Assembly (NCBI RefSeq): GCF_024362365.1
Contig: NZ_CP101464.1
Span: forward strand, 1,922,001 to 1,986,000
Direction of reading: 5' to 3'
Length of the DNA stretch: 64,000 nt
DNA from: Janibacter sp. CX7
Lineage (GTDB): Bacteria > Actinomycetota > Actinomycetes > Actinomycetales > Dermatophilaceae
Positions within the stretch are counted from its first letter, which is position 1. The number at the start of each line of letters is the position of its first letter. Positions 1 through 64,000 of this stretch are shown in pieces. The translations under genes were made by a program, and so were the position numbers. The notes below the pieces were generated by a model, which saw only the letters and a list, made by a program, of their open reading frames with translations, did not search any database and was not told where the DNA came from.

Positions 1-435
1 GACGACGACGTGCGGGTCGACCTCGCGACGATCCACGCGGGCGTGGCGGCGATGCGCGAGCGGCAGCGCGTCTTCGAGGCGACCGGAGGGGTCCACGCGG
101 CCGCGCTCCTCGGCCCCGACGGCGACCTGCTCGTCGTGCGCGAGGACATCGGCCGGCACAACGCCGTCGACAAGGTGCTCGGGTGGGCCGCCCGCGAGGG
201 CCGGCTGCCGCTGACGGGTCACACCCTGCTCGTGTCGTCGCGGGCCGGCTTCGAGATCGCGCAGAAGGCGGCGGTCGCCGGCGTGCCCGTCCTCGCGTGC
301 GTCTCGGCCGCGACCTCCCTGGCCGTCGAGGTCGCCGACCGGGCCGGGCTGACGCTGCTCGGCTTCGTCCGCGAGCCGCGCACGACCGTCTACACGCACG
401 CCCACCGCATCCCGGAGTCCGAACCCGGTTTGTGA
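1..435 (+). CDS. fdhD: FdhD, formate dehydrogenase accessory sulfurtransferase (5' truncated)
   Basis: C-terminal part of FdhD; the gene runs in from before the window. FdhD passes sulfur from a cysteine desulfurase to the molybdenum cofactor of formate dehydrogenase in the cytoplasm. The visible 145 or so codons carry the family core [13 protein letters not shown] and the later [12 protein letters not shown] segment, where most relatives have a Ser-Phe-Glu-Ile block. The CxxC sulfur-carrying cysteines lie upstream and cannot be checked. No formate dehydrogenase gene is visible downstream; aceE follows 77 bases later behind its own likely promoter. Confidence 0.93.
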
Positions 436-459
436 CGCCTGACACCCACGCGAGAGGAT
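430..459 (+). promoter_or_regulatory. Candidate aceE promoter
   Basis: TTGTGA at 430-435 and GAGGAT at 454-459 are 18 bases apart, overlapping the fdhD stop codon. A start near 466 would give aceE a leader of about 47 nt. Motif-based only. Confidence 0.4.
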
Positions 460-512
460 GGGTGTGTCCGTCGTCACCACGTGCGGACAGGTCTTGTGAA
501 AGGACGACACTC

Positions 513-3305
513 GTGCCCGGCTCAGCGGATCACCTCAGCGACGGCCCCATCCTCAACGGCATCCCCACCCACCTGCCGGACATCGACGCGGAGGAGACAG
601 CCGAGTGGCTGGACTCCATCGACGCGCTGATCGACGACTCGGGCCGCGAGCGCGCCCGCTACGTCATGCTGCGCCTGCTCGAGCGCGCTCGCATGAAGAA
701 CGTCGGGGTCCCGTCGCTGACGACGACCGACTACGTCAACACCATCCGCCCGGCGGACGAGCCGTGGTACCCCGGTGACGAGGAGGTCGAGCGCCGCTAC
801 CGCGCGTGGATCCGCTGGAATGCCGCGATCCAGGTCCACCGCGCCCAGCGCCCCGGCGTCGGGGTCGGCGGCCACATCTCCTCCTACGCCTCCGCGGCGA
901 CCCTCTACGAGGTCGGCTTCAACCACTTCTGGCGGGGCAAGGACCACCCGGGTGGCGGCGACCAGATCTTCTTCCAGGGCCACGCCTCCCCTGGCATGTA
1001 CGCCCGCGCCTTCCTCGAGGGCCGCATCAGCGAGGAGCAGATGGACGGCTTCCGCCAGGAGGCCGCCCAGCTCGCCGGGCAGGGCCAGACCGGGATGCCC
1101 TCCTACCCGCACCCGCGCCTGATGCCGGACTTCTGGGAGTTCCCTACGGTCTCGATGGGCATCGGCCCGATGAACGCGATCTACCAGGCGCAGTTCAACA
1201 AGTACCTGCACAACCGCGGCATCAAGGACACCTCCCAGCAGCACGTGTGGGCCTTCCTCGGCGACGGCGAGATGGACGAGCCGGAGAGCCGTGGCCTGCT
1301 GCAGACGGCCGCCTTCGAGGAGCTCGACAACCTCACCTTCGTCGTCAACTGCAACCTCCAGCGTCTCGACGGGCCGGTCCGCGGCAACGGCAAGATCATC
1401 CAGGAGCTCGAGGCGCAGTTCCGCGGCGCCGGGTGGAATGTCATCAAGGTCGTCTGGGGCCGCGGCTGGGACCCGCTGCTCGCCGCCGACCGCGACGGCG
1501 CGCTGGTCAACCTCATGAACCAGACGCCCGACGGCGACTACCAGACCTTCCGCGCCAACGACGGCGCCTACGTGCGGGAGAACTTCTTCAACCGCGACCC
1601 GCGCACCCGCAAGCTCGTCGAGGACTGGTCCGACGCCGACGTGTGGTGGAAGCTCAAGCGCGGTGGCCACGACTACAACAAGGTCTACGCCGCCTACCGC
1701 GCCGCGATGCACCACACCGGTCAGCCGACGGTCATCCTCGCGAAGACGATCAAGGGCTACGGCCTGGGCACGCACTTCGCCGGGCGCAATGCGACCCACC
1801 AGATGAAGAAGCTCACCCTCGACGACCTCAAGGGGCTGCGCGACGGGCTGAAGATCCCGATCACCGACGAGCAGCTCGAGGCCAACCCCTACCTGCCGCC
1901 CTACTACCACCCCGGTGAGGACGACGAGGCGATCCAGTACATGCGCGAGCGCCGCGGCAAGCTCGGCGGCGGGCTGCCCTCGCGGCGGGTCGAGTACACG
2001 GCACCGCAGCTGCCGGGCGACGACAAGTACAGCCAGATGGCCAAGGGCTCGGGCAAGCAGGAGATCGCCACGACGATGGCCTGGGTCCGCCTGCTCAAGG
2101 ACCTCATGCGCGAGAAGGGCTTCGGCGACCGGATCGTGCCGATCATCCCCGACGAGGCGCGCACCTTCGGCATGGACTCCTTCTTCCCGACGAAGAAGAT
2201 CTACAACCCGCACGGGCAGAACTACACCTCGGTCGACGCCGACCTCATGCTCGCCTACCGCGAGTCCGAGCAGGGCCAGATCGTCCACACCGGCATCAAC
2301 GAGGCCGGCTCGGTCGCGGCCTTCACCGCCGCGGCGACGAGCTATGCCACGCACGGCGAGCCGATGATCCCGGTCTACATCTTCTACTCGATGTTCGGCT
2401 TCCAGCGCACCGGCGACAGCATCTGGGCGGCCGCCGACCAGATGTCCCGAGGCTTCCTCCTCGGCGCCACGGCCGGGCGCACGACCCTCACCGGCGAGGG
2501 GCTGCAGCACGCCGACGGCCACTCGCAGCTGCTCGCCGCGACCAACCCCGCGGTCGTCTCCTGGGACCCGGCCTACGGCTTCGAGATCGCGCACATCATG
2601 CGTCAGGGCCTGGAGACGATGTACGGCGGCGACGCCCCGCAGTCGGACGCCCGTCGCAACGTCATCTACTACCTCACGCTCTACAACGAGCCGATCGTCC
2701 AGCCGCAGCAGCCCGAGGACCTCGACGTCGACGGCCTGCTCAAGGGCATCTACCGCTACTCCGCCGGTGACGCCTCCGGCCTCGGCGACACCCCGCCGCG
2801 CTGCCAGCTGCTCGCCAGCGGCGTGGGCATGGCGTGGGCGCTCGAGGCGCAGCAGCTGCTGCGGGACGACTGGGGCGTCGTCGCCGACGTGTGGTCGGTG
2901 ACGAGCTGGAGCGAGCTGCGCCGCGAGGCGATGGCGTGCGACGAGCAGCGCTTCCTGCACCCCGACCAGGAGCGGCGGACCCCCTTCGTCACCCAGCAGC
3001 TCGAGGGGACGGTCGGCCCGGTCGTCGCCGTCTCCGACTACATGAAGCAGGTCCAGGACCAGATCCGGCCGTGGATCCCCGAGGAGTTCTCGGCCCTGGG
3101 CACCGACGGCTTCGGCTTCTCCGACACCCGGGCCGCGGCGCGACGCTACTTCCACGTCGACGGCCCGTCGATGGCCGTGCGAGCCCTGCAGATGCTCGCC
3201 GACCGCGGCTGGGTCGCCGAGGACGTCCCCGGCAAGGCCGCCGAGAAGTACCGCCTGCTCGACGTCAGCGCCGGCACCTCCGGCAACGCGGGCGGCGACG
3301 CCTGA
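513..3305 (+). CDS. aceE: Pyruvate dehydrogenase E1 component, homodimeric type
   Basis: 930-residue thiamine-diphosphate E1 of the pyruvate dehydrogenase complex, which decarboxylates pyruvate and acetylates lipoyl-E2. The ThDP/Mg motif [10 protein letters not shown] starts near residue 250 and closes with the NCN segment near 285. The transketolase-like central and C-terminal domains are complete, and the length is normal for the single-chain actinobacterial and proteobacterial form. The GTG start at 513 is preceded by an AAAGGA ribosome site and begins just before the conserved N-terminus ([20 protein letters not shown]). The reading frame extends further upstream, but only through fdhD. 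It is monocistronic, with a hairpin right after the stop. E2 and E3 genes are not in the window. Confidence 0.97.
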
Positions 3306-3329
3306 GGCACCGCCCCCGGCACCACACGG

Positions 3330-3373
3330 GCCCCGGCCATGGCGTCTCCACCCGGAGACGCGGTGGCCGGGGC
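3330..3373 (+). terminator. aceE terminator hairpin
   Basis: Two stacked perfect stems: GCCCCGGCCA (3330-3339) with TGGCCGGGGC (3364-3373), and GCGTCTCC (3342-3349) with GGAGACGC (3354-3361). It starts 25 bases after the aceE stop. There is no T-run, as is common in GC-rich actinobacteria. Confidence 0.7.
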
Positions 3374-3501
3374 TTCGTCGTGAGCGCGAAGGGAGGTCAC
3401 GACCCGGTCTCGACGCGGGCGCCGCAGCAACCCGCGAGTGCCCGGCGACGTCTGCGGCATCGGGTGGCACCACCGCCACCCCTGATGCAAGGGGACACAC
3501 G

Positions 3502-4104
3502 ATGACATCACGCACCACCACCGCACTGCTCGCAGCGACTCCGCTCGCGCTGGGCCTGGCCCTGGCCGCGGCGCCGCAGGCGAGCGCCGCGACGACACCG
3601 CCCGCCGACGCCGAGCTCCTCGTGCAGGTCGCCGACGTCTACTCGGGCCACCTCGAGGGCATCGCGGGCAACCGGCACCGCGTGCGGGTCGCCCAGGTCG
3701 ACGGCCGGACCACCGGCTTCGTCCAGTCCTGGACCTGCCCGTCGGAGGCGACGGTGACCACCCGCTGGGTCTCGCCGTCGTGCACGCACCGGTCGACCTT
3801 CAGCCTGCGGGAGCAGTGGGGCGCCCCGCCGCAGGCGCGAGTGAGCTCGACCGGGCGCTCGGGCGTCATCGCGGGCAAGCTCGTCGGGGTCAACCGCACG
3901 ACGGGGTGGCAGCGCTCCTTCACGGTCGACCTCACGATGCGGGCCGGCACCGGCGCGACGGCCGACCGCGACCCGGCACCCTCCGACGGCGAGAGCACGA
4001 CCGTGTGGTCGACGGCCACCTTCTCCGGCGACGTCTCGGGTGCCGACGTGTGGGTGAAGGGGACGCCGCAGGGCACCTCGAGCCTCTTCGGCTGGACGGA
4101 CTGA
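3502..4104 (+). CDS. Secreted protein of unknown function, tandem paralogue A
   Basis: 200 residues starting with a Sec signal peptide (hydrophobic core at residues 8-25, likely cleavage after ASA near 29). The mature part has two cysteines, in WTCPS and SCTHRS, probably forming a disulfide. Start ATG 3502 follows AAGGGGA. The next gene is clearly its paralogue. Shared blocks are GNRH, a TC/CTH cysteine pair, QWG-PP, SSTGRSGV, KLVG-NR-TG, a Trp-Ser-Thr-Ala block and a C-terminal FGWT. No catalytic motif was recognised; a small extracellular beta-rich domain is a guess. Confidence 0.75.
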   Translation: MTSRTTTALLAATPLALGLALAAAPQASAATTPPADAELLVQVADVYSGHLEGIAGNRHRVRVAQVDGRTTGFVQSWTCPSEATVTTRWVSPSCTHRSTFSLREQWGAPPQARVSSTGRSGVIAGKLVGVNRTTGWQRSFTVDLTMRAGTGATADRDPAPSDGESTTVWSTATFSGDVSGADVWVKGTPQGTSSLFGWTD

Positions 4105-4122
4105 CAGCTGCGTCCACCGTCA

Positions 4123-4151
4123 CGGGGAGGTCACGATCGGTGGCCTCCCCG
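4123..4151 (+). terminator. Hairpin after paralogue A
   Basis: CGGGGAGGTCAC (4123-4134) pairs with GTGGCCTCCCCG (4140-4151) over 12 positions with one G-T pair and a 5-base loop. It separates the two paralogous secreted-protein genes, so they are probably transcribed separately. Confidence 0.6.
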
Positions 4152-4226
4152 AACCATGTCCCGGCGACAGCCTTCTGCTCTGGTGTGGGCGACAACGAGG
4201 TCACCCACGATCGAGAGGGGACACTC

Positions 4227-4808
4227 ATGAACACTCGACGACTGGCTCTGGCCACGCTGCCGCTCGCGGCCGCGCTCATCGCGACGATGGCACCCACTGC
4301 CACGGCCACGACCACCGAGGTTGCGGCCACGCCGCCCGACTCGGACAGCCTGCTCTTCGGCTTCCACGACGCGCTCCGTGGGAGCGTCGCCGGCACGCCG
4401 GGCAACCGGCACCACCTCTACCTGCTCGACGGCGAGGGCCCGGCGACCGGGTACCTGCGCTCCTACACCTGTCCCGAGGACGCACCCTTCACCGACTCCT
4501 GGGCGTCGCAGCGCTGCACCCACCTGCTGACCCAGGACCTGCGTCCGCAGTGGGGCAACCCGCCGACGGCGTGGATCAGCTCGACCGGCCGGTCCGGCGT
4601 CTTCCGCACGGACAAGCTCGTCGGCACCAACAGGGCGACCGGGTACCGACGCGCGGTCTCCGCCGACCTGACCTTCGTCGCCGGGAAGACGGCCGAGCCG
4701 CTGGGTGCTGACGGGCACTACGCGTGGTCGACAGCGGACGCCCGCGGCAACCTCGGCGGCGCCACCGTCTGGATCACGGGCAATGCCTGGTTCGGCTGGA
4801 CCGTCTGA
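4227..4808 (+). CDS. Secreted protein of unknown function, tandem paralogue B
   Basis: 193 residues with an N-terminal signal peptide (MNTRRLALATL then a hydrophobic stretch, cleavage near residue 27). It aligns along its whole mature length with the preceding gene and keeps the two cysteines (YTCPE, RCTHL), SSTGRSGV, DKLVGTNRATGYRR and the terminal FGWTV. The duplication is therefore local, with substantial divergence. Start ATG 4227 is chosen because AGAGGGG lies just upstream and the signal peptide begins there. No known domain recognised. Confidence 0.75.
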   Translation: MNTRRLALATLPLAAALIATMAPTATATTTEVAATPPDSDSLLFGFHDALRGSVAGTPGNRHHLYLLDGEGPATGYLRSYTCPEDAPFTDSWASQRCTHLLTQDLRPQWGNPPTAWISSTGRSGVFRTDKLVGTNRATGYRRAVSADLTFVAGKTAEPLGADGHYAWSTADARGNLGGATVWITGNAWFGWTV

Positions 4809-4835
4809 CGGGACTGGGGGTGTGCCCACGCATGG

Positions 4836-4841
4836 CAGGAT
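4836..4841 (+). promoter_or_regulatory. -10 hexamer, leaderless start of the MOSC gene
   Basis: CAGGAT lies 12 bases before the GTG at 4848, so transcription should start at or within a base of the start codon. No ribosome site is seen. Confidence 0.4.
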
Positions 4842-4847
4842 CTCCGC

Positions 4848-5456
4848 GTGGGCACCCCCTTCGTCAGGTCCGTGAGCAGCGACGAGCTGCACCGCTTCAG
4901 CAAGCAACCGCGCGCGGCCATCGAGCTCGTCGCCGGCCTTGGCGTGCGCGGTGATGCCCACGCCGGGACCCTCGTGCAGCACCGGTCCCGGGTGCGGCGC
5001 GACCCCAACCAGCCCAACCTGCGCCAGGTCCACCTCATCCAGGCCGACCTCCTCGAGGAGGCCCGAGCGGCCGGGCACGACATCGGCCCGGGCTCTCTCG
5101 GCGAGAACGTGCTCACCGACGGAGTCGACCTGCTCGCCCTGCCCGAGGGCACCCGCCTGCACCTGGGTGAGGCCGTCGTGCGGCTCACCGGGCTGCGCAA
5201 CCCCTGCCGGCAGATCGACGAGCACTCGCACGGGCTGCTCAAGGTCGTCGTCCGGCGCGTCGACGGCGTGGCCACCCGCACCGACTCGCAGGTCGAGCTG
5301 GGCCCCACGGGCGGCGTGCAGGCCCTCGACGGCGTCGGCATCGAGCGGCGGGCCGGCGTGATGTCGGTCGTCGAGGTCGGCGGCAGCGTGCGCCCGGGCG
5401 ACCCGATCGAGGTCGTGCTGCCGCCCGAGCCGCACACCCCGCTCGTCCCCGTCTGA
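4848..5456 (+). CDS. MOSC domain protein
   Basis: 202 residues of the MOSC family (molybdenum cofactor sulfurase C-terminal domain; YiiM-like stand-alone proteins belong here). The conserved cysteine is in LRNPCRQID near residue 124, preceded by the GENVLTDGVDL block. Such proteins use molybdenum cofactor or handle sulfur; the substrate cannot be told. The GTG start at 4848 is the first in frame and has a -10-like hexamer 12 bases upstream. A copy of the CGAAGGGRG word lies at codons 3-6 in reverse orientation. It is convergent with the glycerophosphodiesterase gene across a shared terminator. Confidence 0.85.
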   Translation: MGTPFVRSVSSDELHRFSKQPRAAIELVAGLGVRGDAHAGTLVQHRSRVRRDPNQPNLRQVHLIQADLLEEARAAGHDIGPGSLGENVLTDGVDLLALPEGTRLHLGEAVVRLTGLRNPCRQIDEHSHGLLKVVVRRVDGVATRTDSQVELGPTGGVQALDGVGIERRAGVMSVVEVGGSVRPGDPIEVVLPPEPHTPLVPV

Positions 5457-5531
5457 CCCGCCCGCCGAGGTCAGTTGACCAGCGGTGACCACCTGAGGAG
5501 GTTCCGAGGCTCCTTGCGTCCACCGCGCACG

Positions 5532-5570
5532 ACGAAGGGAGGTCCGCACCGGGTGCGGACCTCCCTTCGT
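5532..5570. terminator. Bidirectional terminator built from paired CGAAGGGAG words
   Basis: Perfect 19-bp inverted repeat with a one-base centre. The left arm begins ACGAAGGGAGG (5532-5550) and the right arm ends CCTCCCTTCGT (5552-5570). It lies between two convergent genes and can serve both. Confidence 0.85.
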
Positions 5571-5578
5571 CAGGTGGA

Positions 5579-6808
5579 TCAGTTGTCGGCGAGGAAGTCC
5601 TCGCGGGCCTCGACGCAGATGTCGGGCTGGTCGCAGAAGGCGCCGTCGATGCCGACCTCGTAGAAGCGGGTGACCTCGTCGGCCATCCGACCGTGGGCGG
5701 CCGGGTCGGTGCCGATCCGGTAGTCCGTCGGGAGGAAGGTGTTCTCGGCGCGGAAGGTCCACGGCGTGACCTTCAGCCCCGCGGCGTGGGCGTCCTCGAC
5801 GAAGCTCGTCGGCTCACCCAGGCTGCCGTCGGAGTTGCGGGCGATGACTGCGTTCTTCTCCGGGCCGAAGCCGTCGATCCACTGCGACAGGTCCTGCATC
5901 GACGAAGCGGTGGTCAGCTCGGCATAGGTCGTGCCCTGCTCGTGCAGGTCGTAGGGGCCGCCCTTGACCGTCGTGAGGAAGGTGCTCTTGCCCTTGTAGC
6001 CGTGCTCGTCGCGCAGGTCCTTGAGCGCGGTGAGCTCGAAGGACTGGACCCACAGCGGGGCCTTGGGGTGGTTGAGGTGGTACGTCGTCACCAGACGGGC
6101 GACCTCGGCCTCGGGGTCGAAGCCCTCGTCGTGGAGGTAGGTCGAGTGCTTGATCTCCGGGATGATGCCGATGACGCGACCGGTCTTGCGAGAGAGGGTC
6201 TCTCGCTTGGCCAGGACCTCCTCGAAGGTCGGCACCTCGAACTGGCCGTCATAGCCCCGGGACTCCGGACGCATGTCACCCAGGCGCTCCTTGGCGCGCA
6301 GCGTCTTCAGCTCGGCGAGGGTGAAGTCGTCGACGAACCAGCCGGTGACCTGCGTGCCGTCGAGGTTCTTCGTCGTCCTGCGGTCGGCGAACTCCGGGTG
6401 GTCGGCGACATCGGTGGTGCCCGAGATCTCCGGCTCGTGGCGGTCGACGAGGACGCCGTCCTTGGTCATGACGAGGTCGGGCTCGATGTAGTCGGCGCCC
6501 TGCTCGACGGCCAGGTCGTAGGCGGCGAGGGTGTGCTCGGGGCGGTAACCCGAGGCGCCGCGGTGGGCGAGGACGAGCGGGTCGGCCATGTTCTTCTCCC
6601 GGTAGCCGGGGTTGCCCGACGCGGCCTGGACCTGGGCGTCAGGGGCCGCGGTGGCGGCGGTCGAGGTGGCCAGCGGCGCGACGAGCGCGGCGGCAGCCAG
6701 GAGTCCGGTGGCGATCTTCGTGGGGTGCATGTCGGGGACGGTAGGGGCGTCGTGCTCACCATCTGCCGACATCACCGTGTCGCCGTCGTGACCAGTCGAT
6801 GAACGCAC
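5579..6808 (-). CDS. Secreted glycerophosphodiester phosphodiesterase
   Basis: GlpQ-type GDPD that hydrolyses glycerophosphodiesters to glycerol-3-phosphate and an alcohol, probably outside the membrane. The TIM-barrel signatures are clear: HRGASGYRPEHT (catalytic His, Arg and Glu), then EPDLVMTKDGVLVDRHE with the second His, and EIKHS later. The start is uncertain. GTG at 6808 has a strong AAGGGGG ribosome site, which is itself a CGAAGGGGG word. ATG at 6730 (residue 27) begins a textbook signal peptide, MHPTKIATGLLAAAALVAP, but lacks a ribosome site. If 6808 is used, the signal peptide has an unusually long N-region. Confidence 0.9.
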   Translation of the reverse strand: MRSSTGHDGDTVMSADGEHDAPTVPDMHPTKIATGLLAAAALVAPLATSTAATAAPDAQVQAASGNPGYREKNMADPLVLAHRGASGYRPEHTLAAYDLAVEQGADYIEPDLVMTKDGVLVDRHEPEISGTTDVADHPEFADRRTTKNLDGTQVTGWFVDDFTLAELKTLRAKERLGDMRPESRGYDGQFEVPTFEEVLAKRETLSRKTGRVIGIIPEIKHSTYLHDEGFDPEAEVARLVTTYHLNHPKAPLWVQSFELTALKDLRDEHGYKGKSTFLTTVKGGPYDLHEQGTTYAELTTASSMQDLSQWIDGFGPEKNAVIARNSDGSLGEPTSFVEDAHAAGLKVTPWTFRAENTFLPTDYRIGTDPAAHGRMADEVTRFYEVGIDGAFCDQPDICVEAREDFLADN

Positions 6809-6867
6809 GGGAGTCCCCCTTCGCCTCCGAGTCCCGGACCGGGGACGGCGACGGGCTGCCGAGGTCC

Positions 6868-8307
<1,440 letters not shown>

Positions 8308-8329
8308 GCCCGCGGAGGAGCACCACTCC

Positions 8330-8370
8330 CGAAGGGAGGGTGCGGCCGATGTGGCCGCACCCTCCCTTCG
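8330..8370 (+). terminator. argG terminator with paired CGAAGGGAG words
   Basis: Perfect 18-bp stem: CGAAGGGAGGGTGCGGCC (8330-8347) with its complement at 8353-8370, loop GATGT. It begins 22 bases after the argG stop. Confidence 0.85.
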
Positions 8371-8415
8371 TCCGTTCTGCTCGCGACCCGTGAGACCTCT
8401 TGTGGTCTTCACACA

Positions 8416-8421
8416 TAGGAT
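8416..8421 (+). promoter_or_regulatory. -10 hexamer, leaderless start of fasR
   Basis: TAGGAT lies exactly 12 bases before the GTG at 8428, with no ribosome site between. Confidence 0.5.
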
Positions 8422-8427
8422 GACGGG

Positions 8428-9609
8428 GTGTCGCGCCGTGGCCTCGTCTCCCTGACCACCCGTCGGCAGGTCCGTCGCAGGGGCGGCGACCTGGCCCGGG
8501 CGGCGACCCAGCGGCTCGAGGCGACGCACGACTGGTACGCCACGCTCAGCGCCCAGGAGCGCTCCTGGGTGGCGCTCGTCGCGCAGGCCGGGATCGCCAA
8601 CTTCATCGAGTGGCTCGACGGCACCGAGCGGGCCGACACCCGCACGACCTTCGGCGCCGCACCACGGGAGCTGACGCGCACGATCAGCCTCGCCCAGACC
8701 CTCGAGCTCGCCCGCTCCGTGGTCGACGTCGTCGAGGAGCACGTCGACGAGCTCGCCAAGCCTGCTGACGTCACCGACCTGCGCATCGCGGTGCTGCGCT
8801 ACTCGCGCGAGATCGCCTTCGGCGCCGCCCAGGTCTACGCCCATGCTGCCGAGCAGCGAGGGGCCTGGGATGCCCGCCTCGAGTCCCTCGTCATCGACGC
8901 GGTCATGCGCGGCGAGGTCGACGAGTCGATCCGCACGAGGGCAGCGGCGCTGGGGTGGGGTGATGTCACCGACGTCGTTGTCCTCGTAGGCGGCTCGCCC
9001 CGCAGCGACGAGGATGACGACGACCCGACCGCCGCCGTGGCCGAGGTGCACCGCACGGCACAGCGTCTCGACCTGCCGGTGCTCGCCGGCGTGCAGGGCA
9101 GCCGCCTCGTCGCAGTCGTCGGCTCCGTCAGCGACCCGGCCGCCACGGCCGCCGACTTCGCCGGCTGCTTCGCCGACGGCGATCTCGTCCACGGCCCCCT
9201 CGTCACCGACCTCACCGAAGGTGCCGTCTCGGCCCACGCCGCCGTCGCCGGGCACGTCGCCGCCCCGGGCTGGCCCGGCCGACCCCGACCGGTCGCCGCG
9301 GACGACCTCCTCGGGGAGCGAGCCGTCGCCGGCGACGACCTCGCCCACGCCGCCCTCGTCGAGCAGGTGCACCACCGGCTCGCCGAGCACCCGAGCCTGC
9401 TCGAGACCGCACGCACCCACCTCGACTCCCCCGGTCTCGAGGCGACCTCCCGCGCCCTCATCGTCCACGTCAACACGGTGCGCTACCGCCTCGGCCGGAT
9501 CAGCGAGGTCACCGGCTACGACCTCACCGACCCGCACGAGGCCTTCACCGTGCGTGTCGCCCTGACCCTCGGCGCCATTTTGGAGGAACCCTCCAACTCC
9601 GACGGGTGA
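8428..9609 (+). CDS. fasR: FasR-like (PucR family) regulator of fatty acid synthesis
   Basis: 393-residue regulator with the C-terminal PucR-type helix-turn-helix (NTVRYRLGRISEVTGYDLTDP, residues about 350-375). It sits directly upstream of fabD-fabH-acpP-fabF. In Streptomyces the gene at this spot, FasR, activates the fab operon in the malonyl-CoA circuit, so the same role is inferred here from family plus position. The middle of the protein lacks a recognised domain apart from a GGDEF-like fold common to PucR regulators. The GTG start at 8428 has a -10 hexamer 12 bases upstream. A 7-bp inverted repeat near its 3' end may be an operator. Confidence 0.88.
   Translation: MSRRGLVSLTTRRQVRRRGGDLARAATQRLEATHDWYATLSAQERSWVALVAQAGIANFIEWLDGTERADTRTTFGAAPRELTRTISLAQTLELARSVVDVVEEHVDELAKPADVTDLRIAVLRYSREIAFGAAQVYAHAAEQRGAWDARLESLVIDAVMRGEVDESIRTRAAALGWGDVTDVVVLVGGSPRSDEDDDDPTAAVAEVHRTAQRLDLPVLAGVQGSRLVAVVGSVSDPAATAADFAGCFADGDLVHGPLVTDLTEGAVSAHAAVAGHVAAPGWPGRPRPVAADDLLGERAVAGDDLAHAALVEQVHHRLAEHPSLLETARTHLDSPGLEATSRALIVHVNTVRYRLGRISEVTGYDLTDPHEAFTVRVALTLGAILEEPSNSDG
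9580..9596. promoter_or_regulatory. Inverted repeat before fabD, possible operator
   Basis: TTGGAGG-AAC-CCTCCAA lies inside the last codons of fasR, about 70 bases before fabD. It could be an operator for FasR or simply part of a short hairpin. Position is the only support. Confidence 0.3.
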
Positions 9610-9664
9610 TTCTCTGGCGTGGTCGACCTCGCCCGCGCCGCCCTTCGCCCGCGACTCTGGATGG

Positions 9665-10846
9665 GTGCTCGCCATCACCTGCCCCGGTCAGGGCTCCCAG
9701 ACGCCCGGCTTCCTCTCTCCATGGCTCGAGCTGCCCGGCGTGGCCGACCGCCTGCACTGGCTGTCCGCCGTCGCCGGCATCGACCTCGCCACCCACGGCA
9801 CGACGAGCGACGAGGAGACGATCAAGGACACGGCGGTCGCGCAGCCGCTCATCGTCGCCGCGGGCCTGCTGTCGCTGCTGGCGCTCTTCGAGCACCCGGC
9901 CGACGGCTTCCGCGTCGTCGGCGCCGGTGCCGGCCACAGCGTCGGTGAGATCACCGCGGCCTCGGCTGCCGGCGTCATCTCCGCCGAGCAGGCCATGGTC
10001 CTCGTCCGCGAGCGCGGTCGCGGCATGGCCGCCGCGGCACAGGCCACCCCCACCGGCATGAGCGCCGTCCTCGGTGGCGACCCCGACGAGGTGCTCACCG
10101 TCCTCGAGCAGCACGGCCTCACCCCGGCCAACGTCAACGGCGCCGGTCAGGTCGTGGCCGCCGGCACGATGGAGCAGCTCGCGGCCCTGGCCGAGGCCCC
10201 GCCGGCCAAGGCGCGGGTCATGCCCCTCAAGGTTGCCGGCGCCTTCCACACGGAGCACATGTCCCCCGCCGTCGCCGAGATGGGCCGCCTCGCCCGAGCC
10301 GTCTCGACCCACGACGCCCGGGTCCCGCTCGTCTCCAACGTCGACGGTGCCGTCATCCACTCCGGCCGCGAGGTGCTCTCGCGCATCGTCAGCCAGGTGA
10401 GCAACCCGGTGCGCTGGGACCTGTGCATGGAGACGCTCAAGGACCTCGGCGTCACCGGCGTCATCGAGATCCCTCCGGCCGGTGCCCTCACCGGTCTGGC
10501 CAAGCGCGGCCTCAAGGGTGTCGAGGTGCTCGCCCTCAAGACGCCCGACGACCTCGAGGCCGCCCACCGCATGGTGCGCGAGCACGGCTCGGCGCGGTCG
10601 GCCTCCCAGCCGACCTGGCGCCTGGTCACCGCGCCGGTCAAGGGCACCGTCGAGGTCGGCTCGAGCGCTCCCGGCGCGGCCGTCACCCCGGGCGACGTCG
10701 TCGCCCGCATCTCCTCCCTTCGCGACACGCTCGAGGTGCGGGCCGACCACGGCGGCACCGTCGTCGAGTGGCTCGTCGAGGACGGCGACCCGGTCTCCCC
10801 CGGCCAGCCCCTGCTGCGCCTGCACCCCGAGGGGTCGATCGCGTGA
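9665..10846 (+). CDS. fabD: Malonyl-CoA:ACP transacylase with C-terminal biotinyl/lipoyl-like domain
   Basis: 393 residues. Residues 1 to about 305 are a complete FabD, with nucleophile Ser in GHSVGE and catalytic His in AFHTEHM. It moves malonyl groups from CoA to AcpP. Residues about 316-393 form an extra barrel-sandwich hybrid domain (VTAPVKGTVEV ... LVEDGDPVSPGQPLLRL). Where biotin or lipoyl domains carry the modified Lys (EAMKM), this one has SSLRD, so it should not be modified. The CTCCCTTCG word lies exactly on that turn. FabD proteins are usually about 310 residues, so this is a real extension. GTG 9665 is the first usable start. fabH overlaps its stop by 4 bases. Confidence 0.95.
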   Translation: MLAITCPGQGSQTPGFLSPWLELPGVADRLHWLSAVAGIDLATHGTTSDEETIKDTAVAQPLIVAAGLLSLLALFEHPADGFRVVGAGAGHSVGEITAASAAGVISAEQAMVLVRERGRGMAAAAQATPTGMSAVLGGDPDEVLTVLEQHGLTPANVNGAGQVVAAGTMEQLAALAEAPPAKARVMPLKVAGAFHTEHMSPAVAEMGRLARAVSTHDARVPLVSNVDGAVIHSGREVLSRIVSQVSNPVRWDLCMETLKDLGVTGVIEIPPAGALTGLAKRGLKGVEVLALKTPDDLEAAHRMVREHGSARSASQPTWRLVTAPVKGTVEVGSSAPGAAVTPGDVVARISSLRDTLEVRADHGGTVVEWLVEDGDPVSPGQPLLRLHPEGSIA

Positions 10847-11847
10847 GCGCCTCGACCCTGGGCGTCCCCGACGTCCTGCACCACGCGCGCATCACGGGCA
10901 TCGGCGCCTACCGCCCCGAGCGGGTCGTCCCCAACAGCGAGATCATCGAGGCGATCGACTCCTCCGACGAGTGGATCCGCGAGCGCTCCGGCATCGCCTC
11001 GCGCCACAAGGCGGCCGAGGACGAGAGCGTCGTCGACATGGCCGAGCACGCCTCGCGCGCGGCCCTCGACTACGCCGGCCTGGGCGCCGACCAGGTCGAC
11101 GCCGTGCTCGTCGCCACGGTGACCCACCCCTACCAGACGCCCGCCGCCGCCCCGATCCTCGCGGCCCGGCTCGGCTCCGGCGCAGCGGCCTTCGACATCT
11201 CCGCCGCGTGTGCGGGCTACTGCCACGCGATCTCCGTGGCCAACGACATGGTCCGTGTCGGCACCGCCGAGCACGTCCTCGTCGTCGGGGTCGAGAAGCT
11301 GCTCGACTTCACCGACCCGCAGGACCGCGGCTCCGCCTTCATCTTCGGCGACGGCGCCGGTGCCGCTGTCGTCTCCCGCAGCGAGACCCCGGGCATCGGC
11401 CCGACCGTGTGGGGCAGCGACGGCGACAAGCACCGCTTCATCACGCAGCGCGATGCCTGGACCGAGCTGCGGGACGACCGGGACCTGCGCTGGCCGGCGA
11501 TCATCATGGAGGGTCCGAGCGTCTTCCGCTGGGCCGTGTGGTCGATGGCCAAGGAGGCCCAGCGAGCGCTCGACGTCGCCGGGGTCCGCGCCGACGAGCT
11601 CGCCGCCTTCATCCCCCACCAGGCCAACGTGCGGATCATCGACCAGATGGCCAAGACCCTGGGTCTGCCGGCCGACCTGCCGATCGCCCGCGACATCGTC
11701 ACCACGGCCAACACCTCCGCGGCCTCGGTCCCCCTCGCGATGGAGCGCATGCTCCGCGAAGGCGAGGTCGAGCCCGGCGGTCTGGCGCTCCAGATCGGCT
11801 TCGGTGCCGGTCTCGTCTGGGCCGCGCAGGTCGTGACCCTCCCCTAG
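10843..11847 (+). CDS. fabH: Beta-ketoacyl-ACP synthase III
   Basis: 334 residues. It starts fatty acid chains by condensing an acyl-CoA primer with malonyl-ACP. The triad is visible: Cys123 in SAACAGYCHA, His in IPHQAN and Asn in TTANTSAAS. In actinobacteria this enzyme typically accepts branched primers; that is family knowledge and not readable here. The GTG start overlaps the fabD stop (GTGA), so the two are translationally coupled. Length is normal. Confidence 0.97.
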   Translation: MSASTLGVPDVLHHARITGIGAYRPERVVPNSEIIEAIDSSDEWIRERSGIASRHKAAEDESVVDMAEHASRAALDYAGLGADQVDAVLVATVTHPYQTPAAAPILAARLGSGAAAFDISAACAGYCHAISVANDMVRVGTAEHVLVVGVEKLLDFTDPQDRGSAFIFGDGAGAAVVSRSETPGIGPTVWGSDGDKHRFITQRDAWTELRDDRDLRWPAIIMEGPSVFRWAVWSMAKEAQRALDVAGVRADELAAFIPHQANVRIIDQMAKTLGLPADLPIARDIVTTANTSAASVPLAMERMLREGEVEPGGLALQIGFGAGLVWAAQVVTLP

Positions 11848-11917
11848 TTCACCCGTCGGTCCGACGGGTCATCGGGCCAGCACACCGCCCCAACCCGCAA
11901 CACGAAGGAGCAGTTCC

Positions 11918-12169
11918 ATGGCATTCAGCGACCAGGAGATCCTCGACGGCCTCGCCGAGATCGTCTCGGAGGAGACCGGTGTCGACGCGTCCGAGGTGAC
12001 CGCCGACAAGACCTTCACGGACGACCTCGACGTCGACTCGCTGTCGATGATGACGATCGCCGTCACCGCCGAGGAGAAGTTCGGGGCCAAGATCCCCGAC
12101 GAGGAGGTCAAGAACCTCAAGACCGTCGGCGACGCCGTCAACTTCATCAAGGCCAACCAGCCGGCCTGA
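11918..12169 (+). CDS. acpP: Acyl carrier protein
   Basis: 83 residues, acidic. The phosphopantetheine attachment Ser41 sits in the DVDSLS motif. It carries growing acyl chains for FabD, FabH and FabF encoded on either side. Start ATG 11918 follows a strong GAAGGAG site. A terminator lies between acpP and fabF and could raise acpP over fabF, as expected for an abundant carrier. Confidence 0.97.
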   Translation: MAFSDQEILDGLAEIVSEETGVDASEVTADKTFTDDLDVDSLSMMTIAVTAEEKFGAKIPDEEVKNLKTVGDAVNFIKANQPA

Positions 12170-12179
12170 CCCGGTGACG

Positions 12180-12210
12180 TTCCCCCCTTCGTCACGAGCG
12201 AAGGGGGGAA
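12180..12210 (+). terminator. Internal terminator between acpP and fabF
   Basis: 12-bp stem TTCCCCCCTTCG (12180-12191) with CGAAGGGGGGAA (12199-12210), 7-base loop. The word order is reversed relative to the other terminators: the CCCCCTTCG arm comes first. It is probably partial, as fabF follows 37 bases later. Confidence 0.7.
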
Positions 12211-12247
12211 CCGCCCGGCCTCGTCCACCGACCCACAGGAGCCCCGC

Positions 12248-13498
12248 ATGTCCTCTCCCCGACCCACCGTCGTCGTCACCGGCGTCGGAGCCACGACCCC
12301 GCTCGGCGGCACCGCCGAGGAGACCTGGCAGGCACTGCTCGCCGGCCGTCCCGGCGCGCGCGCCCTCGACGCCTCCTGGGTCGAGGAGTTCGAGCTGCCG
12401 GTGAGCTTCGCCGCGCAGCTGACGACCCCCGTGTCCGAGGTGCTCAAGAAGGTCGAGACCAAGCGCCTCGACCCCTTCGCCCAGTACGCCCTCGTCGCCG
12501 CCCGTGAGGCGTGGGCCAATGCCGGCTCCCCCGAAGTCGAGCCGGAGCGCCTCGCCAGTGCCGTCGGCACCGGCATCGGTGGCGTGCAGACCCTGCTCAC
12601 CGCGTGGGAGGCCCTGCGCACCAAGGGTCCTCGACGCGTCTACCCGCTCTCCATCCCGATGCTCATGCCCAACTCGGCGTCGGGCACGGTCTCCCTGGAG
12701 TTCGGCGCCCGGGCCGGTGCGCACACCCTCGTCTCCGCCTGCTCCTCCGGCGCCGAGTCGATCGGCTACGGCGCCCAGCTCATCCGCGACGGCAAGGCCG
12801 ATGTCGTCATCGCCGGCGGCTCCGAGGCCTCGATCCACCCGCTGCCCATCTCCGGCTTCGCCGCGATGCAGGCGCTCTCGACGCGCAACGACTCCCCCGA
12901 GACCGCCTCGCGCCCCTACGACTCCGACCGTGACGGCTTCGTCCTCGGCGAGGGCGGCGCGATCCTCGTCCTCGAGTCCGAGGAGCACGCCCGCGCCCGC
13001 GGCGCCGACATCATCTGCACCCTCGCCGGCTTCGGCGTGAGCGCCGACTCGCACCACATCGCGGCCCCCGAGCCCAAGGGCGCCGGCGCCTCCCGCGCCA
13101 TGGCCGACGCGGTCCGCGACGCCGGGGCCACCCCGGCCGACCTCGTGCACATCAACGCGCACGCGACGTCGACGCCCGTCGGCGACGTCGCCGAGGTCGC
13201 CGCGATCCGCCGGGCCTTCGGCGCCGACGCCGACCACATGGCCATCAGCGGCACGAAGTCCATGACCGGCCACCTCCTGGGGGCCGCCGGGGCCCTGGAG
13301 GCGATCTTCGCCGCGCTGTCCGTGCGCGACCGGGTCGCGCCGCCGACGATCAACATCGACAACCTCGACCCGGCGGTCGACCTCGACATCGTCCGCGACA
13401 CCCCCCGCCAGCTCGGCGACGGTGATCTGCTCGTCCTCGACAACAGCTTCGGCTTCGGCGGGCACAACGTCGCCCTCGCCTTCGGGACGCACTCGTGA
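12248..13498 (+). CDS. fabF: Beta-ketoacyl-ACP synthase II
   Basis: 416 residues. It elongates acyl-ACP by decarboxylative condensation with malonyl-ACP. Catalytic residues are Cys165 in SACSSG, the first His in NAHATSTP and the second in MTGHLLGAAG. Length and motif spacing are standard. It is in the fab operon after acpP; its stop overlaps the accD start by 4 bases. Confidence 0.97.
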   Translation: MSSPRPTVVVTGVGATTPLGGTAEETWQALLAGRPGARALDASWVEEFELPVSFAAQLTTPVSEVLKKVETKRLDPFAQYALVAAREAWANAGSPEVEPERLASAVGTGIGGVQTLLTAWEALRTKGPRRVYPLSIPMLMPNSASGTVSLEFGARAGAHTLVSACSSGAESIGYGAQLIRDGKADVVIAGGSEASIHPLPISGFAAMQALSTRNDSPETASRPYDSDRDGFVLGEGGAILVLESEEHARARGADIICTLAGFGVSADSHHIAAPEPKGAGASRAMADAVRDAGATPADLVHINAHATSTPVGDVAEVAAIRRAFGADADHMAISGTKSMTGHLLGAAGALEAIFAALSVRDRVAPPTINIDNLDPAVDLDIVRDTPRQLGDGDLLVLDNSFGFGGHNVALAFGTHS

Positions 13499-14934
13499 CC
13501 CGCCAGCCCAATGCCGCCTCCGCCGCGGTCGGCAAGCGCGTCAAGGTGCCCCGCGAGCAGGACCCGCGCAACCCCAACCACCGGATCGCTGACTTCGTCG
13601 ACGAGGGCTCGGTCGAGCTCCTCACCCCTGACGACGACTCGGGCATGCTCGCCGCGACGGGCACCGTGGGCGGCCAGCCGGTCGTCGTCTTCGCCTCCGA
13701 CGCGACGATCATGGGCGGCGCCATGGGCGTCGCCGGCTGCAAGGTCGTCGTCGCCGCCTACGAGCGCGCCCTCGCCGACGGCGTCCCCGTCGTCGGCCTG
13801 TGGCACTCCGGCGGGGCGCGCCTGCCCGAGGGGGTCGTCTCGCTACACGCCGTCGGCGAGGTCTTCGCGATCATGACCCGCGCGTCGGGCAAGATCCCGC
13901 AGATCTCCGTCGTCATCGGCGCCGCGGCCGGCGGTGCCGCCTACGGTCCCGCCCTCACCGACATCGTCATCCTCGCCCCGGAGGGGCGCATCTTCGTCAC
14001 CGGACCCGATGTCGTCCGGTCGGTCACGGGCGAGGACGTCGACGCCCTTCGCCTCGGTGGTCCCGAGCCGCACGGTCGCCGCTCCGGCGTCGTCCACGTG
14101 CTCGCCGAGTCCATCGACGACGCCTACGGCCGGGCCGGCACCCTGTGCCGCCTGCTGAGCGACCAGGGCGACTTCGACCTCGCGGCCGTCACCGATGTCG
14201 ACCTCGCCGAGCAGCTGCCGGAGTCGGCGAAGCGGGCCTACGACGTGCACCCCCTCGTCGAGCAGCTGCTCGACAGCGGCGAGGTGCAGGAGCTGCACGG
14301 CCGGTGGGCGCCCAACATCGTCACGACGCTCGGCCGCATGGGCGGACGCACCGTCGGCGTCATCGCCAACAACCCGATGCGCCTCGGCGGTTGCCTCGAC
14401 TCGTCGTCGGCGGAGAAGGCGGCGCGCTTCGTGCGCATGTGCGATGCCTTCGGCGTCCCGCTCGTCGTCCTCGTCGACGTGCCCGGCTACCTGCCCGGCG
14501 TCGGCCAGGAATGGGACGGCGTCGTGCGAAGGGGGGCCAAGCTCCTGCACGCCTTCGCCGAGGCCGTCGTCCCCCGGGTCACCGTCGTCACCCGCAAGAC
14601 CTACGGCGGTGCCTACATCGCGATGAACTCGCGCTCGCTCGGCGCGACGAAGGTCTTCGCCTGGCCGGAGGCGCACGTGGCCGTCATGGGCTCGGTCGCG
14701 GCCATCCGCATCCTGCACCGCCGACGGCTCGCCGAGGTCGACGAGTCGGAGGTCGCCGAGGTCGAGCAGCAGCTCGCCGACGAGCACGACCGGCTCTCGG
14801 GCGGTCTGCCGCGGGCGGTCGAGATCGGTGTCGTCGACGAGATCGTCGAGCCCACCCGCACCCGCTCGGCCGTCGCGACGGCCCTCGCGGAGGCGCCTGC
14901 TCGCCGCGGCGAGCACGGCAACATCCCGCTCTGA
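13495..14934 (+). CDS. accD: Acyl-CoA carboxylase beta (carboxyltransferase) subunit
   Basis: 479 residues with both halves of the carboxyltransferase fold. The N-terminal half has GGAMGVAGCK and the oxyanion glycine run GAAAGGAAYGPA; the C-terminal half has VDVPGYLPGVGQE and RKTYGGAYIAMNS. It transfers carboxyl from biotin to acetyl- or propionyl-CoA. Its place at the end of the FAS II operon parallels accD6 of mycobacteria, so supply of malonyl-CoA for FabD is the likely job. The biotinylated alpha subunit is not in the operon. Codons 345-347 are CGA AGG GGG, three rare codons supplied by one CGAAGGGGG word. Confidence 0.94.
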   Translation: MTRQPNAASAAVGKRVKVPREQDPRNPNHRIADFVDEGSVELLTPDDDSGMLAATGTVGGQPVVVFASDATIMGGAMGVAGCKVVVAAYERALADGVPVVGLWHSGGARLPEGVVSLHAVGEVFAIMTRASGKIPQISVVIGAAAGGAAYGPALTDIVILAPEGRIFVTGPDVVRSVTGEDVDALRLGGPEPHGRRSGVVHVLAESIDDAYGRAGTLCRLLSDQGDFDLAAVTDVDLAEQLPESAKRAYDVHPLVEQLLDSGEVQELHGRWAPNIVTTLGRMGGRTVGVIANNPMRLGGCLDSSSAEKAARFVRMCDAFGVPLVVLVDVPGYLPGVGQEWDGVVRRGAKLLHAFAEAVVPRVTVVTRKTYGGAYIAMNSRSLGATKVFAWPEAHVAVMGSVAAIRILHRRRLAEVDESEVAEVEQQLADEHDRLSGGLPRAVEIGVVDEIVEPTRTRSAVATALAEAPARRGEHGNIPL

Positions 14935-14950
14935 CGAGCCCAGCCCACAC

Positions 14951-14995
14951 CGCGCCGGCGTGACCGGAGTGTCTCACTCAGGTCACGTCGGCGCG
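14951..14995 (+). terminator. Terminator of the fab operon
   Basis: CGCGCCGGCGTGACC (14951-14965) pairs with GGTCACGTCGGCGCG (14981-14995), 15 bp with one G-T pair, 16 bases after the accD stop. Confidence 0.7.
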
Positions 14996-15026
14996 CGTGC
15001 GTGACCACGGGCACACTCGGGCGGGA

Positions 15027-15032
15027 TAGGTT
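15027..15032 (+). promoter_or_regulatory. -10 hexamer, leaderless start of gluA
   Basis: TAGGTT lies 13 bases before the ATG at 15040, which decides the start against an in-frame GTG at 15001. Confidence 0.5.
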
Positions 15033-15039
15033 CGGTCGC

Positions 15040-15813
15040 ATGCCGAGCGACACCGCGCCCCGCGAGACCGGGACCCACGAGCCCCTCGTCGTCCTCACCG
15101 ACGTCAACAAGCACTTCGGGCAGCTCCACGTGCTCAAGGACATCAACCTCACCGTCGGCCGAGGCGAGGTCGTCGTCGTCATCGGGCCGTCCGGGTCGGG
15201 CAAGTCGACGCTGTGCCGCACGATCAACCGGTTGGAGACCTTCGAGTCGGGCAGCATCACCGTCGACGGCAAGCCCCTGCCCGAGGAGGGCAAGGAGCTG
15301 GCCCGGCTGCGCGCCGACGTCGGCATGGTCTTCCAGTCCTTCAACCTCTTCGCGCACAAGACGATCCTCGACAACGTCACGCTCGGCCCGATCAAGGTGC
15401 GCAAGAAGTCCAAGGCCGAGGCGACCGCCCGGGCCAAGGAGCTGCTCACCCGGGTCGGCGTCGACGCCCAGTCCTCGAAGTACCCCGCCCAGCTCTCCGG
15501 CGGCCAGCAGCAGCGCGTCGCCATCGCCCGCTCCCTCGCCATGGACCCCAAGGTCATGCTCTTCGACGAGCCGACGTCGGCCCTCGACCCCGAGATGATC
15601 AACGAGGTCCTCGACGTCATGACCCAGCTCGCGCAGACCGGCATGACGATGATCGTCGTCACCCACGAGATGGGCTTCGCCCGGCGCGCGGCCGACCGGG
15701 TCGTCTTCATGGCCGACGGGCAGATCGTCGAGACGGCGACGCCCGAGGAGTTCTTCACCAACCCTCGCAGCGATCGCGCCAAGGACTTCCTCGGCAAGAT
15801 CCTCAGCCACTGA
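15040..15813 (+). CDS. gluA: Glutamate ABC transporter ATPase
   Basis: 257 residues. ATP-binding subunit of a polar amino acid importer of the GluABCD type. Walker [11 protein letters not shown]-loop VFQSFNLF, signature LSGGQQQR, Walker [13 protein letters not shown] and H-loop VTHEMGF are all intact. The operon runs gluA-gluB-gluC-gluD as in Corynebacterium. The start at 15040 is favoured by a TAGGTT -10 hexamer 13 bases upstream; a longer form from GTG 15001 would put the promoter inside the gene. Confidence 0.95.
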
Positions 15814-15844
15814 CCAGCGCACGACCCAACCAGGAGGAACAACC

Positions 15845-16681
15845 ATGATGACGCGACGACTCGGCGCAGCAGGAGCAACCCTCGTCCTCGCCCTGGGCCT
15901 GGCGGCCTGCGGCGGCGACAGCGGGGGCGGGAGCGGATCCGGTGGCTCCGGAGACGACAGCAGCATCAAGATCGGCATCAAGTTCGACCAGCCGGGTCTC
16001 GGCCTGAAGGAGGGCAACACCTACTCCGGCTTCGACGTGGACGTCGCCAACTACGTGGCCAAGGAGCTCGGCAAGACGGACGTGCAGTTCGTCCAGGCCC
16101 CGAGCAAGCAGCGCGAGGACCTCATCGCCACCGGCCAGGTCGACCTGATCTTCGCCACCTACTCGATCACCGACGAGCGCAAGGAGAAGGTCTCCTTCGC
16201 CGGGCCGTACTTCATCGCCGGCCAGGACCTGCTCGTCGCCACCGACGCCAAGATCACCGGGCCCAAGGACCTCGACGGCAAGAAGCTGTGCTCGGTCACC
16301 GGCTCCACGTCGGCGGACAACGTCAAGAAGGAGGTCCCGGGCGTCAACCTCCAGGAGTTCGACACCTACTCCAAGTGCGCGGAGGCCGTCTCCAAGGGCC
16401 AGCTCGACGCCCTGACGACCGACGACACGATCCTCGCCGGCTACGCAGCGCAGGAGCAGTACAAGGGCAAGCTCAAGGTCGTCGGCGCGCCCTTCTCCGA
16501 GGAGCGCTACGGCGTCGGCCTGAAGAAGGGCGACACCGCGCTCTGCGAGGACGTCAACAAGGCCCTGACCAAGATGGTCGACGACGGCGAGTGGGACAAG
16601 GCGGTGGAGAAGAACTTCGGTCCGGCGAACTTCAAGGTCGACGCCAAGACCAACCCGCCGAAGCTCGACGCCTGCTCCTGA
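15845..16681 (+). CDS. gluB: Glutamate-binding lipoprotein of the ABC importer
   Basis: 278 residues. A lipobox LAAC puts the acylated Cys at residue 22, followed by a Gly/Ser-rich linker and a family 3 solute-binding domain (FDQPGLGLKEGNTYSGFDVDVANYV). It captures glutamate at the outer face of the membrane and delivers it to GluC/GluD. AGGAGG just upstream supports ATG 15845; a second ATG follows at once. A closely related lone copy lies at 24031-24987. Confidence 0.95.
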   Translation: MMTRRLGAAGATLVLALGLAACGGDSGGGSGSGGSGDDSSIKIGIKFDQPGLGLKEGNTYSGFDVDVANYVAKELGKTDVQFVQAPSKQREDLIATGQVDLIFATYSITDERKEKVSFAGPYFIAGQDLLVATDAKITGPKDLDGKKLCSVTGSTSADNVKKEVPGVNLQEFDTYSKCAEAVSKGQLDALTTDDTILAGYAAQEQYKGKLKVVGAPFSEERYGVGLKKGDTALCEDVNKALTKMVDDGEWDKAVEKNFGPANFKVDAKTNPPKLDACS

Positions 16682-16687
16682 CCGGGT

Positions 16688-16738
16688 GGACGAAGGGGGC
16701 CGGCCACCTGCGCGAGGTGCGCTCGGCCCCCTTCGTCC
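16688..16738 (+). terminator. Hairpin between gluB and gluC with paired CGAAGGGGG words
   Basis: GGACGAAGGGGGCCG (16688-16702) pairs with CGGCCCCCTTCGTCC (16724-16738); an inner CACCT/AGGTG stem fills the loop. Inside the operon it would attenuate or stabilise, giving more binding protein than permease. Confidence 0.75.
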
Positions 16739-16772
16739 CACCGCTGACGACGCCATCGACAAGGAGTAGTGG

Positions 16773-17453
16773 ATGAGCGAGCTCTTCCAGCAGTTCGACG
16801 TGTGGGGAGCCTTCTGGCTGACGATCAAGCTGGCCGTCTTCTCCCTCGCGGGGGCTCTCGTGCTCGGCACGATCATCGCCATCATGCGGGTCTCGCCGGT
16901 GGCGATCTTCCGCTTCGCCGGGGCGGCCTACGTCAACATCGTGCGCAACACCCCGCTGACGCTGATCCTCACCTTCACGATCATGGTCATGCTCTACGAC
17001 CTGGGCATCAACCTCGCCGACGAGAACAGCCCGACGTCGATCACCGACAACGGCGTGCGCTGGGCGATCGTCGGACTCGTCGTCTACCACGCCTCCTTCG
17101 TCTGCGAGGCGATCCGCAGCGGCATCAACACCGTGCCGCCGGGCCAGGCCGAGGCCGCCCGCTCGATTGGCCTGGGCTTCACGCAGAACCTGCGCCACGT
17201 CGTGCTGCCGCAGGCGATTCGCGGGTCCATCGCGCCCCTGGCGTCGGTGACCATCGCGCTCATCAAGAACACGACCGTCGCGGCGGCCATCGGCGTCGCC
17301 GAGACCGCGGCCTTCATGAGCGAGGCGATCGAGCTGCGGGCCGACCTCAACTACGTGACCTTCGCCCTCGTGGCCGGCTTCTTCCTGCTCCTCACCCTGC
17401 CGATCGGCATCGGGCTGACGAGCCTGTCGCGACGAATGGCGGTGAAGCGATGA
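16773..17453 (+). CDS. gluC: Glutamate ABC transporter permease GluC
   Basis: 226 residues with about five membrane helices of the HisM/GlnP family. The EAA motif that docks on the ATPase is EAARSIGLGFTQNLRHVVLPQA. It forms the channel with GluD. Start ATG 16773 follows AAGGAG. Its stop overlaps the gluD start (ATGA). Confidence 0.94.
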   Translation: MSELFQQFDVWGAFWLTIKLAVFSLAGALVLGTIIAIMRVSPVAIFRFAGAAYVNIVRNTPLTLILTFTIMVMLYDLGINLADENSPTSITDNGVRWAIVGLVVYHASFVCEAIRSGINTVPPGQAEAARSIGLGFTQNLRHVVLPQAIRGSIAPLASVTIALIKNTTVAAAIGVAETAAFMSEAIELRADLNYVTFALVAGFFLLLTLPIGIGLTSLSRRMAVKR

Positions 17454-18325
17454 GCACCCAGACCGTCCTCTTCGACAACCCGGGCCCCAGGGCGCGGATG
17501 CGCTACCGGATCATCGCCGTGCTCGGCCTGCTCGTCGCCGCCGCGATCCTGTGGGTCGTCGTCGGCAAGCTCAACGAGTACGAGGAGTTCTCCGGCGCGA
17601 AGTGGTCGCCCATGGCCACCTGGGAGACCTGGCGCTACTACCTGCTCCTCGGGCTGTGGAACACGGTCAAGGCGGCCGCGCTGTCGGTCCTCGGCGCGAG
17701 CATCTTCGGCTTCGTCTTCGGCTCGGGCCGGCTGTCGGGCCACCGGGTCATCCGCTGGCTCAGCGGCGCGGTCGTCGAGTTCTTCCGCGCGATCCCCGTG
17801 CTGATCATGATGATCTTCTTCTTCGGGATCTACGCCTACAACGGCGTCTTCTCGGCGGAGATCAACCCGCTGGCCGCGGTCGTCACGGCGCTGACCCTCT
17901 ACAACGGTGCGGTCATGGCCGAGCTGCTGCGCTCGGGCGTGCACTCGCTGCCCTCCGGCCAGCGCGAGGCCGGCCTGGCGGTGGGGCTGTCGCCGGGTCA
18001 GGTGCTGCGCTCGATCCAGATCCCACAGGCGGTCACCGCCATGCTGCCGGCGCTGGTCAGCCAGCTCGTCGTCATCCTCAAGGACACCGCGCTCGGCACC
18101 GTCATCACCTATCCGGAGCTGCTGCAGCAGGGGCAGAACCTCTCGTCGCTGCACTCCAACATCTTCGCCGCGCTCGTCGTCGTCGCGATCGTCTTCATCC
18201 TCGTCAACTGGGGCCTGACCTCGCTCGCCGGCCTGCTCGAGCGGCGGATCAACCGTCGTGGACGCACCGCTGGCGATGCTCTGGCGACAGCCCCGACCGT
18301 GGCCGGAGCCGCCGCCGACGACTGA
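17450..18325 (+). CDS. gluD: Glutamate ABC transporter permease GluD
   Basis: 291 residues. Second permease of the importer, with an extra N-terminal helix (residues 20-42) before the shared five-helix core and an EAA loop EAGLAVGLSPGQVLRSIQIPQA. The hydrophilic C-terminal tail is short. The ATG at 17450 overlaps the gluC stop by 4 bases. A strong terminator ends the operon. Confidence 0.94.
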   Translation: MSTQTVLFDNPGPRARMRYRIIAVLGLLVAAAILWVVVGKLNEYEEFSGAKWSPMATWETWRYYLLLGLWNTVKAAALSVLGASIFGFVFGSGRLSGHRVIRWLSGAVVEFFRAIPVLIMMIFFFGIYAYNGVFSAEINPLAAVVTALTLYNGAVMAELLRSGVHSLPSGQREAGLAVGLSPGQVLRSIQIPQAVTAMLPALVSQLVVILKDTALGTVITYPELLQQGQNLSSLHSNIFAALVVVAIVFILVNWGLTSLAGLLERRINRRGRTAGDALATAPTVAGAAADD

Positions 18326-18347
18326 CGCCTCCTCCCCACGAGACGGT

Positions 18348-18388
18348 CGAAGGGAGGGGACGCGCGACTCGCGCGTCCCCTCCCTTCG
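18348..18388. terminator. gluABCD terminator with paired CGAAGGGAG words
   Basis: Perfect 18-bp stem: CGAAGGGAGGGGACGCGC (18348-18365) with its complement at 18371-18388, loop GACTC. It is shared with the convergent Rid-family gene. Confidence 0.85.
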
Positions 18389-18437
18389 TCATGCCGGTGG
18401 TCCCGTCACCCCACGTGACGGCACCTCCGGGGCCGGG

Positions 18438-19100
18438 TCACTTCTTGCCGTTGCCCTTGGGGTAGGCGGCGGTCACCTCGACCTCGACGAGCCAGCCCTG
18501 GACCGGCAGGTTCTCCACCTCGACCGCGAAGCGCGACGGGCGGGCGGAGTTGGTGACGATCGGGTTCTTCGGTGCGGCGGTGCCCATCGAGACCGGGATC
18601 GGCTTGCCCGTGGACAGGCTGGTGTTGGCGAAGTACTGGCGGTAGGCCCGGTTCCAGCCGTTGAAGTCGGCCGTCTCGGCGCCCTCCGGGTTGGACAGGA
18701 AGACGCGCATCGTCGTGACGTCGTCGTAGTCCAGACCGGCGCGCTCGAGATTGTTGCCGATGGCCTCGAGCACGTTGAGGCCCTGCGCCTCGGTGACCGT
18801 CACACCCTGCGGCAGGGTGCCGCCGGGGAAGGTCGCCGCGTCGATGTAGCGCTCGGCGGACCCGGCCGGAGCGCTCGGGTTGGCGGAGGTCGGACCGAGG
18901 CCGCTCGCCTGGTACGTCGAGAGGTTGGAGCCGAGCGCGACGCCGTCGGCGATCATCGGGTTGTCCTGGCCGGCCGGCAGGACGCGGGTGTACTCGGTCG
19001 GCTTCGGCGGGCCGACGGCCTTGAAGGTCGCGGCCCCGGCGGGGAGACCGACGGCGAGACCGCAGACGGTGGCGATGGCGATGGTGGAGCGACGACGCAT
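18438..19100 (-). CDS. Exported Rid (YjgF/UK114) family protein
   Basis: 220 residues: an N-terminal signal-like segment (MRRRSTIAIATVCGLAVGLPAGA) and then a Rid domain. Rid proteins hydrolyse reactive enamine or imine intermediates. The arginine that binds the carboxylate in RidA is kept in the RPSRFAVEVENLPVQGW block. An export signal on a Rid protein is unusual. The partner just upstream on the same strand, 71 bases away, is an exported flavin oxidase whose reaction makes imines, so a linked role is inferred. ATG 19100 has GAAGGG upstream; an earlier in-frame start would hide the signal. Confidence 0.85.
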   Translation of the reverse strand: MRRRSTIAIATVCGLAVGLPAGAATFKAVGPPKPTEYTRVLPAGQDNPMIADGVALGSNLSTYQASGLGPTSANPSAPAGSAERYIDAATFPGGTLPQGVTVTEAQGLNVLEAIGNNLERAGLDYDDVTTMRVFLSNPEGAETADFNGWNRAYRQYFANTSLSTGKPIPVSMGTAAPKNPIVTNSARPSRFAVEVENLPVQGWLVEVEVTAAYPKGNGKK

Positions 19101-19171
19101 GGTGGTGCCCTTCGTGGTGGTGTGGCGGTGCTGTGCAGGGGTGGTGCCGGTGCGGGGGGTGTGGCTCGGGG

Positions 19172-20731
19172 TCACGAGGTGACCCTCGTGTGGATCGCCG
19201 CGACCGCGGCGCGGGCGGAGGTCATCGCCCCGTGCTGCCAGGCGATGGCGTGCGAGAGGTGGTCACCGGCGAAGTGGACGCGGCCGCTCGGCTCGAGAAG
19301 CTTGGCGTAGGGGGTGCCGGGGCCCTGGCCGTCGGGCCAGCTGACCCACGCGCCCTCGATGTGCGGCACCCTCATCCAGTCGACGGAGAAGGCCGACTGC
19401 ACGCCCTCGGCGTAGGTCGGACCGAAGATCTCCGCGCCCTGGGCGACGGCCTTGGCCTGGCGGGCGGCCGGCGAGAGCTGGCCGTAGGTGCGGGCGGAGG
19501 CGCCGGTGTTGTAGTAGCCGATGACGACGCCGCCATCGCCCTGGAAGCCGTGCGAGGGGAACCACATGTTGGCCAGCTCGTTGGAGGAGTTGGTGATGCC
19601 GCCGTAGAGGTCGTGGTCCTGCTCCCACCAGCGTCGCGAGTACTCGATGCCGATCTTGCCGGCGTCACTCACGCTGGCCGACTTCATGGCCGCGACGACG
19701 TCCTTGGGCAGGTTGGAGCTGATCTTGGCGGTGATGTGCGGGGGCATCGCGGCGACGCAGTAGTCGGCCGTGATGCGGCGGGTGCCGCCCTTGGTCCGGT
19801 AGGCCACCTCGACGCCGTCGGCCGAGGTGCGGATGTCGGTGACGACGGCCTGGTAGGTGATGTTGCCCTTGCTGACGGCCTTTTCCAGGGCGTAGGCGAT
19901 GCGGTCCATGCCCCCGACGGGCTGGAACATCATCATCGACTGGTCCCAGCTGAGCTCGAAGGGGAAGTAGTTGCCGATGCCGCTCAGCAGCACGTCGCTC
20001 ATCGACCACGGGTCGAGCGGGACGCCCGCCTGCAGGCCTTCGGCCGGCTCCTCGGAGTAGCCTCGCCGACCGCCTCCGGTGTACGCGTAGCTGCTGTTGA
20101 GGCCACCGAGACCGGTGAGCAGGCGCAGCAGCGCGGTCTTCTCGGCCGCGGACAGGCTCGAGTCGAGGGAGCCTGACGTCGTCGCCTGGGCGAGCAGCTC
20201 GCTGATGTAGCCCAGGACGTCGGACTTGGCCGCCCGGTGCTTGATCCGCTCACCGTCGAGCGCCGTGCCGGGGCGCCAGAGGTACGCCTCGGCGTTGACG
20301 TTGACGAAGGGCTCGATGGCCACGCCGAGTTCGCGGCAGTAGTCGAGGGTGACGTGGTGCTGCGGGATCCGGCCGGGGCCGGCGTTCATGTACTCCCCGC
20401 GGGAGAACGACGCCCGCTGCGTGCGTCCCTGGGTGTCCGTCGCGCTCGTGCCGCCGCGGACGGTCCAGTTGCGTCCGCCGGGCCGGTCCATGGCCTCGAG
20501 GACCGTGACGTCGTAGCCACCCTTGCGCAGCTCGTAGGCCGCGGTCAGGCCCGCGATCCCCCCGCCGAGCACGACGACCTTGGTCCCCTTGCCTCGTGAC
20601 CCGCTGAGCGGGGTGAAGTCGGGGGTCTCGACGGCGTGGGCGGGCGAGCCGACGGCGGCGGTCAGGGCGGCCAGGCCGGCGGTGAGCCCGCCTGCCTGCA
20701 GGACGGTACGACGTGAGGTCGAGTCGATCAT
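19172..20731 (-). CDS. Secreted flavin amine/L-amino-acid oxidase (Tat substrate)
   Basis: 519 residues. A twin-arginine signal (STSRRTVLQAGGLTAG, cleavage after AHA near 35) precedes an FAD-dependent amine oxidase fold. The dinucleotide-binding motif is VVVLGGGIAGLTAAYEL, followed by GGRNWTVRGG and a C-terminal FAD segment RVHFAGDHLSHAIAWQHGA. It should oxidise an amine or L-amino acid to the imine with release of H2O2. The substrate is not readable; L-amino-acid oxidase and monoamine oxidase are both possible. ATG 20731 has AGGAG five bases upstream, which beats an in-frame GTG at 20737. It is first in an operon with the exported Rid protein. Confidence 0.9.
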   Translation of the reverse strand: MIDSTSRRTVLQAGGLTAGLAALTAAVGSPAHAVETPDFTPLSGSRGKGTKVVVLGGGIAGLTAAYELRKGGYDVTVLEAMDRPGGRNWTVRGGTSATDTQGRTQRASFSRGEYMNAGPGRIPQHHVTLDYCRELGVAIEPFVNVNAEAYLWRPGTALDGERIKHRAAKSDVLGYISELLAQATTSGSLDSSLSAAEKTALLRLLTGLGGLNSSYAYTGGGRRGYSEEPAEGLQAGVPLDPWSMSDVLLSGIGNYFPFELSWDQSMMMFQPVGGMDRIAYALEKAVSKGNITYQAVVTDIRTSADGVEVAYRTKGGTRRITADYCVAAMPPHITAKISSNLPKDVVAAMKSASVSDAGKIGIEYSRRWWEQDHDLYGGITNSSNELANMWFPSHGFQGDGGVVIGYYNTGASARTYGQLSPAARQAKAVAQGAEIFGPTYAEGVQSAFSVDWMRVPHIEGAWVSWPDGQGPGTPYAKLLEPSGRVHFAGDHLSHAIAWQHGAMTSARAAVAAIHTRVTS

Positions 20732-20961
20732 CAGCACTCCTGTGGTTGGGTGCGATGACGCTATGGAGGCCGCGTTTCTTGGTCTCGCGCAACGGGTTTC
20801 GGCACGGTGACGTGGACGGGTGGTGTGTGAATCACCTGTAAATCCATCGCGCTACCGGCATGTCAGGTCACGGAGCCGCTCCCCCGGTCCCTGAGGCAGC
20901 TATCTCCCGCTCCCTGTGGAAGGTCGCGCAGCGACCGCCTCGAAGGGCGCTTCGAAGGGCA

Positions 20962-21007
20962 GCACGAAGGGGGCTGCGCCAAGGAGGGTGCGCAGCCCCC
21001 TTCGTGC
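20962..21007 (-). terminator. Terminator of the DUF3145 gene with paired CGAAGGGGG words
   Basis: 17-bp stem GCACGAAGGGGGCTGCG (20962-20978) with CGCAGCCCCCTTCGTGC (20991-21007). Two shorter CGAAGGGC copies lie just beside it (20941-20960). The rest of the gap from 20738 to 20961 holds only the oxidase promoter region; no gene is seen. Confidence 0.8.
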
Positions 21008-21028
21008 ATGGGGCGTGGGTGGGTCCGG

Positions 21029-21541
21029 TCAGCCGACCTTGTGCAGCCACCGGACGGGGGCACCGTCGCCCGCGTGGCGGAATGGCTCGAGCTCGGCGTC
21101 CCAGGCGTCGCCGAGCAGCTCGCCGAGCATGTCCTCGACGGCCTCACCGGCGCCCTGGGCGAGGGTCATGACCTCACGCAGGCGGTTTTCGTGCAGGACG
21201 ACGTCGCCGGACGCGCTGATCGTCGCGTGGTGGATGCCGAGGGTGGGCGTGTGGCTCCAGCGGGAGCCGTCGAGCCCCGGCGTGGGCTCCTCGGTGACCT
21301 CATAGCGCACGTTGTCCCAGCCGCGAAGGGCGGAAGCCAGCTTGGCGCCGGTGCCGGGCTCCCCCGTCCAGGAGAACTCGGCACGCTTGAGCGACCGGCC
21401 GAGCTGCTGCTCGGTCCAGTCCAGTGACACAGCCTGATCCAGCACGGACTCGAGCGCCCACGTGATGTGGGGGCACAGGGCCGTCGGGGTGCTGTGGATG
21501 AACACCACACCTCGGGTGCTGATGCGCTTTCCTGCAGACAT
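21029..21541 (-). CDS. DUF3145 family protein
   Basis: 170 residues matching the actinobacterial DUF3145 family: N-terminal RGVVFIHSTPTALCPHITWALE, then DWTEQQL and a conserved C-terminal EPFRHAGDGAPVRWLHKVG. Function unknown; the protein is widespread and well conserved in actinobacteria. ATG 21541 is fixed by AAGGAGG seven bases upstream. It is divergent from the CAT tRNA gene. The 243-base gap to the tRNA holds promoter sequence only. Confidence 0.9.
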   Translation of the reverse strand: MSAGKRISTRGVVFIHSTPTALCPHITWALESVLDQAVSLDWTEQQLGRSLKRAEFSWTGEPGTGAKLASALRGWDNVRYEVTEEPTPGLDGSRWSHTPTLGIHHATISASGDVVLHENRLREVMTLAQGAGEAVEDMLGELLGDAWDAELEPFRHAGDGAPVRWLHKVG

Positions 21542-21784
21542 CCTGATCCTCCTTGAGTGCGATGGACGTCTTCCCCAACGCCAGGCACTCCCTGCAAGGA
21601 CCGAACGGCTGCGGCGCAATGACACTCTGCGGCGTGCTGCTCGAGCGATATGTGCACGCGAACGTGCTTGTGCGGCCATTGTGCCCCAACTACCACAGGA
21701 GCACCAGCCCTCACCGTGGCCCCTCCCTCACCACGTGTCGCGCGGCGTGACGGGGTAACCTCACGCCGTCGCCTGCGGGCGAAG

Positions 21785-21861
21785 GGGGCGATAGCTCAGT
21801 CGGTCAGAGCAGCGGACTCATAATCCGTCGGTCCTGGGTTCAAGCCCCAGTCGCCCCACCA
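21785..21861 (+). tRNA. tRNA with CAT anticodon (elongator Met or lysidine Ile2)
   Basis: Complete cloverleaf: acceptor GGGGCGA/TCGCCCC, D-stem GCTC/GAGC, anticodon stem GCGGA/TCCGT with loop CTCATAA (anticodon CAT), T-arm CTGGG-TTCAAGC-CCCAG, discriminator A, and CCA encoded at 21859-21861. A CTCATAA loop is shared by elongator tRNA-Met and tRNA-Ile2, so identity is open. It is not initiator-like. A CGAAGGGGG word (21780-21788) overlaps its 5' end. Confidence 0.95.
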
Positions 21862-21875
21862 CACTCACCGTCTCC

Positions 21876-21907
21876 AACTCCGCAAGACCCCAGGGTTTTG
21901 CGGAGTT
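21876..21907 (+). terminator. tRNA terminator hairpin
   Basis: AACTCCGCAA (21876-21885) pairs with TTGCGGAGTT (21898-21907), and the loop holds an inner ACCC/GGGT stem. It lies 15 bases after the tRNA. Confidence 0.7.
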
Positions 21908-22008
21908 GCCGTTCGGCGACAGCCTCTCGCGCACCGGCACGGCCGGGAGCATCCTTGGTGGATGCGGCGACAACGGTGCCGCCGCCCGAGTCAGGGGATG
22001 TGGGCGTC

Positions 22009-22590
22009 ATGAGCAGGACGAGATCGATGAGAGCGCGGCTGGCAGCCGCGACGTGCGCGGCGGCGATGGCCGTCGCGGGAGGCGCTCTGGCGAGCGCACC
22101 GGCGCAGGCGAAACCGACTGCGGCGCAGACGAGCACGGCGTGCTCGACCAGCTGGGGTTCCTGGGCCAAGCAGGCCCCGACGATGTCGTGGTCGCAGATC
22201 ACCAACGCACGAGCCGGTCGGCACACCTGCTTCGACCGCTTCGTCGTCGACCTGCGCGGAACGCTGCGCGGTTACGACGTGCGCTACGCGCCCGTCTACA
22301 CCGAGGGCCAGGGCAAGCGGGTGTGGCTCAAGGGCGACGCCGACCTGCGGGTCATCGTGCGCGGCCCGGCCTACGACAGTCGCGGTCGGGCGACCTACGA
22401 CCCCCGCTCGAAGCTCAACGCGGTCGACGTGACCAGCTTCCGGACCTTCCGCCAGATCGCCTTCGCGGGCAGCTTCGAGGGGCAGAGCACCTTCGGCATC
22501 GGCACGCGGGCCCGCCTGCCGATGCGCGCCTTCATCACGCCCACGACGGGAGGTTCGCGACTCGTCGTGGACGTCGCGCACACCTGGTGA
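22009..22590 (+). CDS. Secreted AMIN-like domain protein
   Basis: 193 residues. Signal peptide through about residue 34 (ending APAQA), then a domain of the AMIN-like type found in actinobacterial secreted proteins: CFDRFVVDLRGTLRGYDVRYAP, a charged middle and a terminal GGSRLVVDVAHTW. AMIN domains bind cell-wall polymers in other proteins; the ligand here is unknown. Two cysteines (TACS, HTCF) could pair. ATG 22009 starts the signal peptide and has AGGGG upstream. No enzyme domain. Confidence 0.7.
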   Translation: MSRTRSMRARLAAATCAAAMAVAGGALASAPAQAKPTAAQTSTACSTSWGSWAKQAPTMSWSQITNARAGRHTCFDRFVVDLRGTLRGYDVRYAPVYTEGQGKRVWLKGDADLRVIVRGPAYDSRGRATYDPRSKLNAVDVTSFRTFRQIAFAGSFEGQSTFGIGTRARLPMRAFITPTTGGSRLVVDVAHTW

Positions 22591-22758
22591 CCGGCCGCGC
22601 ACTGAGCACGTGCAGCGGGGGGTGAGTGGCCTCCTGACCGAGGCGTCCGACAAAGATCCCGATGGGGTCTGGTGGTTGTCGGCGGCTGGCTCTAATCTTC
22701 TCCTCGGTCGGGGGGCTGCCCCGCCACACTCCCTTCGCTCATCCGAGGTCATCCACCC

Positions 22759-23421
22759 ATGCTCAAGCGCGCCGCGGCTGCCGCCGCCCTCTCCCTCGTC
22801 CCCATCGCGGTCACCGCGGTCCCGGCCCAGGCCGCCTACTCCTGCGGGGTCACCGTCCCCAGCAAGGTCTCGATCACCAGCTACTACCGGACGATCACCG
22901 GCAAGTACAGCCAGGGGTGCCTCCTGTACGCGGAGGACGCTGCGTGGAGCGTCGTCCACCCGACCCAGGGCCCCGAGGACATGTTCTGGTTCGACGGTGC
23001 GTCCAGCGAGTCCCTCGACTGGTACAGCTGGGAGCCGCTCGGCACCTACACGGTTCAGCCCGAGGGCGCCTTCGACTACAACTACAACGACATGACCCAG
23101 AACACGACGAAGATGACGGTCAAGCTCGGCGCCCGCCAGACGATCAGCACCAGCCGCGCCGGCAGCTATGTCACCGTCAAGGGCACCGCGACCCGCTTCT
23201 CCCCCAACGCGGACCAGTTCCGCGCCTGGTCGGGCACCAAGGTCACCCTCCGGCAGAAGACCTGCTCCTCCTGCTCCTGGAAGTGGGTCAAGTCCGGCAC
23301 GACCGACCGCTACGGCCGGGTGACGCTCAAGGCCTATGCCTCCACCGCGCGCTACTGGCAGCTCGCGACGGCCGACACCAGCACCACGTGGGGTCGCGCC
23401 TCCTCGTCGGCCAAGCGCTGA
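22759..23421 (+). CDS. Secreted protein of unknown function
   Basis: 220 residues with a clean signal peptide (MLKRAAAAAALSLVPIAVTAVPAQA, cut near 25). The mature part looks like two beta-rich modules. The first carries Cys residues in YSCG and QGCLLY and an aromatic-rich DWYSWEPLGTY. The second (from about residue 130) resembles Ig-like surface repeats, with a CSSC pair and a GRVTLKAYAS strand. No family was recognised. A CTCCCTTCG word (22729-22737) lies in its leader. Confidence 0.6.
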   Translation: MLKRAAAAAALSLVPIAVTAVPAQAAYSCGVTVPSKVSITSYYRTITGKYSQGCLLYAEDAAWSVVHPTQGPEDMFWFDGASSESLDWYSWEPLGTYTVQPEGAFDYNYNDMTQNTTKMTVKLGARQTISTSRAGSYVTVKGTATRFSPNADQFRAWSGTKVTLRQKTCSSCSWKWVKSGTTDRYGRVTLKAYASTARYWQLATADTSTTWGRASSSAKR

Positions 23422-23439
23422 CGCGGATCGGCCTGTCCC

Positions 23440-23973
23440 TCAGTCCTCGTCGTCGTGGGGGCTGAGGGTCAGGTCGACCATGATCTCGGTGGCGAGCCGC
23501 TCGAGGTCGGCCTGCAGCGCGTCGAGGTCGGTGCCGGCGGGCACCGTCGCGACGGCGATCGCCTCGAAGAGCCGTCCGCCCGCCATCGGCGCGTCGCTCG
23601 TCGTGCTCACCAGCTCGGCGACGCTCAGCCCGTGCTGGGCGAGCACCCCCGAGACCGCACCGACGATGCCGGGGCGGTCGTTGCCGAGCAGCTCGACCCG
23701 CACGTCCTGGCCGCCCCCAGCCGGGTCGGCGGGCGCACTGCCGTCGTGCACGGTGACGTCGAGCAAACCCTGCAGGGGCTCGAGCGCGGTGCGCAGCGCG
23801 TCGGCCCGGTCGCTCGGCACCGAGACGACGACGATGCCGGCGAACTTGCCCGCGAGCTCGCTCAGGTGGCTGCGCTCCCAGTTGCCACCGCCGGTCTCGA
23901 TGACGTCGGCGAGAGCCTTGACGAGTCCGGCGCGGTCGTCGCCGATGACGGAGAGGACGAGTGTCGTGGTCAC
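23440..23973 (-). CDS. Two-ACT-domain protein, GcvR-like
   Basis: 177 residues made of two ACT domains (residues 5-75 and 93-165). The first opens LSVIGDDRAGLVKALADVI and the second VELLGNDRPGIVGAVSGVL. This is the architecture of GcvR, which controls glycine cleavage in enterobacteria by binding a regulator. In actinobacteria the partner is unknown, so a role as an amino-acid sensor is inferred. The GTG start at 23973 has TAGGCT 12 bases upstream. It is divergent from the lipoprotein gene at 24031. Confidence 0.8.
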   Translation of the reverse strand: MTTTLVLSVIGDDRAGLVKALADVIETGGGNWERSHLSELAGKFAGIVVVSVPSDRADALRTALEPLQGLLDVTVHDGSAPADPAGGGQDVRVELLGNDRPGIVGAVSGVLAQHGLSVAELVSTTSDAPMAGGRLFEAIAVATVPAGTDLDALQADLERLATEIMVDLTLSPHDDED

Positions 23974-23979
23974 ACCTGC

Positions 23980-23985
23980 AGCCTA
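23980..23985 (-). promoter_or_regulatory. -10 hexamer, leaderless start of the ACT-domain gene
   Basis: TAGGCT on the minus strand lies 12 bases before the GTG at 23973. Confidence 0.45.
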
Positions 23986-24030
23986 GTCACCGGGCTGCGA
24001 GGATGGGCACGTCCGACGAAGGGGGACGAC

Positions 24031-24987
24031 GTGCGCCGTGTCCGTGCGCTGGCTGCCGCCGCCATCGGCGCTGCCCTGCTCACCGCGTGCGTGCGACCCG
24101 TCGACGTCGACCCGACGGGCAGCGGCCAGCCCCCCGAGACCGGGTCCACCTCGACGCTCACGCCGTCGAGCACGCCGGGACCGAGCCCCAGCCTCCACGC
24201 GACCGACCTGCCCCGCACGCTGCGGGTGGCCATCTCCTACGACCAGCCGGGCGTCGGCCTGCGCGAGGGCAGCAGCTACAGCGGGCTCGACGTCGACGTC
24301 GCCCGCTACGTCGCGCAGTACCTCGGCATCTCGCGGATCAGCTTCGTCCGGGCCGTCACCGACCAGCGCGAGACGCTCCTCGAGACCGGTCAGGCCGACC
24401 TCGTCCTCGCGGCTTACTCGATGACGCCGGAGCGAGCCGACGACGTGACCTTCGCCGGGCCCTACCTGGCGACCGGGCAGGACCTGCTCGTGCGCGCCCG
24501 CAGCACGATCAGCTCGCCACGGCAGCTGCGTGGCTTCACCGTCTGCACCGTCCAGGGGTCACGCTCGACCGACGAGCTCGTCGACGCCTACCCGGGCCTG
24601 CACCTGACCGTGCAGCCGACGATCTCCGACTGCGTCGCCATGCTGCAGCAGGACAAGGTCAAGGCGGTCACGTCCGACGCGGCGATCCTCCTCCCCTTCG
24701 CCCGGGAGTCGAGGGGACGTGACCGGCTGCGCCTGACCGGCCGGCTCTTCACCCAGGAGCGCTGGGGCGTCGCCATGCGGCGCGAGGACACCGTCCTGTG
24801 CGAGGACGTCAATGATGCGCTCGCGGACATGGTCGAGACCGGTGCGTGGCGGCGGGCAGTGCGCGCCAACCTCGGCACCAGCTGGAGTCTGCCGACCCGC
24901 ACCCTTACTCCCCCGACGCTGGGCGACTGCCCCGCTCCGCGCTCCCCCAGCCCGAGCGGGTCCGACGGCCCTCCGACCTCGAGCTGA
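24031..24987 (+). CDS. GluB-like solute-binding lipoprotein (orphan paralogue)
   Basis: 318 residues: lipobox LLTAC, a long Pro/Ser/Thr linker (residues about 25-62) and a family 3 solute-binding domain parallel to GluB at 15845. For example DQPGVGLREGSSYSGLDVDVARYV matches the same block there, as do AYSMTPER, FAGPY and the VCTVQGSRSTD segment. No permease or ATPase genes are nearby, so it may feed GluCD or act as a sensor. The GTG start is chosen because the lipobox follows at the right distance. The ribosome site is GAAGGGGGA, part of a CGAAGGGGG word. Confidence 0.88.
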   Translation: MRRVRALAAAAIGAALLTACVRPVDVDPTGSGQPPETGSTSTLTPSSTPGPSPSLHATDLPRTLRVAISYDQPGVGLREGSSYSGLDVDVARYVAQYLGISRISFVRAVTDQRETLLETGQADLVLAAYSMTPERADDVTFAGPYLATGQDLLVRARSTISSPRQLRGFTVCTVQGSRSTDELVDAYPGLHLTVQPTISDCVAMLQQDKVKAVTSDAAILLPFARESRGRDRLRLTGRLFTQERWGVAMRREDTVLCEDVNDALADMVETGAWRRAVRANLGTSWSLPTRTLTPPTLGDCPAPRSPSPSGSDGPPTSS

Positions 24988-24996
24988 GGCGGCATG

Positions 24997-25035
24997 CGAG
25001 AGGCCCGCAGTCCGTGTGGACGTGCGGGCCTCTCG
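24997..25035. terminator. Terminator between the lipoprotein gene and tRNA-Asn
   Basis: CGAGAGGCCCGCA (24997-25009) pairs perfectly with TGCGGGCCTCTCG (25023-25035), with a GTCC/GGAC mini-stem in the loop. It lies between two convergent genes. Confidence 0.8.
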
Positions 25036-25038
25036 TGC

Positions 25039-25114
25039 TGGCTCCCCCGGTTGGACTCGAACCAACAACCCTCCGGTTAACAGCCGAATGCTCTGCCAAT
25101 TGAGCTACAGGGGA
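25039..25114 (-). tRNA. tRNA-Asn (GTT)
   Basis: On the minus strand: acceptor TCCCCTG/CGGGGGA, D-stem GCTC/GAGC, anticodon stem TTCGG/CCGGA with loop CTGTTAA (anticodon GTT), T-arm GTTGG-TTCGAGT-CCAAC, discriminator G. CCA is encoded at 25041-25039. A TATGGT hexamer at 25140-25135 is a plausible -10. Confidence 0.96.
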
Positions 25115-25178
25115 TCGCGCCGAAGCGCTGCGCCACCATAGCAAGAAGGTGGCCGCGACACGAAAACGGGGGGCCGGA

Positions 25179-26177
25179 TCAGTCCGGCGTGCCCACCAGG
25201 TCGGGGTGGTGGATCGCCGCGACGTCCGGGTGGGCCCGCAGACGGGCCTTGAGCAGGTTGTCGCCGTAGCGCGCGGAGATGACGTTGGACGCGTCCTGGG
25301 TGATGCCACGGGCGGCCTGCGCCAGCTCCGGACGAAGGGGGACGACCGGCACCTCGGCGTCGAGGCCGGGGTTGAAGAAGAAGGGGATGGACAGCCGCTC
25401 GGTGCCGACGGGCGGCGCCGTCACCCGGTGCGACGTCGCCCGCAGGTAGCCGTCGGTGACGGCCTCCATGAGCTCGCCGATGTTGACGACGAAGCAGTCG
25501 TCGGTCGGGGGCAGGTCGATCCAGCCGTCGTCGGTCTCGACCTGCAGACCGGCCTTGCCCGGCTCGATGAGCAGCAGGGTGAGGAAGCCGGGGTCCTTGT
25601 GTCCGCCCACGCCCTGCGAGGCGCCGGCGGCGCCCGGGTAGCGCACGAGCTTGAGCAGCGTCGACGCCTGGTCGAAGGTCGACGCGAAGTGGTCGGCCGG
25701 CGCCCCGAGCGAGAGCGCCCACTCGGCCATCAGGCGTCGGCCGATGTGGCCCAGGCGCTCGGTCCAGGCCTCGATGACCGTGCGCAGCCGCGGCAGCGCG
25801 GCGGGCCACTGGTTGGGCCCGTCGAGGCGCAGGTAGGGCGGGTCCGCGACGACCGGCGTCGGCCGATCCGGGCCGATGTCGATCTGCTCCCGGTGGTCGA
25901 CCTGCCCCTGGGTCAGCTCACCCCCGAGACGCGTCCACCCGCGAAACTGTGCGCTCCTGGTCATCTCGATCGCGCGCTTGTCCTCCTCGGGGAGCGCGAA
26001 GAAGGCCCGCGCCGTGTCGAAGAGCTCGTCGACGACCGCGCGGTCGATGCCATGGCGCAGGTGGAAGAAGCCGACCTCGTGGGTCGCTCGACGCAGCTCG
26101 TCACGGAAGCGCTCGACCGCCTCCGGGCCGCCGTAGAGATCGGCCAGGTCGAGGACGGGCAGCCCGTTGACTGTCAT
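25179..26177 (-). CDS. 2-oxoglutarate/Fe(II) oxygenase, isopenicillin-N-synthase-like
   Basis: 332 residues. N-terminal DIOX_N segment (GLPVLDLADLYGG) and a jelly-roll core with the iron ligands His193 and Asp195 (GHKDPG) and His250 (SHRV), plus Arg261-x-Ser263 for 2-oxoglutarate. Family members hydroxylate or desaturate small molecules; the substrate is unknown and no biosynthetic cluster surrounds it. Its start overlaps the stop of the gene before it by 1 base, so it is in an operon with dnaG and the hypothetical gene. Confidence 0.88.
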   Translation of the reverse strand: MTVNGLPVLDLADLYGGPEAVERFRDELRRATHEVGFFHLRHGIDRAVVDELFDTARAFFALPEEDKRAIEMTRSAQFRGWTRLGGELTQGQVDHREQIDIGPDRPTPVVADPPYLRLDGPNQWPAALPRLRTVIEAWTERLGHIGRRLMAEWALSLGAPADHFASTFDQASTLLKLVRYPGAAGASQGVGGHKDPGFLTLLLIEPGKAGLQVETDDGWIDLPPTDDCFVVNIGELMEAVTDGYLRATSHRVTAPPVGTERLSIPFFFNPGLDAEVPVVPLRPELAQAARGITQDASNVISARYGDNLLKARLRAHPDVAAIHHPDLVGTPD

Positions 26178-26689
26178 CAGGCCTCGCGCCCGACCTGCTC
26201 CGCCAGTCGCGCTGCGACCTCCTCGGTCGCGGCCACGAGCTGGGGGTCGTCGGGGTCGCAGCCGCGGCCGACGATCGTCTGGGCGAGGACCCGTCCGGAC
26301 GCGAGGTCCTTGCGCAGGACGACGCGCGCTCGGCGCGCCCGGTCGAGCGTGACCTCCTCGACGAGCACGACGCTCGCCTGCACCCGCTCGTGGAAGGCGT
26401 CGGGCACCCCGCCGGCCTCGGGGATCGTCCAGCTGCCGGCCGGCCCGCCGTCGACCCAGGTCACGGTGAGGACGTCGGTCTCGGGGTCCCACCGGCCGCG
26501 GTCGACGAGGTGCCAGGCCCTCCCTTCGGCCAGCGGACCACCGGTGACCACGAGCCGGAACGAGGTGATGACGACGACCTCCTCACCGGCCGCCGCCGTC
26601 GCGAGGACCCGCTCGCCGCGGCCGAGCTCGACACCTGGGGGGACGGGCACCGCTCGTGAGCGCTGCCACCGGGACCACACGGGACTCAC
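26177..26689 (-). CDS. Conserved hypothetical protein between dnaG and the oxygenase
   Basis: 170 residues, no signal peptide or membrane segment. Alternating hydrophobic strands (GEEVVVITSFRLVVTGGPL, TVTWVDGGPAGSWTIPEAGG) suggest a beta-rich fold, followed by a charged helical C-terminus. Function not recognised. The GTG start overlaps the dnaG stop (GTGA) and its own stop overlaps the next start, so all three are translationally coupled. Confidence 0.75.
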   Translation of the reverse strand: MSPVWSRWQRSRAVPVPPGVELGRGERVLATAAAGEEVVVITSFRLVVTGGPLAEGRAWHLVDRGRWDPETDVLTVTWVDGGPAGSWTIPEAGGVPDAFHERVQASVVLVEEVTLDRARRARVVLRKDLASGRVLAQTIVGRGCDPDDPQLVAATEEVAARLAEQVGREA

Positions 26690-28608
26690 ACGATCTCCTC
26701 GCGCAGCGCGGCGCGCTGCCGCTCGAGCGACTGCAGGGACAGGGACAGGTCACGCAGCGCTGAGGGGTCGGCGCTCGGGTCGGCCGCCAGGCGGCGCATC
26801 TGCGACATCGCGTCGGAGATGCGTCGGCTGACGGCCACCTCGCGCACCCGCACGAGCAACGAGCGGGTGTAGCTCGCCGGCGGCAGGCCCGTCGACTGGT
26901 CGTGGACGACCGGCAGCGGCGCCACCGACAGCTCGGCGAGCAGCGAGGAGACGGCGAGCGGCGTCGCCTCGTCGACGAGGGCGTGCCACGCCGTGTGCGC
27001 CTGCCCCTCGAGCAGCGGTCCGACGGAGCGGATCGCGTCGAAGACCGCCCGGTGCGCCGGGGCCGTGAAGGTCTCCGGCTCGACGGCATCGAGGTCGGCG
27101 GACGTGAAGAGCGAGGGGTGCTGCAGGATCGACTGGAGCAGCTGGCGCTCGGCCATGACGATCGGGTCGCGCAGGTCGGGTGCCGGCACGCCGCCGGCCG
27201 CCTCCGCGGCCGTCGGCTCGGGGGCCTCCTGCTGGGTGCGGTGCTCCCCCTTCGCCTCGTCGCGCGCCTGGATCCGCCCGGCGCGGGTCACGGCATCGCG
27301 CATCTGCTCGACCTCGACCCCGACCCAGCCGGCGACGGTGCGCACGTACTCCGGGCGAAGGGAGGAGTCGCGGATGCTGTTGATGATCGGCGCGACGGCG
27401 CCCATGCCCCGCACCCGGCCCTCCGCGGTGTCGAGGTCGAAGCGGGTCAGCGTCGTGCGCACGGCGAACTCGAACATCGGCACGGCGTCGGCGACGAGCT
27501 CGCGCACCGCGAGGTCACCCTCCCGCAGCCGCAGGTCGCAGGGGTCCATGCCCTCGCGGGCCACGGCCACGAAGCTCTGGCTGGCCCACTTGTCGTCCTG
27601 GGCGTAGGCCTTCATCGCGGCCTTCTGCCCCGCGGCGTCACCGTCGAAGGTGAAGACCACCTTGGCCGGCGCCAGGTCCGCCTCGTCGCGCACGATGCGC
27701 CGGATGACCTTGATGTGGTCCTCGCCGAAGGCCGTGCCGCACGTCGCGACCGCCCCTTCGACCCCGGACAGGTGTGCCGCCATGACGTCGGTGTAGCCCT
27801 CGACGACGACGACCTGGCGCTCGTCGCGGATCGCCTTCTTGGCCAGGTCGAGCCCGTAGAGGACATTCGACTTCTTGTAGATCGGGGTCTCGGTGGTGTT
27901 GAGGTACTTGGCCCCGATGCGGTCGTTGTCGTAGAGGCGCCGCGCGCCGAACCCGATCGTGTCGCCGGTGATGTCGCGGATCGGCCAGATGAGCCGGCCA
28001 CGGAAGCGGTCGTAGAGCCCCCGCGAGCCCTTGCCGCAGAGCCCGCCGATGGTCAGCTCGTCGTCGGTGAAGCCCTTGCCCCGCAGGTGCCGGGCCAGCT
28101 CCTCGCCGCCACGCGGCGCGTAGCCGATGCCGAAGAGCTTTGCCTCGGGCGAGGCAAAGCCCCTCTCCCGCAGGAAGTCCCGCCCGATGCGCGCCTCGGG
28201 CGAGCCGAGCAGCCGCTCGTGGTAGAACTCCGCCGCCGCGCGGTGCGCCTCGAGCAGTCGGCCGCGCTTGCCCAGGCCGACCCCGTCGCGCGGACCGCCG
28301 CCCTCCTCGTAGCGCAGCTCCATGCCGAGCTTGCCCGCGAGGCGCTCGACGGCCTCGGCGAAGGTGAGGTGGTCGAGCTTCTGCACGAAGGAGATGACGT
28401 CGCCGCCCTCCCCGCACCCGAAACAGTGGAAGGCGCCGACGGTCTCGCGCACGGTGAAGCTCGGCGTCTTCTCGTCGTGGAAGGGGCACAGCCCCTTCAT
28501 CGAGCCGATGCCCGCCGGGCGCAGGGTGACGTGCTCACGGACGACGTCGGTGATCGAGGAGCGCTCCTTGACCGCCTGCACGTCCTCCGCGCGGATCCGT
28601 CCCGCCAC
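26686..28608 (-). CDS. dnaG: DNA primase
   Basis: 640 residues. It makes RNA primers for replication. The CHC2 zinc ribbon is at residues 41-65 (C41, H44, C62, C65), followed by the catalytic core and a Toprim domain with VVVEGYTDVMAAH and FDGDAAGQKA. A C-terminal domain that contacts DnaB helicase is present. GTG 28608 is chosen for GAGGTGG five bases upstream and the conserved AGRIRAEDVQAVKERSSI beginning; the frame is open 99 bases further. It carries two CGAAGGGRG words. The dgt gene lies nearby on the same strand, as often in actinobacteria. Confidence 0.96.
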   Translation of the reverse strand: MAGRIRAEDVQAVKERSSITDVVREHVTLRPAGIGSMKGLCPFHDEKTPSFTVRETVGAFHCFGCGEGGDVISFVQKLDHLTFAEAVERLAGKLGMELRYEEGGGPRDGVGLGKRGRLLEAHRAAAEFYHERLLGSPEARIGRDFLRERGFASPEAKLFGIGYAPRGGEELARHLRGKGFTDDELTIGGLCGKGSRGLYDRFRGRLIWPIRDITGDTIGFGARRLYDNDRIGAKYLNTTETPIYKKSNVLYGLDLAKKAIRDERQVVVVEGYTDVMAAHLSGVEGAVATCGTAFGEDHIKVIRRIVRDEADLAPAKVVFTFDGDAAGQKAAMKAYAQDDKWASQSFVAVAREGMDPCDLRLREGDLAVRELVADAVPMFEFAVRTTLTRFDLDTAEGRVRGMGAVAPIINSIRDSSLRPEYVRTVAGWVGVEVEQMRDAVTRAGRIQARDEAKGEHRTQQEAPEPTAAEAAGGVPAPDLRDPIVMAERQLLQSILQHPSLFTSADLDAVEPETFTAPAHRAVFDAIRSVGPLLEGQAHTAWHALVDEATPLAVSSLLAELSVAPLPVVHDQSTGLPPASYTRSLLVRVREVAVSRRISDAMSQMRRLAADPSADPSALRDLSLSLQSLERQRAALREEIV

Positions 28609-28672
28609 GGGCCACCTCGCTCCCTCTCGCTCGTGGGGTCGAGTGTAGGCGGATGGCCTGACGACGCGGAGG

Positions 28673-29035
28673 TCAGCCGTCGGCCGGGACCACCATGACG
28701 TGCCCACCCATGCTGCCCGGGCTGTCGCCGTCCTCCTCGGACCACACCGCCTCGATGCGATAGCTCGCCCCGGCGATGTCCACGGTTGCTCCCTCGCTCA
28801 CGTCCGTCGCCTCCGACGGGCCGTCGACGGTGATGCGCAGCGTCGCGTCGTCACCCTCGACGTCGGTGGCGACCACGGACGTCCCGTCCACGGTGCCCGG
28901 CTGGTTCTCGACCAGCACGACGGCGCCCTCGGGCGTGCTCTCGGGGGCGGAGTCCCCGTCGTCACCGCACGCGGCGACCGTCAGGGCCACCAGTGGCACG
29001 AGAGCGAGCGCCCGCACTCCCCGCACCGTGCTCAC
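28673..29035 (-). CDS. Small lipoprotein, third gene of the WXG-calpain operon
   Basis: 120 residues. A lipobox (VAACG, acylated Cys near 23) is followed by an acidic mature domain of short strands (GAVVLVENQPGTVDGT, ATLRITVDGP, GASYRIEAVW). The GTG start overlaps the previous stop by 4 bases. The protein should sit on the outer face of the membrane. By position it could be an inhibitor or immunity partner of the protease two genes upstream; that is inference. No domain family recognised. Confidence 0.75.
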   Translation of the reverse strand: MSTVRGVRALALVPLVALTVAACGDDGDSAPESTPEGAVVLVENQPGTVDGTSVVATDVEGDDATLRITVDGPSEATDVSEGATVDIAGASYRIEAVWSEEDGDSPGSMGGHVMVVPADG

Positions 29036-29304
29036 CGGGCGGCACCGTCGACCACGGAGAGGGTGACGCGACCGGACGCACGCCCCGGCCGCCCGGCGTC
29101 GCCGCCGCCGGTGATCTCGTCGACGTGCAGGGCGCGATCCCCGAAGGGCACCGTGTCGCCCGCCCCGACCTGGTGCTTGACCATCGGCTCACCGGGCGGC
29201 TCGACGATGACCGTGGCCGCCCCCTCGTGGACGTTGGCGGCGATGAGGCGCATGCCCCATGCCGGGGTAGGGATGTTCTGCTGCAGCGTGATCGTCGTGT
29301 CCAT
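29032..29304 (-). CDS. Small protein, second gene of the WXG-calpain operon
   Basis: 90 residues, no signal peptide or membrane helix. Predominantly strands with conserved-looking glycines (PTPAWGMRLIAANVHEGAATVIVEPPG, VGAGDTVPFGDRALHVDEITGG). It faintly resembles small actinobacterial DUF6406-type proteins, but I cannot confirm that. ATG 29304 is preferred because AGGAGAGG is just upstream; GTG at 29322 would overlap the protease stop. Candidate chaperone, inhibitor or immunity protein, from position only. Confidence 0.7.
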   Translation of the reverse strand: MDTTITLQQNIPTPAWGMRLIAANVHEGAATVIVEPPGEPMVKHQVGAGDTVPFGDRALHVDEITGGGDAGRPGRASGRVTLSVVDGAAR

Positions 29305-29318
29305 GGCCTCTCCTGCAC

Positions 29319-30395
29319 TCACTTGGTCGACCCGACGTCGAGACGGGCGAAGTTCTTCTCGAACTCCTCGTAGCTCATGGTGATCGGTGCCTCACCCTTG
29401 CCCCACGGGTTCTGCACGGTGACCTCGCCGGTCTCGGGGTTGACGTCGGTGACGGTGTAGGCGTGGTTGCTCACGAGGTCGCCGTCCGAGTGCTTCTTGC
29501 CGTCGCCGTCGGTCGAGGCGACGATGACGCCGCCGTCGTCGAGCTTCGCCTGCAGGTCCGAGGCGCCGGGGAAGTCCTTGTCGTCCCAGGGCATGAGCCC
29601 CTCGTCGTAGGTCTCCACCTCGTTGCCCGTCATGGCCTCGATGGCCTTGGCGGGCCAGTCGCCGTCGAGGTCCTCGTAGTCCCCGCCGAACTCCTTGGCC
29701 ATGGCCTTCTCGTAGAGCAGGGGCCACATCTCGCGTCCGCCGCCGTCGTTGTTGGCATACACCGGCTCGCCGTTGGGACCGACCGGCAGCTTGCCGTCGA
29801 CCGTGACGACGACCGGCTCCCCATCGCGGTAGAGGGTGACGTCGTAGGTCCCGTCCCCGTTGTCCTTGATGTTCTTCTCGATCAGCTCCTGGCCCGAGGG
29901 CGTGCCGGCGATGCCCTTCATCGAGCTGATCAGCCAGCAGTCACCCAGGGCACCCTGCTTGACGTCGTCGGGCTCGACCCCGCCCGCGTCGATCAGCGGG
30001 CCGTCGACGTCCTTGTACTCGGCGTCCTTGGTGTCGTCCTTGATGTCGGGGTTGGAGGAGCTGACACCGTCGCCGTCCCCACCGGGGCCTCGAGGGCCTC
30101 CCCCGCCGCCTCCGCCGCCTCGGCGGTTGCCGCTGGCCTCGTCCTGCTGGTCGGCCTGGGCGCGCATCCGCTCCCCGAAGGAGCGCAGCGTCTCGGCCGT
30201 CTCGTCGCACTGACGCCCCGCCTGCGTCCACCCCTGCGAGAAGAACTCCGTGTCCGGCCCCTGCCACGCCTCGACGAGCCTGCTCATCGAGGCCGATCCG
30301 TCCTGTGCCACGCCGGTGAGCTGCTTCGACTGCAGCACGAGCTGTTCGGCGATCTGGCGCATGCGCGCCACGTCCATGCCGTCGGTCAGTGTCAT
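29319..30395 (-). CDS. WXG100-like/calpain-family (C2) cysteine protease
   Basis: 358 residues. Residues 1 to about 88 form a helical hairpin with a W44-Q45-G46 turn, like WXG100 proteins handled by type VII secretion. A Gly-rich linker (93-110) follows. Residues about 130-358 are a calpain-type peptidase: Cys153 in QGALGDCWLISS, His311 in SNHAYTVTDV, Asn329 in VQNPWG, plus the WPLLYEKAMAK block typical of calpains (224-234). All three catalytic residues are present. No ESX export genes lie in the window and no YxxxD/E tail signal is obvious after the helices. It is first in an operon with two small proteins. Alternatives: a cytoplasmic protease, or a polymorphic toxin. Confidence 0.85.
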   Translation of the reverse strand: MTLTDGMDVARMRQIAEQLVLQSKQLTGVAQDGSASMSRLVEAWQGPDTEFFSQGWTQAGRQCDETAETLRSFGERMRAQADQQDEASGNRRGGGGGGGGPRGPGGDGDGVSSSNPDIKDDTKDAEYKDVDGPLIDAGGVEPDDVKQGALGDCWLISSMKGIAGTPSGQELIEKNIKDNGDGTYDVTLYRDGEPVVVTVDGKLPVGPNGEPVYANNDGGGREMWPLLYEKAMAKEFGGDYEDLDGDWPAKAIEAMTGNEVETYDEGLMPWDDKDFPGASDLQAKLDDGGVIVASTDGDGKKHSDGDLVSNHAYTVTDVNPETGEVTVQNPWGKGEAPITMSYEEFEKNFARLDVGSTK

Positions 30396-30465
30396 CCTGG
30401 TCCCCTGTCTGTGTGATCAGGAGACTAGCGACGCCACACTGCCGAGACGAGGGGGAGCACTCCCC

Positions 30466-31698
30466 CTAGTGGCAGTGCTGCGCGTGCAGTGCCAGCGCCC
30501 GCACGTCGGTCAGGCCCGCCACCTGGTCGACGACGACCCGTAGACGGGCCGCCTCGTCGGGCGCCGCAGCGAGGTCGCTGCGCAGGTCGGCGTCGAGCCT
30601 TCCCTCGGGGTCGGCGGCGAACCACGCCGCGAGGTCGGCGACGACCTGCCGCTGGTGGGCGTACTCGTCGTCCCGCTCACCGGTGAACATGACGAAGTGG
30701 GCGGCCACCGCCTTGAGCACCGCGACCTCGGCGCGCGAGTCCTCGGGCACGACGAGGCGGGCGTCGTAGCGGCCGAGGTCGCCGGGCCCGTGCACGGCAC
30801 GGGTCGCCTGCTCCGCCGCGTGGACGAAGCGCCCGATGAGTCGTGAGGTCATGTCCTTGAGCCCCGCGAGCCCGGCCCGCGAGCCGTCGTAGCCGTCGGG
30901 CACGGCACCGGTCGCGAGCACCCGCTCGAGACCTTCGGCGAGCGCGTCGGGCCCGAGGTCCCGGGCGAAGTGCCGCGCCGCGACCTCGATGACCGCGGCC
31001 GCGTCGTCGGCGGCCCGCAGCCGGCGCAGGTCCAGCCGACCGGAGGCGACGGCGTCCTCGACGTCGTGCACGGAGTAGGCGACGTCGTCCGACCAGTCCA
31101 TGACGTCGGCCTCGAGGCAGCGCACGAGGCCACCGGGGCTCCCTTCGCGCATCCAGTCGAAGACCGGCAGGTCGTCCTCGTAGACCCCGAACTTCGGCGT
31201 GGGCGCCGGCCCGTGGCCGCGCCGCCACGGGTACTTGGTCGCCGCGTCGAGGCTGGCGCGGGTGAGGTTGAGCCCGGCCGGGCGTCCGTCGGGGTGCACG
31301 CGCTTGGGCTCGAGCCGGGTGAGGATGCGCAGGGTCTGCGCATTGCCCTCGAAGCCACCGATGTCCGCGGCGACCTCGTCGAGCGCCGTCTCGCCGTTGT
31401 GGCCGAAGGGGGGATGCCCCAGGTCGTGCGCGAGGCAGGCCACCTCGACGACGTCGGCCGCGCAGCCCAGCGCCCCGCCGAACTCACGCCCGATCTGGGC
31501 CACCTCGAGGCTGTGCGTCAGCCGGTTGCGGACGAAGTCGTCGCTGCCGGGCCCGAGCACCTGCGTCTTGGCCGACAGTCGCCGCAGCGCGGCGGAGTGG
31601 ATCAGCCGGCCGCGGTCACGGGCGAAGTCGTCACGGTCGGCCCGCTTGTGCACCGGGTCCTCGGAGACCCACCGCTCGCGGTCGCTCAGGCTGCTCAC
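30466..31698 (-). CDS. dgt: Deoxyguanosinetriphosphate triphosphohydrolase-like protein
   Basis: 410 residues of the HD superfamily. It cleaves dNTPs to deoxynucleoside and triphosphate, trimming dNTP pools. Metal ligands appear as [13 protein letters not shown] and [16 protein letters not shown] (H, HD) with a later Asp in [17 protein letters not shown] 31698 is fixed by a TAGGCT -10 hexamer 13 bases upstream. The frame stays open much further upstream, but only as antisense of pyc. The short gap to the protease gene contains that operon's promoter. Confidence 0.93.
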
Positions 31699-31705
31699 GC
31701 TGGCG

Positions 31706-31711
31706 AGCCTA
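31706..31711 (-). promoter_or_regulatory. -10 hexamer, leaderless start of dgt
   Basis: TAGGCT on the minus strand lies 13 bases before the GTG at 31698. Confidence 0.5.
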
Positions 31712-31809
31712 CGGCCCGGCGCGCCGTCTCCCTTCGCGGAACCCCCGATCACCGGGTCCGGCAGGTCAGTAGCCTCGGGTGACGCCCGCCACACCCCCGG
31801 AGGTCCCCC

Positions 31810-34800
31810 GTGTTCCACAAGATCCTCGTCGCCAACCGAGGCGAGATCGCCATCCGCGCCTTCCGCGCCGCCACCGAGCTCGACGCGACCACCGTCGCGG
31901 TCTACCCGATCGAGGACCGGCTCTCCGAGCACCGGATGAAGGCCGACGAGGCCTACCTCATCGGTGAGGAGGGGCACCCGGTCCGGGCCTACCTCGACCA
32001 CGAGGACGTCGTGCGCGTGGCTCGTGAGGCCGGGGTCGACGCGATCTACCCCGGGTACGGGTTCCTGTCGGAGAACCCCCAGCTCGCCGAGGAGTGCGCC
32101 CGGCACGGCATCACCTTCATCGGTCCCCCGGCCACGGTCCTCGAGCTCACCGGCAACAAGGCGCGTGCGATCGCGGCGGCCAGGGCCGCCGGTCTGCCGA
32201 CGCTGCGCGGTGCCGAGGCCACGACGGACCTCGACGCCCTCGCGGCGGCCGCCGAGGAGATCGGCTTCCCGGTCTTCGTCAAGGCCGTGAGCGGCGGTGG
32301 CGGTCGCGGCATGCGCCGGGTCGAGCGAAGGGAGGACCTCCGGGACGCGCTGGAGGCCGCCCAGCGCGAGGCCGAGTCGGCCTTCGGCGACCCGACGCTC
32401 TACCTCGAGGAGGCCGTGGTCAACCCGCGGCACATCGAGGTCCAGGTCGTCGGTGACGCCAGCGGTGAGGTCCTCCACTTCTTCGAGCGGGACTGCTCGG
32501 TGCAGCGGCGCCACCAGAAGGTCGTCGAGATCGCCCCGGCGCCCAACCTCGACCCCGACCTGCGCGAGCGGATGTGCGCCGACGCGGTGCGTTTCGCGAA
32601 GTCCATCGGCTACGTCAACGCCGGCACCGTCGAGTTCCTCCTCGGCGAGGACGGCCGCTACGTCTTCATCGAGATGAACCCGCGCATCCAGGTCGAGCAC
32701 ACCGTGACCGAGGAGGTCACCGAGGTCGACCTCGTCGTCATGCAGCTGCGGATCGCGGCCGGCGCGACCCTCGCCGAGCTCGGCATGCGCCAGGAGGACA
32801 TCGGCACGCACGGCTTCGCCCTGCAGTGTCGGATCACGACCGAGGACCCGGCCAACGGGTTCCGCCCGGACTCGGGCACGATCTCCGCCTACCGCTCCGC
32901 CGGCGGCTCCGGGGTGCGCCTCGACGGCGGCACGACCTTCGTCGGCGCCGAGGTGAGCGCCCACTTCGACTCGATGCTCGTCAAGCTCACCTGCCGCGCC
33001 CGCACCTTCCCGCTCGCGGTCCGTCGGGCCCGGCGGGCGCTCGCCGAGTTCCGCGTCCGCGGGGTGGCGACCAACCTGCCCTTCCTCGAAGCGGTGCTCG
33101 CCGACCCCGACTTCCAGGCCGGCCGGGTGACGACGAGCTTCATCGACGAGCGCCCCGAGCTGCTCGCGGCCCCCACGGGCAAGGACCGGGCGACCAAGCT
33201 GCTCACCTACCTCGCCGACGTCACGGTCAACCAGCCGCACGGCCCGCGCACGAGCGACCTGCGCCCCCGGACCAAGCTGCCGACGTTGCCCGAGGGCGAG
33301 CGCCCCGAGGGTAGCCGTGACCGCCTCCTGCGTCTGGGCCCCGCCGGATTCGCCGCCGACCTGCGCTCCCGCACCGACGTCCCGGTGACCGACACGACCT
33401 TCCGCGACGCCCACCAGTCGCTGCTCGCCACCCGGGTGCGCACCCGTGACCTGCTCCACGTCGCCGAGCACGTCTCCCGGCTCACCCCGCAGCTGCTGTC
33501 CGTCGAGGCCTGGGGCGGCGCGACCTACGACGTCGCCCTGCGCTTCCTCCACGAGGACCCGTGGGAGCGGCTCTCGGCCCTGCACGAGGCGATGCCCAAC
33601 GTCGCCCTTCAGATGCTCCTGCGCGGGCGCAACACCGTCGGCTACACGCCCTACCCGACGAGCGTCACCGACGCCTTCGTCGCCGAGGCCGCCCGCACCG
33701 GCCTGTCGATCTTTCGCATCTTCGACGCGCTCAACGACGTCGACCAGATGCGCCCCGCGATCGAGTCTGTGCTCGCGACCGACACCGCGGTCGCCGAGGT
33801 CGCCCTGTGCTACACCGGCAACCTCCTCGACCCGGGCGAGGAGATCTACACGCTCGACTACTACCTGCGCCTGGCCGAGCGGATCGTCGACGCCGGCGCG
33901 CACGTCCTGGCGATCAAGGACATGGCCGGGCTGCTGCGCGCCCCCGCGGCGGCCCGCCTGGTGACCGCGCTGCGCGAGCGGTTCGACCTCCCGGTGCACC
34001 TGCACACCCACGACACCGCAGGCGGCCAGATCGGCACCCTCCTCGCGGCGATCGGGGCCGGCGTCGACGCCGTCGACGCGGCGAGCGCGACGATGGCCGG
34101 CACCACCTCGCAGCCCTCGCTGTCCGCCCTCGTCGCGGCGACCGACGGCACGGACCGGCCGACCGGCCTGGACATCGAGCAGGTCTTCGCGCTCGAGCCC
34201 TACTGGGAGGGCGTGCGGCGCCTCTACGCGCCCTTCGAGTCCGGGCTGGCCTCCCCCACCGGCCGTGTCTACCGGCACGAGATCCCCGGCGGGCAGCTGT
34301 CCAATCTGCGCCAGCAGGCGATCGCGCTCGGGCTCGGGGAGCGCTTCGAGGAGGTCGAGGACATGTACGCGGCGGCCGACGCGATGCTCGGCCACATCGT
34401 CAAGGTGACGCCGAGCAGCAAGGTCGTCGGCGACCTCGCGCTCTCCCTCGTCGGCCTCGGTGCGGACCCGGCGCAGTTCGAGGCCGACCCGGCCCGCTTC
34501 GACATCCCCGACTCGGTCATCGGGTTCCTCCGTGGTGACCTCGGCGACCCGCCCGGCGGGTGGCCCGAGCCCTTCCGCAGCAAGGCGCTCGAGGGTCGGC
34601 GCGAGCAGCCTCCGACCGCCGACCTCACCCCCGAGCAGGAGCAGGCACTGCGCGACGCCCCGCGCGAGACGCTCAACGAGCTGCTCTTCCCCGGCCCTAC
34701 CCAGGAGATGCGCACCGCCCGGGCGAGCTTCGGCGACACCTCGGTGCTCGACACCGGCCTCTTTCTCCACGGCCTCGAGCAGGGGCGCGACGACGAGGTC

Positions 34801-35184
34801 GAGATCGAGCCGGGCAAGACCCTGACGATCGGCCTGAGCTCGGTGAGCGAGCCCGACGAGCACGGGATGCGCACCGTGATGGGCACGGTCAACGGTCAGC
34901 TGCGGCCGGTCCAGGTCCGCGACCGCGGCGTCGACGCAGAGGTCGTCGCGGCCGAGAAGGCCGACCCGGGCGCCTCCGGTCAGGTCGCGGCCCCCTTCGC
35001 CGGGGTCGTCACGGTTCAGGTCGCCGAGGGCGACGAGGTCGAGGCGGGCGCCACCGTCGCGACGATCGAGGCGATGAAGATGGAGGCCGGCATCACGACC
35101 CCCGTGGCGGGCACGGTGCGCCGGCTCGCGGTCGGCGCACGCCAGCAGGTCGAAGGGGGCGACCTGCTCGTCGTCGTGGAGTGA
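31810..35184 (+). CDS. pyc: Pyruvate carboxylase
   Basis: 1124 residues in one chain. Biotin carboxylase occupies residues 1 to about 450 ([15 protein letters not shown] loop, [25 protein letters not shown]). The carboxyltransferase lies at about 515-800 ([15 protein letters not shown] and metal-binding HLHTHDT). The biotin carrier domain is C-terminal, with biotinyl Lys in EAMKM near residue 1090. It makes oxaloacetate from pyruvate to refill the TCA cycle. The GTG start is preceded by GGAGG. A TAGCCT -10 at 31770-31775 gives a leader of about 28 nt. The gene holds three CGAAGGGRG words on rare codons (32326, 34991, 35151). Confidence 0.97.
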
Positions 35185-35187
35185 GGG

Positions 35188-36423
35188 TCAGCCGCCGTCG
35201 GCGACGGACTGCTCGGCGGCGGCGACCTGCGCCCGCTGGGCCTCGTCGAGCTCGCGCGAGGCCAGCCAGTTCTCCGGCAGGGCGACGACGCGCGAGGATC
35301 CGGCACGACCACGCTGGCCCTCGGCGGCCTCCCCCGGCCAGGGGCTCGACAGGTCCATCGTGTCGATGAGCCGGTCGAGCGCGGCGAGCGAGTCGACGAG
35401 CGCGAGCTGGTTGCGCACGGTCGAGCCGGCGGGAAACCCCTTGAGGTACCACGCGATGTGCTTGCGGATGTCGCGGCAGGCGCGCAGCTCGTCGCCGGCG
35501 TAGAAGTCGGTGAGCAGCTCGGCGTGCCGGCGCAGCGTCGCGGCGACCTCGCCGAGGGTCGGCGTGACACGCACCTGCGCCCCCGCGAAGGCGGCGGACA
35601 GGTCGGCGAAGAGCCACGGTCGGCCGAGGCAGCCGCGACCGACGACGACCCCGTCGCAGCCGGTCTGCTCCACCATCGCCAGTGCGTCCTCGGCCGACCA
35701 GATGTCACCGTTGCCGAGGACCGGCACCTCGGTGATCGTCTCCTTGAGCAGCTTGATCGCCGACCAGTCGGCTTGGCCCGAGTAGGCCTGCGAGGCGGTG
35801 CGACCGTGCAGGGCGACCGCGGCGACACCCTCGTCGACGGCAGCGCGGGCGGCCTCGAGGTAGGTCAGGTGCTCGTCGTCGATGCCCTTGCGCATCTTCA
35901 CGGTGACGGGGACGTCCCCCTTCGCCCCCTCGGTGACGGCGGCGGAGACGATGGCGCGGAAGAGGTCACGCTTCCACGGCAGTGCCGCTCCCCCGCCCTT
36001 GCGGGTCACCTTGGGCACCGGGCAGCCGAAGTTGAGGTCGATGTGGTCGGCCCGGTCCTCGGTGACGAGCATCCGCACGGCGGCGGCGGTCGTCGCCGGG
36101 TCGACGCTGTAGAGCTGCACGCTGCGCGGCCGCTCGTCCTCGTCGTGCTCGATGAGGCGCATCGACTCCGGCGTGCGCTCGACGAGCGCGCGCGAGGTGA
36201 CCATCTCGTTGACGTAGAGGCTGCTCGCGCCGGTCAGCCCGCTCGCGGCGAGCCCGGCGTCGCCGGCCTCCCGGCACAGGCGACGGAAGGCGCGGTTGGT
36301 GATGCCGGCCATCGGTGCCAAGACGACCGGCGAGTCGATGACGTGCCGGCCGATGCGAAGGGGAGGCAGCACGCGCTCCCCCGTGGTGGCGGGGGCGGTG
36401 GGGTCAAGGATCTGGGTGGTCAT
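35188..36423 (-). CDS. dusB: tRNA-dihydrouridine synthase DusB
   Basis: 411 residues. FMN enzyme that reduces uridines in the tRNA D-loop. The TIM barrel begins LAPMAGITNRAFRRLC; the active-site Cys is in HIDLNFGCPVPKVTRKGGG, followed by VKMRKGIDD, GRTASQAYSG and VLGNGDIWSA. The C-terminal helical domain is present with a slightly long tail (residues 375-411). ATG 36423 begins close to the barrel; an upstream GTG/ATG frame has no support. It is convergent with pyc, only 3 bases apart. Confidence 0.95.
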   Translation of the reverse strand: MTTQILDPTAPATTGERVLPPLRIGRHVIDSPVVLAPMAGITNRAFRRLCREAGDAGLAASGLTGASSLYVNEMVTSRALVERTPESMRLIEHDEDERPRSVQLYSVDPATTAAAVRMLVTEDRADHIDLNFGCPVPKVTRKGGGAALPWKRDLFRAIVSAAVTEGAKGDVPVTVKMRKGIDDEHLTYLEAARAAVDEGVAAVALHGRTASQAYSGQADWSAIKLLKETITEVPVLGNGDIWSAEDALAMVEQTGCDGVVVGRGCLGRPWLFADLSAAFAGAQVRVTPTLGEVAATLRRHAELLTDFYAGDELRACRDIRKHIAWYLKGFPAGSTVRNQLALVDSLAALDRLIDTMDLSSPWPGEAAEGQRGRAGSSRVVALPENWLASRELDEAQRAQVAAAEQSVADGG

Positions 36424-36472
36424 CGCGCCACCCAGTGTCTCACCGCAGTGGCGAGGAGGGACAATCGCGGAC

Positions 36473-37426
36473 ATGAACACCGCCACCCCGCGCCCGAACC
36501 TCGAGCGCTATGCCTGGTTGTCGGTCGCCGCGGCCCTCGCGACGATCGCGCTCAAGACCGGCGCGTGGTGGATCACCGACTCGGTCGGCCTGCTCGCCGA
36601 CGCCGCCGAGTCGATCGTCAATCTCGTCGCCGCGATCGCCGCACTCGTCGCCCTGCGGGTCGCGGCGCGCGCTGCCGACGACAACCACCACTTCGGCCAC
36701 AGCAAGGCGGAGTACTTCTCGGCGGCCATCGAGGGCGGGATGATCTTCGTCGCCGCGACCTTCATCATCTGGCAGTCCGTCGGTCGCCTGCTCACCCCGC
36801 AGCCGATCGAGCAGGCGGGCACCGGTCTGGCGATCTCGGTGGTCGCATCGGTCATCAACGGCGCGGTCGCCGTGGTGCTGCTGCGGGCCGGCCGAGAGCA
36901 CCGGTCCATCACCCTGCGGGCGGACGGCCAGCACCTGCTCACCGACGTGTGGACCTCCGTCGGTGTCGTCGTCGGCGTGCTGCTCGTCGTGCTCACCGGC
37001 ATCGACTGGCTCGACCCGGTCGTCGCCCTGCTCGTCGGCGCCAACATCATCTGGACGGGGTGGAAGCTCGTCAGCGAGTCCAGCCGCGGCCTCATGGACG
37101 AGTCCCTCTCCCCCGAGACCAATGCCCGCATCGCGGCGGCCCTCGACCGGCACCGCAGCGACGACATCGACATCCACGGGCTGCGCACCCGAGGCGCCGG
37201 GCACCTGTCCTTCGCCGAGATGCACGTGCTCGTCCCGGGAGCCTGGTCGGTGCGTCGCGCCCACGACCACGTCGAGGAGATCGAGCGCGCTCTCGAGGCG
37301 GAGTTCGAGGACCTGTCCGTGACGACCCACATCGAGCCCCGAGAGGACCCGCGCGCCTACGACGACTTCGGCGACTACGAGGTCCCGATCCGACCCCTGA
37401 CCCCCGAATCCGAGGAGACCCCGTGA
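36473..37426 (+). CDS. Cation diffusion facilitator transporter
   Basis: 317 residues, six predicted helices and a cytoplasmic C-terminal domain, as in CDF metal/H+ antiporters that export Zn, Fe, Mn or Co. Helix 2 has LLADAAESIVN: the first Asp of the usual DxxxxxxD pair is kept, but the second is Asn. Helix 5 has HLLTDVWTS (HxxxD intact), and GHSKAEYFS lies in the first loop. The metal is unknown; the Asn form marks a subfamily. A GACAAT hexamer lies 13 bases before ATG 36473 and a GAGGAGGG site precedes it. Its stop overlaps the rhodanese start (GTGA). Confidence 0.9.
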   Translation: MNTATPRPNLERYAWLSVAAALATIALKTGAWWITDSVGLLADAAESIVNLVAAIAALVALRVAARAADDNHHFGHSKAEYFSAAIEGGMIFVAATFIIWQSVGRLLTPQPIEQAGTGLAISVVASVINGAVAVVLLRAGREHRSITLRADGQHLLTDVWTSVGVVVGVLLVVLTGIDWLDPVVALLVGANIIWTGWKLVSESSRGLMDESLSPETNARIAAALDRHRSDDIDIHGLRTRGAGHLSFAEMHVLVPGAWSVRRAHDHVEEIERALEAEFEDLSVTTHIEPREDPRAYDDFGDYEVPIRPLTPESEETP

Positions 37427-38244
37427 CCGCCCTGATCACCGCCGACGACCTGCAGCACGAGATCACCGAGAACGACCTCGTCGTCCTCGACGTCCAGTAC
37501 ACGCTCACCGGCGACGGGCCTCGCCTCTACTCCGAGGGCCACGTGCCGGGCGCTCCCTTCGTCGACCTCGACACGGTCCTCGCCGGCCCCGCGGGCGAAG
37601 GGGGGCGGCACCCCCTGCCCGACGTGGAGACGCTGCAGGCCGGCCTGCGCGCGGCCGGTCTCGACGACGACTCGCGCGTCGTCGTCTACGACCAGGGCAC
37701 CTCGCTCGGCGCCGCCCGGGCGTGGTGGGTCCTGCGGTGGGCCGGGGTCGAGGACGTGCGCGTCCTCGACGGCGGACTGGCCGCATGGCGCGCCGCCGGC
37801 GGCACCGTGGTCACCGAGCCGGTGAGCCCGGAGCCGGGCGAGGTCCACCTCGAGGCCGAACAGCTCGTCGAGCTCGACGCCGAGGACGCCGTCGCCACGG
37901 CCAAGCTCGGGGTGCTCATCGACTCCCGCTCGCCGGAGCGCTTCCGCGGCGAGAGCGAGCCGATCGACCCGGTCGCCGGCCACATCCCCGGCGCCGTCAA
38001 CGTGCCGATGAGCGACCTCGTGCAGCCCGACGGGCGGCTGCGGCCGGCGCGCGAGCTGCGCGAGCGTTTCGCCCGCGAGGACATCGACGAGGTGACCGTC
38101 GTCGGTACCTACTGCGGCTCGGGAATCACCGCGGCCCACACCGCCCTCGCCCTGCACGAGGCGGGCGTCGACGCCGACGTCTACGTCGGCAGCTGGAGCG
38201 AGTGGATCACCGACCCGGGCCGCCCGGTCGCCACCGGCGCCTGA
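37423..38244 (+). CDS. sseA: Two-domain rhodanese sulfurtransferase, SseA-like
   Basis: 273 residues with tandem rhodanese domains (about 5-130 and 145-270). The active Cys231 is in the C-terminal loop TYCGSGITA. That loop (CGSGIT rather than CRKG) is of the mercaptopyruvate sulfurtransferase type: it moves sulfur from 3-mercaptopyruvate to thiols or cyanide. It is translationally coupled to the CDF transporter. Two CGAAGGGRG words lie at 37553 and 37596, 43 bases apart in opposite orientation. Confidence 0.92.
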   Translation: MTALITADDLQHEITENDLVVLDVQYTLTGDGPRLYSEGHVPGAPFVDLDTVLAGPAGEGGRHPLPDVETLQAGLRAAGLDDDSRVVVYDQGTSLGAARAWWVLRWAGVEDVRVLDGGLAAWRAAGGTVVTEPVSPEPGEVHLEAEQLVELDAEDAVATAKLGVLIDSRSPERFRGESEPIDPVAGHIPGAVNVPMSDLVQPDGRLRPARELRERFAREDIDEVTVVGTYCGSGITAAHTALALHEAGVDADVYVGSWSEWITDPGRPVATGA

Positions 38245-38254
38245 GCCGCGGTCC

Positions 38255-38260
38255 TAGAGT
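38255..38260 (+). promoter_or_regulatory. -10 hexamer, leaderless start of the dienelactone hydrolase gene
   Basis: TAGAGT lies 12 bases before ATG 38267, just after the rhodanese stop. Confidence 0.5.
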
Positions 38261-38266
38261 GGCCGG

Positions 38267-38989
38267 ATGGGCTCCGTGACTCCTGACCAGCGCACCGTCG
38301 TCCCCGTCGACGGGGGCGAGCTGCCCGTCCAGGTCTTCCTGCCGCCGAGCGGCAGCGGACCGGGTCTGGTCGTCTGCCAGGAGATCTTCGGCGTCACCGA
38401 CTACATCCGCTCCCGGGCCCGGGACCTCGCCGACCTCGGCTACGTCGTGCTCGTGCCCGAGTCCTACTGGCGCCTGGGCAGCCCGGTGATCGGCGAGGAC
38501 GCCGACCACCTCGAGGAGGCCATGGGCGCCGCCGGGAGACTCGACTGGGGGCAGACCGTCGCCGACACCGTCGCCGCGACCCGGGTGCTGCGCGAGCGCC
38601 CCGAGGTCACCGGCCCGGTGGGGCTGCTCGGCTTCTGCTTCGGCGGCGGACTCGCCTGGGCGACGACGGCTGCGCTCACGCAGGCCGGTGAGCCGCCGGC
38701 GGCGCTCGTCGCCTACTACGGCTCCCAGATCCCGACCCTGCTCGAGCTCGCCGACCTCGTGCGGGTCCCGCAGCTGCACCACTGGGGAACCGCCGACCAG
38801 TTCATCCCCGTCGAGGGGGTCGCCGCCGTCGAGGCCGCCACGCGGGGCGATGCGACGACCTTCGTGCGGCACGAGGGTGCCGGGCACGCCTTCGACAATC
38901 CCACCCCGGTCTTCCACCACCCACAGGCCTCCGCCGAGGCCTGGGCGCACACCGGCGAGTGGCTCGCCGAGCAGCTCCCGCCGGCCTGA
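38267..38989 (+). CDS. Dienelactone hydrolase family protein
   Basis: 240-residue alpha/beta hydrolase. The nucleophile is Cys124 in GFCFGGG, with Asp177 (GTADQFIP) and His207 (GAGHAFDN), the triad of dienelactone hydrolases. In this family the physiological substrate is often unknown; no aromatic degradation genes are nearby. The last codons form half of a terminator shared with the convergent hydrolase gene. Confidence 0.92.
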   Translation: MGSVTPDQRTVVPVDGGELPVQVFLPPSGSGPGLVVCQEIFGVTDYIRSRARDLADLGYVVLVPESYWRLGSPVIGEDADHLEEAMGAAGRLDWGQTVADTVAATRVLRERPEVTGPVGLLGFCFGGGLAWATTAALTQAGEPPAALVAYYGSQIPTLLELADLVRVPQLHHWGTADQFIPVEGVAAVEAATRGDATTFVRHEGAGHAFDNPTPVFHHPQASAEAWAHTGEWLAEQLPPA

Positions 38990-39013
38990 GCCGCCGCGCC
39001 GGCTCAGGCCGGC
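38980..39013. terminator. Bidirectional terminator embedded in two stop-codon regions
   Basis: Perfect 13-bp repeat GCCGGCCTGAGCC (38980-38992) and GGCTCAGGCCGGC (39001-39013), loop of 8. The arms contain the last codons and stop of both convergent genes, so the hairpin is partly coding on each strand. Confidence 0.75.
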
Positions 39014-39750
39014 AGGCCGGCGACGAACTCGGCGATCGCCCGGGCCACGGGCAGCGGGTGGGTCATCGGCGCGAAGTGCGTGGCCCCTGGCACGTGGACG
39101 ACCTCGAGGTCCTGACGCAGGCGACGGGCCCTCCCTTCGCCGACGCGGAACTGGTCGAACTCGCCGTTGACCGCGAGGATCGGCACGTCGACATCGGTGA
39201 GCGACCCCAGGTCGACCTCGTCGATGACCGCGTCCCACGCGTCGGGGATCGCCGCGAGGCCCGGCCCGCGCTCGAGGACGGCTGTAGCGGTCCGCTCACC
39301 GATGATCCGACGCAGCGACGCGGCATCCGCCTCGCGGATGCGCGGGGCGCGCCGCTCGTCACCCAAACCGGTCCGCAGCGCGGAGGCCATCGACCGGTAG
39401 ACGCCCGCGAGCCGGGAGCTCGGCTCGGCGGTCGAGCCCATGAGCACCAGACCGGCCAGGACCATGTGGTGCTGCGCGGCCCACTCCATCGCGACGTACC
39501 CGCCGAGGCTGTGGCCCGCGAGCACCACCCGGTGCCGGCCGGGGTCGAGCTCGGCCACGCCCCGGCTGACCGCCTCGAGCGCCCCCACCATGGTGAAGGG
39601 CAGCTCCGCGGCCAGCCCGTGGCCGGGCAGGTCGACGTGGTGGCACACGATCCGCCCGAGGAGCGCCTCCTCGAGCGGGATCCACGCCGCGGCGTTGAGC
39701 CGACTGCCGTGGACCAGCAGGAGTCGGATCGGCGCCCCGGCTCGGCTCAT
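39004..39750 (-). CDS. Alpha/beta hydrolase
   Basis: 248 residues. Oxyanion HGSRLNAAAW near the N-terminus, nucleophile elbow GHSLGG, acid in GEFDQF and His in GATHFAP form a normal triad. It could be an esterase, lactonase or thioesterase; nothing points to the substrate. It begins four bases after the glyS stop on the same strand and so is likely co-transcribed with glyS. Confidence 0.88.
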   Translation of the reverse strand: MSRAGAPIRLLLVHGSRLNAAAWIPLEEALLGRIVCHHVDLPGHGLAAELPFTMVGALEAVSRGVAELDPGRHRVVLAGHSLGGYVAMEWAAQHHMVLAGLVLMGSTAEPSSRLAGVYRSMASALRTGLGDERRAPRIREADAASLRRIIGERTATAVLERGPGLAAIPDAWDAVIDEVDLGSLTDVDVPILAVNGEFDQFRVGEGRARRLRQDLEVVHVPGATHFAPMTHPLPVARAIAEFVAGLPA

Positions 39751-39754
39751 GCGA

Positions 39755-41161
39755 TCAGGAGCCGAGGAGCCTGGGCGCGAGCCAGGCCTCGACCTGGTCG
39801 ATGGAGACCCGCTCCTGCGCCATCGTGTCGCGCTCACGGATGGTGACCGCGTTGTCCTCGAGGGTGTCGAAGTCGACGGTGATGCAGTAGGGCGTGCCGA
39901 TCTCGTCCTGGCGGCGGTAGCGCTTGCCGATGGCCTGCGAGTCGTCGAAGTCGACGTTCCAGCTCTTGCGCAGCTGCGCGGCGAGGTCGCGCGCCTTGGG
40001 CGAGAGGTCGGCGTTGCGCGACAGCGGCAGGACCGCGGCCTTGACCGGGGCGAGCCGGTGGTCGAGGCGCAGCACGGTGCGCTTGTCGACGCCGCCCTTG
40101 GCATTGGGGGCCTCGTCCTCGGCGTAGGCGTCGACGAGGAAGGTCATGATCGAGCGGGACAGACCGGCCGCCGGCTCGATGACGTAGGGCGTGTAGCGCT
40201 CGTTGTTGGCCTGGTCGTAGAAGACGAGGTCGGTACCCGAGTGCTTGCTGTGGCTCGTCAGGTCGTAGTCGGTGCGGTTGGCGATGCCCTCGAGCTCGCC
40301 CCACTCGCTGCCCGCGAAGTTGAACCGGTACTCGATGTCGACGGTGCGCTTGGAGTAGTGGCTCAGCTTGTCCTGCGGGTGCTCGAAGTGGCGCAGGTTG
40401 TCGGGGTTGATGCCCAGATCGGTGTACCAGCGGGTGCGCTCGTCGATCCAGTACTGGTGCCAGTCCTCGTCCTCGCCCGGCTTGACGAAGAACTCCATCT
40501 CCATCTGCTCGAACTCGCGGGTGCGGAAGATGAAGTTGCCCGGCGTGATCTCGTTGCGGAAGGACTTGCCGGTCTGCGCGATGCCGAAGGGCGGCTTCTT
40601 GCGCGAGGTCTGCAGGACGTTGTTGAAGTTGATGAAGATGCCCTGGGCGGTCTCGGGGCGCAGGTAGTGCAGCCCGGACTCGTCCTCGATGACGCCGAGA
40701 TAGGTCTTGAGCATCATGTTGAACTCGCGGGCCTCGGTCCACTGGCCGCGCGTGCCGCAGTCGGGGCAGACGATCTCGCTCATCGGGATGCTGTCGGGGT
40801 CGATCTCCTGACCCTTCTTCGCCGCCTTGTCGGCCACGGCCTCCTGCAGGTGGTCCTGGCGGTGGCGCTTGTGGCAGCTGAGGCACTCGGTGAGCGGGTC
40901 GGTGAAGGTGCCGACGTGACCCGAGGCGACCCAGGTCTCGCGCGGCAGGATGATCGAGGAGTCGAGGCCGACGACGTCGTCGCGGCCGGTGACCATCGAG
41001 CGCCACCACTGGCGCTTGATGTTCTCCTTGAGCTCGACACCGAGCGGTCCGTAGTCCCACGCGGAGCGGGTACCGCCGTAGATCTCACCGCACGGGAAGA
41101 CGAAGCCCCTGCGCTTGCAGAGGTTGACGACGGTGTCCACGGTGGAGGTCTGCTTGGCCAT
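39755..41161 (-). CDS. glyS: Glycyl-tRNA synthetase, single-chain (dimeric) type
   Basis: 468 residues, class II synthetase of the eukaryote/archaea-like alpha2 form, not the alpha2-beta2 form. Motif 2 includes [25 protein letters not shown]; a zinc-binding insertion carries CLSCHKRHR and CPDCGTRG; the C-terminal anticodon domain follows. ATG 41161 ([23 protein letters not shown]) is supported by a TAACCT hexamer 13 bases upstream. Confidence 0.96.
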
Positions 41162-41168
41162 GTGGGAG

Positions 41169-41174
41169 AGGTTA
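41169..41174 (-). promoter_or_regulatory. -10 hexamer, leaderless start of glyS
   Basis: TAACCT on the minus strand lies 13 bases before ATG 41161. Confidence 0.5.
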
Positions 41175-41209
41175 TCCGGCGCGGTGCCGAGCGACCGCAT
41201 CGGCCCGCT

Positions 41210-41215
41210 TACCCT
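41210..41215 (+). promoter_or_regulatory. -10 hexamer, leaderless start of the small membrane protein gene
   Basis: TACCCT lies 12 bases before GTG 41222. Confidence 0.45.
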
Positions 41216-41221
41216 GTGGGG

Positions 41222-41530
41222 GTGTCCAGCAGCTCCTCCCGCCGTCCCGAGCCCGTCGCGACCACCGCCTTCGAGCGCGCCAGCCTCCCGGTCACCCGCG
41301 TCATCGCCGGGCTGCCTCCCGCCGTGCCGGTCCTCGTCGTCCTCGCGCTCGTGCTCGTCGGCGCCTTCATCGGCTCATGGGGCGCGATCCCGCTGGGCCT
41401 CGTCGCCCTCTTCCTGCTGTGGATGCTCGCCCTGAGCTGGCCCCGACTGACCGGCACCGAGCGGCTCATGCGGGTCGCCGTCATCCTGCTCGTCGTCGCC
41501 CTGACGATCGTCAAGATCGTCCCCCGCTGA
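41222..41530 (+). CDS. Small membrane protein, DUF6703-like
   Basis: 102 residues. A basic N-terminus of about 30 residues is followed by two or three hydrophobic helices ([49 protein letters not shown]), with an [13 protein letters not shown] loop. It resembles the actinobacterial DUF6703 family; the match is from memory only. Function unknown. It is divergent from glyS and directly upstream of the znu operon. Confidence 0.65.
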
Positions 41531-41537
41531 CCCTCAG

Positions 41538-41575
41538 TTGACAACGGTTCTCAGTTTCGCTGAGAATCGTTCTCA
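41538..41575 (+). promoter_or_regulatory. Two tandem Zur boxes over the znuA promoter
   Basis: Box 1 TGACAACGGTTCTCA (41539-41553) and box 2 TGAGAATCGTTCTCA (41561-41575, perfect 6-3-6 palindrome) resemble the TGAAAAT-N-ATTTTCA Zur consensus. A TTGACA -35 (41538-41543) lies in box 1. A GAGAAT -10 (41562-41567) lies in box 2, whose last base is the A of the start codon. Confidence 0.85.
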
Positions 41576-42510
41576 TGCCGCTTCGCCACCGCCTCCCCCT
41601 CGCCGTCGCCGCCCTCGTCCTCGCCGTCACCGGCTGCGGGACGGGTACCGACGGTGACGCCCAGGGCGACGCCTCCCTCACCGTCGCCGCCTCCTTCTAC
41701 CCGCTCCAGGAGGCGGCCGAGCGGGTCGGCGGCGACCATGCGAGCGTCACCAACCTCACCAAGCCGGGCGCCGAGCCCCACGACCTCGAGCTGACGCCCA
41801 AGCAGGTGCTCGAGGCCAGCCGTGCGGACGCGCTGATCTACCTCAAGGACTTCCAGCCGTCGGTCGACGACGCGGCGCAGGAGGCCGGCGACAGCGCGAT
41901 GGACGTCGCCCCCTTCGCCCGGCTCGACATCGAGGCGGCGCACGACGAGCACGAGGGCGAAGGGGGACACGAAGGCCACGGCCACGGCGACACCGATCCG
42001 CACTTCTGGCTCGACCCGACCCGCTACGCCGATGTCGTCGAGGCGATGGGCGAGCGCTTCGCCGAGGCCGACCCCGACCACGCCGCCGACTACCGGGCCA
42101 ATGCCCAGGAGTTCGCCGGCGAACTCAAGGCACTGGACAAGGACCTCAAGGCCGGGCTCGCCGAGTGCACCAACCACGACCTGGTCACCGGCCACTCCGC
42201 CTTCGCCTACTTCGCCGACCGCTACGGGTTCCACCAGGAGTCGGTGAGCGGCCTGACGCCCGGCGCCGAGCCGAGCCCCACGGCGCTCGCCGACCTCATC
42301 GAGCACATCAAGGATGAGAAGATCACCACCGTGTACGCCGAGACGCTCGTCCCCCGCGACACCGCGGAGACGATCGCTCGCGACACCGGGGCCGAGGTCG
42401 CCGTCCTCGACCCGATCGAGGGCCTGACCGACGCCTCCGACGGCGACGACTACGTCTCGGTCATGCGCAGCAACCTCGCGACCGTGGAGAAGGGCCAGGG
42501 ATGCTCGTGA
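41575..42510 (+). CDS. znuA: Zinc ABC transporter, substrate-binding lipoprotein
   Basis: 311 residues. Lipobox VTGC (Cys21), cluster A-I metal-binding fold with GAEPHDLELTPKQ (first His), a His/Asp/Glu-rich loop near residue 120-140 (HDEHEGEGGHEGHGHGDTDPHFWLDP), TGHSAFAYF and a last ligand region VYAETLVPRD. The His loop and the Zur boxes point to zinc rather than manganese. The message is probably leaderless. Two CGAAGGGRG words (41909 and 41958) flank the His loop. Confidence 0.94.
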   Translation: MPLRHRLPLAVAALVLAVTGCGTGTDGDAQGDASLTVAASFYPLQEAAERVGGDHASVTNLTKPGAEPHDLELTPKQVLEASRADALIYLKDFQPSVDDAAQEAGDSAMDVAPFARLDIEAAHDEHEGEGGHEGHGHGDTDPHFWLDPTRYADVVEAMGERFAEADPDHAADYRANAQEFAGELKALDKDLKAGLAECTNHDLVTGHSAFAYFADRYGFHQESVSGLTPGAEPSPTALADLIEHIKDEKITTVYAETLVPRDTAETIARDTGAEVAVLDPIEGLTDASDGDDYVSVMRSNLATVEKGQGCS

Positions 42511-43301
42511 CCGACCCCGCACCCGTCATCGAGCTCGAGGGCACCGCCTTCGGCTACGAGGACCGCACCATCGTGCGCGACCTCGACCTCACCGTGCAGC
42601 GCGGTGAGGTCGTCGCCGTGCTCGGCCCCAACGGCTCGGGCAAGTCGACCCTCGTCAAGGGACTGCTCGGCCTCTCCGAGCTGCACGCCGGCCGGGCCAG
42701 GGTCCTCGGCCACGACGTCGCGACCCCGGGAGCCCGCGCCGGCATCGGCTACGTGCCGCAGCGGCACACGCTCGCCTCCGCCGTCCGTGCGACCGCCGCC
42801 GAGATCGTCACCATGGGCCGCACCGTGCGCACCCCCTGGTGGGCGCCGTGGCGCATCCACGACGCGGCGAGTCGCGACCTCGTGCGCGAGTCGCTGTCCG
42901 TCGTCGGCCTCGCCGACCTGGCCGGCCACGACGTCGCCACCCTCTCCGGCGGCCAGCAGCGCCGCGTGCTCATCGCCCGCGCCCTGGCCAGCCGGCCCGA
43001 CGTCTTCCTCATGGACGAGCCGACCGCCGGCGTCGACCGCGGCCACCAGGCCGTGCTCGTCGCCGTCATGCGCCGGCTCGTCGAGCGCGGCGCGACCCTG
43101 GTCATCGTCACCCACGAGCTCGACGCCCTCGCCGAGATCGTCACCCGCACCGTCGTCGTGCGCGGCGGCGGCATCCAGCAGGACTGCGCGCCGGGCGAGC
43201 TCGCCGCCGGCGAGGAGGCCCACACTCACCACTCCGACGAGGGGACGCCACCTCCCGCCGCCGTGCCGACGACGATGATCACGCCGGGAGGGACCCGCTG
43301 A
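42501..43301 (+). CDS. znuC: Zinc ABC transporter ATPase
   Basis: 266 residues. Walker A GPNGSGKST, signature LSGGQQRR, Walker B VFLMDEPTAGVD and H-loop VTHELDAL are intact. It energises zinc import with ZnuA and ZnuB. It could start at ATG 42501 or at GTG 42507, which would overlap the znuA stop by 4 bases. It ends with a His-containing tail (EEAHTHHSDEG). Confidence 0.94.
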   Translation: MLVTDPAPVIELEGTAFGYEDRTIVRDLDLTVQRGEVVAVLGPNGSGKSTLVKGLLGLSELHAGRARVLGHDVATPGARAGIGYVPQRHTLASAVRATAAEIVTMGRTVRTPWWAPWRIHDAASRDLVRESLSVVGLADLAGHDVATLSGGQQRRVLIARALASRPDVFLMDEPTAGVDRGHQAVLVAVMRRLVERGATLVIVTHELDALAEIVTRTVVVRGGGIQQDCAPGELAAGEEAHTHHSDEGTPPPAAVPTTMITPGGTR

Positions 43302-44302
43302 TGGACCTGCTCGCCCTGGAGTTCATGCGCAACTCCCTCATCGCCGCCCTGCTCGTCGGGGCGTCGGCGCCGCTCGTCGGCGTCTTCCTCGTGCAGCGCG
43401 GCATGTCGCTCATCGGCGACGGCATGGGCCACGTCGCCCTCGCCGGCGTCGGCATCGGCGTGCTGACGAGCACCTCCCCCGTGCTCACCGCACTCGTCGT
43501 CGTCGTGCTCGCCGCGGTGGCCATCGAGCTGCTGCGGCACCTCGGGCGCACCGGGGGCGACCTGGCCCTCGCGGTGATGTTCTACGGCGGCCTGGCCGCG
43601 GGCGTGGTCATCATCGCCAAGGCGCCGTCCGGGTCCGCGACCAACCTGCAGGGCTTCCTCTTCGGCGCCCTGACGACGGTCTCGCCGAGCGACCTCGTCC
43701 AGTTCGCCGTGCTCGCGGCGGTCGTCGTGCTCACCGTGCTCGTGCTGCGCGAGCGTCTTTTCGCCGTCGCCCAGGACGACGAGTACGCCCGGGCCTCGGG
43801 CCTGCCCGTGCTCGCGACCAACATCCTGCTCGCCGTGCTCACCGGCGTCACCGTCGTCATCTCGATGCGGGTCATCGGCCTGCTGCTCATCAGCGCCCTG
43901 ATGATCCTGCCCAATGCGACCGGGCAGTACCTCGGCCGATCCTTCCGCGGCGGCCTGGTCTGGGCGGTGCTCGTCGGCACGCTGACCAGCGTCGGCGGCG
44001 TCGTCACGAGCTTCTACGCCGACACCCCCTCGGGCGCGACGATCGTCCTGCTCGCCATCGCGGTCTTCGTCACGTCGGCTGCCGGCGCCACCGTCGTGCG
44101 AGCCCTCGGGCGCCGTCGGCACCACACGGCCGAGGCGCACGAGCACGTCCACTGGGAGGAGTGCGGTCACGACGTCGTCCTCCACGGCGACCACGTCGAC
44201 TACCTGCACGACGGACACCGGCACGCCCGCCACGGTGACCACTGGGACGAGCACGATCCCGACCACCACACGGAGACCACCCTCGAGGGGAGCCCCCGAT
44301 GA
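43301..44302 (+). CDS. znuB: Zinc ABC transporter permease with His-rich C-terminal tail
   Basis: 333 residues. The first 275 or so are an ABC-3 family permease with about eight helices. The last 55 residues are a hydrophilic tail with a histidine at roughly every third or fourth position and a Cys (HEHVHWEECGHD, HGDHVDYLHDGHRHARHGDH). Such a tail can bind zinc at the cytoplasmic face. The start overlaps the znuC stop by one base (TGATG); the stop overlaps zur (ATGA). Confidence 0.93.
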   Translation: MDLLALEFMRNSLIAALLVGASAPLVGVFLVQRGMSLIGDGMGHVALAGVGIGVLTSTSPVLTALVVVVLAAVAIELLRHLGRTGGDLALAVMFYGGLAAGVVIIAKAPSGSATNLQGFLFGALTTVSPSDLVQFAVLAAVVVLTVLVLRERLFAVAQDDEYARASGLPVLATNILLAVLTGVTVVISMRVIGLLLISALMILPNATGQYLGRSFRGGLVWAVLVGTLTSVGGVVTSFYADTPSGATIVLLAIAVFVTSAAGATVVRALGRRRHHTAEAHEHVHWEECGHDVVLHGDHVDYLHDGHRHARHGDHWDEHDPDHHTETTLEGSPR

Positions 44303-44691
44303 CCGACACCCGCACCCGCCGCCCCACCCGGCAGCGCACCGCCATCGAGGCCGACATCGACCGGTCCGACGAGTTCCGCTCGGCCCAGGAGGTGCACGCG
44401 AGCCTCGTCGCCGGCGGCGACAAGATCGGTCTGGCGACGGTCTACCGGACGCTCCAGGCGATGGTCGACGAGGACGCGCTGGACTCCCTTCGCACCGACG
44501 ACGGGGAGATCGTCTACCGCCGGTGCAGCACCGGCCACCACCACCACCTCGTCTGCCGCGACTGCGGCCGCACGGTCGAGGTCGAGGGCCCGGCGGTCGA
44601 GCGGTGGGCCGACAAGGTGAGCGCCGAGCACGGCTTCACCGACGTGTCGCACACGCTCGAGCTCTTCGGGCGCTGCGCGGACTGCGGCTAG
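44299..44691 (+). CDS. zur: Zinc uptake regulator, Fur family
   Basis: 130 residues. Winged helix (SAQEVHASL ... IGLATVYRTLQAM), then metal sites: HHHH at 80-83, and CxxC pairs C86/C89 and C126/C129 that hold structural zinc. It is co-transcribed with znuACB and should repress the operon at the two boxes before znuA when zinc is sufficient, so the regulator is autoregulated. The only CTT among its eight leucine codons lies in a CTCCCTTCG word (44484-44492). It ends 4 bases into the convergent amidotransferase gene. Confidence 0.93.
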   Translation: MTDTRTRRPTRQRTAIEADIDRSDEFRSAQEVHASLVAGGDKIGLATVYRTLQAMVDEDALDSLRTDDGEIVYRRCSTGHHHHLVCRDCGRTVEVEGPAVERWADKVSAEHGFTDVSHTLELFGRCADCG

Positions 44692-45653
44692 GGCGCCTCC
44701 GGCAGGGCGAGCTCGCGGGCCGACCTGGTGATCCGGCCGTCGTCCTGCCTCTCGAGGAAGGTGATCGAGCCGTAGTCGAGCGACAGCCAGCCCTCGCCGT
44801 CCTCGGTGAGGGGCTCGGAGGCGAAGACCGCCGCGGTGGCGTCCTCCTCGGTGCACTCCTCGAAGCCGTAGGTCCCCTCGGCCTGCTCGAAGTTGCGTCC
44901 CAGCAGCAGGTACATCGGCTCGAGGAGCATCCCGAGGTCGAAGTCGTCGCTGCCGGCGGGAGCCTCGCGCAGCTCGCGCCAGTCCCCCGGCGGGTCCACC
45001 TCGCCGCGGTGCCCGAGCCCCCAGTTGATCCCGATGATGCGCCCCGGCGAGACCAGGGCCATCTTGAGCTTGGTCAGCCCGGGGAGCTGCAGGGTCCTCA
45101 TGGCATCGGCCACGAGCCGCAGCAGCTGCTCGACCGCGCGCTGGACGTCCTCGTCGCCGTTGCCCTCGAGCAGAGACAGCAGGAGCACGGCGAGGAACTC
45201 GGTGTCGGTCGTGCCGCGCATCTGCTGGAGGTACTCGTCCGCGCAGTGCTGCAGCAGCTCGCGCTGCAGGACCTGCCAGCCCGGCAGGTAGCCGTTCTGC
45301 GCGATGAGCCACGGCGCCCCCTCGAAGAAGAAGGGGTGGCAGTTCTCGTCAGCGAGGACGACCTGGGAGTCGTAGGCCGCCGCCCGCACGTGCGCCAGCA
45401 GGGTGTTGGCCTGGAGGCTGGGGATCAGGCTCGCGGCATTGTCGTCGTAGAAGGCCGCCATCGGCCGGCGGTAGATGAGGGGCTCGTGCGGCTTGAGCAG
45501 GTGGTCGCCCCACGCGCCGAACCCCCAGCCCGCGAGCTGCAGCTCGGGGTGCCGCTCCGGGTCGAGCGCCTGGTTGACCAGGCTGTTGTCCGGCGTGAGC
45601 AGCAGGCTCTCCAGCGGGGTCTCCGGCCCGATGTAGGCAAGGACTCGACACAT
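44688..45653 (-). CDS. Class II glutamine amidotransferase
   Basis: 321 residues. An N-terminal nucleophile hydrolase: Met1 is removed to expose Cys2 (MCRVLAYIG), followed by GWGFGAW, LLAHVRAA and a QNGYLPGW stretch. It releases ammonia from glutamine for transfer to an unknown acceptor, or hydrolyses a gamma-glutamyl bond as EgtC does in ergothioneine synthesis. No other egt gene is near, so I leave it unnamed. ATG 45653 follows GGAGAGG. Confidence 0.88.
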   Translation of the reverse strand: MCRVLAYIGPETPLESLLLTPDNSLVNQALDPERHPELQLAGWGFGAWGDHLLKPHEPLIYRRPMAAFYDDNAASLIPSLQANTLLAHVRAAAYDSQVVLADENCHPFFFEGAPWLIAQNGYLPGWQVLQRELLQHCADEYLQQMRGTTDTEFLAVLLLSLLEGNGDEDVQRAVEQLLRLVADAMRTLQLPGLTKLKMALVSPGRIIGINWGLGHRGEVDPPGDWRELREAPAGSDDFDLGMLLEPMYLLLGRNFEQAEGTYGFEECTEEDATAAVFASEPLTEDGEGWLSLDYGSITFLERQDDGRITRSARELALPEAP

Positions 45654-45676
45654 GTGCGACCTCTCCGTGACGGCTC

Positions 45677-45696
45677 ACCGTGCGTCGGCGCACGGT
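45677..45696 (-). terminator. Short hairpin between uppS and the amidotransferase gene
   Basis: ACCGTGCG (45677-45684) pairs with CGCACGGT (45689-45696) around a 4-base loop. It may end the recO-uppS transcript or lie in the leader of the next gene. Confidence 0.5.
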
Positions 45697-45716
45697 CTCG
45701 CCAGCGTAGGTGACGC

Positions 45717-46505
45717 TCAGGCGCTCCCCGTGGTGGGCGCGTCCACCGCGCCGCCGTACCGCCGCTCGCGCTGGGCGTAGGTCTCGATGGCCTCCCACAG
45801 GTGGCGGCGGTCGTAGTCGGGCCACAGCGTGTCCTGGAAGACCATCTCGGCATAGGCCGACTGCCAGAGCAGGAAGTTGCTCGTGCGCTGCTCCCCCGAG
45901 CTGCGCAGGAAGAGGTCGACGTCGGGCATGGTCGGCTCGGTGAGATAGCGCGCGATGGTGCGCTCGTCGATGCCCGAGCCCTTGAGCCGGCCCGCCTTGA
46001 CGTCCTCGGCGATGCGCCGCACGCCGTCGGCGATCTCGGCGCGACCTCCGTAGTTGACGCAGAAGTAGAGCGTCAGCGCGTCGTTGTCGCGGGTCATCTC
46101 CTGGGCGATCTCGAGCTCCTTGATGACCGAGCTCCACAGCCGCGGACGCCGACCGACCCAGCGCATGCGCACGCCCCATGCGTGCAGCTGGTCGCGGCGG
46201 CGGCGGATGACGTCACGGTTGAAGCCCATGAGGAAGCGCACCTCCTCGGGCGAACGGCGCCAGTTCTCCGTGGAGAAGGCATAGGTCGACAGGTGCTTGA
46301 CCCCGATGTCGAGCGCGCCGGCGACGACGTCGAGCAGCGCCCCCTCGCCGGCCTCGTGGCCCTTGGTCCGCGGCAGGCCGCGCTGGTTGGCCCAGCGGCC
46401 GTTGCCGTCCATGACGATCGCGACGTGCCCGGGCACGAGGTCGGCGGGCACGGGCGGGGGCGTCGCTCCGCTCGGGTGGGCGAACGGGGTCTCGTAGCGG
46501 CTCAT
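45717..46505 (-). CDS. uppS: Isoprenyl (undecaprenyl) diphosphate synthase
   Basis: 262 residues. cis-Prenyltransferase that makes the lipid carrier for cell-wall synthesis. The first region has [12 protein letters not shown] with catalytic Asp, then FSTENWRRS, and the C-terminal region [20 protein letters not shown]. Actinobacteria often have two such enzymes of different chain length; this one is next to recO, as commonly seen. Start ATG 46505 overlaps the recO stop. Confidence 0.95.
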
Positions 46506-47263
46506 CCGGTCCTCTGCGATGGGGTGGGGTCGGGGCGGGTGCGGTCGACGTGACGAAGGGAGAGCACCCCGCGCTCGAGGTGCCACTGGAGGAAGGCCGC
46601 GGTCAGGCCGGAGCCCTCGCGCCGGTGGCGGTCGAGGGAGGTGTCAGCGGCTGCCCAGTCGCCGGTGAGCAGGGCGGCGAGCAGCTCGAGGGTCTCGGGT
46701 GCGGGCGCGGAGGCGCCGGGCACGCGGCAGCTGCGGCAGAGCACGCCGCCGTGGGCGACGTGGAAGGCGCGGTGCGGGCCCGGCTCGCCGCACTGGGCGC
46801 AGTCGTGGAAGCTCGGCGCCCAGCCGGCGACGGCCAGGGCACGCAGGAGGTAGGCGTCGAGGCTGAGCTCGGGGGCGTGCTCGGCGTGGGCGAGCGAGCG
46901 CAGCGCGCCGGCGAGCAGGAGGAACTGCTGCACCGCCATCTCGCCCTCCTCGGTGAGCCGGTCGGCGGTCTCGAGCATCGCCGAGGCAGCGGTCCAGCGC
47001 GAGTAGTCGCGGGCGATCTGGTCACCCCACGGGTCGAGCGACTCGGCCTGGGTCACGGTGTCGAGGTTGCGCCCCTCGTAGCACTGGAGGTCGACGTGCA
47101 TGCCCGGCTCGAGGCGGGCGCCGAACTTCGACTTCGTGCGGCGGACCCCCTTCGCCACTGCGCGGACCTTGCCCCGGCCGCGCGTGAGCACGGTGATGAT
47201 CCGGTCGGCCTCACCCAGCTTGTGGGTGCGCAGGACGACCCCGGAGTCGCGGTAGAGGGGCAC
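46502..47263 (-). CDS. recO: DNA repair protein RecO
   Basis: 253 residues. N-terminal OB fold ([39 protein letters not shown]), helical middle and a zinc site with CAQC and CRSC. It works with RecR to load RecA at gaps. GTG 47263 is chosen because a GACAAT hexamer lies 12 bases upstream and the conserved start is VPLYRDSG. It is divergent from alkB; a LexA box lies between the two, closer to alkB. Confidence 0.94.
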
Positions 47264-47269
47264 CGGGCC

Positions 47270-47275
47270 ATTGTC
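47270..47275 (-). promoter_or_regulatory. -10 hexamer, leaderless start of recO
   Basis: GACAAT on the minus strand lies 12 bases before GTG 47263. A CGAAGGGAG word (47283-47275) abuts it. Confidence 0.45.
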
Positions 47276-47322
47276 TCCCTTCGCACCGACACGACACGCA
47301 CCCCCACGCCGAGTCCAACCTC

Positions 47323-47338
47323 TCGAACACACGTTCGA
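47323..47338. promoter_or_regulatory. LexA (SOS) box before alkB
   Basis: TCGAACACACGTTCGA is a perfect match to the actinobacterial LexA operator TCGAAC-N4-GTTCGA. Its left arm overlaps the -35 region of alkB, 18 bases before TACGCT. Repression by LexA and induction after DNA damage are expected. Confidence 0.9.
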
Positions 47339-47346
47339 CCCGCTGC

Positions 47347-47352
47347 TACGCT
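47347..47352 (+). promoter_or_regulatory. -10 hexamer, leaderless start of alkB
   Basis: TACGCT lies 12 bases before ATG 47359 and 8 bases after the LexA box. Confidence 0.5.
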
Positions 47353-47358
47353 CGGTCC

Positions 47359-47982
47359 ATGCAGGCGCTCCAGTCCTCGCTCTTCGACACGGCCGACTCC
47401 CCGACGCTCGGTGACCTCGACCGGCGGCACCGCCGCTTCCTCGACGGCACCGCCTGGCTCGACCTGCTGCCCGGGTGGGCCTGCGGCAGCGACGAGGTCC
47501 TGACGACGCTGCTGCACGAGGTGCCGTGGCGGGCCGAGCGCCGGCAGATGTACGACTCCGTCGTCGACGTGCCTCGCCTGCAGTGCTTCTACGGCGAAGG
47601 GGAGGCCCTCCCCCACCCGCTGCTCACCGACATGCGCGAGCAGCTCTCGGCCCACTACGCGATCGAGCTCGGCGAGCCCTTCGTCACCGCCGGCCTGTGC
47701 CTCTACCGCGACGGCGAGGACTCCGTCGCGTGGCACGGCGACCGGATCGGCCGCAGCCGCGAGCAGGACACGATGATCGCCATCGTCTCCCTCGGCTCGG
47801 CGAGGCACCTCTCCCTTCGCCCTCGCGATGGCGGTGTCTCGCAACGGGTCTCGCTCGGCCACGGAGACCTCGTCGTCATGGGCGGCGCCTGCCAGCGGAC
47901 CTGGGACCACGCCGTGCCCAAGACCTCGGCCGCCGTCGGGCCCCGCGTCTCGATCCAGTTCCGCGTGGCCGGAGTCCGCTGA
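47359..47982 (+). CDS. alkB: AlkB-like 2-oxoglutarate/Fe(II) DNA repair dioxygenase
   Basis: 207 residues. It removes alkyl groups from bases such as 1-methyladenine and 3-methylcytosine by oxidation. Iron ligands are His126 and Asp128 (WHGDRIG) and His184 (WDHAVPK), with Arg196 and Arg202 (RVSIQFR) for 2-oxoglutarate and catalysis. The fold is of the ALKBH2/3-like type. The promoter carries a perfect LexA box, so induction by SOS is predicted; E. coli alkB belongs to the Ada response instead. Confidence 0.93.
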   Translation: MQALQSSLFDTADSPTLGDLDRRHRRFLDGTAWLDLLPGWACGSDEVLTTLLHEVPWRAERRQMYDSVVDVPRLQCFYGEGEALPHPLLTDMREQLSAHYAIELGEPFVTAGLCLYRDGEDSVAWHGDRIGRSREQDTMIAIVSLGSARHLSLRPRDGGVSQRVSLGHGDLVVMGGACQRTWDHAVPKTSAAVGPRVSIQFRVAGVR

Positions 47983-48077
47983 GCCGGGTGAGTGATCCCA
48001 CCCATTCCGCCCGCGACGCGGTGCCGAGATGATGGGTCATGGCGCTCGTCCGAGCCCCATCAGGGCAGGAGGATCCC

Positions 48078-49082
48078 ATGTCCGTTCATCAGCACCCGGA
48101 CCACACGGTGGCGGCCGTCGACGAGCTCGTGGCCGCAGGCATCATCGACCCGGCAGATCGTGACCGAGCGCTCAGCGTCATCAGCGGCACCGGTCAGGGC
48201 AGCACGGGGCGTGGCCGGCTGGCCGGGGAGATCAGCGCCTATGTCGGTGGGGTGCTCGTCTTCACCGCCGCAGCCCTCTTCATCGGCACCCAGTGGTCCC
48301 ACCTGACCTCCGGCACCCGTGCCGGCCTCGTGGCTGGCGCGGCGGCGGTCCTCGCGGCTGCGGCTGGTGCCGTCGTCGCGCTCGCCCACGGCCCCGGGCA
48401 GATCCGCAGGTCCCGGGCTGCCGCGCGTCGGCGGTTGGCCGGCGCCCTGCTCGTGGGCGCCGGCACCTTGGCCGGGTGGGCCGCACACATCGTCGTCACC
48501 CAGGTGCTGGGTCACGAAGGCCCGCGGATCGAGGTCTTCGGGTTCGGTGTGGGCCTCGCCGTCCTCCTGCTGGGCTACCTGCTCTCCCCCACTGTCGTGG
48601 GTCTGCTCGCTGGCGCCGGGGCGTGGGTCGGCCTCGGGACCTCTCTGGCCACCGGCCGGGAATGGTCCTTCAGCTACGCGCTCTTCAGCGCGCTGCTCCT
48701 GATCGCAGCAGTGGCCCTCGTCGCACTTGCGGAGTCGGGTCACCTCTACACGCGACAGACGGGTCGCCTCACCGCCGGGGCCCTCGCCGCAGGTGCCGCC
48801 CAGGCGCTCTACGGCGTCTGGGACAACCTCACGCCCGCCTACCTCGCCCTCGGCCTGCTGGCCGTCGTGGCACTCGCCGGGTACGCGGCGACTCGGGCCT
48901 GGCCCCATCTGGCGGTCGGCGTCGTGACAGCGACGGCATCGAGCACCCAGGCCGCCTTCGACCTCGGCGAGGGGTCGCTCGGCGTGGCCGGCGCTCTCCT
49001 CGTGGCAGGCGTGGTGCTCCTGCTCACGAGTCTCCTGGGCGCCGCCATCCACCGGCGACGCGATCCCGCACGGACCGCCTGA
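48078..49082 (+). CDS. DUF2157-like multi-pass membrane protein
   Basis: 334 residues. A soluble N-terminal segment (VAAVDELVAAGIIDPADRDRAL) of the DUF2157 kind is followed by about ten hydrophobic helices with short loops. Function unknown. ATG 48078 is fixed by AGGAGG five bases upstream; an in-frame ATG at 48039 lacks a site. It stands alone between alkB and leuA. Confidence 0.8.
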   Translation: MSVHQHPDHTVAAVDELVAAGIIDPADRDRALSVISGTGQGSTGRGRLAGEISAYVGGVLVFTAAALFIGTQWSHLTSGTRAGLVAGAAAVLAAAAGAVVALAHGPGQIRRSRAAARRRLAGALLVGAGTLAGWAAHIVVTQVLGHEGPRIEVFGFGVGLAVLLLGYLLSPTVVGLLAGAGAWVGLGTSLATGREWSFSYALFSALLLIAAVALVALAESGHLYTRQTGRLTAGALAAGAAQALYGVWDNLTPAYLALGLLAVVALAGYAATRAWPHLAVGVVTATASSTQAAFDLGEGSLGVAGALLVAGVVLLLTSLLGAAIHRRRDPARTA

Positions 49083-49115
49083 CCTCGCGCCCGGATGACG
49101 CGGGTGCGGCCCCGC

Positions 49116-50930
<1,815 letters not shown>

Positions 50931-50946
<16 letters not shown>

Positions 50947-50972
50947 CAGAGAAGGAGCAGGTCCGTCCGCAT
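50931..50972 (-). CDS. leuL: leuA leader peptide with four consecutive Leu codons
   Basis: 13-residue peptide MRTDLLLLCRGEA, codons CTG CTC CTT CTC for the leucine run. A TATCGT -10 lies 13 bases before its ATG, so the transcript should begin at the leader itself. Leader peptides of this type control leuA in actinobacteria by ribosome-mediated attenuation. The hairpin that follows overlaps its last codons. Confidence 0.8.
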
Positions 50973-50979
50973 GCCCAGC

Positions 50980-50985
50980 ACGATA
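50980..50985 (-). promoter_or_regulatory. -10 hexamer of the leuL-leuA transcript
   Basis: TATCGT on the minus strand lies 13 bases before the leader ATG at 50972. Confidence 0.5.
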
Positions 50986-51040
50986 CTCCTCGCCTCGGGT
51001 GACCATGACCCGGGTCACGATGCGGACGAAGGGGGTCCCG

Positions 51041-51724
51041 TCACCTCACGTGGCGGTAGCGCTTCTCCGGCCGACCGACCCTGCCGTACTGCTGCCGGCC
51101 CTCGAGCTCGCCCGTGCCGACGAAGTGCTCGAGGTAGCGCCGGGCGGTCACCCGGGAGAGACCGACCGCCTCGCCGCACTCGGCGGCGGACAGGTCGGGC
51201 GTCTCGCGGACCGCCGCGAGGACGAGCTCGCCCGTGTCGGCGCTCAGGCCCTTGGGCAGGGTCGTCGGCCGCGGGGCCGAGGCCGGACCGCCGGCGAAGA
51301 TCGAGTCGATGTCCTCCTGCCCGGCCTCCTCGTCGACCTGCGCGAGCCGCTCGAGCTCGGCGCGGAAGTCCGCGAGCCGAGCCGCGAGGTCGGGCTGGCC
51401 GAAGGGCTTGACGAGGTAGCCGAAGGCGCCGCCCGTGCGCGCCGCCCGCACCTGCTCGACCTCACGGGCCGCGGTCACCATGAGGACACCGACGTCGTGG
51501 CCTGCCGCACGCAGCCGACGCAGCACCTCGATGCCGGTCATGTCGGGCAGGTGGACGTCGAGCAGGACGAGGTGCGGGTCGTGCTCGTCGACGGCGTCGA
51601 GCGCCTGCTGGCCCGTCGCGGCGGTCGCGACGACGCGGAAGCCGGGCACCATCTCGACGAAGCGGGTGTGCACCTTGACCACGAGGAAGTCGTCGTCGAC
51701 GACGACCACGTCGAGCTGCTCCAT
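51041..51724 (-). CDS. Response regulator, CitB/DcuR family
   Basis: 227 residues. Receiver domain with the phospho-acceptor Asp56 (LVLLDVHLPD), acidic pair near residue 10 and Lys in YLVKPFG. The C-terminal winged helix is of the DcuR/CitB kind (LSAAECGEAVGLSRVTARRYLEHFV). Partner of the adjacent histidine kinase; the divergent tctCBA operon is its probable target. ATG 51724 has GAGGAG upstream and overlaps the kinase stop by one base. Confidence 0.92.
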   Translation of the reverse strand: MEQLDVVVVDDDFLVVKVHTRFVEMVPGFRVVATAATGQQALDAVDEHDPHLVLLDVHLPDMTGIEVLRRLRAAGHDVGVLMVTAAREVEQVRAARTGGAFGYLVKPFGQPDLAARLADFRAELERLAQVDEEAGQEDIDSIFAGGPASAPRPTTLPKGLSADTGELVLAAVRETPDLSAAECGEAVGLSRVTARRYLEHFVGTGELEGRQQYGRVGRPEKRYRHVR

Positions 51725-53313
51725 CACTGCTCCTCGCTGCGCGCGGCGCCCAGGGACGCGGTGAAGACGGCCCCGAAGTCACCCTGGGCGACCGACACCC
51801 GGCCACCGCCCCGGGAGCATACGGCCTGCACGAGCGCGAGGCCGATGCCCCGACCGGCGGCCCCGCTCGGCTTCGTCGACCACCCGCGCTCGAAGACCCG
51901 GTCGACGTCCTCCGGCGGGATGCCTGCGCCCGTGTCGGCGACCCGCACGAGCGGCCCGGTCTCGTCCGTCGTCAGGCGCACCGAGGTCTCGTGGCCGCCA
52001 TTGGCCCGGGTCGCGTCGAGCGCGTTGTCGATGAGGTTGCCGAGCACGGTGATGACGTCGGCGGCCGTGTCGGGCGCCAGGCGCGGCAGGTGCGACTCGG
52101 GCTCGATCGACAGGTCGATGCCGATCTCGGAGGCGGCGGTGACCTTGGCGATGAGCAGCGCGGCCACCCGGGGGTCCTCGACGTAGCGCGTCACCGTCTC
52201 GCTGATCTCGGTGCGGCGACGGTTGACGTCGGCGATGAGCGCGACGACCTCGTCGTACTCCCCCAGCTGCACCAGCCCCGAGATCGTGTGCAGCCGGTTG
52301 TCGAACTCGTGGGTCTGCGCCCGCAGCGCATCGGTGATGCTCGCCTGGGCCGAGACCTGGCTCTGCAGCGCGAGCAGGTCGCTGCGGTCGACCATCGTCG
52401 TCACCGTGCCGACCGGCTTGTCGTCGAAGAAGGTGCGCCGTCGGGTGAGCACGAGGGTCCGGTCGTCGACGACGAGCAGGGTCGGGTCGCTGTCACCCTC
52501 GCTGGCGAGGAAGGCGCCGAGCCCGCCGCGCAGGTCGAGGTCGATCACCCGTCGCCCGATGGCGGACTCCCCCACACCGAGCAGCTGCCGGGCGGAGGTG
52601 TTGACGAGCGTGAGCTGGCCTGTGGCACTCACCCCGACGACGCCCTCGTGGATGCCGGTGAGCAGGGCCTCCTGGTGGTCGGCGAGCCGGGCGATCTCGG
52701 CCGGCTCGAGGCCGCGCGTCTGCCGCCGGATGAAGCGGGAGAGCCCGAAGGCGCCCGCCAGTCCGAGCGCGGCGGCCGCACCGAGGAAGAGCACGAGGTC
52801 GGGCGCCGCGTCGAGCAACCGCTCCGACCACGGCGGGTAGTCCTCGACGACCAGCGCGACCCCCTGCACCTGCTCGTCGTCGCCGATGACCGGTGCCTGG
52901 CCACCGACGCCCTTGTCCCCGTCGAGCACGATGTCGCCCGACCACGAACGACCGTCGGTGACCGGCACGCCGAGGGTCGCCCGCGTCCCGAGGTCGGTGG
53001 CATCGGTCGAGGCGAAGACCGTGCCGTCGCGGCCGACGAGCTGCACGTGCCGGGCACCGGACAGGCTCGCCGCCCGCCCCAGCTGGGCCTCGAGGGCGCG
53101 ACGGTTACCCCCTTCGACCAGCTCGGAACGCACGACGGGCGTTGCGGCGAGGGACTCGGCGACCGCGAGCATGCGGGTCTGCCGTGAGGAGCGGAAGTCG
53201 GAGGTCGACTGCTGGACGGTGATCGCGGCGACCACGACGAGCACGAGGAGCAGCGCGACCACCTGCCACACGAGCAACTGGGCCGCGAGGCTCCACCGGG
53301 ACCGTGACCGCAA
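51724..53313 (-). CDS. Sensor histidine kinase, CitA/DcuS family
   Basis: 529 residues from the chosen start. First helix near residue 10-32, extracytoplasmic PAS-like sensor (about 33-170), second helix (about 175-200), cytoplasmic PAS, then the phospho-His in THEFDNRLHTISGL and an ATPase domain with N-box NLIDNALDAT and G-boxes. It senses a carboxylate in known relatives. The frame is open up to ATG 53385, but an AAAGGAGG ribosome site lies nine bases before TTG 53313 and would otherwise have to encode Arg-Arg as AGG AGG. I therefore prefer TTG. Confidence 0.88.
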   Translation of the reverse strand: MRSRSRWSLAAQLLVWQVVALLLVLVVVAAITVQQSTSDFRSSRQTRMLAVAESLAATPVVRSELVEGGNRRALEAQLGRAASLSGARHVQLVGRDGTVFASTDATDLGTRATLGVPVTDGRSWSGDIVLDGDKGVGGQAPVIGDDEQVQGVALVVEDYPPWSERLLDAAPDLVLFLGAAAALGLAGAFGLSRFIRRQTRGLEPAEIARLADHQEALLTGIHEGVVGVSATGQLTLVNTSARQLLGVGESAIGRRVIDLDLRGGLGAFLASEGDSDPTLLVVDDRTLVLTRRRTFFDDKPVGTVTTMVDRSDLLALQSQVSAQASITDALRAQTHEFDNRLHTISGLVQLGEYDEVVALIADVNRRRTEISETVTRYVEDPRVAALLIAKVTAASEIGIDLSIEPESHLPRLAPDTAADVITVLGNLIDNALDATRANGGHETSVRLTTDETGPLVRVADTGAGIPPEDVDRVFERGWSTKPSGAAGRGIGLALVQAVCSRGGGRVSVAQGDFGAVFTASLGAARSEEQ

Positions 53314-53416
53314 AGACCACAACCTCCTTTGTGTTCGCAATGGTGACGGGGCGCACACGTGGGGGCCACCATCGAGCGTGCCCATCTTTCACCATCCACA
53401 GGAAGGCGTGCCGGAC

Positions 53417-54406
53417 ATGACCCCCGGACCCCGACGCCGCACCGTGCTGCTCGCCTCGCTCGGCGCGCTGGCGCTCCCTTCGCTCGCCGCGTGCGGCGTG
53501 ACGCGAGGCGACGACGCCGGCTCGACACGGCTGCGCATGATGATCCCCAACTCCCCCGGCGGCGGCTACGACCTCACCGGCCGCCGAGCGGTCGGCGTCA
53601 TGGAGGACACCGAGATCACCAAGCGCTTCGAGGTCTTCAACGTCATCGGCGCGGGCGGCACCGTCGCCATGGCGCGGCTGGCCAACGAGCGCGGCAACGA
53701 GGACCTCATGATGTCGATGGGGCTCGGCGTCGTCGGCGCGACCCTGACCAACAGGTCCCAGGCACGCGTGTCCGGGATGACCCCGCTCGCCCGGCTCGTC
53801 CAGGAGTCCGAGGGCGTCATCGTGCCCGCCGACTCCCCGCACAAGACCATCGACGACCTCGTCGCCGCCTGGAAGAAGGACCCCAAGGCGGTGAGCATCG
53901 GTGGCGGCTCCTCCCCCGGCGGCCCCGACCATCTCTTCCCCATGGAGTTCGCCAAGGCGGTCGGCATCGACCCGCGCGAGGTCAACTACGTCACCTACGA
54001 CGGTGGCGGTGACCTGCTCCCCGCCCTCCTCGGCTCGAAGATCAAGGCCGGCATGAGCGGCCTCGGCGAGTACGCCGAGCAGATCAAGAAGGGCCAGGTC
54101 AAGGTGCTCGCCGTCTCCGGCGAGAAGCGCATGTCCGGCATCGACGCGCCGACGCTCAAGGAGTCGGACATCGACCTGACCTTCATCAACTGGCGCGGGA
54201 TCCTCGCCCCGCCGGAGATCTCCGCGGAGCGGCGCGATCAGCTCATCGACCTGCTCCAGCAGATGCACGACACCCCGGAGTGGAGGGACGTGCTCACCAA
54301 GAACAACTGGGACGACGCGTGGATGACCGGCGACGAGTTCGGCGACTTCCTCGCCTCCCAGGACAAGCGCGTCGAGACGACCCTGAAGGAGCTGGGCCTG
54401 CTGTGA
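53417..54406 (+). CDS. tctC: Tripartite tricarboxylate transporter, substrate-binding lipoprotein
   Basis: 329 residues. Lipobox LAAC (Cys near 26) after a twin-Arg-rich start, and a Bug/TctC fold with PNSPGGGYDLTGR, GAGGTVAMARLAN and a VNYVTYDGGGDLLPALLG segment. It binds citrate or a related carboxylate outside the membrane and feeds TctA/TctB. It is divergent from the CitAB-like regulators with about 100 bases between. That gap holds CACCAT repeats that may be the operator. Confidence 0.9.
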   Translation: MTPGPRRRTVLLASLGALALPSLAACGVTRGDDAGSTRLRMMIPNSPGGGYDLTGRRAVGVMEDTEITKRFEVFNVIGAGGTVAMARLANERGNEDLMMSMGLGVVGATLTNRSQARVSGMTPLARLVQESEGVIVPADSPHKTIDDLVAAWKKDPKAVSIGGGSSPGGPDHLFPMEFAKAVGIDPREVNYVTYDGGGDLLPALLGSKIKAGMSGLGEYAEQIKKGQVKVLAVSGEKRMSGIDAPTLKESDIDLTFINWRGILAPPEISAERRDQLIDLLQQMHDTPEWRDVLTKNNWDDAWMTGDEFGDFLASQDKRVETTLKELGLL

Positions 54407-54930
54407 GCGACACGATCCAGACCCCCACCACCCCCGCGCCCGAGCGCGAGCGCGACCTGACCCAGTTCGTCGTCGTCGCCTTCCTCGCGATCGTCGCGAC
54501 CTTCCTCGTCGTCGACGCGGCCGGGCTGCGCAACGACTTCGCCGAGACCGACCCGGTCGGGCCGAAGTTCTTCCCGTGGTTCGTCGCCGCGATGCTCTAC
54601 CTCACCGCGGCCCTGCTGAGCGTGGCGATCCTGCGCGGCTCCCTGCCCGAGGAGGAAGGGGGTGAGGACGTCGACCTCGACCAGCGCCCCGACTGGCTCA
54701 CGGTCCTCAAGCTCGTCGCCGTCTTCGTCTTCCTCATCGCCACCGTCGACCTGCTCGGCTGGGCGATCTCCGGCGCGCTCTTCTTCGCCGGCTGCTCCCT
54801 GACCCTCGGCAGCCGCACCTGGGTGCGCGACCTCGTCATCGGCGCCCTCCTGTCGGTGGGCACCTTCTACGCCTTCTACGTCGCCCTCGGCGTCCCGCTG
54901 CCGGCGGGCATCCTGGACGGGATCCTCTGA
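54403..54930 (+). CDS. tctB: Tripartite tricarboxylate transporter, small membrane subunit
   Basis: 175 residues, four hydrophobic helices, with [13 protein letters not shown] after the first as in the TctB family. It pairs with the large TctA. GTG 54403 overlaps the tctC stop by four bases and its own stop overlaps the tctA ATG by one. Confidence 0.88.
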
Positions 54931-56441
54931 TGGACAACCTCACCCACCTCATCGACGGCTTCGGCTCGGCGCTCACGCCGACCAACCTGCTCTTCGCCTG
55001 CGTCGGCGTGCTCCTCGGCACCGCGGTCGGCGTCCTGCCCGGCATCGGCCCGGCCATGACCGTGGCACTGCTGCTCCCAATCACCTACAACGTCGAGCCG
55101 TCGAGCGCCTTCATCATGTTCGCCGGCATCTACTACGGCGGCATGTACGGCGGGTCGACCACCTCGATCCTGCTCAACACCCCCGGAGAGTCCTCGTCGG
55201 TCATCACCGCCATCGAGGGCAACAAGATGGCGAAGGCCGGCAGGGCGGCCCAAGCCCTGGCCACGGCGGCCATCGGCTCCTTCATCGCCGGCGCGATCGG
55301 CACGGCGCTGCTGACCTTCTTCGCGCCGTGGATCGCGGTGCAGGCCGTCAAGCTCGGCGACCCGTCCTACCTCGCGATCATGGTCCTGGCCCTCGTGGCC
55401 GTCACCGCGGTCCTCGGCAGCTCGAAGCTGCGCGGGTTCATCGGGCTCTTCCTCGGCCTGGCCGTCGGCATCGTCGGCATCGACTCGCTCACCGGTCAGA
55501 GCCGCGCGACCTTCGGGATCCCGCTGCTCGGCGACGGCATCGACATCGTCGTCGTGGCCGTCGCGATCTTCGCCATCGGCGAGGCCCTGTGGGTCGCGGC
55601 CTTCCTGCGCCGCCGGCCCCAGGAGATCATCCCCGTGGGCCGGCCGTGGATGGGCAAGGACGACTTCAAGCGCTCGTGGAAGCCGTGGCTGCGCGGTACC
55701 GCCTTCGGCTTCCCCTTCGGCGCGGTGCCGGCCGGTGGCGCGGAGCTGCCGACCTTCCTCTCCTACATCACCGAGCGCAAGCTCTCGAAGCACCCCGAGG
55801 AGTTCGGCAAGGGCGCCATCGAGGGTGTCGCCGGTCCGGAGGCCGCCAACAACGCCTCCGCCGCCGGCACGCTCGTGCCGATGCTGGCCCTCGGTCTGCC
55901 GACCAATGCGACGGCCGCGATCATGCTCGCCGCGATGATGGGCTACGGCATCCAGCCCGGACCCGCGCTCTTCGAGTCCGAGAGCACTCTCGTGTGGACG
56001 CTCATCGCGAGCCTCTTCATCGGCAACTTCCTGCTGCTCGTGCTCAACCTGCCGCTCGCGCCCCTGTGGGCCAAGCTGCTGCGCACCCCGCGTCCGTACC
56101 TCTACGCCGGCATCCTCTTCTTCGCCTCGCTCGGCGCGCTCGCGGTCAACCTGCAGTGGTTCGACCTGGCCCTGCTGCTCTTCTTCGGCCTCGTCGGCCT
56201 GGGCATGAGGCGCTTCGCGATCCCGGTGCTGCCGCTGATCATCGGCGTCATCCTCGGCCCCCGCCTGGAGGAGAACCTGCGCAAGACGCTGCTGCTGTCC
56301 AGCGGCGACTGGAGCGGCCTCTTCAGCGAGCCCGCCGCGGTCGTCGTCTACGGCATCATCGTCATCGGCTTCATCGGCATGGTGGTCGCGGGCTTCGTCC
56401 GTGGCCGCAAGGACACCACGACCTCGGAGGTCTCGGCATGA
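54930..56441 (+). CDS. tctA: Tripartite tricarboxylate transporter, large membrane subunit
   Basis: 503 residues, about twelve helices. The family signatures are [20 protein letters not shown] and [19 protein letters not shown] in the first half, repeated in the second half as [16 protein letters not shown]. It is the channel of a secondary transporter driven by ion gradient. Its stop overlaps the UspA gene start (ATGA). Confidence 0.94.
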
Positions 56442-56830
56442 CCATCGTCATCGGATACACCCCGGAGCCGGCCAGCGCCCAGGCTCTCGAGCGCGGCCTG
56501 ACCGAGGCCCGGCTGCGCGGCGAGGACGTGCTCCTCGTCAACGCGACGAAGGGAGACGCCTTCGTCGACACCCGCTACGGCCAGCAGGGCGACATCGCCC
56601 GGGTCCGCGAGCAGCTCGAGGCGTCGGGTCTCACCTTCGAGATCAGCCAGCCGATGGGACCCGACATCGCCGACCTCGTCCTCGACGAGGCCGAGCGGGT
56701 CGGCGCCTCGCTCATCGTCATCGGCCTGCGGCACCGCACGCCGGTCGGCAAGCTCCTGCTCGGCTCGACCGCCCAGCGGATCCTGCTCGACGCCACCTGC
56801 CCGGTGCTGGCGGTCAAGCCTCCGCGCTGA
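56438..56830 (+). CDS. Universal stress protein (UspA family)
   Basis: 130 residues, one Usp domain. The ATP-binding tail is [18 protein letters not shown], which keeps the G-2x-G-9x-G/S pattern loosely. It is coupled to tctA by a 4-base overlap, an arrangement seen in some actinobacterial tct operons; a role in tuning the transporter is inferred. It carries one CGAAGGGAG word (56547-56555). Confidence 0.9.
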
Positions 56831-56855
56831 GGCCGCGACCCACCGCTCGACAAGA

Positions 56856-56904
56856 AAAACTGCCCCTTCGCAAGAGTTCCAAACTCGTGCGAAGGGGCAG
56901 TTTT
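56856..56904. terminator. Bidirectional terminator between the Usp gene and asd
   Basis: 17-bp stem AAAACTGCCCCTTCGCA (56856-56872) with TGCGAAGGGGCAGTTTT (56888-56904); the loop has an inner GAGTT/AACTC stem. The T-run makes it one of the few classical terminators here. It contains the near-match CGAAGGGGC in both arms. Confidence 0.9.
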
Positions 56905-56944
56905 CCGGGTCACCCGAGAATCGTGCGGCCCGTGGGGTTGCGGG

Positions 56945-58033
<1,089 letters not shown>

Positions 58034-58050
58034 GGACGCGGTGGAGCAGG

Positions 58051-59877
58051 TCAGGCGGTCGGCGTGTCGTCCGTCCGCGTGTCCGTGTCGCCCTGCTCGG
58101 TGGTCGTCGAGGGGCCACCGTTGGCGACGACCGGCACGACCTTGTCGCGGTCGATGCCCGCGCCGGGCTCGGCATGGTCGATCGACAGGACGAAGTCGTC
58201 GCCGTGCTCCTTGACCCCCGCGACGACGGCCTGCTTGAGGGCCTCGCGGGCGTAGGCGCGGCGCACCGCCATCGGGTCGGTCTGCAGATCCTTGACCAGT
58301 GCGACCGCCATGCCGATCATGATCAGCACGAAGGGCAGGGCCGCGATGATCGTGATCTGCTGCAGACCGGTCAGTGAGTCCTCGCCGCCGATCGTGAGCA
58401 TGATCGCCGCGGCCGCACCCGTGGCGACACCCCAGAAGACGACCGTGAACTTGTTGGGCTCGAGCGTGCCGCGCTCGCTCAGCGAGCCCATGACGATCGA
58501 GGCCGCGTCGGCACCCGAGACGAAGAAGATCGCCACGAGGACCATGACGAGGATCGAGGTGACCCCCGCCCAGGGCATCGAGTCGAGGAGCGCGAAGAGC
58601 GTGCTCTCCTCGCCGTCGCCGAACTTGTCGAGCGTCGCGCCCATCTCCTGCGCCTTGATGGCGGCGCCACCGAAGATCGCGAACCAGATGAGGCTCACCG
58701 TGCTCGGGACGAGCAGGACGCCGGTGACGAACTCACGGATGGTGCGGCCGCGGGAGATGCGGGCGATGAACATGCCGACGAAGGGGGTCCAGCTGACCCA
58801 CCAGGCCCAGTAGAAGATCGTCCATCCGGACAGCCACGACTTGATGCCGTGCTCGCCCTGCGCGTTGGTGCGCGCGGAGTACTCCATGAGGTGGTGGAAG
58901 TAGGTGCCGAGCGACGTCGGGACGAGGTTGAGGATGAAGATCGTCGGGCCGAGGACGAAGACGAAGAGCGCCAGGACGAAGGCCAGCACCATGTTGGTGT
59001 TGGACAGCCACTGGATGCCCTTCTCGACGCCGGACACGGCGGAGAAGATGAAGCAGATGGTCAGCACCACGATGATCAGCACGAGCACCGTGTTGGTCAC
59101 GTCGTCGGCCCAGCCGACGATCTTGGCACCGGAGGCGATCTGCAGGGCGCCCAGGCCCAGCGAGGTCGCCGAGCCGAAGAGCGTGGCGAAGATCGCGAAG
59201 ATGTCGATGACCTTGCCCACCGGGCCGTTGACCTGGCGCTTGCCGATGAGCGGCTCGAAGACCGCGCTGATCGTCAGGCCGCGGCCCTTGCGGAAGACGC
59301 CGTAACCGATGGCCAGACCGGCCACCGTGTAGATCGCCCACGGGTGCAGGGTCCAGTGGAAGAGCGTGGTCGCCATCGCGGTGCGGGTCGAGCTGTCGTT
59401 GCCCGCCTCACCGGTGCCGGGCGGCGGGGTGATGTAGTGGGCCAGCGGCTCGGCCGCACCCCAGAACATCAGGCCGATGCCCATGCCGGCGGAGAACATC
59501 ATCGCGATCCACGAGATGGTGCGGAACTCCGGCTCCTCGCCGTCGGCGCCGAGCGGGATGTTGCCGTACTTGCTCGCCGCGAGCCAGATGACGAAGAAGA
59601 CGAAGCCGGTGGACGCGAGGGCGAAGAGCCAGCCGGTGTTGGTCACGACCCAGTCCAGGCCGCTGGCCGAGGCATCGGACAGCGACGAGGTGCTGATGAC
59701 GCCCCAGAGCACGAAGGCGAGGGACAGCACGGCGGTGATGCCGAAGACGATCCAGTCGATCCCCAGCTTGTCCTGCTTGCGGATGATCCGGGGCTCGAGA
59801 GCCGGGTGGTCCACCCGGCGGGTGTCGCGCGGCGGCGCGTTGCGTCCGGAGGTCGAGGTCTGCGTAGGTTCAGTCAC
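58051..59877 (-). CDS. BCCT family betaine/choline/carnitine transporter
   Basis: 608 residues, twelve helices. The glycine-rich helix GMGIGLMFWGAAEP and the Trp-rich signature WTIFYWAWWVSWTPFVGMFIAR match BetP-like sodium-coupled uptake of compatible solutes. A charged C-terminal tail of about 80 residues could be the osmosensor, as in BetP. GTG 59877 is the likely start. The 145-base gap before it holds two TCGTGACC copies (60004 and 60015) and no gene. Confidence 0.93.
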   Translation of the reverse strand: MTEPTQTSTSGRNAPPRDTRRVDHPALEPRIIRKQDKLGIDWIVFGITAVLSLAFVLWGVISTSSLSDASASGLDWVVTNTGWLFALASTGFVFFVIWLAASKYGNIPLGADGEEPEFRTISWIAMMFSAGMGIGLMFWGAAEPLAHYITPPPGTGEAGNDSSTRTAMATTLFHWTLHPWAIYTVAGLAIGYGVFRKGRGLTISAVFEPLIGKRQVNGPVGKVIDIFAIFATLFGSATSLGLGALQIASGAKIVGWADDVTNTVLVLIIVVLTICFIFSAVSGVEKGIQWLSNTNMVLAFVLALFVFVLGPTIFILNLVPTSLGTYFHHLMEYSARTNAQGEHGIKSWLSGWTIFYWAWWVSWTPFVGMFIARISRGRTIREFVTGVLLVPSTVSLIWFAIFGGAAIKAQEMGATLDKFGDGEESTLFALLDSMPWAGVTSILVMVLVAIFFVSGADAASIVMGSLSERGTLEPNKFTVVFWGVATGAAAAIMLTIGGEDSLTGLQQITIIAALPFVLIMIGMAVALVKDLQTDPMAVRRAYAREALKQAVVAGVKEHGDDFVLSIDHAEPGAGIDRDKVVPVVANGGPSTTTEQGDTDTRTDDTPTA

Positions 59878-60022
59878 GTGTCAGGTGGGCCCAGCGCACA
59901 CGCGGGCCACTCCTCCCGTAGGCGATTGAGATGGCGTATGCCGCTCGAGAATCACCCGGGCGACCCTCCACCTTGGCCCGAGGAGGTCAGAGAACCCAAA
60001 CCGTCGTGACCTTTTCGTGACC

Positions 60023-60958
60023 TCAGAAGCCCAGTCGCTGCAGCTGCTTCGGGTCGCGCTGCCAGTCCTTGGCCACCTTGACGTGCAGGTCGAGGAAGAC
60101 CTTCTCCCCCAGCAGCCGCTCGATCCCCTGGCGGGCCGTCGTGCCGACCTCGCGCAGCCGCGAGCCTCCCCGACCGATGATGATCGCCTTCTGGCTGTCG
60201 CGCTCGACGAAGACGTTGACCCGCACGTCGAGCATCGGGTCGTCCTCGGGCCGACCCTCGCGGGGCACGATCTCCTCGACGACGACGGCCAGGCTGTGCG
60301 GGAGCTCGTCGCGCACGCCCTCGAGGGCCGCCTCGCGGACGAGCTCGGCGATCATCTTCTCCTCGTCCTCGTCGGTCAGCTGGTCCTCGGGGTAGAGCGG
60401 GGCCGGCGAGGGCGGCAGGTGCTCGGCGAGCACCCGCAGCACGTCGTCGACCTGGTCGCCGCGCACGGCCGAGCACGGGACGATCGCGGTCCAGTCGCCG
60501 AGCTGGTCGATGGCGATGAGGTGCTCGGCGAGCCGCTCGCGGTCGACGGAGTCGCTCTTGGTCGCGATGGCGACGACGGGCACCCGCTTGGCCCGCTGCA
60601 GCTCGGCGAGGTCCTTGGCGATAAAGGTGTCTCCGGGCCCGATCCGCTGGTCGGCCGGCAGGCAGAAGCCGATGACGTCGACCTCGAGCAGGGTCTCGCG
60701 GACGAGGTCGTTGAGCCGCTCGCCGAGCAGCGTGCGCGGCTTGTGCAGCCCGGGTGTGTCGACGAGGACGAGCTGCTCGTGGTCGCGCGTGACGATGCCA
60801 CGGATCGTGTGCCGGGTCGTCTGCGGCTTGCTGGAGGTGATGGCCACCTTGTCGCCGACGAGCGCGTTGGTCAGCGTCGACTTGCCGGCATTGGGCCGCC
60901 CGACGAGGCAGGCGAAGCCCGCGCGCCACTGGCCCTGGGTCTGCTCGTCCATGCTCAT
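60023..60958 (-). CDS. era: GTPase Era
   Basis: 311 residues. GTPase that helps assemble the 30S ribosomal subunit. G1 GRPNAGKST, G3 DTPG, G4 TKSD and a C-terminal KH domain with IIIGRGGSRLREVG. ATG 60958 overlaps the stop of the CNNM gene (ATGA); a second ATG at 60952 is possible. Confidence 0.96.
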   Translation of the reverse strand: MSMDEQTQGQWRAGFACLVGRPNAGKSTLTNALVGDKVAITSSKPQTTRHTIRGIVTRDHEQLVLVDTPGLHKPRTLLGERLNDLVRETLLEVDVIGFCLPADQRIGPGDTFIAKDLAELQRAKRVPVVAIATKSDSVDRERLAEHLIAIDQLGDWTAIVPCSAVRGDQVDDVLRVLAEHLPPSPAPLYPEDQLTDEDEEKMIAELVREAALEGVRDELPHSLAVVVEEIVPREGRPEDDPMLDVRVNVFVERDSQKAIIIGRGGSRLREVGTTARQGIERLLGEKVFLDLHVKVAKDWQRDPKQLQRLGF

Positions 60959-62247
60959 GCCCCGATCTGGTCGTGCTCGCGTGCCTGGTCGTCGGCGGGG
61001 TCGACCCGCTCGACGATGACCGTCGCGATGCGGTGCTGTCGTCCCGACATCTTCTCAGCCGTGAGGGAGAGACCGCCCACCTCGCAGCGGGCGCCGACGA
61101 TCGGCACCCGTCCGGTGATCTTGCCGATGAGGCCGCCGACGGTGTCGACCTCCTCCTCGTCGATCGTCACCTCGAAGAGCTCGGCGAGGTCGTCGACGTG
61201 CATGCCGGCCGGCACCCGCGTGCGGCCGTCGTCGAGCTCCTCGACCCCGGGCCCCTCGCGGTCGTACTCGTCGGTGATCTCGCCGACGATCTCCTCGAGG
61301 ATGTCCTCGATCGTCACCAGGCCGGCGGTGCCGCCGTACTCGTCGACGACGATCGCGGCGTGGATCTGGTCGCGCTGCATCTCGCGCAGCAGCTGGTCGA
61401 CGGGCTTGCTGTCGGGGACGAAGGGGGCCGGCCGCATGAAGTCCTCGACGGCCCGGTCGCGCACCTCCTCGTCGGCGAGCAGCCGGCGCACGACGTCCTT
61501 GAGGTAGAGCAGGCCGACGATGTCGTCGCTCGACTCCCCGACGACCGGGACCCGGGAGAACCCCGAGCGGATGAAGAGGTTGAGCGCCTTGCGCGCCGGC
61601 TTGTCCGACTCGATGGTGATCATGTCGGTCCGCGGCACCATCACCTCGCCGGCAAGGGTGTCACCGAGCTCGAAGACCGAGTGGAGCATGTCGCGCTCCT
61701 CGTCCTCGATGAGCTCCGACTCCCCCGCGAGATCGAGCAGGTCACGCAGCTCCGCCTCGGAGCGGAAGGGCCCGTCACGGTAGCCACGGCCCGGCGTGAC
61801 GGCATTGCCGATGGTGACGAGCAGGCGGGCAACCGGCCCGAGGACCCGCCGCAGCCCGACGACGAAGGGGGCGGCCGCCAGGGCCACCGCGGTGCTGTGC
61901 TGCTGGCCCAGGGTGCGCGGCGAGACGCCGACGAGCACGAAGGTCACGACGACCATGATCGCCGCCGACACGAGCAGCGCCACCCAGGTGCGCTCGACCT
62001 CCTCGACGACGACGAGCGTGATGAGCACGGCGGCACTCGCCTCGGCGGTCGCGCGGAGGAAGGCGAGCACGGAGATGTGCCCCGCGCTGTCGGCGAGGAC
62101 CTGGCGCAGGGCCGCGGCGCCGCGCCGCCCTTCGCTCTCGGCCTCGTCGGCCGCGACCCGCGACGCGGAGATGATCGCGGCGTCGGCGAGGGTGAGGACG
62201 AAGGCGGCGACGATCGCGGCGACCGCGCCGACGAGCAGGCTCGTCAC
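60955..62247 (-). CDS. CNNM/CorC-type protein (DUF21, CBS pair, transporter-associated domain)
   Basis: 430 residues. The N-terminal DUF21 membrane domain (residues 1 to about 150) is followed by two CBS domains ([55 protein letters not shown]) and a C-terminal CorC_HlyC domain. Relatives export magnesium or are annotated as hemolysins; the former is more likely. GTG 62247 overlaps the ybeY stop. It holds two CGAAGGGGG words in the minus-strand CCCCCTTCG sense (61419, 61863). Confidence 0.92.
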
Positions 62248-62714
62248 GCCTCGGCCTCCCGGCCCCGCCCGGCGAGGAAGGTGAGCAGGAGCTGGCGCTG
62301 CAGCTCGAACATCTCGCGCTCCTCCTCCGGCTCGGCGTGGTCGTAGCCGAGCAGGTGGAGGATGCCGTGGGTCGTGAGCAGCAGCATCTCCTCGATCGCA
62401 GCGTGACCGGCCGTCACCGCCTGCTTCTCGGCGACGGAGGGGCACAGCACGATGTCGCCGAGGACGCCCTCCATCGGCGCCTCGCCCTCGCGCCCGGGCC
62501 GCAGCTCGTCCATGGGGAAGCTCATGACGTCGGTCGGGCCCGCGAGGTCCATCCACTGCTCGTGCAGGACGGTCATCGTCGCCTCGTCGACGAAGCGGAT
62601 GCACAGCTCGGCCTGCGGGTGCACCCGCATCTGCTCGAGCACATAGCGGCTGATGTCGACGAACTCGGTCTCGTCGACGACGTGGTCGGTCTCGTTGAGC
62701 ACGTCGATGCTCAT
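62244..62714 (-). CDS. ybeY: Endoribonuclease YbeY
   Basis: 156 residues. Zinc-dependent RNase for 16S rRNA 3' maturation and ribosome quality control. The H3 zinc motif [11 protein letters not shown] is intact. ATG overlaps the phoH stop by four bases and its own stop overlaps the next start, so phoH-ybeY-CNNM-era form one coupled operon. Confidence 0.96.
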
Positions 62715-63763
62715 GCGCGCTCCCCCTTCGTGGCGTCGTAGCGGTCGTAGGCACCGACGATCTCGCCGACGAGGCGGTGGCGCACGACGTCGGCGGCGTC
62801 GAGGTGCGCGAAGTGCACGCCGTCGATGTCGGTGAGGATGCGCTGGACCACCTTGAGCCCGGACTGGGTGCCGCCGGGCAGGTCGACCTGGCTGGTGTCC
62901 CCCGTGACGACCATCTTGGAGCCGAAGCCGAGGCGGGTGAGGAACATCTTCATCTGCTCGGGCGAGGTGTTCTGCGCCTCGTCGAGGATGATGAAGGAGT
63001 CGTTGAGCGTGCGACCGCGCATGAAGGCCAGCGGCGCCACCTCGATGGTCCCGGCGGCCATGAGCCGCGGGATCGTCTCGGGGTCGATCATGTCGTGCAG
63101 CGCGTCGTAGAGCGGGCGCAGGTAGGGGTCGATCTTGTCGTTGAGCGTGCCGGGCAGGAAGCCGAGCTTCTCCCCCGCCTCGACCGCCGGCCGGGTGAGG
63201 ATGATCCGGTTGACCTGCTTGGCCTGCAGGGCCGCCACGGCCTTGGCCATGGCGAGATAGGTCTTGCCGGTGCCGGCCGGGCCGATGCCGAAGACGACGG
63301 TGTTGTCGCCGATCGCGTCGACGTAGTGCTTCTGCCCCAGCGTCTTGGGCCGGATCGTGCGGCCGCGGTTGGAGACGATGTTGGTCGTCAGCACGTCGGC
63401 GGGCCGCTCGCGGGTCTGGCCGCGCAGCATGGTGATCGAGCGCTCGACGGCGTCCCTGTTGAGGGGCTGCCCGGCCTCGAGGATCTCGATGAGCTCGTCG
63501 AGCAGGCGGTCGATGACCTCGAGGTCACCGCTCGGCCCCTGGAGGCGGAACTCGTTGCCGCGCACGAGGATCTCGGTGCGCGGGAAGGCTCGCTCCATCG
63601 TCCGCAGGAGCTCGTCGGTCGGGCCGAGGAGGCTGACCATCTGGATGTTGTCGGGCAGGACGATGGTCTGCTGGACCCGGGGGGCGGTGCCGGGGGCACC
63701 CGCGCGGGGGTCGTCGGTGATCGCGTCGAGGGCGCGCAGGTCGGGCTGGTCTGATGAGGGCAT
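62711..63763 (-). CDS. phoH: PhoH-like ATPase
   Basis: 350 residues. An N-terminal KH-like segment ([20 protein letters not shown]) is followed by the PhoH domain with Walker A GPAGTGKT and Walker [15 protein letters not shown]. Widely conserved next to ybeY and probably linked to RNA metabolism. A TAGAAT -10 hexamer 16 bases before ATG 63763 gives a very short leader. Confidence 0.94.
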
Positions 63764-63799
63764 CGTGCTGCTGATTCTACGGGCTCGGCGCCGGGGCGA

Positions 63800-64000
63800 T
63801 CATCGCCAGCGGCCCATCGCGCTGAGCACGGCGATGGCTGCCGGGCCTGCGGTGGAGGCGCGCAGGACCTCGCTGCCCAGCCGCACCGGCTGCGCACCGG
63901 CGGCGACGAATCGCTCGAGCTCCTGCGGCGAGATCCCGCCCTCGGGCCCGACGACGAGGAGGACCTCCCCTGCGCCCGGCAGGTCCGCCGTGGCCAGCGG
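63800..64000 (-). CDS. rsmE: 16S rRNA (uracil-1498-N3)-methyltransferase RsmE (5' truncated)
   Basis: The last 66 codons on the minus strand, running in from beyond the window. The SPOUT knot motif VGPEGGISPQELERF and the SAM-binding loop RLGSEVLRASTAGPAA identify RsmE, which methylates U1498 of 16S rRNA. The stop (63800-63802) is 37 bases before phoH, in the common actinobacterial order rsmE-phoH-ybeY. Confidence 0.9.
   Translation of the reverse strand, partial: PLATADLPGAGEVLLVVGPEGGISPQELERFVAAGAQPVRLGSEVLRASTAGPAAIAVLSAMGRWR

Follow-up and report, generated by a model that had tools for sequence, protein, structure and literature searches.

What keeps a nine-letter word, CGAAGGGRG, so frequent on both strands of the chromosome of Janibacter sp. 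CX7? In the window, meaning the whole analysed stretch of 64 kb, the word was found 50 times (23 forward, 27 reverse), while 100 dinucleotide shuffles yielded 1.54 ± 1.13 copies with a maximum of five. Ranked by over-representation, the 9-mers in the window are headed by CGAAGGGGG, with 28 copies against 1.6 expected under an order-2 Markov model, and CGAAGGGAG, with 22 against 1.4. Across the whole chromosome of 3.23 Mb, 2601 copies were counted (1289 forward, 1312 reverse), corresponding to one per 1.24 kb and to 130 times the count of the reversed word used as a control (n = 20; 8 forward, 12 reverse). The first-pass annotation had described strong over-representation in both orientations, with which window and genome counts agree; far from the near-Markov genome count that it had named as contrary evidence, 2601 copies stand against the 20 of the control. 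Its tally of 23 plus and 26 minus copies was right for the plus strand, but the minus strand holds 27, one copy (2980..2988) preceding its span, which started at 3387. The fuller consensus reads GRCGAAGGGRG, and the sequence shared by the flanks is limited to about two bases. In an 804-kb sample, 653 perfect copies were found versus 634 one-off copies distributed over 50 words, a small margin on a GC-rich background; about 486 one-off copies would be expected from five word-free genera, and 114 of the 634 were CGAAGGGGA, a word enriched in its own right. A scan of viral contigs with an ORF from the window returned no matches.

Apart from the close pairs and the two gene copies discussed below, CGAAGGGGG occurs in the window on the plus strand at 21780..21788, 24017..24025, 25333..25341 (coding), 31404..31412, 35151..35159, 51027..51035, 58779..58787, 61419..61427 and 61863..61871, and on the minus strand at 2980..2988 and 4855..4863 (both coding), 6815..6823, 27246..27254, 34991..34999, 35916..35924, 47146..47154, 53108..53116 and 62722..62730. 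Copies of CGAAGGGAG lie on the plus strand at 3387..3395, 27356..27364, 32326..32334, 46554..46562 and 56547..56555, and on the minus strand at 22729..22737, 26520..26528, 31139..31147, 31728..31736, 39131..39139, 44484..44492, 47275..47283, 47811..47819 and 53474..53482. Using gene calls from a simple codon-usage script of our own, which makes the numbers approximate, 447 of the 653 copies in the 804 kb sampled were coding, 204 intergenic and two at gene edges, with a density of 2.42 per kb in intergenic versus 0.62 per kb in coding DNA; a spread over genes and non-gene DNA had also been noted earlier.

Inside the sampled genes, the word contained 79 of 265 CTT codons and 77 of 434 GAA codons, holding 929 of 239,429 codons; it is maintained in genes despite codon bias. 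Two coding sites could be aligned broadly among congeners. In a carboxyltransferase-like gene (14527..14535, plus), the word encodes R-R-G as CGA AGG GGG, and R-R-G was present in all 15 aligned congeners, four of them carrying the word and 11 using other codons for the same residues. In a fabD-like gene (10714..10722, minus), S-S-L-R was retained in 14 of 14 aligned congeners, five of which displayed the word with its CTT codon. Both alignments are free of gaps, and all differences between species within the word are silent; judged by these two broadly aligned sites, the gene copies appear to come from point change and not from insertion. At three other coding sites, all eight non-word alleles alter the protein, and at 4855..4863 the word is kept in four of five aligned congeners.

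Neighbouring copies with starts less than 60 bp apart were inverted in 53 cases and direct in one. The window contains eight close pairs, and each of the six intergenic ones forms a strong fold (z between −4.2 and −8.7). These hairpins are located at 5533-5569 (left arm 5533..5541, plus; right arm 5561..5569, minus), at 8330-8370, 3' of argG (8330..8338, plus; 8362..8370, minus), at 12183-12207, upstream of fabF (12183..12191, minus; 12199..12207, plus), at 16691-16735 (16691..16699, plus; 16727..16735, minus), at 18348-18388, between convergent predicted genes (18348..18356, plus; 18380..18388, minus), and at 20965-21004 (20965..20973, plus; 20996..21004, minus). Two inverted pairs are intragenic, namely 37553-37604 (37553..37561, minus; 37596..37604, plus) and 41909-41966 (41909..41917, minus; 41958..41966, plus). 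Of 35 plus-minus pairs closer than 60 bp, 22 had the 3' end of a predicted gene within 150 bp and 13 had none, and some of the intergenic word hairpins probably double as terminators. Among the 13 congeners that aligned at hairpin 12183-12207, 12 retained the word and two had both arms altered jointly, and the arms of hairpin 20965-21004 covary in congeners G009, G010 and G012, but not in G013.

With the origin set by eye at position 1 from DnaA- and DnaN-like genes, 325 of the 653 sampled copies (49.8%, 95% CI 45.9-53.7%) fell on the leading strand; a first sample of 464 kb had given 202 of 379 (p 0.22). No origin-to-terminus polarity of the word was seen with any of the three terminus positions tried, a lack on which a segregation word of the KOPS/SRS type was rejected. 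The near-equal orientation had already been taken to speak against a segregation signal, rightly so, there being no co-orientation with replication. A small leading excess was hinted at in the first 195 kb, where at least 100 forward copies were among the matches listed, and in the 464-kb sample, but was gone in the 804-kb sample. Even spacing, as the first-pass annotation had called it, was recovered in a weaker form: the gap CV was 0.87 versus 0.95 ± 0.04 at random, and 14 of 1000 random placements were as low, close pairs having been merged in real and random data alike, so that a slight regularity is left.

The expansion of CGAAGGGRG was found in all 15 congeners searched, with 894-2412 copies each, and in none of 42 other relatives. 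Class-wide it was seen in two of 197 genomes, this one included, the other belonging to a different genus of the same family. Different words, such as CGGCATAC, CGGCATCC and GAGGCATCCG, are found in several neighbouring genera and also in a second family; they are roughly strand-balanced, the word assigned to one genome (G018) being doubtful.

In our view, CGAAGGGRG probably serves the Janibacter lineage as a word for the uptake of self DNA and corresponds, on the Gram-positive side, to the USS of Haemophilus and the DUS of Neisseria; we put the probability of this reading at roughly 0.65. A DNA-uptake type of word had been proposed from the window, and the limitation to one clade, the inverted hairpin pairs and the silent differences in genes support it, with the other words in related genera pointing the same way; uptake itself we infer, together with competence, an uptake bias and a receptor, for which a Tad pilin or ComEA are candidates. 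In the proposed course of events, natural transformation would proceed through the Tad pilus and ComEA/ComEC, and a surface DNA receptor would favour fragments carrying the word. Alleles with the word would then recombine into genomes more frequently than word-free alleles, and the word would therefore accumulate on both strands, within genes at silent positions and between genes as inverted hairpin pairs. A drift of receptor specificity would lead one to expect different words in related genera.

Against the uptake reading, Haemophilus and Neisseria possess an outer membrane, while Janibacter presumably does not. Sequence-specific uptake is named for two families, Pasteurellaceae and Neisseriaceae (PMC5031613). 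Regular spacing, oppositely oriented pairs, a preference for non-coding DNA and an excess of perfect over one-off copies are described as marks of USS and DUS, and H. influenzae is reported to carry 1471 USS copies in 1.8 Mb (PMC1626085). The Pasteurellaceae USS resembles the Janibacter word in its 9-base core, its frequency of about one per 1.2 kb on both strands, its inverted close pairs, its non-coding preference with most copies yet in genes, its few one-off copies and its clade-specific types, as described in PMC1626085 and PMC2346458. The Janibacter word differs in its Gram-positive host, its unrelated letters, its only slightly regular spacing and the lack of matches to type IVa markers. 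Family-wide dialects and inverted pairs tied to terminators are likewise described for the Neisseriaceae DUS, which has a CTG core (PMC3630211), whereas the Janibacter word and those of its relatives reveal no obvious common core. Reception of the Neisseria type relies on ComP, which is reported to be a type IV minor pilin, while a search of this genome (G000) for the type IVa markers PilM_2 and N_methyl gave no match, so that a type IVa pilus was dropped as carrier of the word.

ComEA, ComEC and a Tad locus, a putative competence machinery, were all found in this genome. ComEC was detected in 57 of 58 relatives, as was the Tad-type T2SSF, including genera in which no word was found; being nearly universal, these genes do not discriminate. 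A parallel within the same phylum is Micrococcus luteus, whose transformation is reported to use Tad and comEC, with comEA/comEC and Tad clusters present and type IV pilus genes absent as in Janibacter; the terms 'uptake sequence' and 'sequence-specific' are absent from the main text of that paper (PMC4322843). Competence of M. luteus is reportedly under the control of amino-acid limitation. No paper joining 'Janibacter' with 'natural transformation' was found in the collection searched, and none of the matches listed described an actinobacterial uptake word, all bioRxiv preprints and the bulk of subscription papers lying outside the scope of that collection.

Other functions might account for such a word. 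Chi likewise marks self DNA in numerous copies, and a Chi-like word, at which RecBCD or an AdnAB-type enzyme would cease to degrade self DNA and switch to recombination, agrees with the Janibacter word in being short and G-rich and in the presence of RecB (TIGR00609), which passed its curated cut-off in 14 of the 16 genomes examined from the genus, including the present one. The Chi of E. coli shows a strong strand skew, however, whereas the Janibacter word is unbiased towards either replication strand, and inverted hairpin pairs are unexpected for a signal read on one strand. In the family, the distribution of RecB was also uncoupled from that of words, RecB alone being compared: RecB above the cut-off accompanied a word in G026 and G035 and no word in G024, G025, G028 and G034, while G019, G022, G030, G031, G032 and G033 displayed a word without it. 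With RecB-bearing sister genera lacking this word and some RecB-free ones having words, Chi acting through RecBCD was rejected, and we consider a Chi-like role unlikely. It is quite unlikely, too, that the word is bound by a regulatory protein or one that organises the chromosome, be it a nucleoid protein, an SMC loader or a FtsK/SpoIIIE-like translocase, even though slightly regular spacing and intergenic enrichment would fit a nucleoid protein and the GAAGGG within the word has what we take to be a resemblance to FtsK/SpoIIIE recognition words. Since polarity is lacking, the word does not point a translocase; a single conserved nucleoid protein fits poorly with differing words in sister genera and with placement at silent codon positions, and direct pairs are almost missing where inverted ones are plentiful.

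The strong hairpins formed by inverted pairs, with 22 of 35 near a predicted 3' end, would suit a family of terminator hairpins or of mobile REP-like repeats carrying the word in their arms by chance. This reading nevertheless seems very improbable, given that 447 of the 653 copies are within predicted genes, that sites 14527 and 10714 differ between species by gap-free silent substitution and that flank similarity ends so soon. It seems very improbable as well that the word is recognised by a restriction system, or by another self/non-self defence that shields marked DNA: being clade-specific and present on both strands, it could, in principle, act as a self mark, but restriction sites are usually avoided in genomes and what we observe is accumulation.

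If the self-DNA uptake reading of the Janibacter word is true, DNA self-tagging exists in a very different, Gram-positive bacterium. As an independent case in bacteria lacking an outer membrane, it would mean that self-tagging evolves repeatedly and that secretin and ComP are dispensable. Should the uptake reading be wrong, a clade-specific word with about 2600 copies, many of them at rare codons, would still demand an explanation. The words of related genera are perhaps dialects with the same job. With several words in one family, it would become possible to test whether word and receptor co-evolve, and a practical rule for transforming these organisms would suggest itself, namely to equip the DNA with the right word. 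At little better than even odds, we further suggest that Gram-positive Actinobacteria take up self DNA sequence-specifically and in shifting dialects, as an old trait of the order, in which Tad and ComEA/ComEC would replace the type IVa pilus, secretin and ComP, the Janibacter word being an unrelated replacement. Words ending in CATAC or CATCC (CGGCATAC, CGCATAC, CGGCATCC and GAGGCATCC) occur in at least two families.

The word CGAAGGGRG ranks first among the 9-mers of the window, with 50 copies (23 plus, 27 minus) compared with 1.5 in shuffles. The chromosome of Janibacter sp. CX7, a single contig of 3,229,343 bases, carries 1289 forward and 1312 reverse copies, corresponding to one per 1.24 kb, versus 8 and 12 for the reversed control, i.e., the word letters read backwards. 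Most of the testable genomic marks of an uptake word are displayed, regular spacing only slightly; on the basis of these sequence features, CGAAGGGRG appears to work like the DNA uptake sequence (DUS) of Neisseria or the uptake signal sequence (USS) of Pasteurellaceae, and is regarded as a putative, not a proven, member of this class. Immediately 5' of the core, G, then A/G, is favoured, with no common flank beyond these bases, and the one-off forms are mostly at or below about twice expectation (464-kb sample), except for the variant CGAAGGGGA, which is enriched too (114 versus 12.5 expected in 804 kb).

The distribution was analyzed in 38 stretches including the window, comprising 804 kb and 653 copies. 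With the origin at position 1, where a DnaA-like gene is followed by DnaN- and RecF-like genes (assigned by visual inspection), the leading strand carries 325 of the 653 copies (CI 45.9-53.7%), and shifting the assumed terminus left this result unaffected. A segregation word is excluded, as the copies have no polarity. Counts per 20 kb are close to Poisson (variance/mean 1.13); with pairs merged, spacing is slightly more regular than random, revealing a gap CV of 0.87 versus 0.95 +/- 0.04 (14 of 1000 placements as extreme) and 15.0% of gaps below 300 bp versus 17.5% (33 of 1000). Density reaches 2.42/kb between predicted genes versus 0.62/kb inside them.

Neighbours with starts less than 60 bp apart are 35 times plus-minus, 18 times minus-plus, once plus-plus and never minus-minus (804 kb). 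Six of the eight close pairs of the window are intergenic, and their RNA, folded with short flanks, yielded -31.5 to -52 kcal/mol (z -4.2 to -8.7). A predicted gene 3' end lies within 150 bp of 22 of the 35 plus-minus pairs, 13 having none. The arms of hairpin 12183/12199 are altered jointly in two congeners (G009, G004), and those of 20965/20996 in G009, G010, and G012, not in G013. Upstream of fabF, a two-copy hairpin at 12165-12215 is a candidate regulatory or processing site; of the 13 congeners that align there, 12 carry the word in each arm. An inverted repeat at 56849-56911, whose arms contain the one-off form CGAAGGGGC and adjoin A and T runs, may be a classical terminator formed from the word. 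Terminator or REP elements as the source of the word do not explain its distribution, leaving the 447 of 653 sampled copies inside predicted genes unaccounted for.

The best rival is a recombination word of the Chi (RecBCD) type, because RecB is retained in the genus; against it stand the missing strand skew, the inverted orientation of close pairs, and the uncoupling of RecB and words within the family. In congener G007 alone, RecB matches fall into three pieces, each below the curated cut-off (C1:3126988-3130340), suggesting that the gene may be broken; this genome still carries 1853 copies.

Among 58 genomes (16 of the genus including CX7, 20 from other genera in the family, and 22 from the rest of the order), each of the 16 carries 894-2601 copies of the word, and the other 42 carry 20-113, 0.5 to about 3 times their reversed controls. 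In a class-wide search of 197 genomes, five from the same family, it was conspicuous only in CX7 and in G100, which belongs to a different genus of the family, carries 2091 copies and may be a Marihabitans relative; the remaining genomes have 1-251 copies, the top values belonging to large genomes with raised controls as well. G100 and the lowest-count congener, G001, prefer the form CGAAGGGGK. Inverted pairs were found at at least 80 loci of named genomes, including, among the matches listed, nine of Janibacter and one of Marihabitans with 4-11 copies per 7-8 kb (the four of locus L022 being just its two pairs); 53 of the other 70 loci listed have just the two search-defining copies, with a maximum of five. 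Of the ten, the locus of Janibacter sp. Soil728 could be aligned at 85% with 5.1 kb of a sampled CX7 stretch.

Site evolution was followed around the carboxyltransferase-like gene of the window in 15 congeners (shorter pieces for three), covering 22 of the 50 window sites, three of them without an aligned congener. The word was retained in 69 of 144 comparisons (48%), and 9-mers were identical in 64 of 144 versus 35% at all sampled positions and 21-32% in flanks. The alignment filter left just five coding sites. At site 14527, R-R-G is present in 15/15 congeners, four using CGA AGG GGG (the word) and 11 other codons; at 10714, S-S-L-R is present in 14/14, five with the word, using CTT. Of 28 comparisons with non-word alleles, 20 showed an unchanged protein, every one of them at these two sites; the 8 at the other three sites all altered it. 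The word holds 0.39% of codons, and 79 of 265 CTT and 77 of 434 GAA codons lie inside it (804 kb); therefore, many copies use otherwise rare codons. The patchy gain and loss of copies among congeners is what biased allele transfer would give.

Candidate uptake machinery is widespread. ComEC occurs in 57 of 58 relatives, as does T2SSF; in CX7, ComEA, with SLBB and helix-hairpin-helix domains, adjoins ComEC (L127:13166-16344), and ComEC plus LeuS matches recurred in 17 of 20 other loci compared. The CX7 Tad locus (L255:8603-12377) encodes a TadE-like protein that falls slightly short of the Pfam cut-off, two T2SSF proteins, one T2SSE ATPase, one further protein without a match, and a small DUF4244 protein that on visual inspection resembles a Flp pilin. 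Micrococcus luteus transformation uses comEA/EC and Tad clusters (PMC4322843). PilM_2 and N_methyl, markers of the type IVa pilus that bears the receptor in Neisseria, had no match in CX7 and each occur in 12 of 58 relatives, the sole congener with N_methyl being G011. Because genera without a word also possess this machinery, its presence is no more than permissive evidence.

Outside the genus, 40-80-kb samples of 19 genomes were analyzed. In nine of these, the leading word, perhaps a dialect, ends in CATAC or CATCC: CGGCATAC in G019, G022 (1.3/kb), G026, G030, and G032, and weaker in G033; CGCATAC in G035; CGGCATCC in G031; and GAGGCATCC in G055, from another family (f19). No such leading word was found in the samples of G016, G017, G023, G024, G025, G028, G029, G034, and G036; in G018, CGACATAC leads, no stronger than the best words of samples counted word-free, and is doubtful as its word. 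Among 248 genomes of the order, GCGGCATACG is expanded only in ten, from four genera of Janibacter's family (81-881 roughly balanced copies, at most 25 elsewhere). Among 149, GAGGCATCCG is expanded in eight of nine f19 genomes (64-1196 copies), namely G055 (L182-L185; 1196 versus a reversed control of 2) and seven of the eight others searched; the ninth has 25 copies and genomes outside f19 up to 34, making f19 the second family of Actinobacteria to show an uptake-like word. GGCATAC exceeds 1000 copies in only three of 296 genomes of the class, all of Janibacter's family, with two- to three-fold excesses over control elsewhere, and is near background in Janibacter (44 versus 31).

Three proteins from each of 19 genomes were concatenated for a midpoint-rooted tree, many inner branches of which are poorly supported (44-75). 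In it, the three Janibacter genomes form one clade and CGGCATAC falls on both sides of the family, interspersed with word-free genera. CGGCATAC might thus represent an old word, repeatedly lost and replaced in Janibacter. In G030 (L166-L169), 24 of 26 GCGGCATA copies, 16 of them within predicted genes, share a longer stretch of about 22 bases, approximately GAGCgaGCyCAGCGGCATACGG. Its reverse complement contains ATGCCGCTGR, near the Neisseria DUS, given as ATGCCGTCTGAA in PMC5031613; this likeness would reflect chance or convergence.

Another dispersed element of CX7 consists of a long palindrome built around ACCCTAGGGT, approximately AACYCTGCARRACCCTAGGGTYYTGCAGRGTT, with 33 copies in 804 kb and none in the window. 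It is often paired, 42 bases apart, and is located, among others, at L120:9734, L121:16288, L256:7137, and L269:1535; its 9-mer ACCCTAGGG reaches 163 times expectation.
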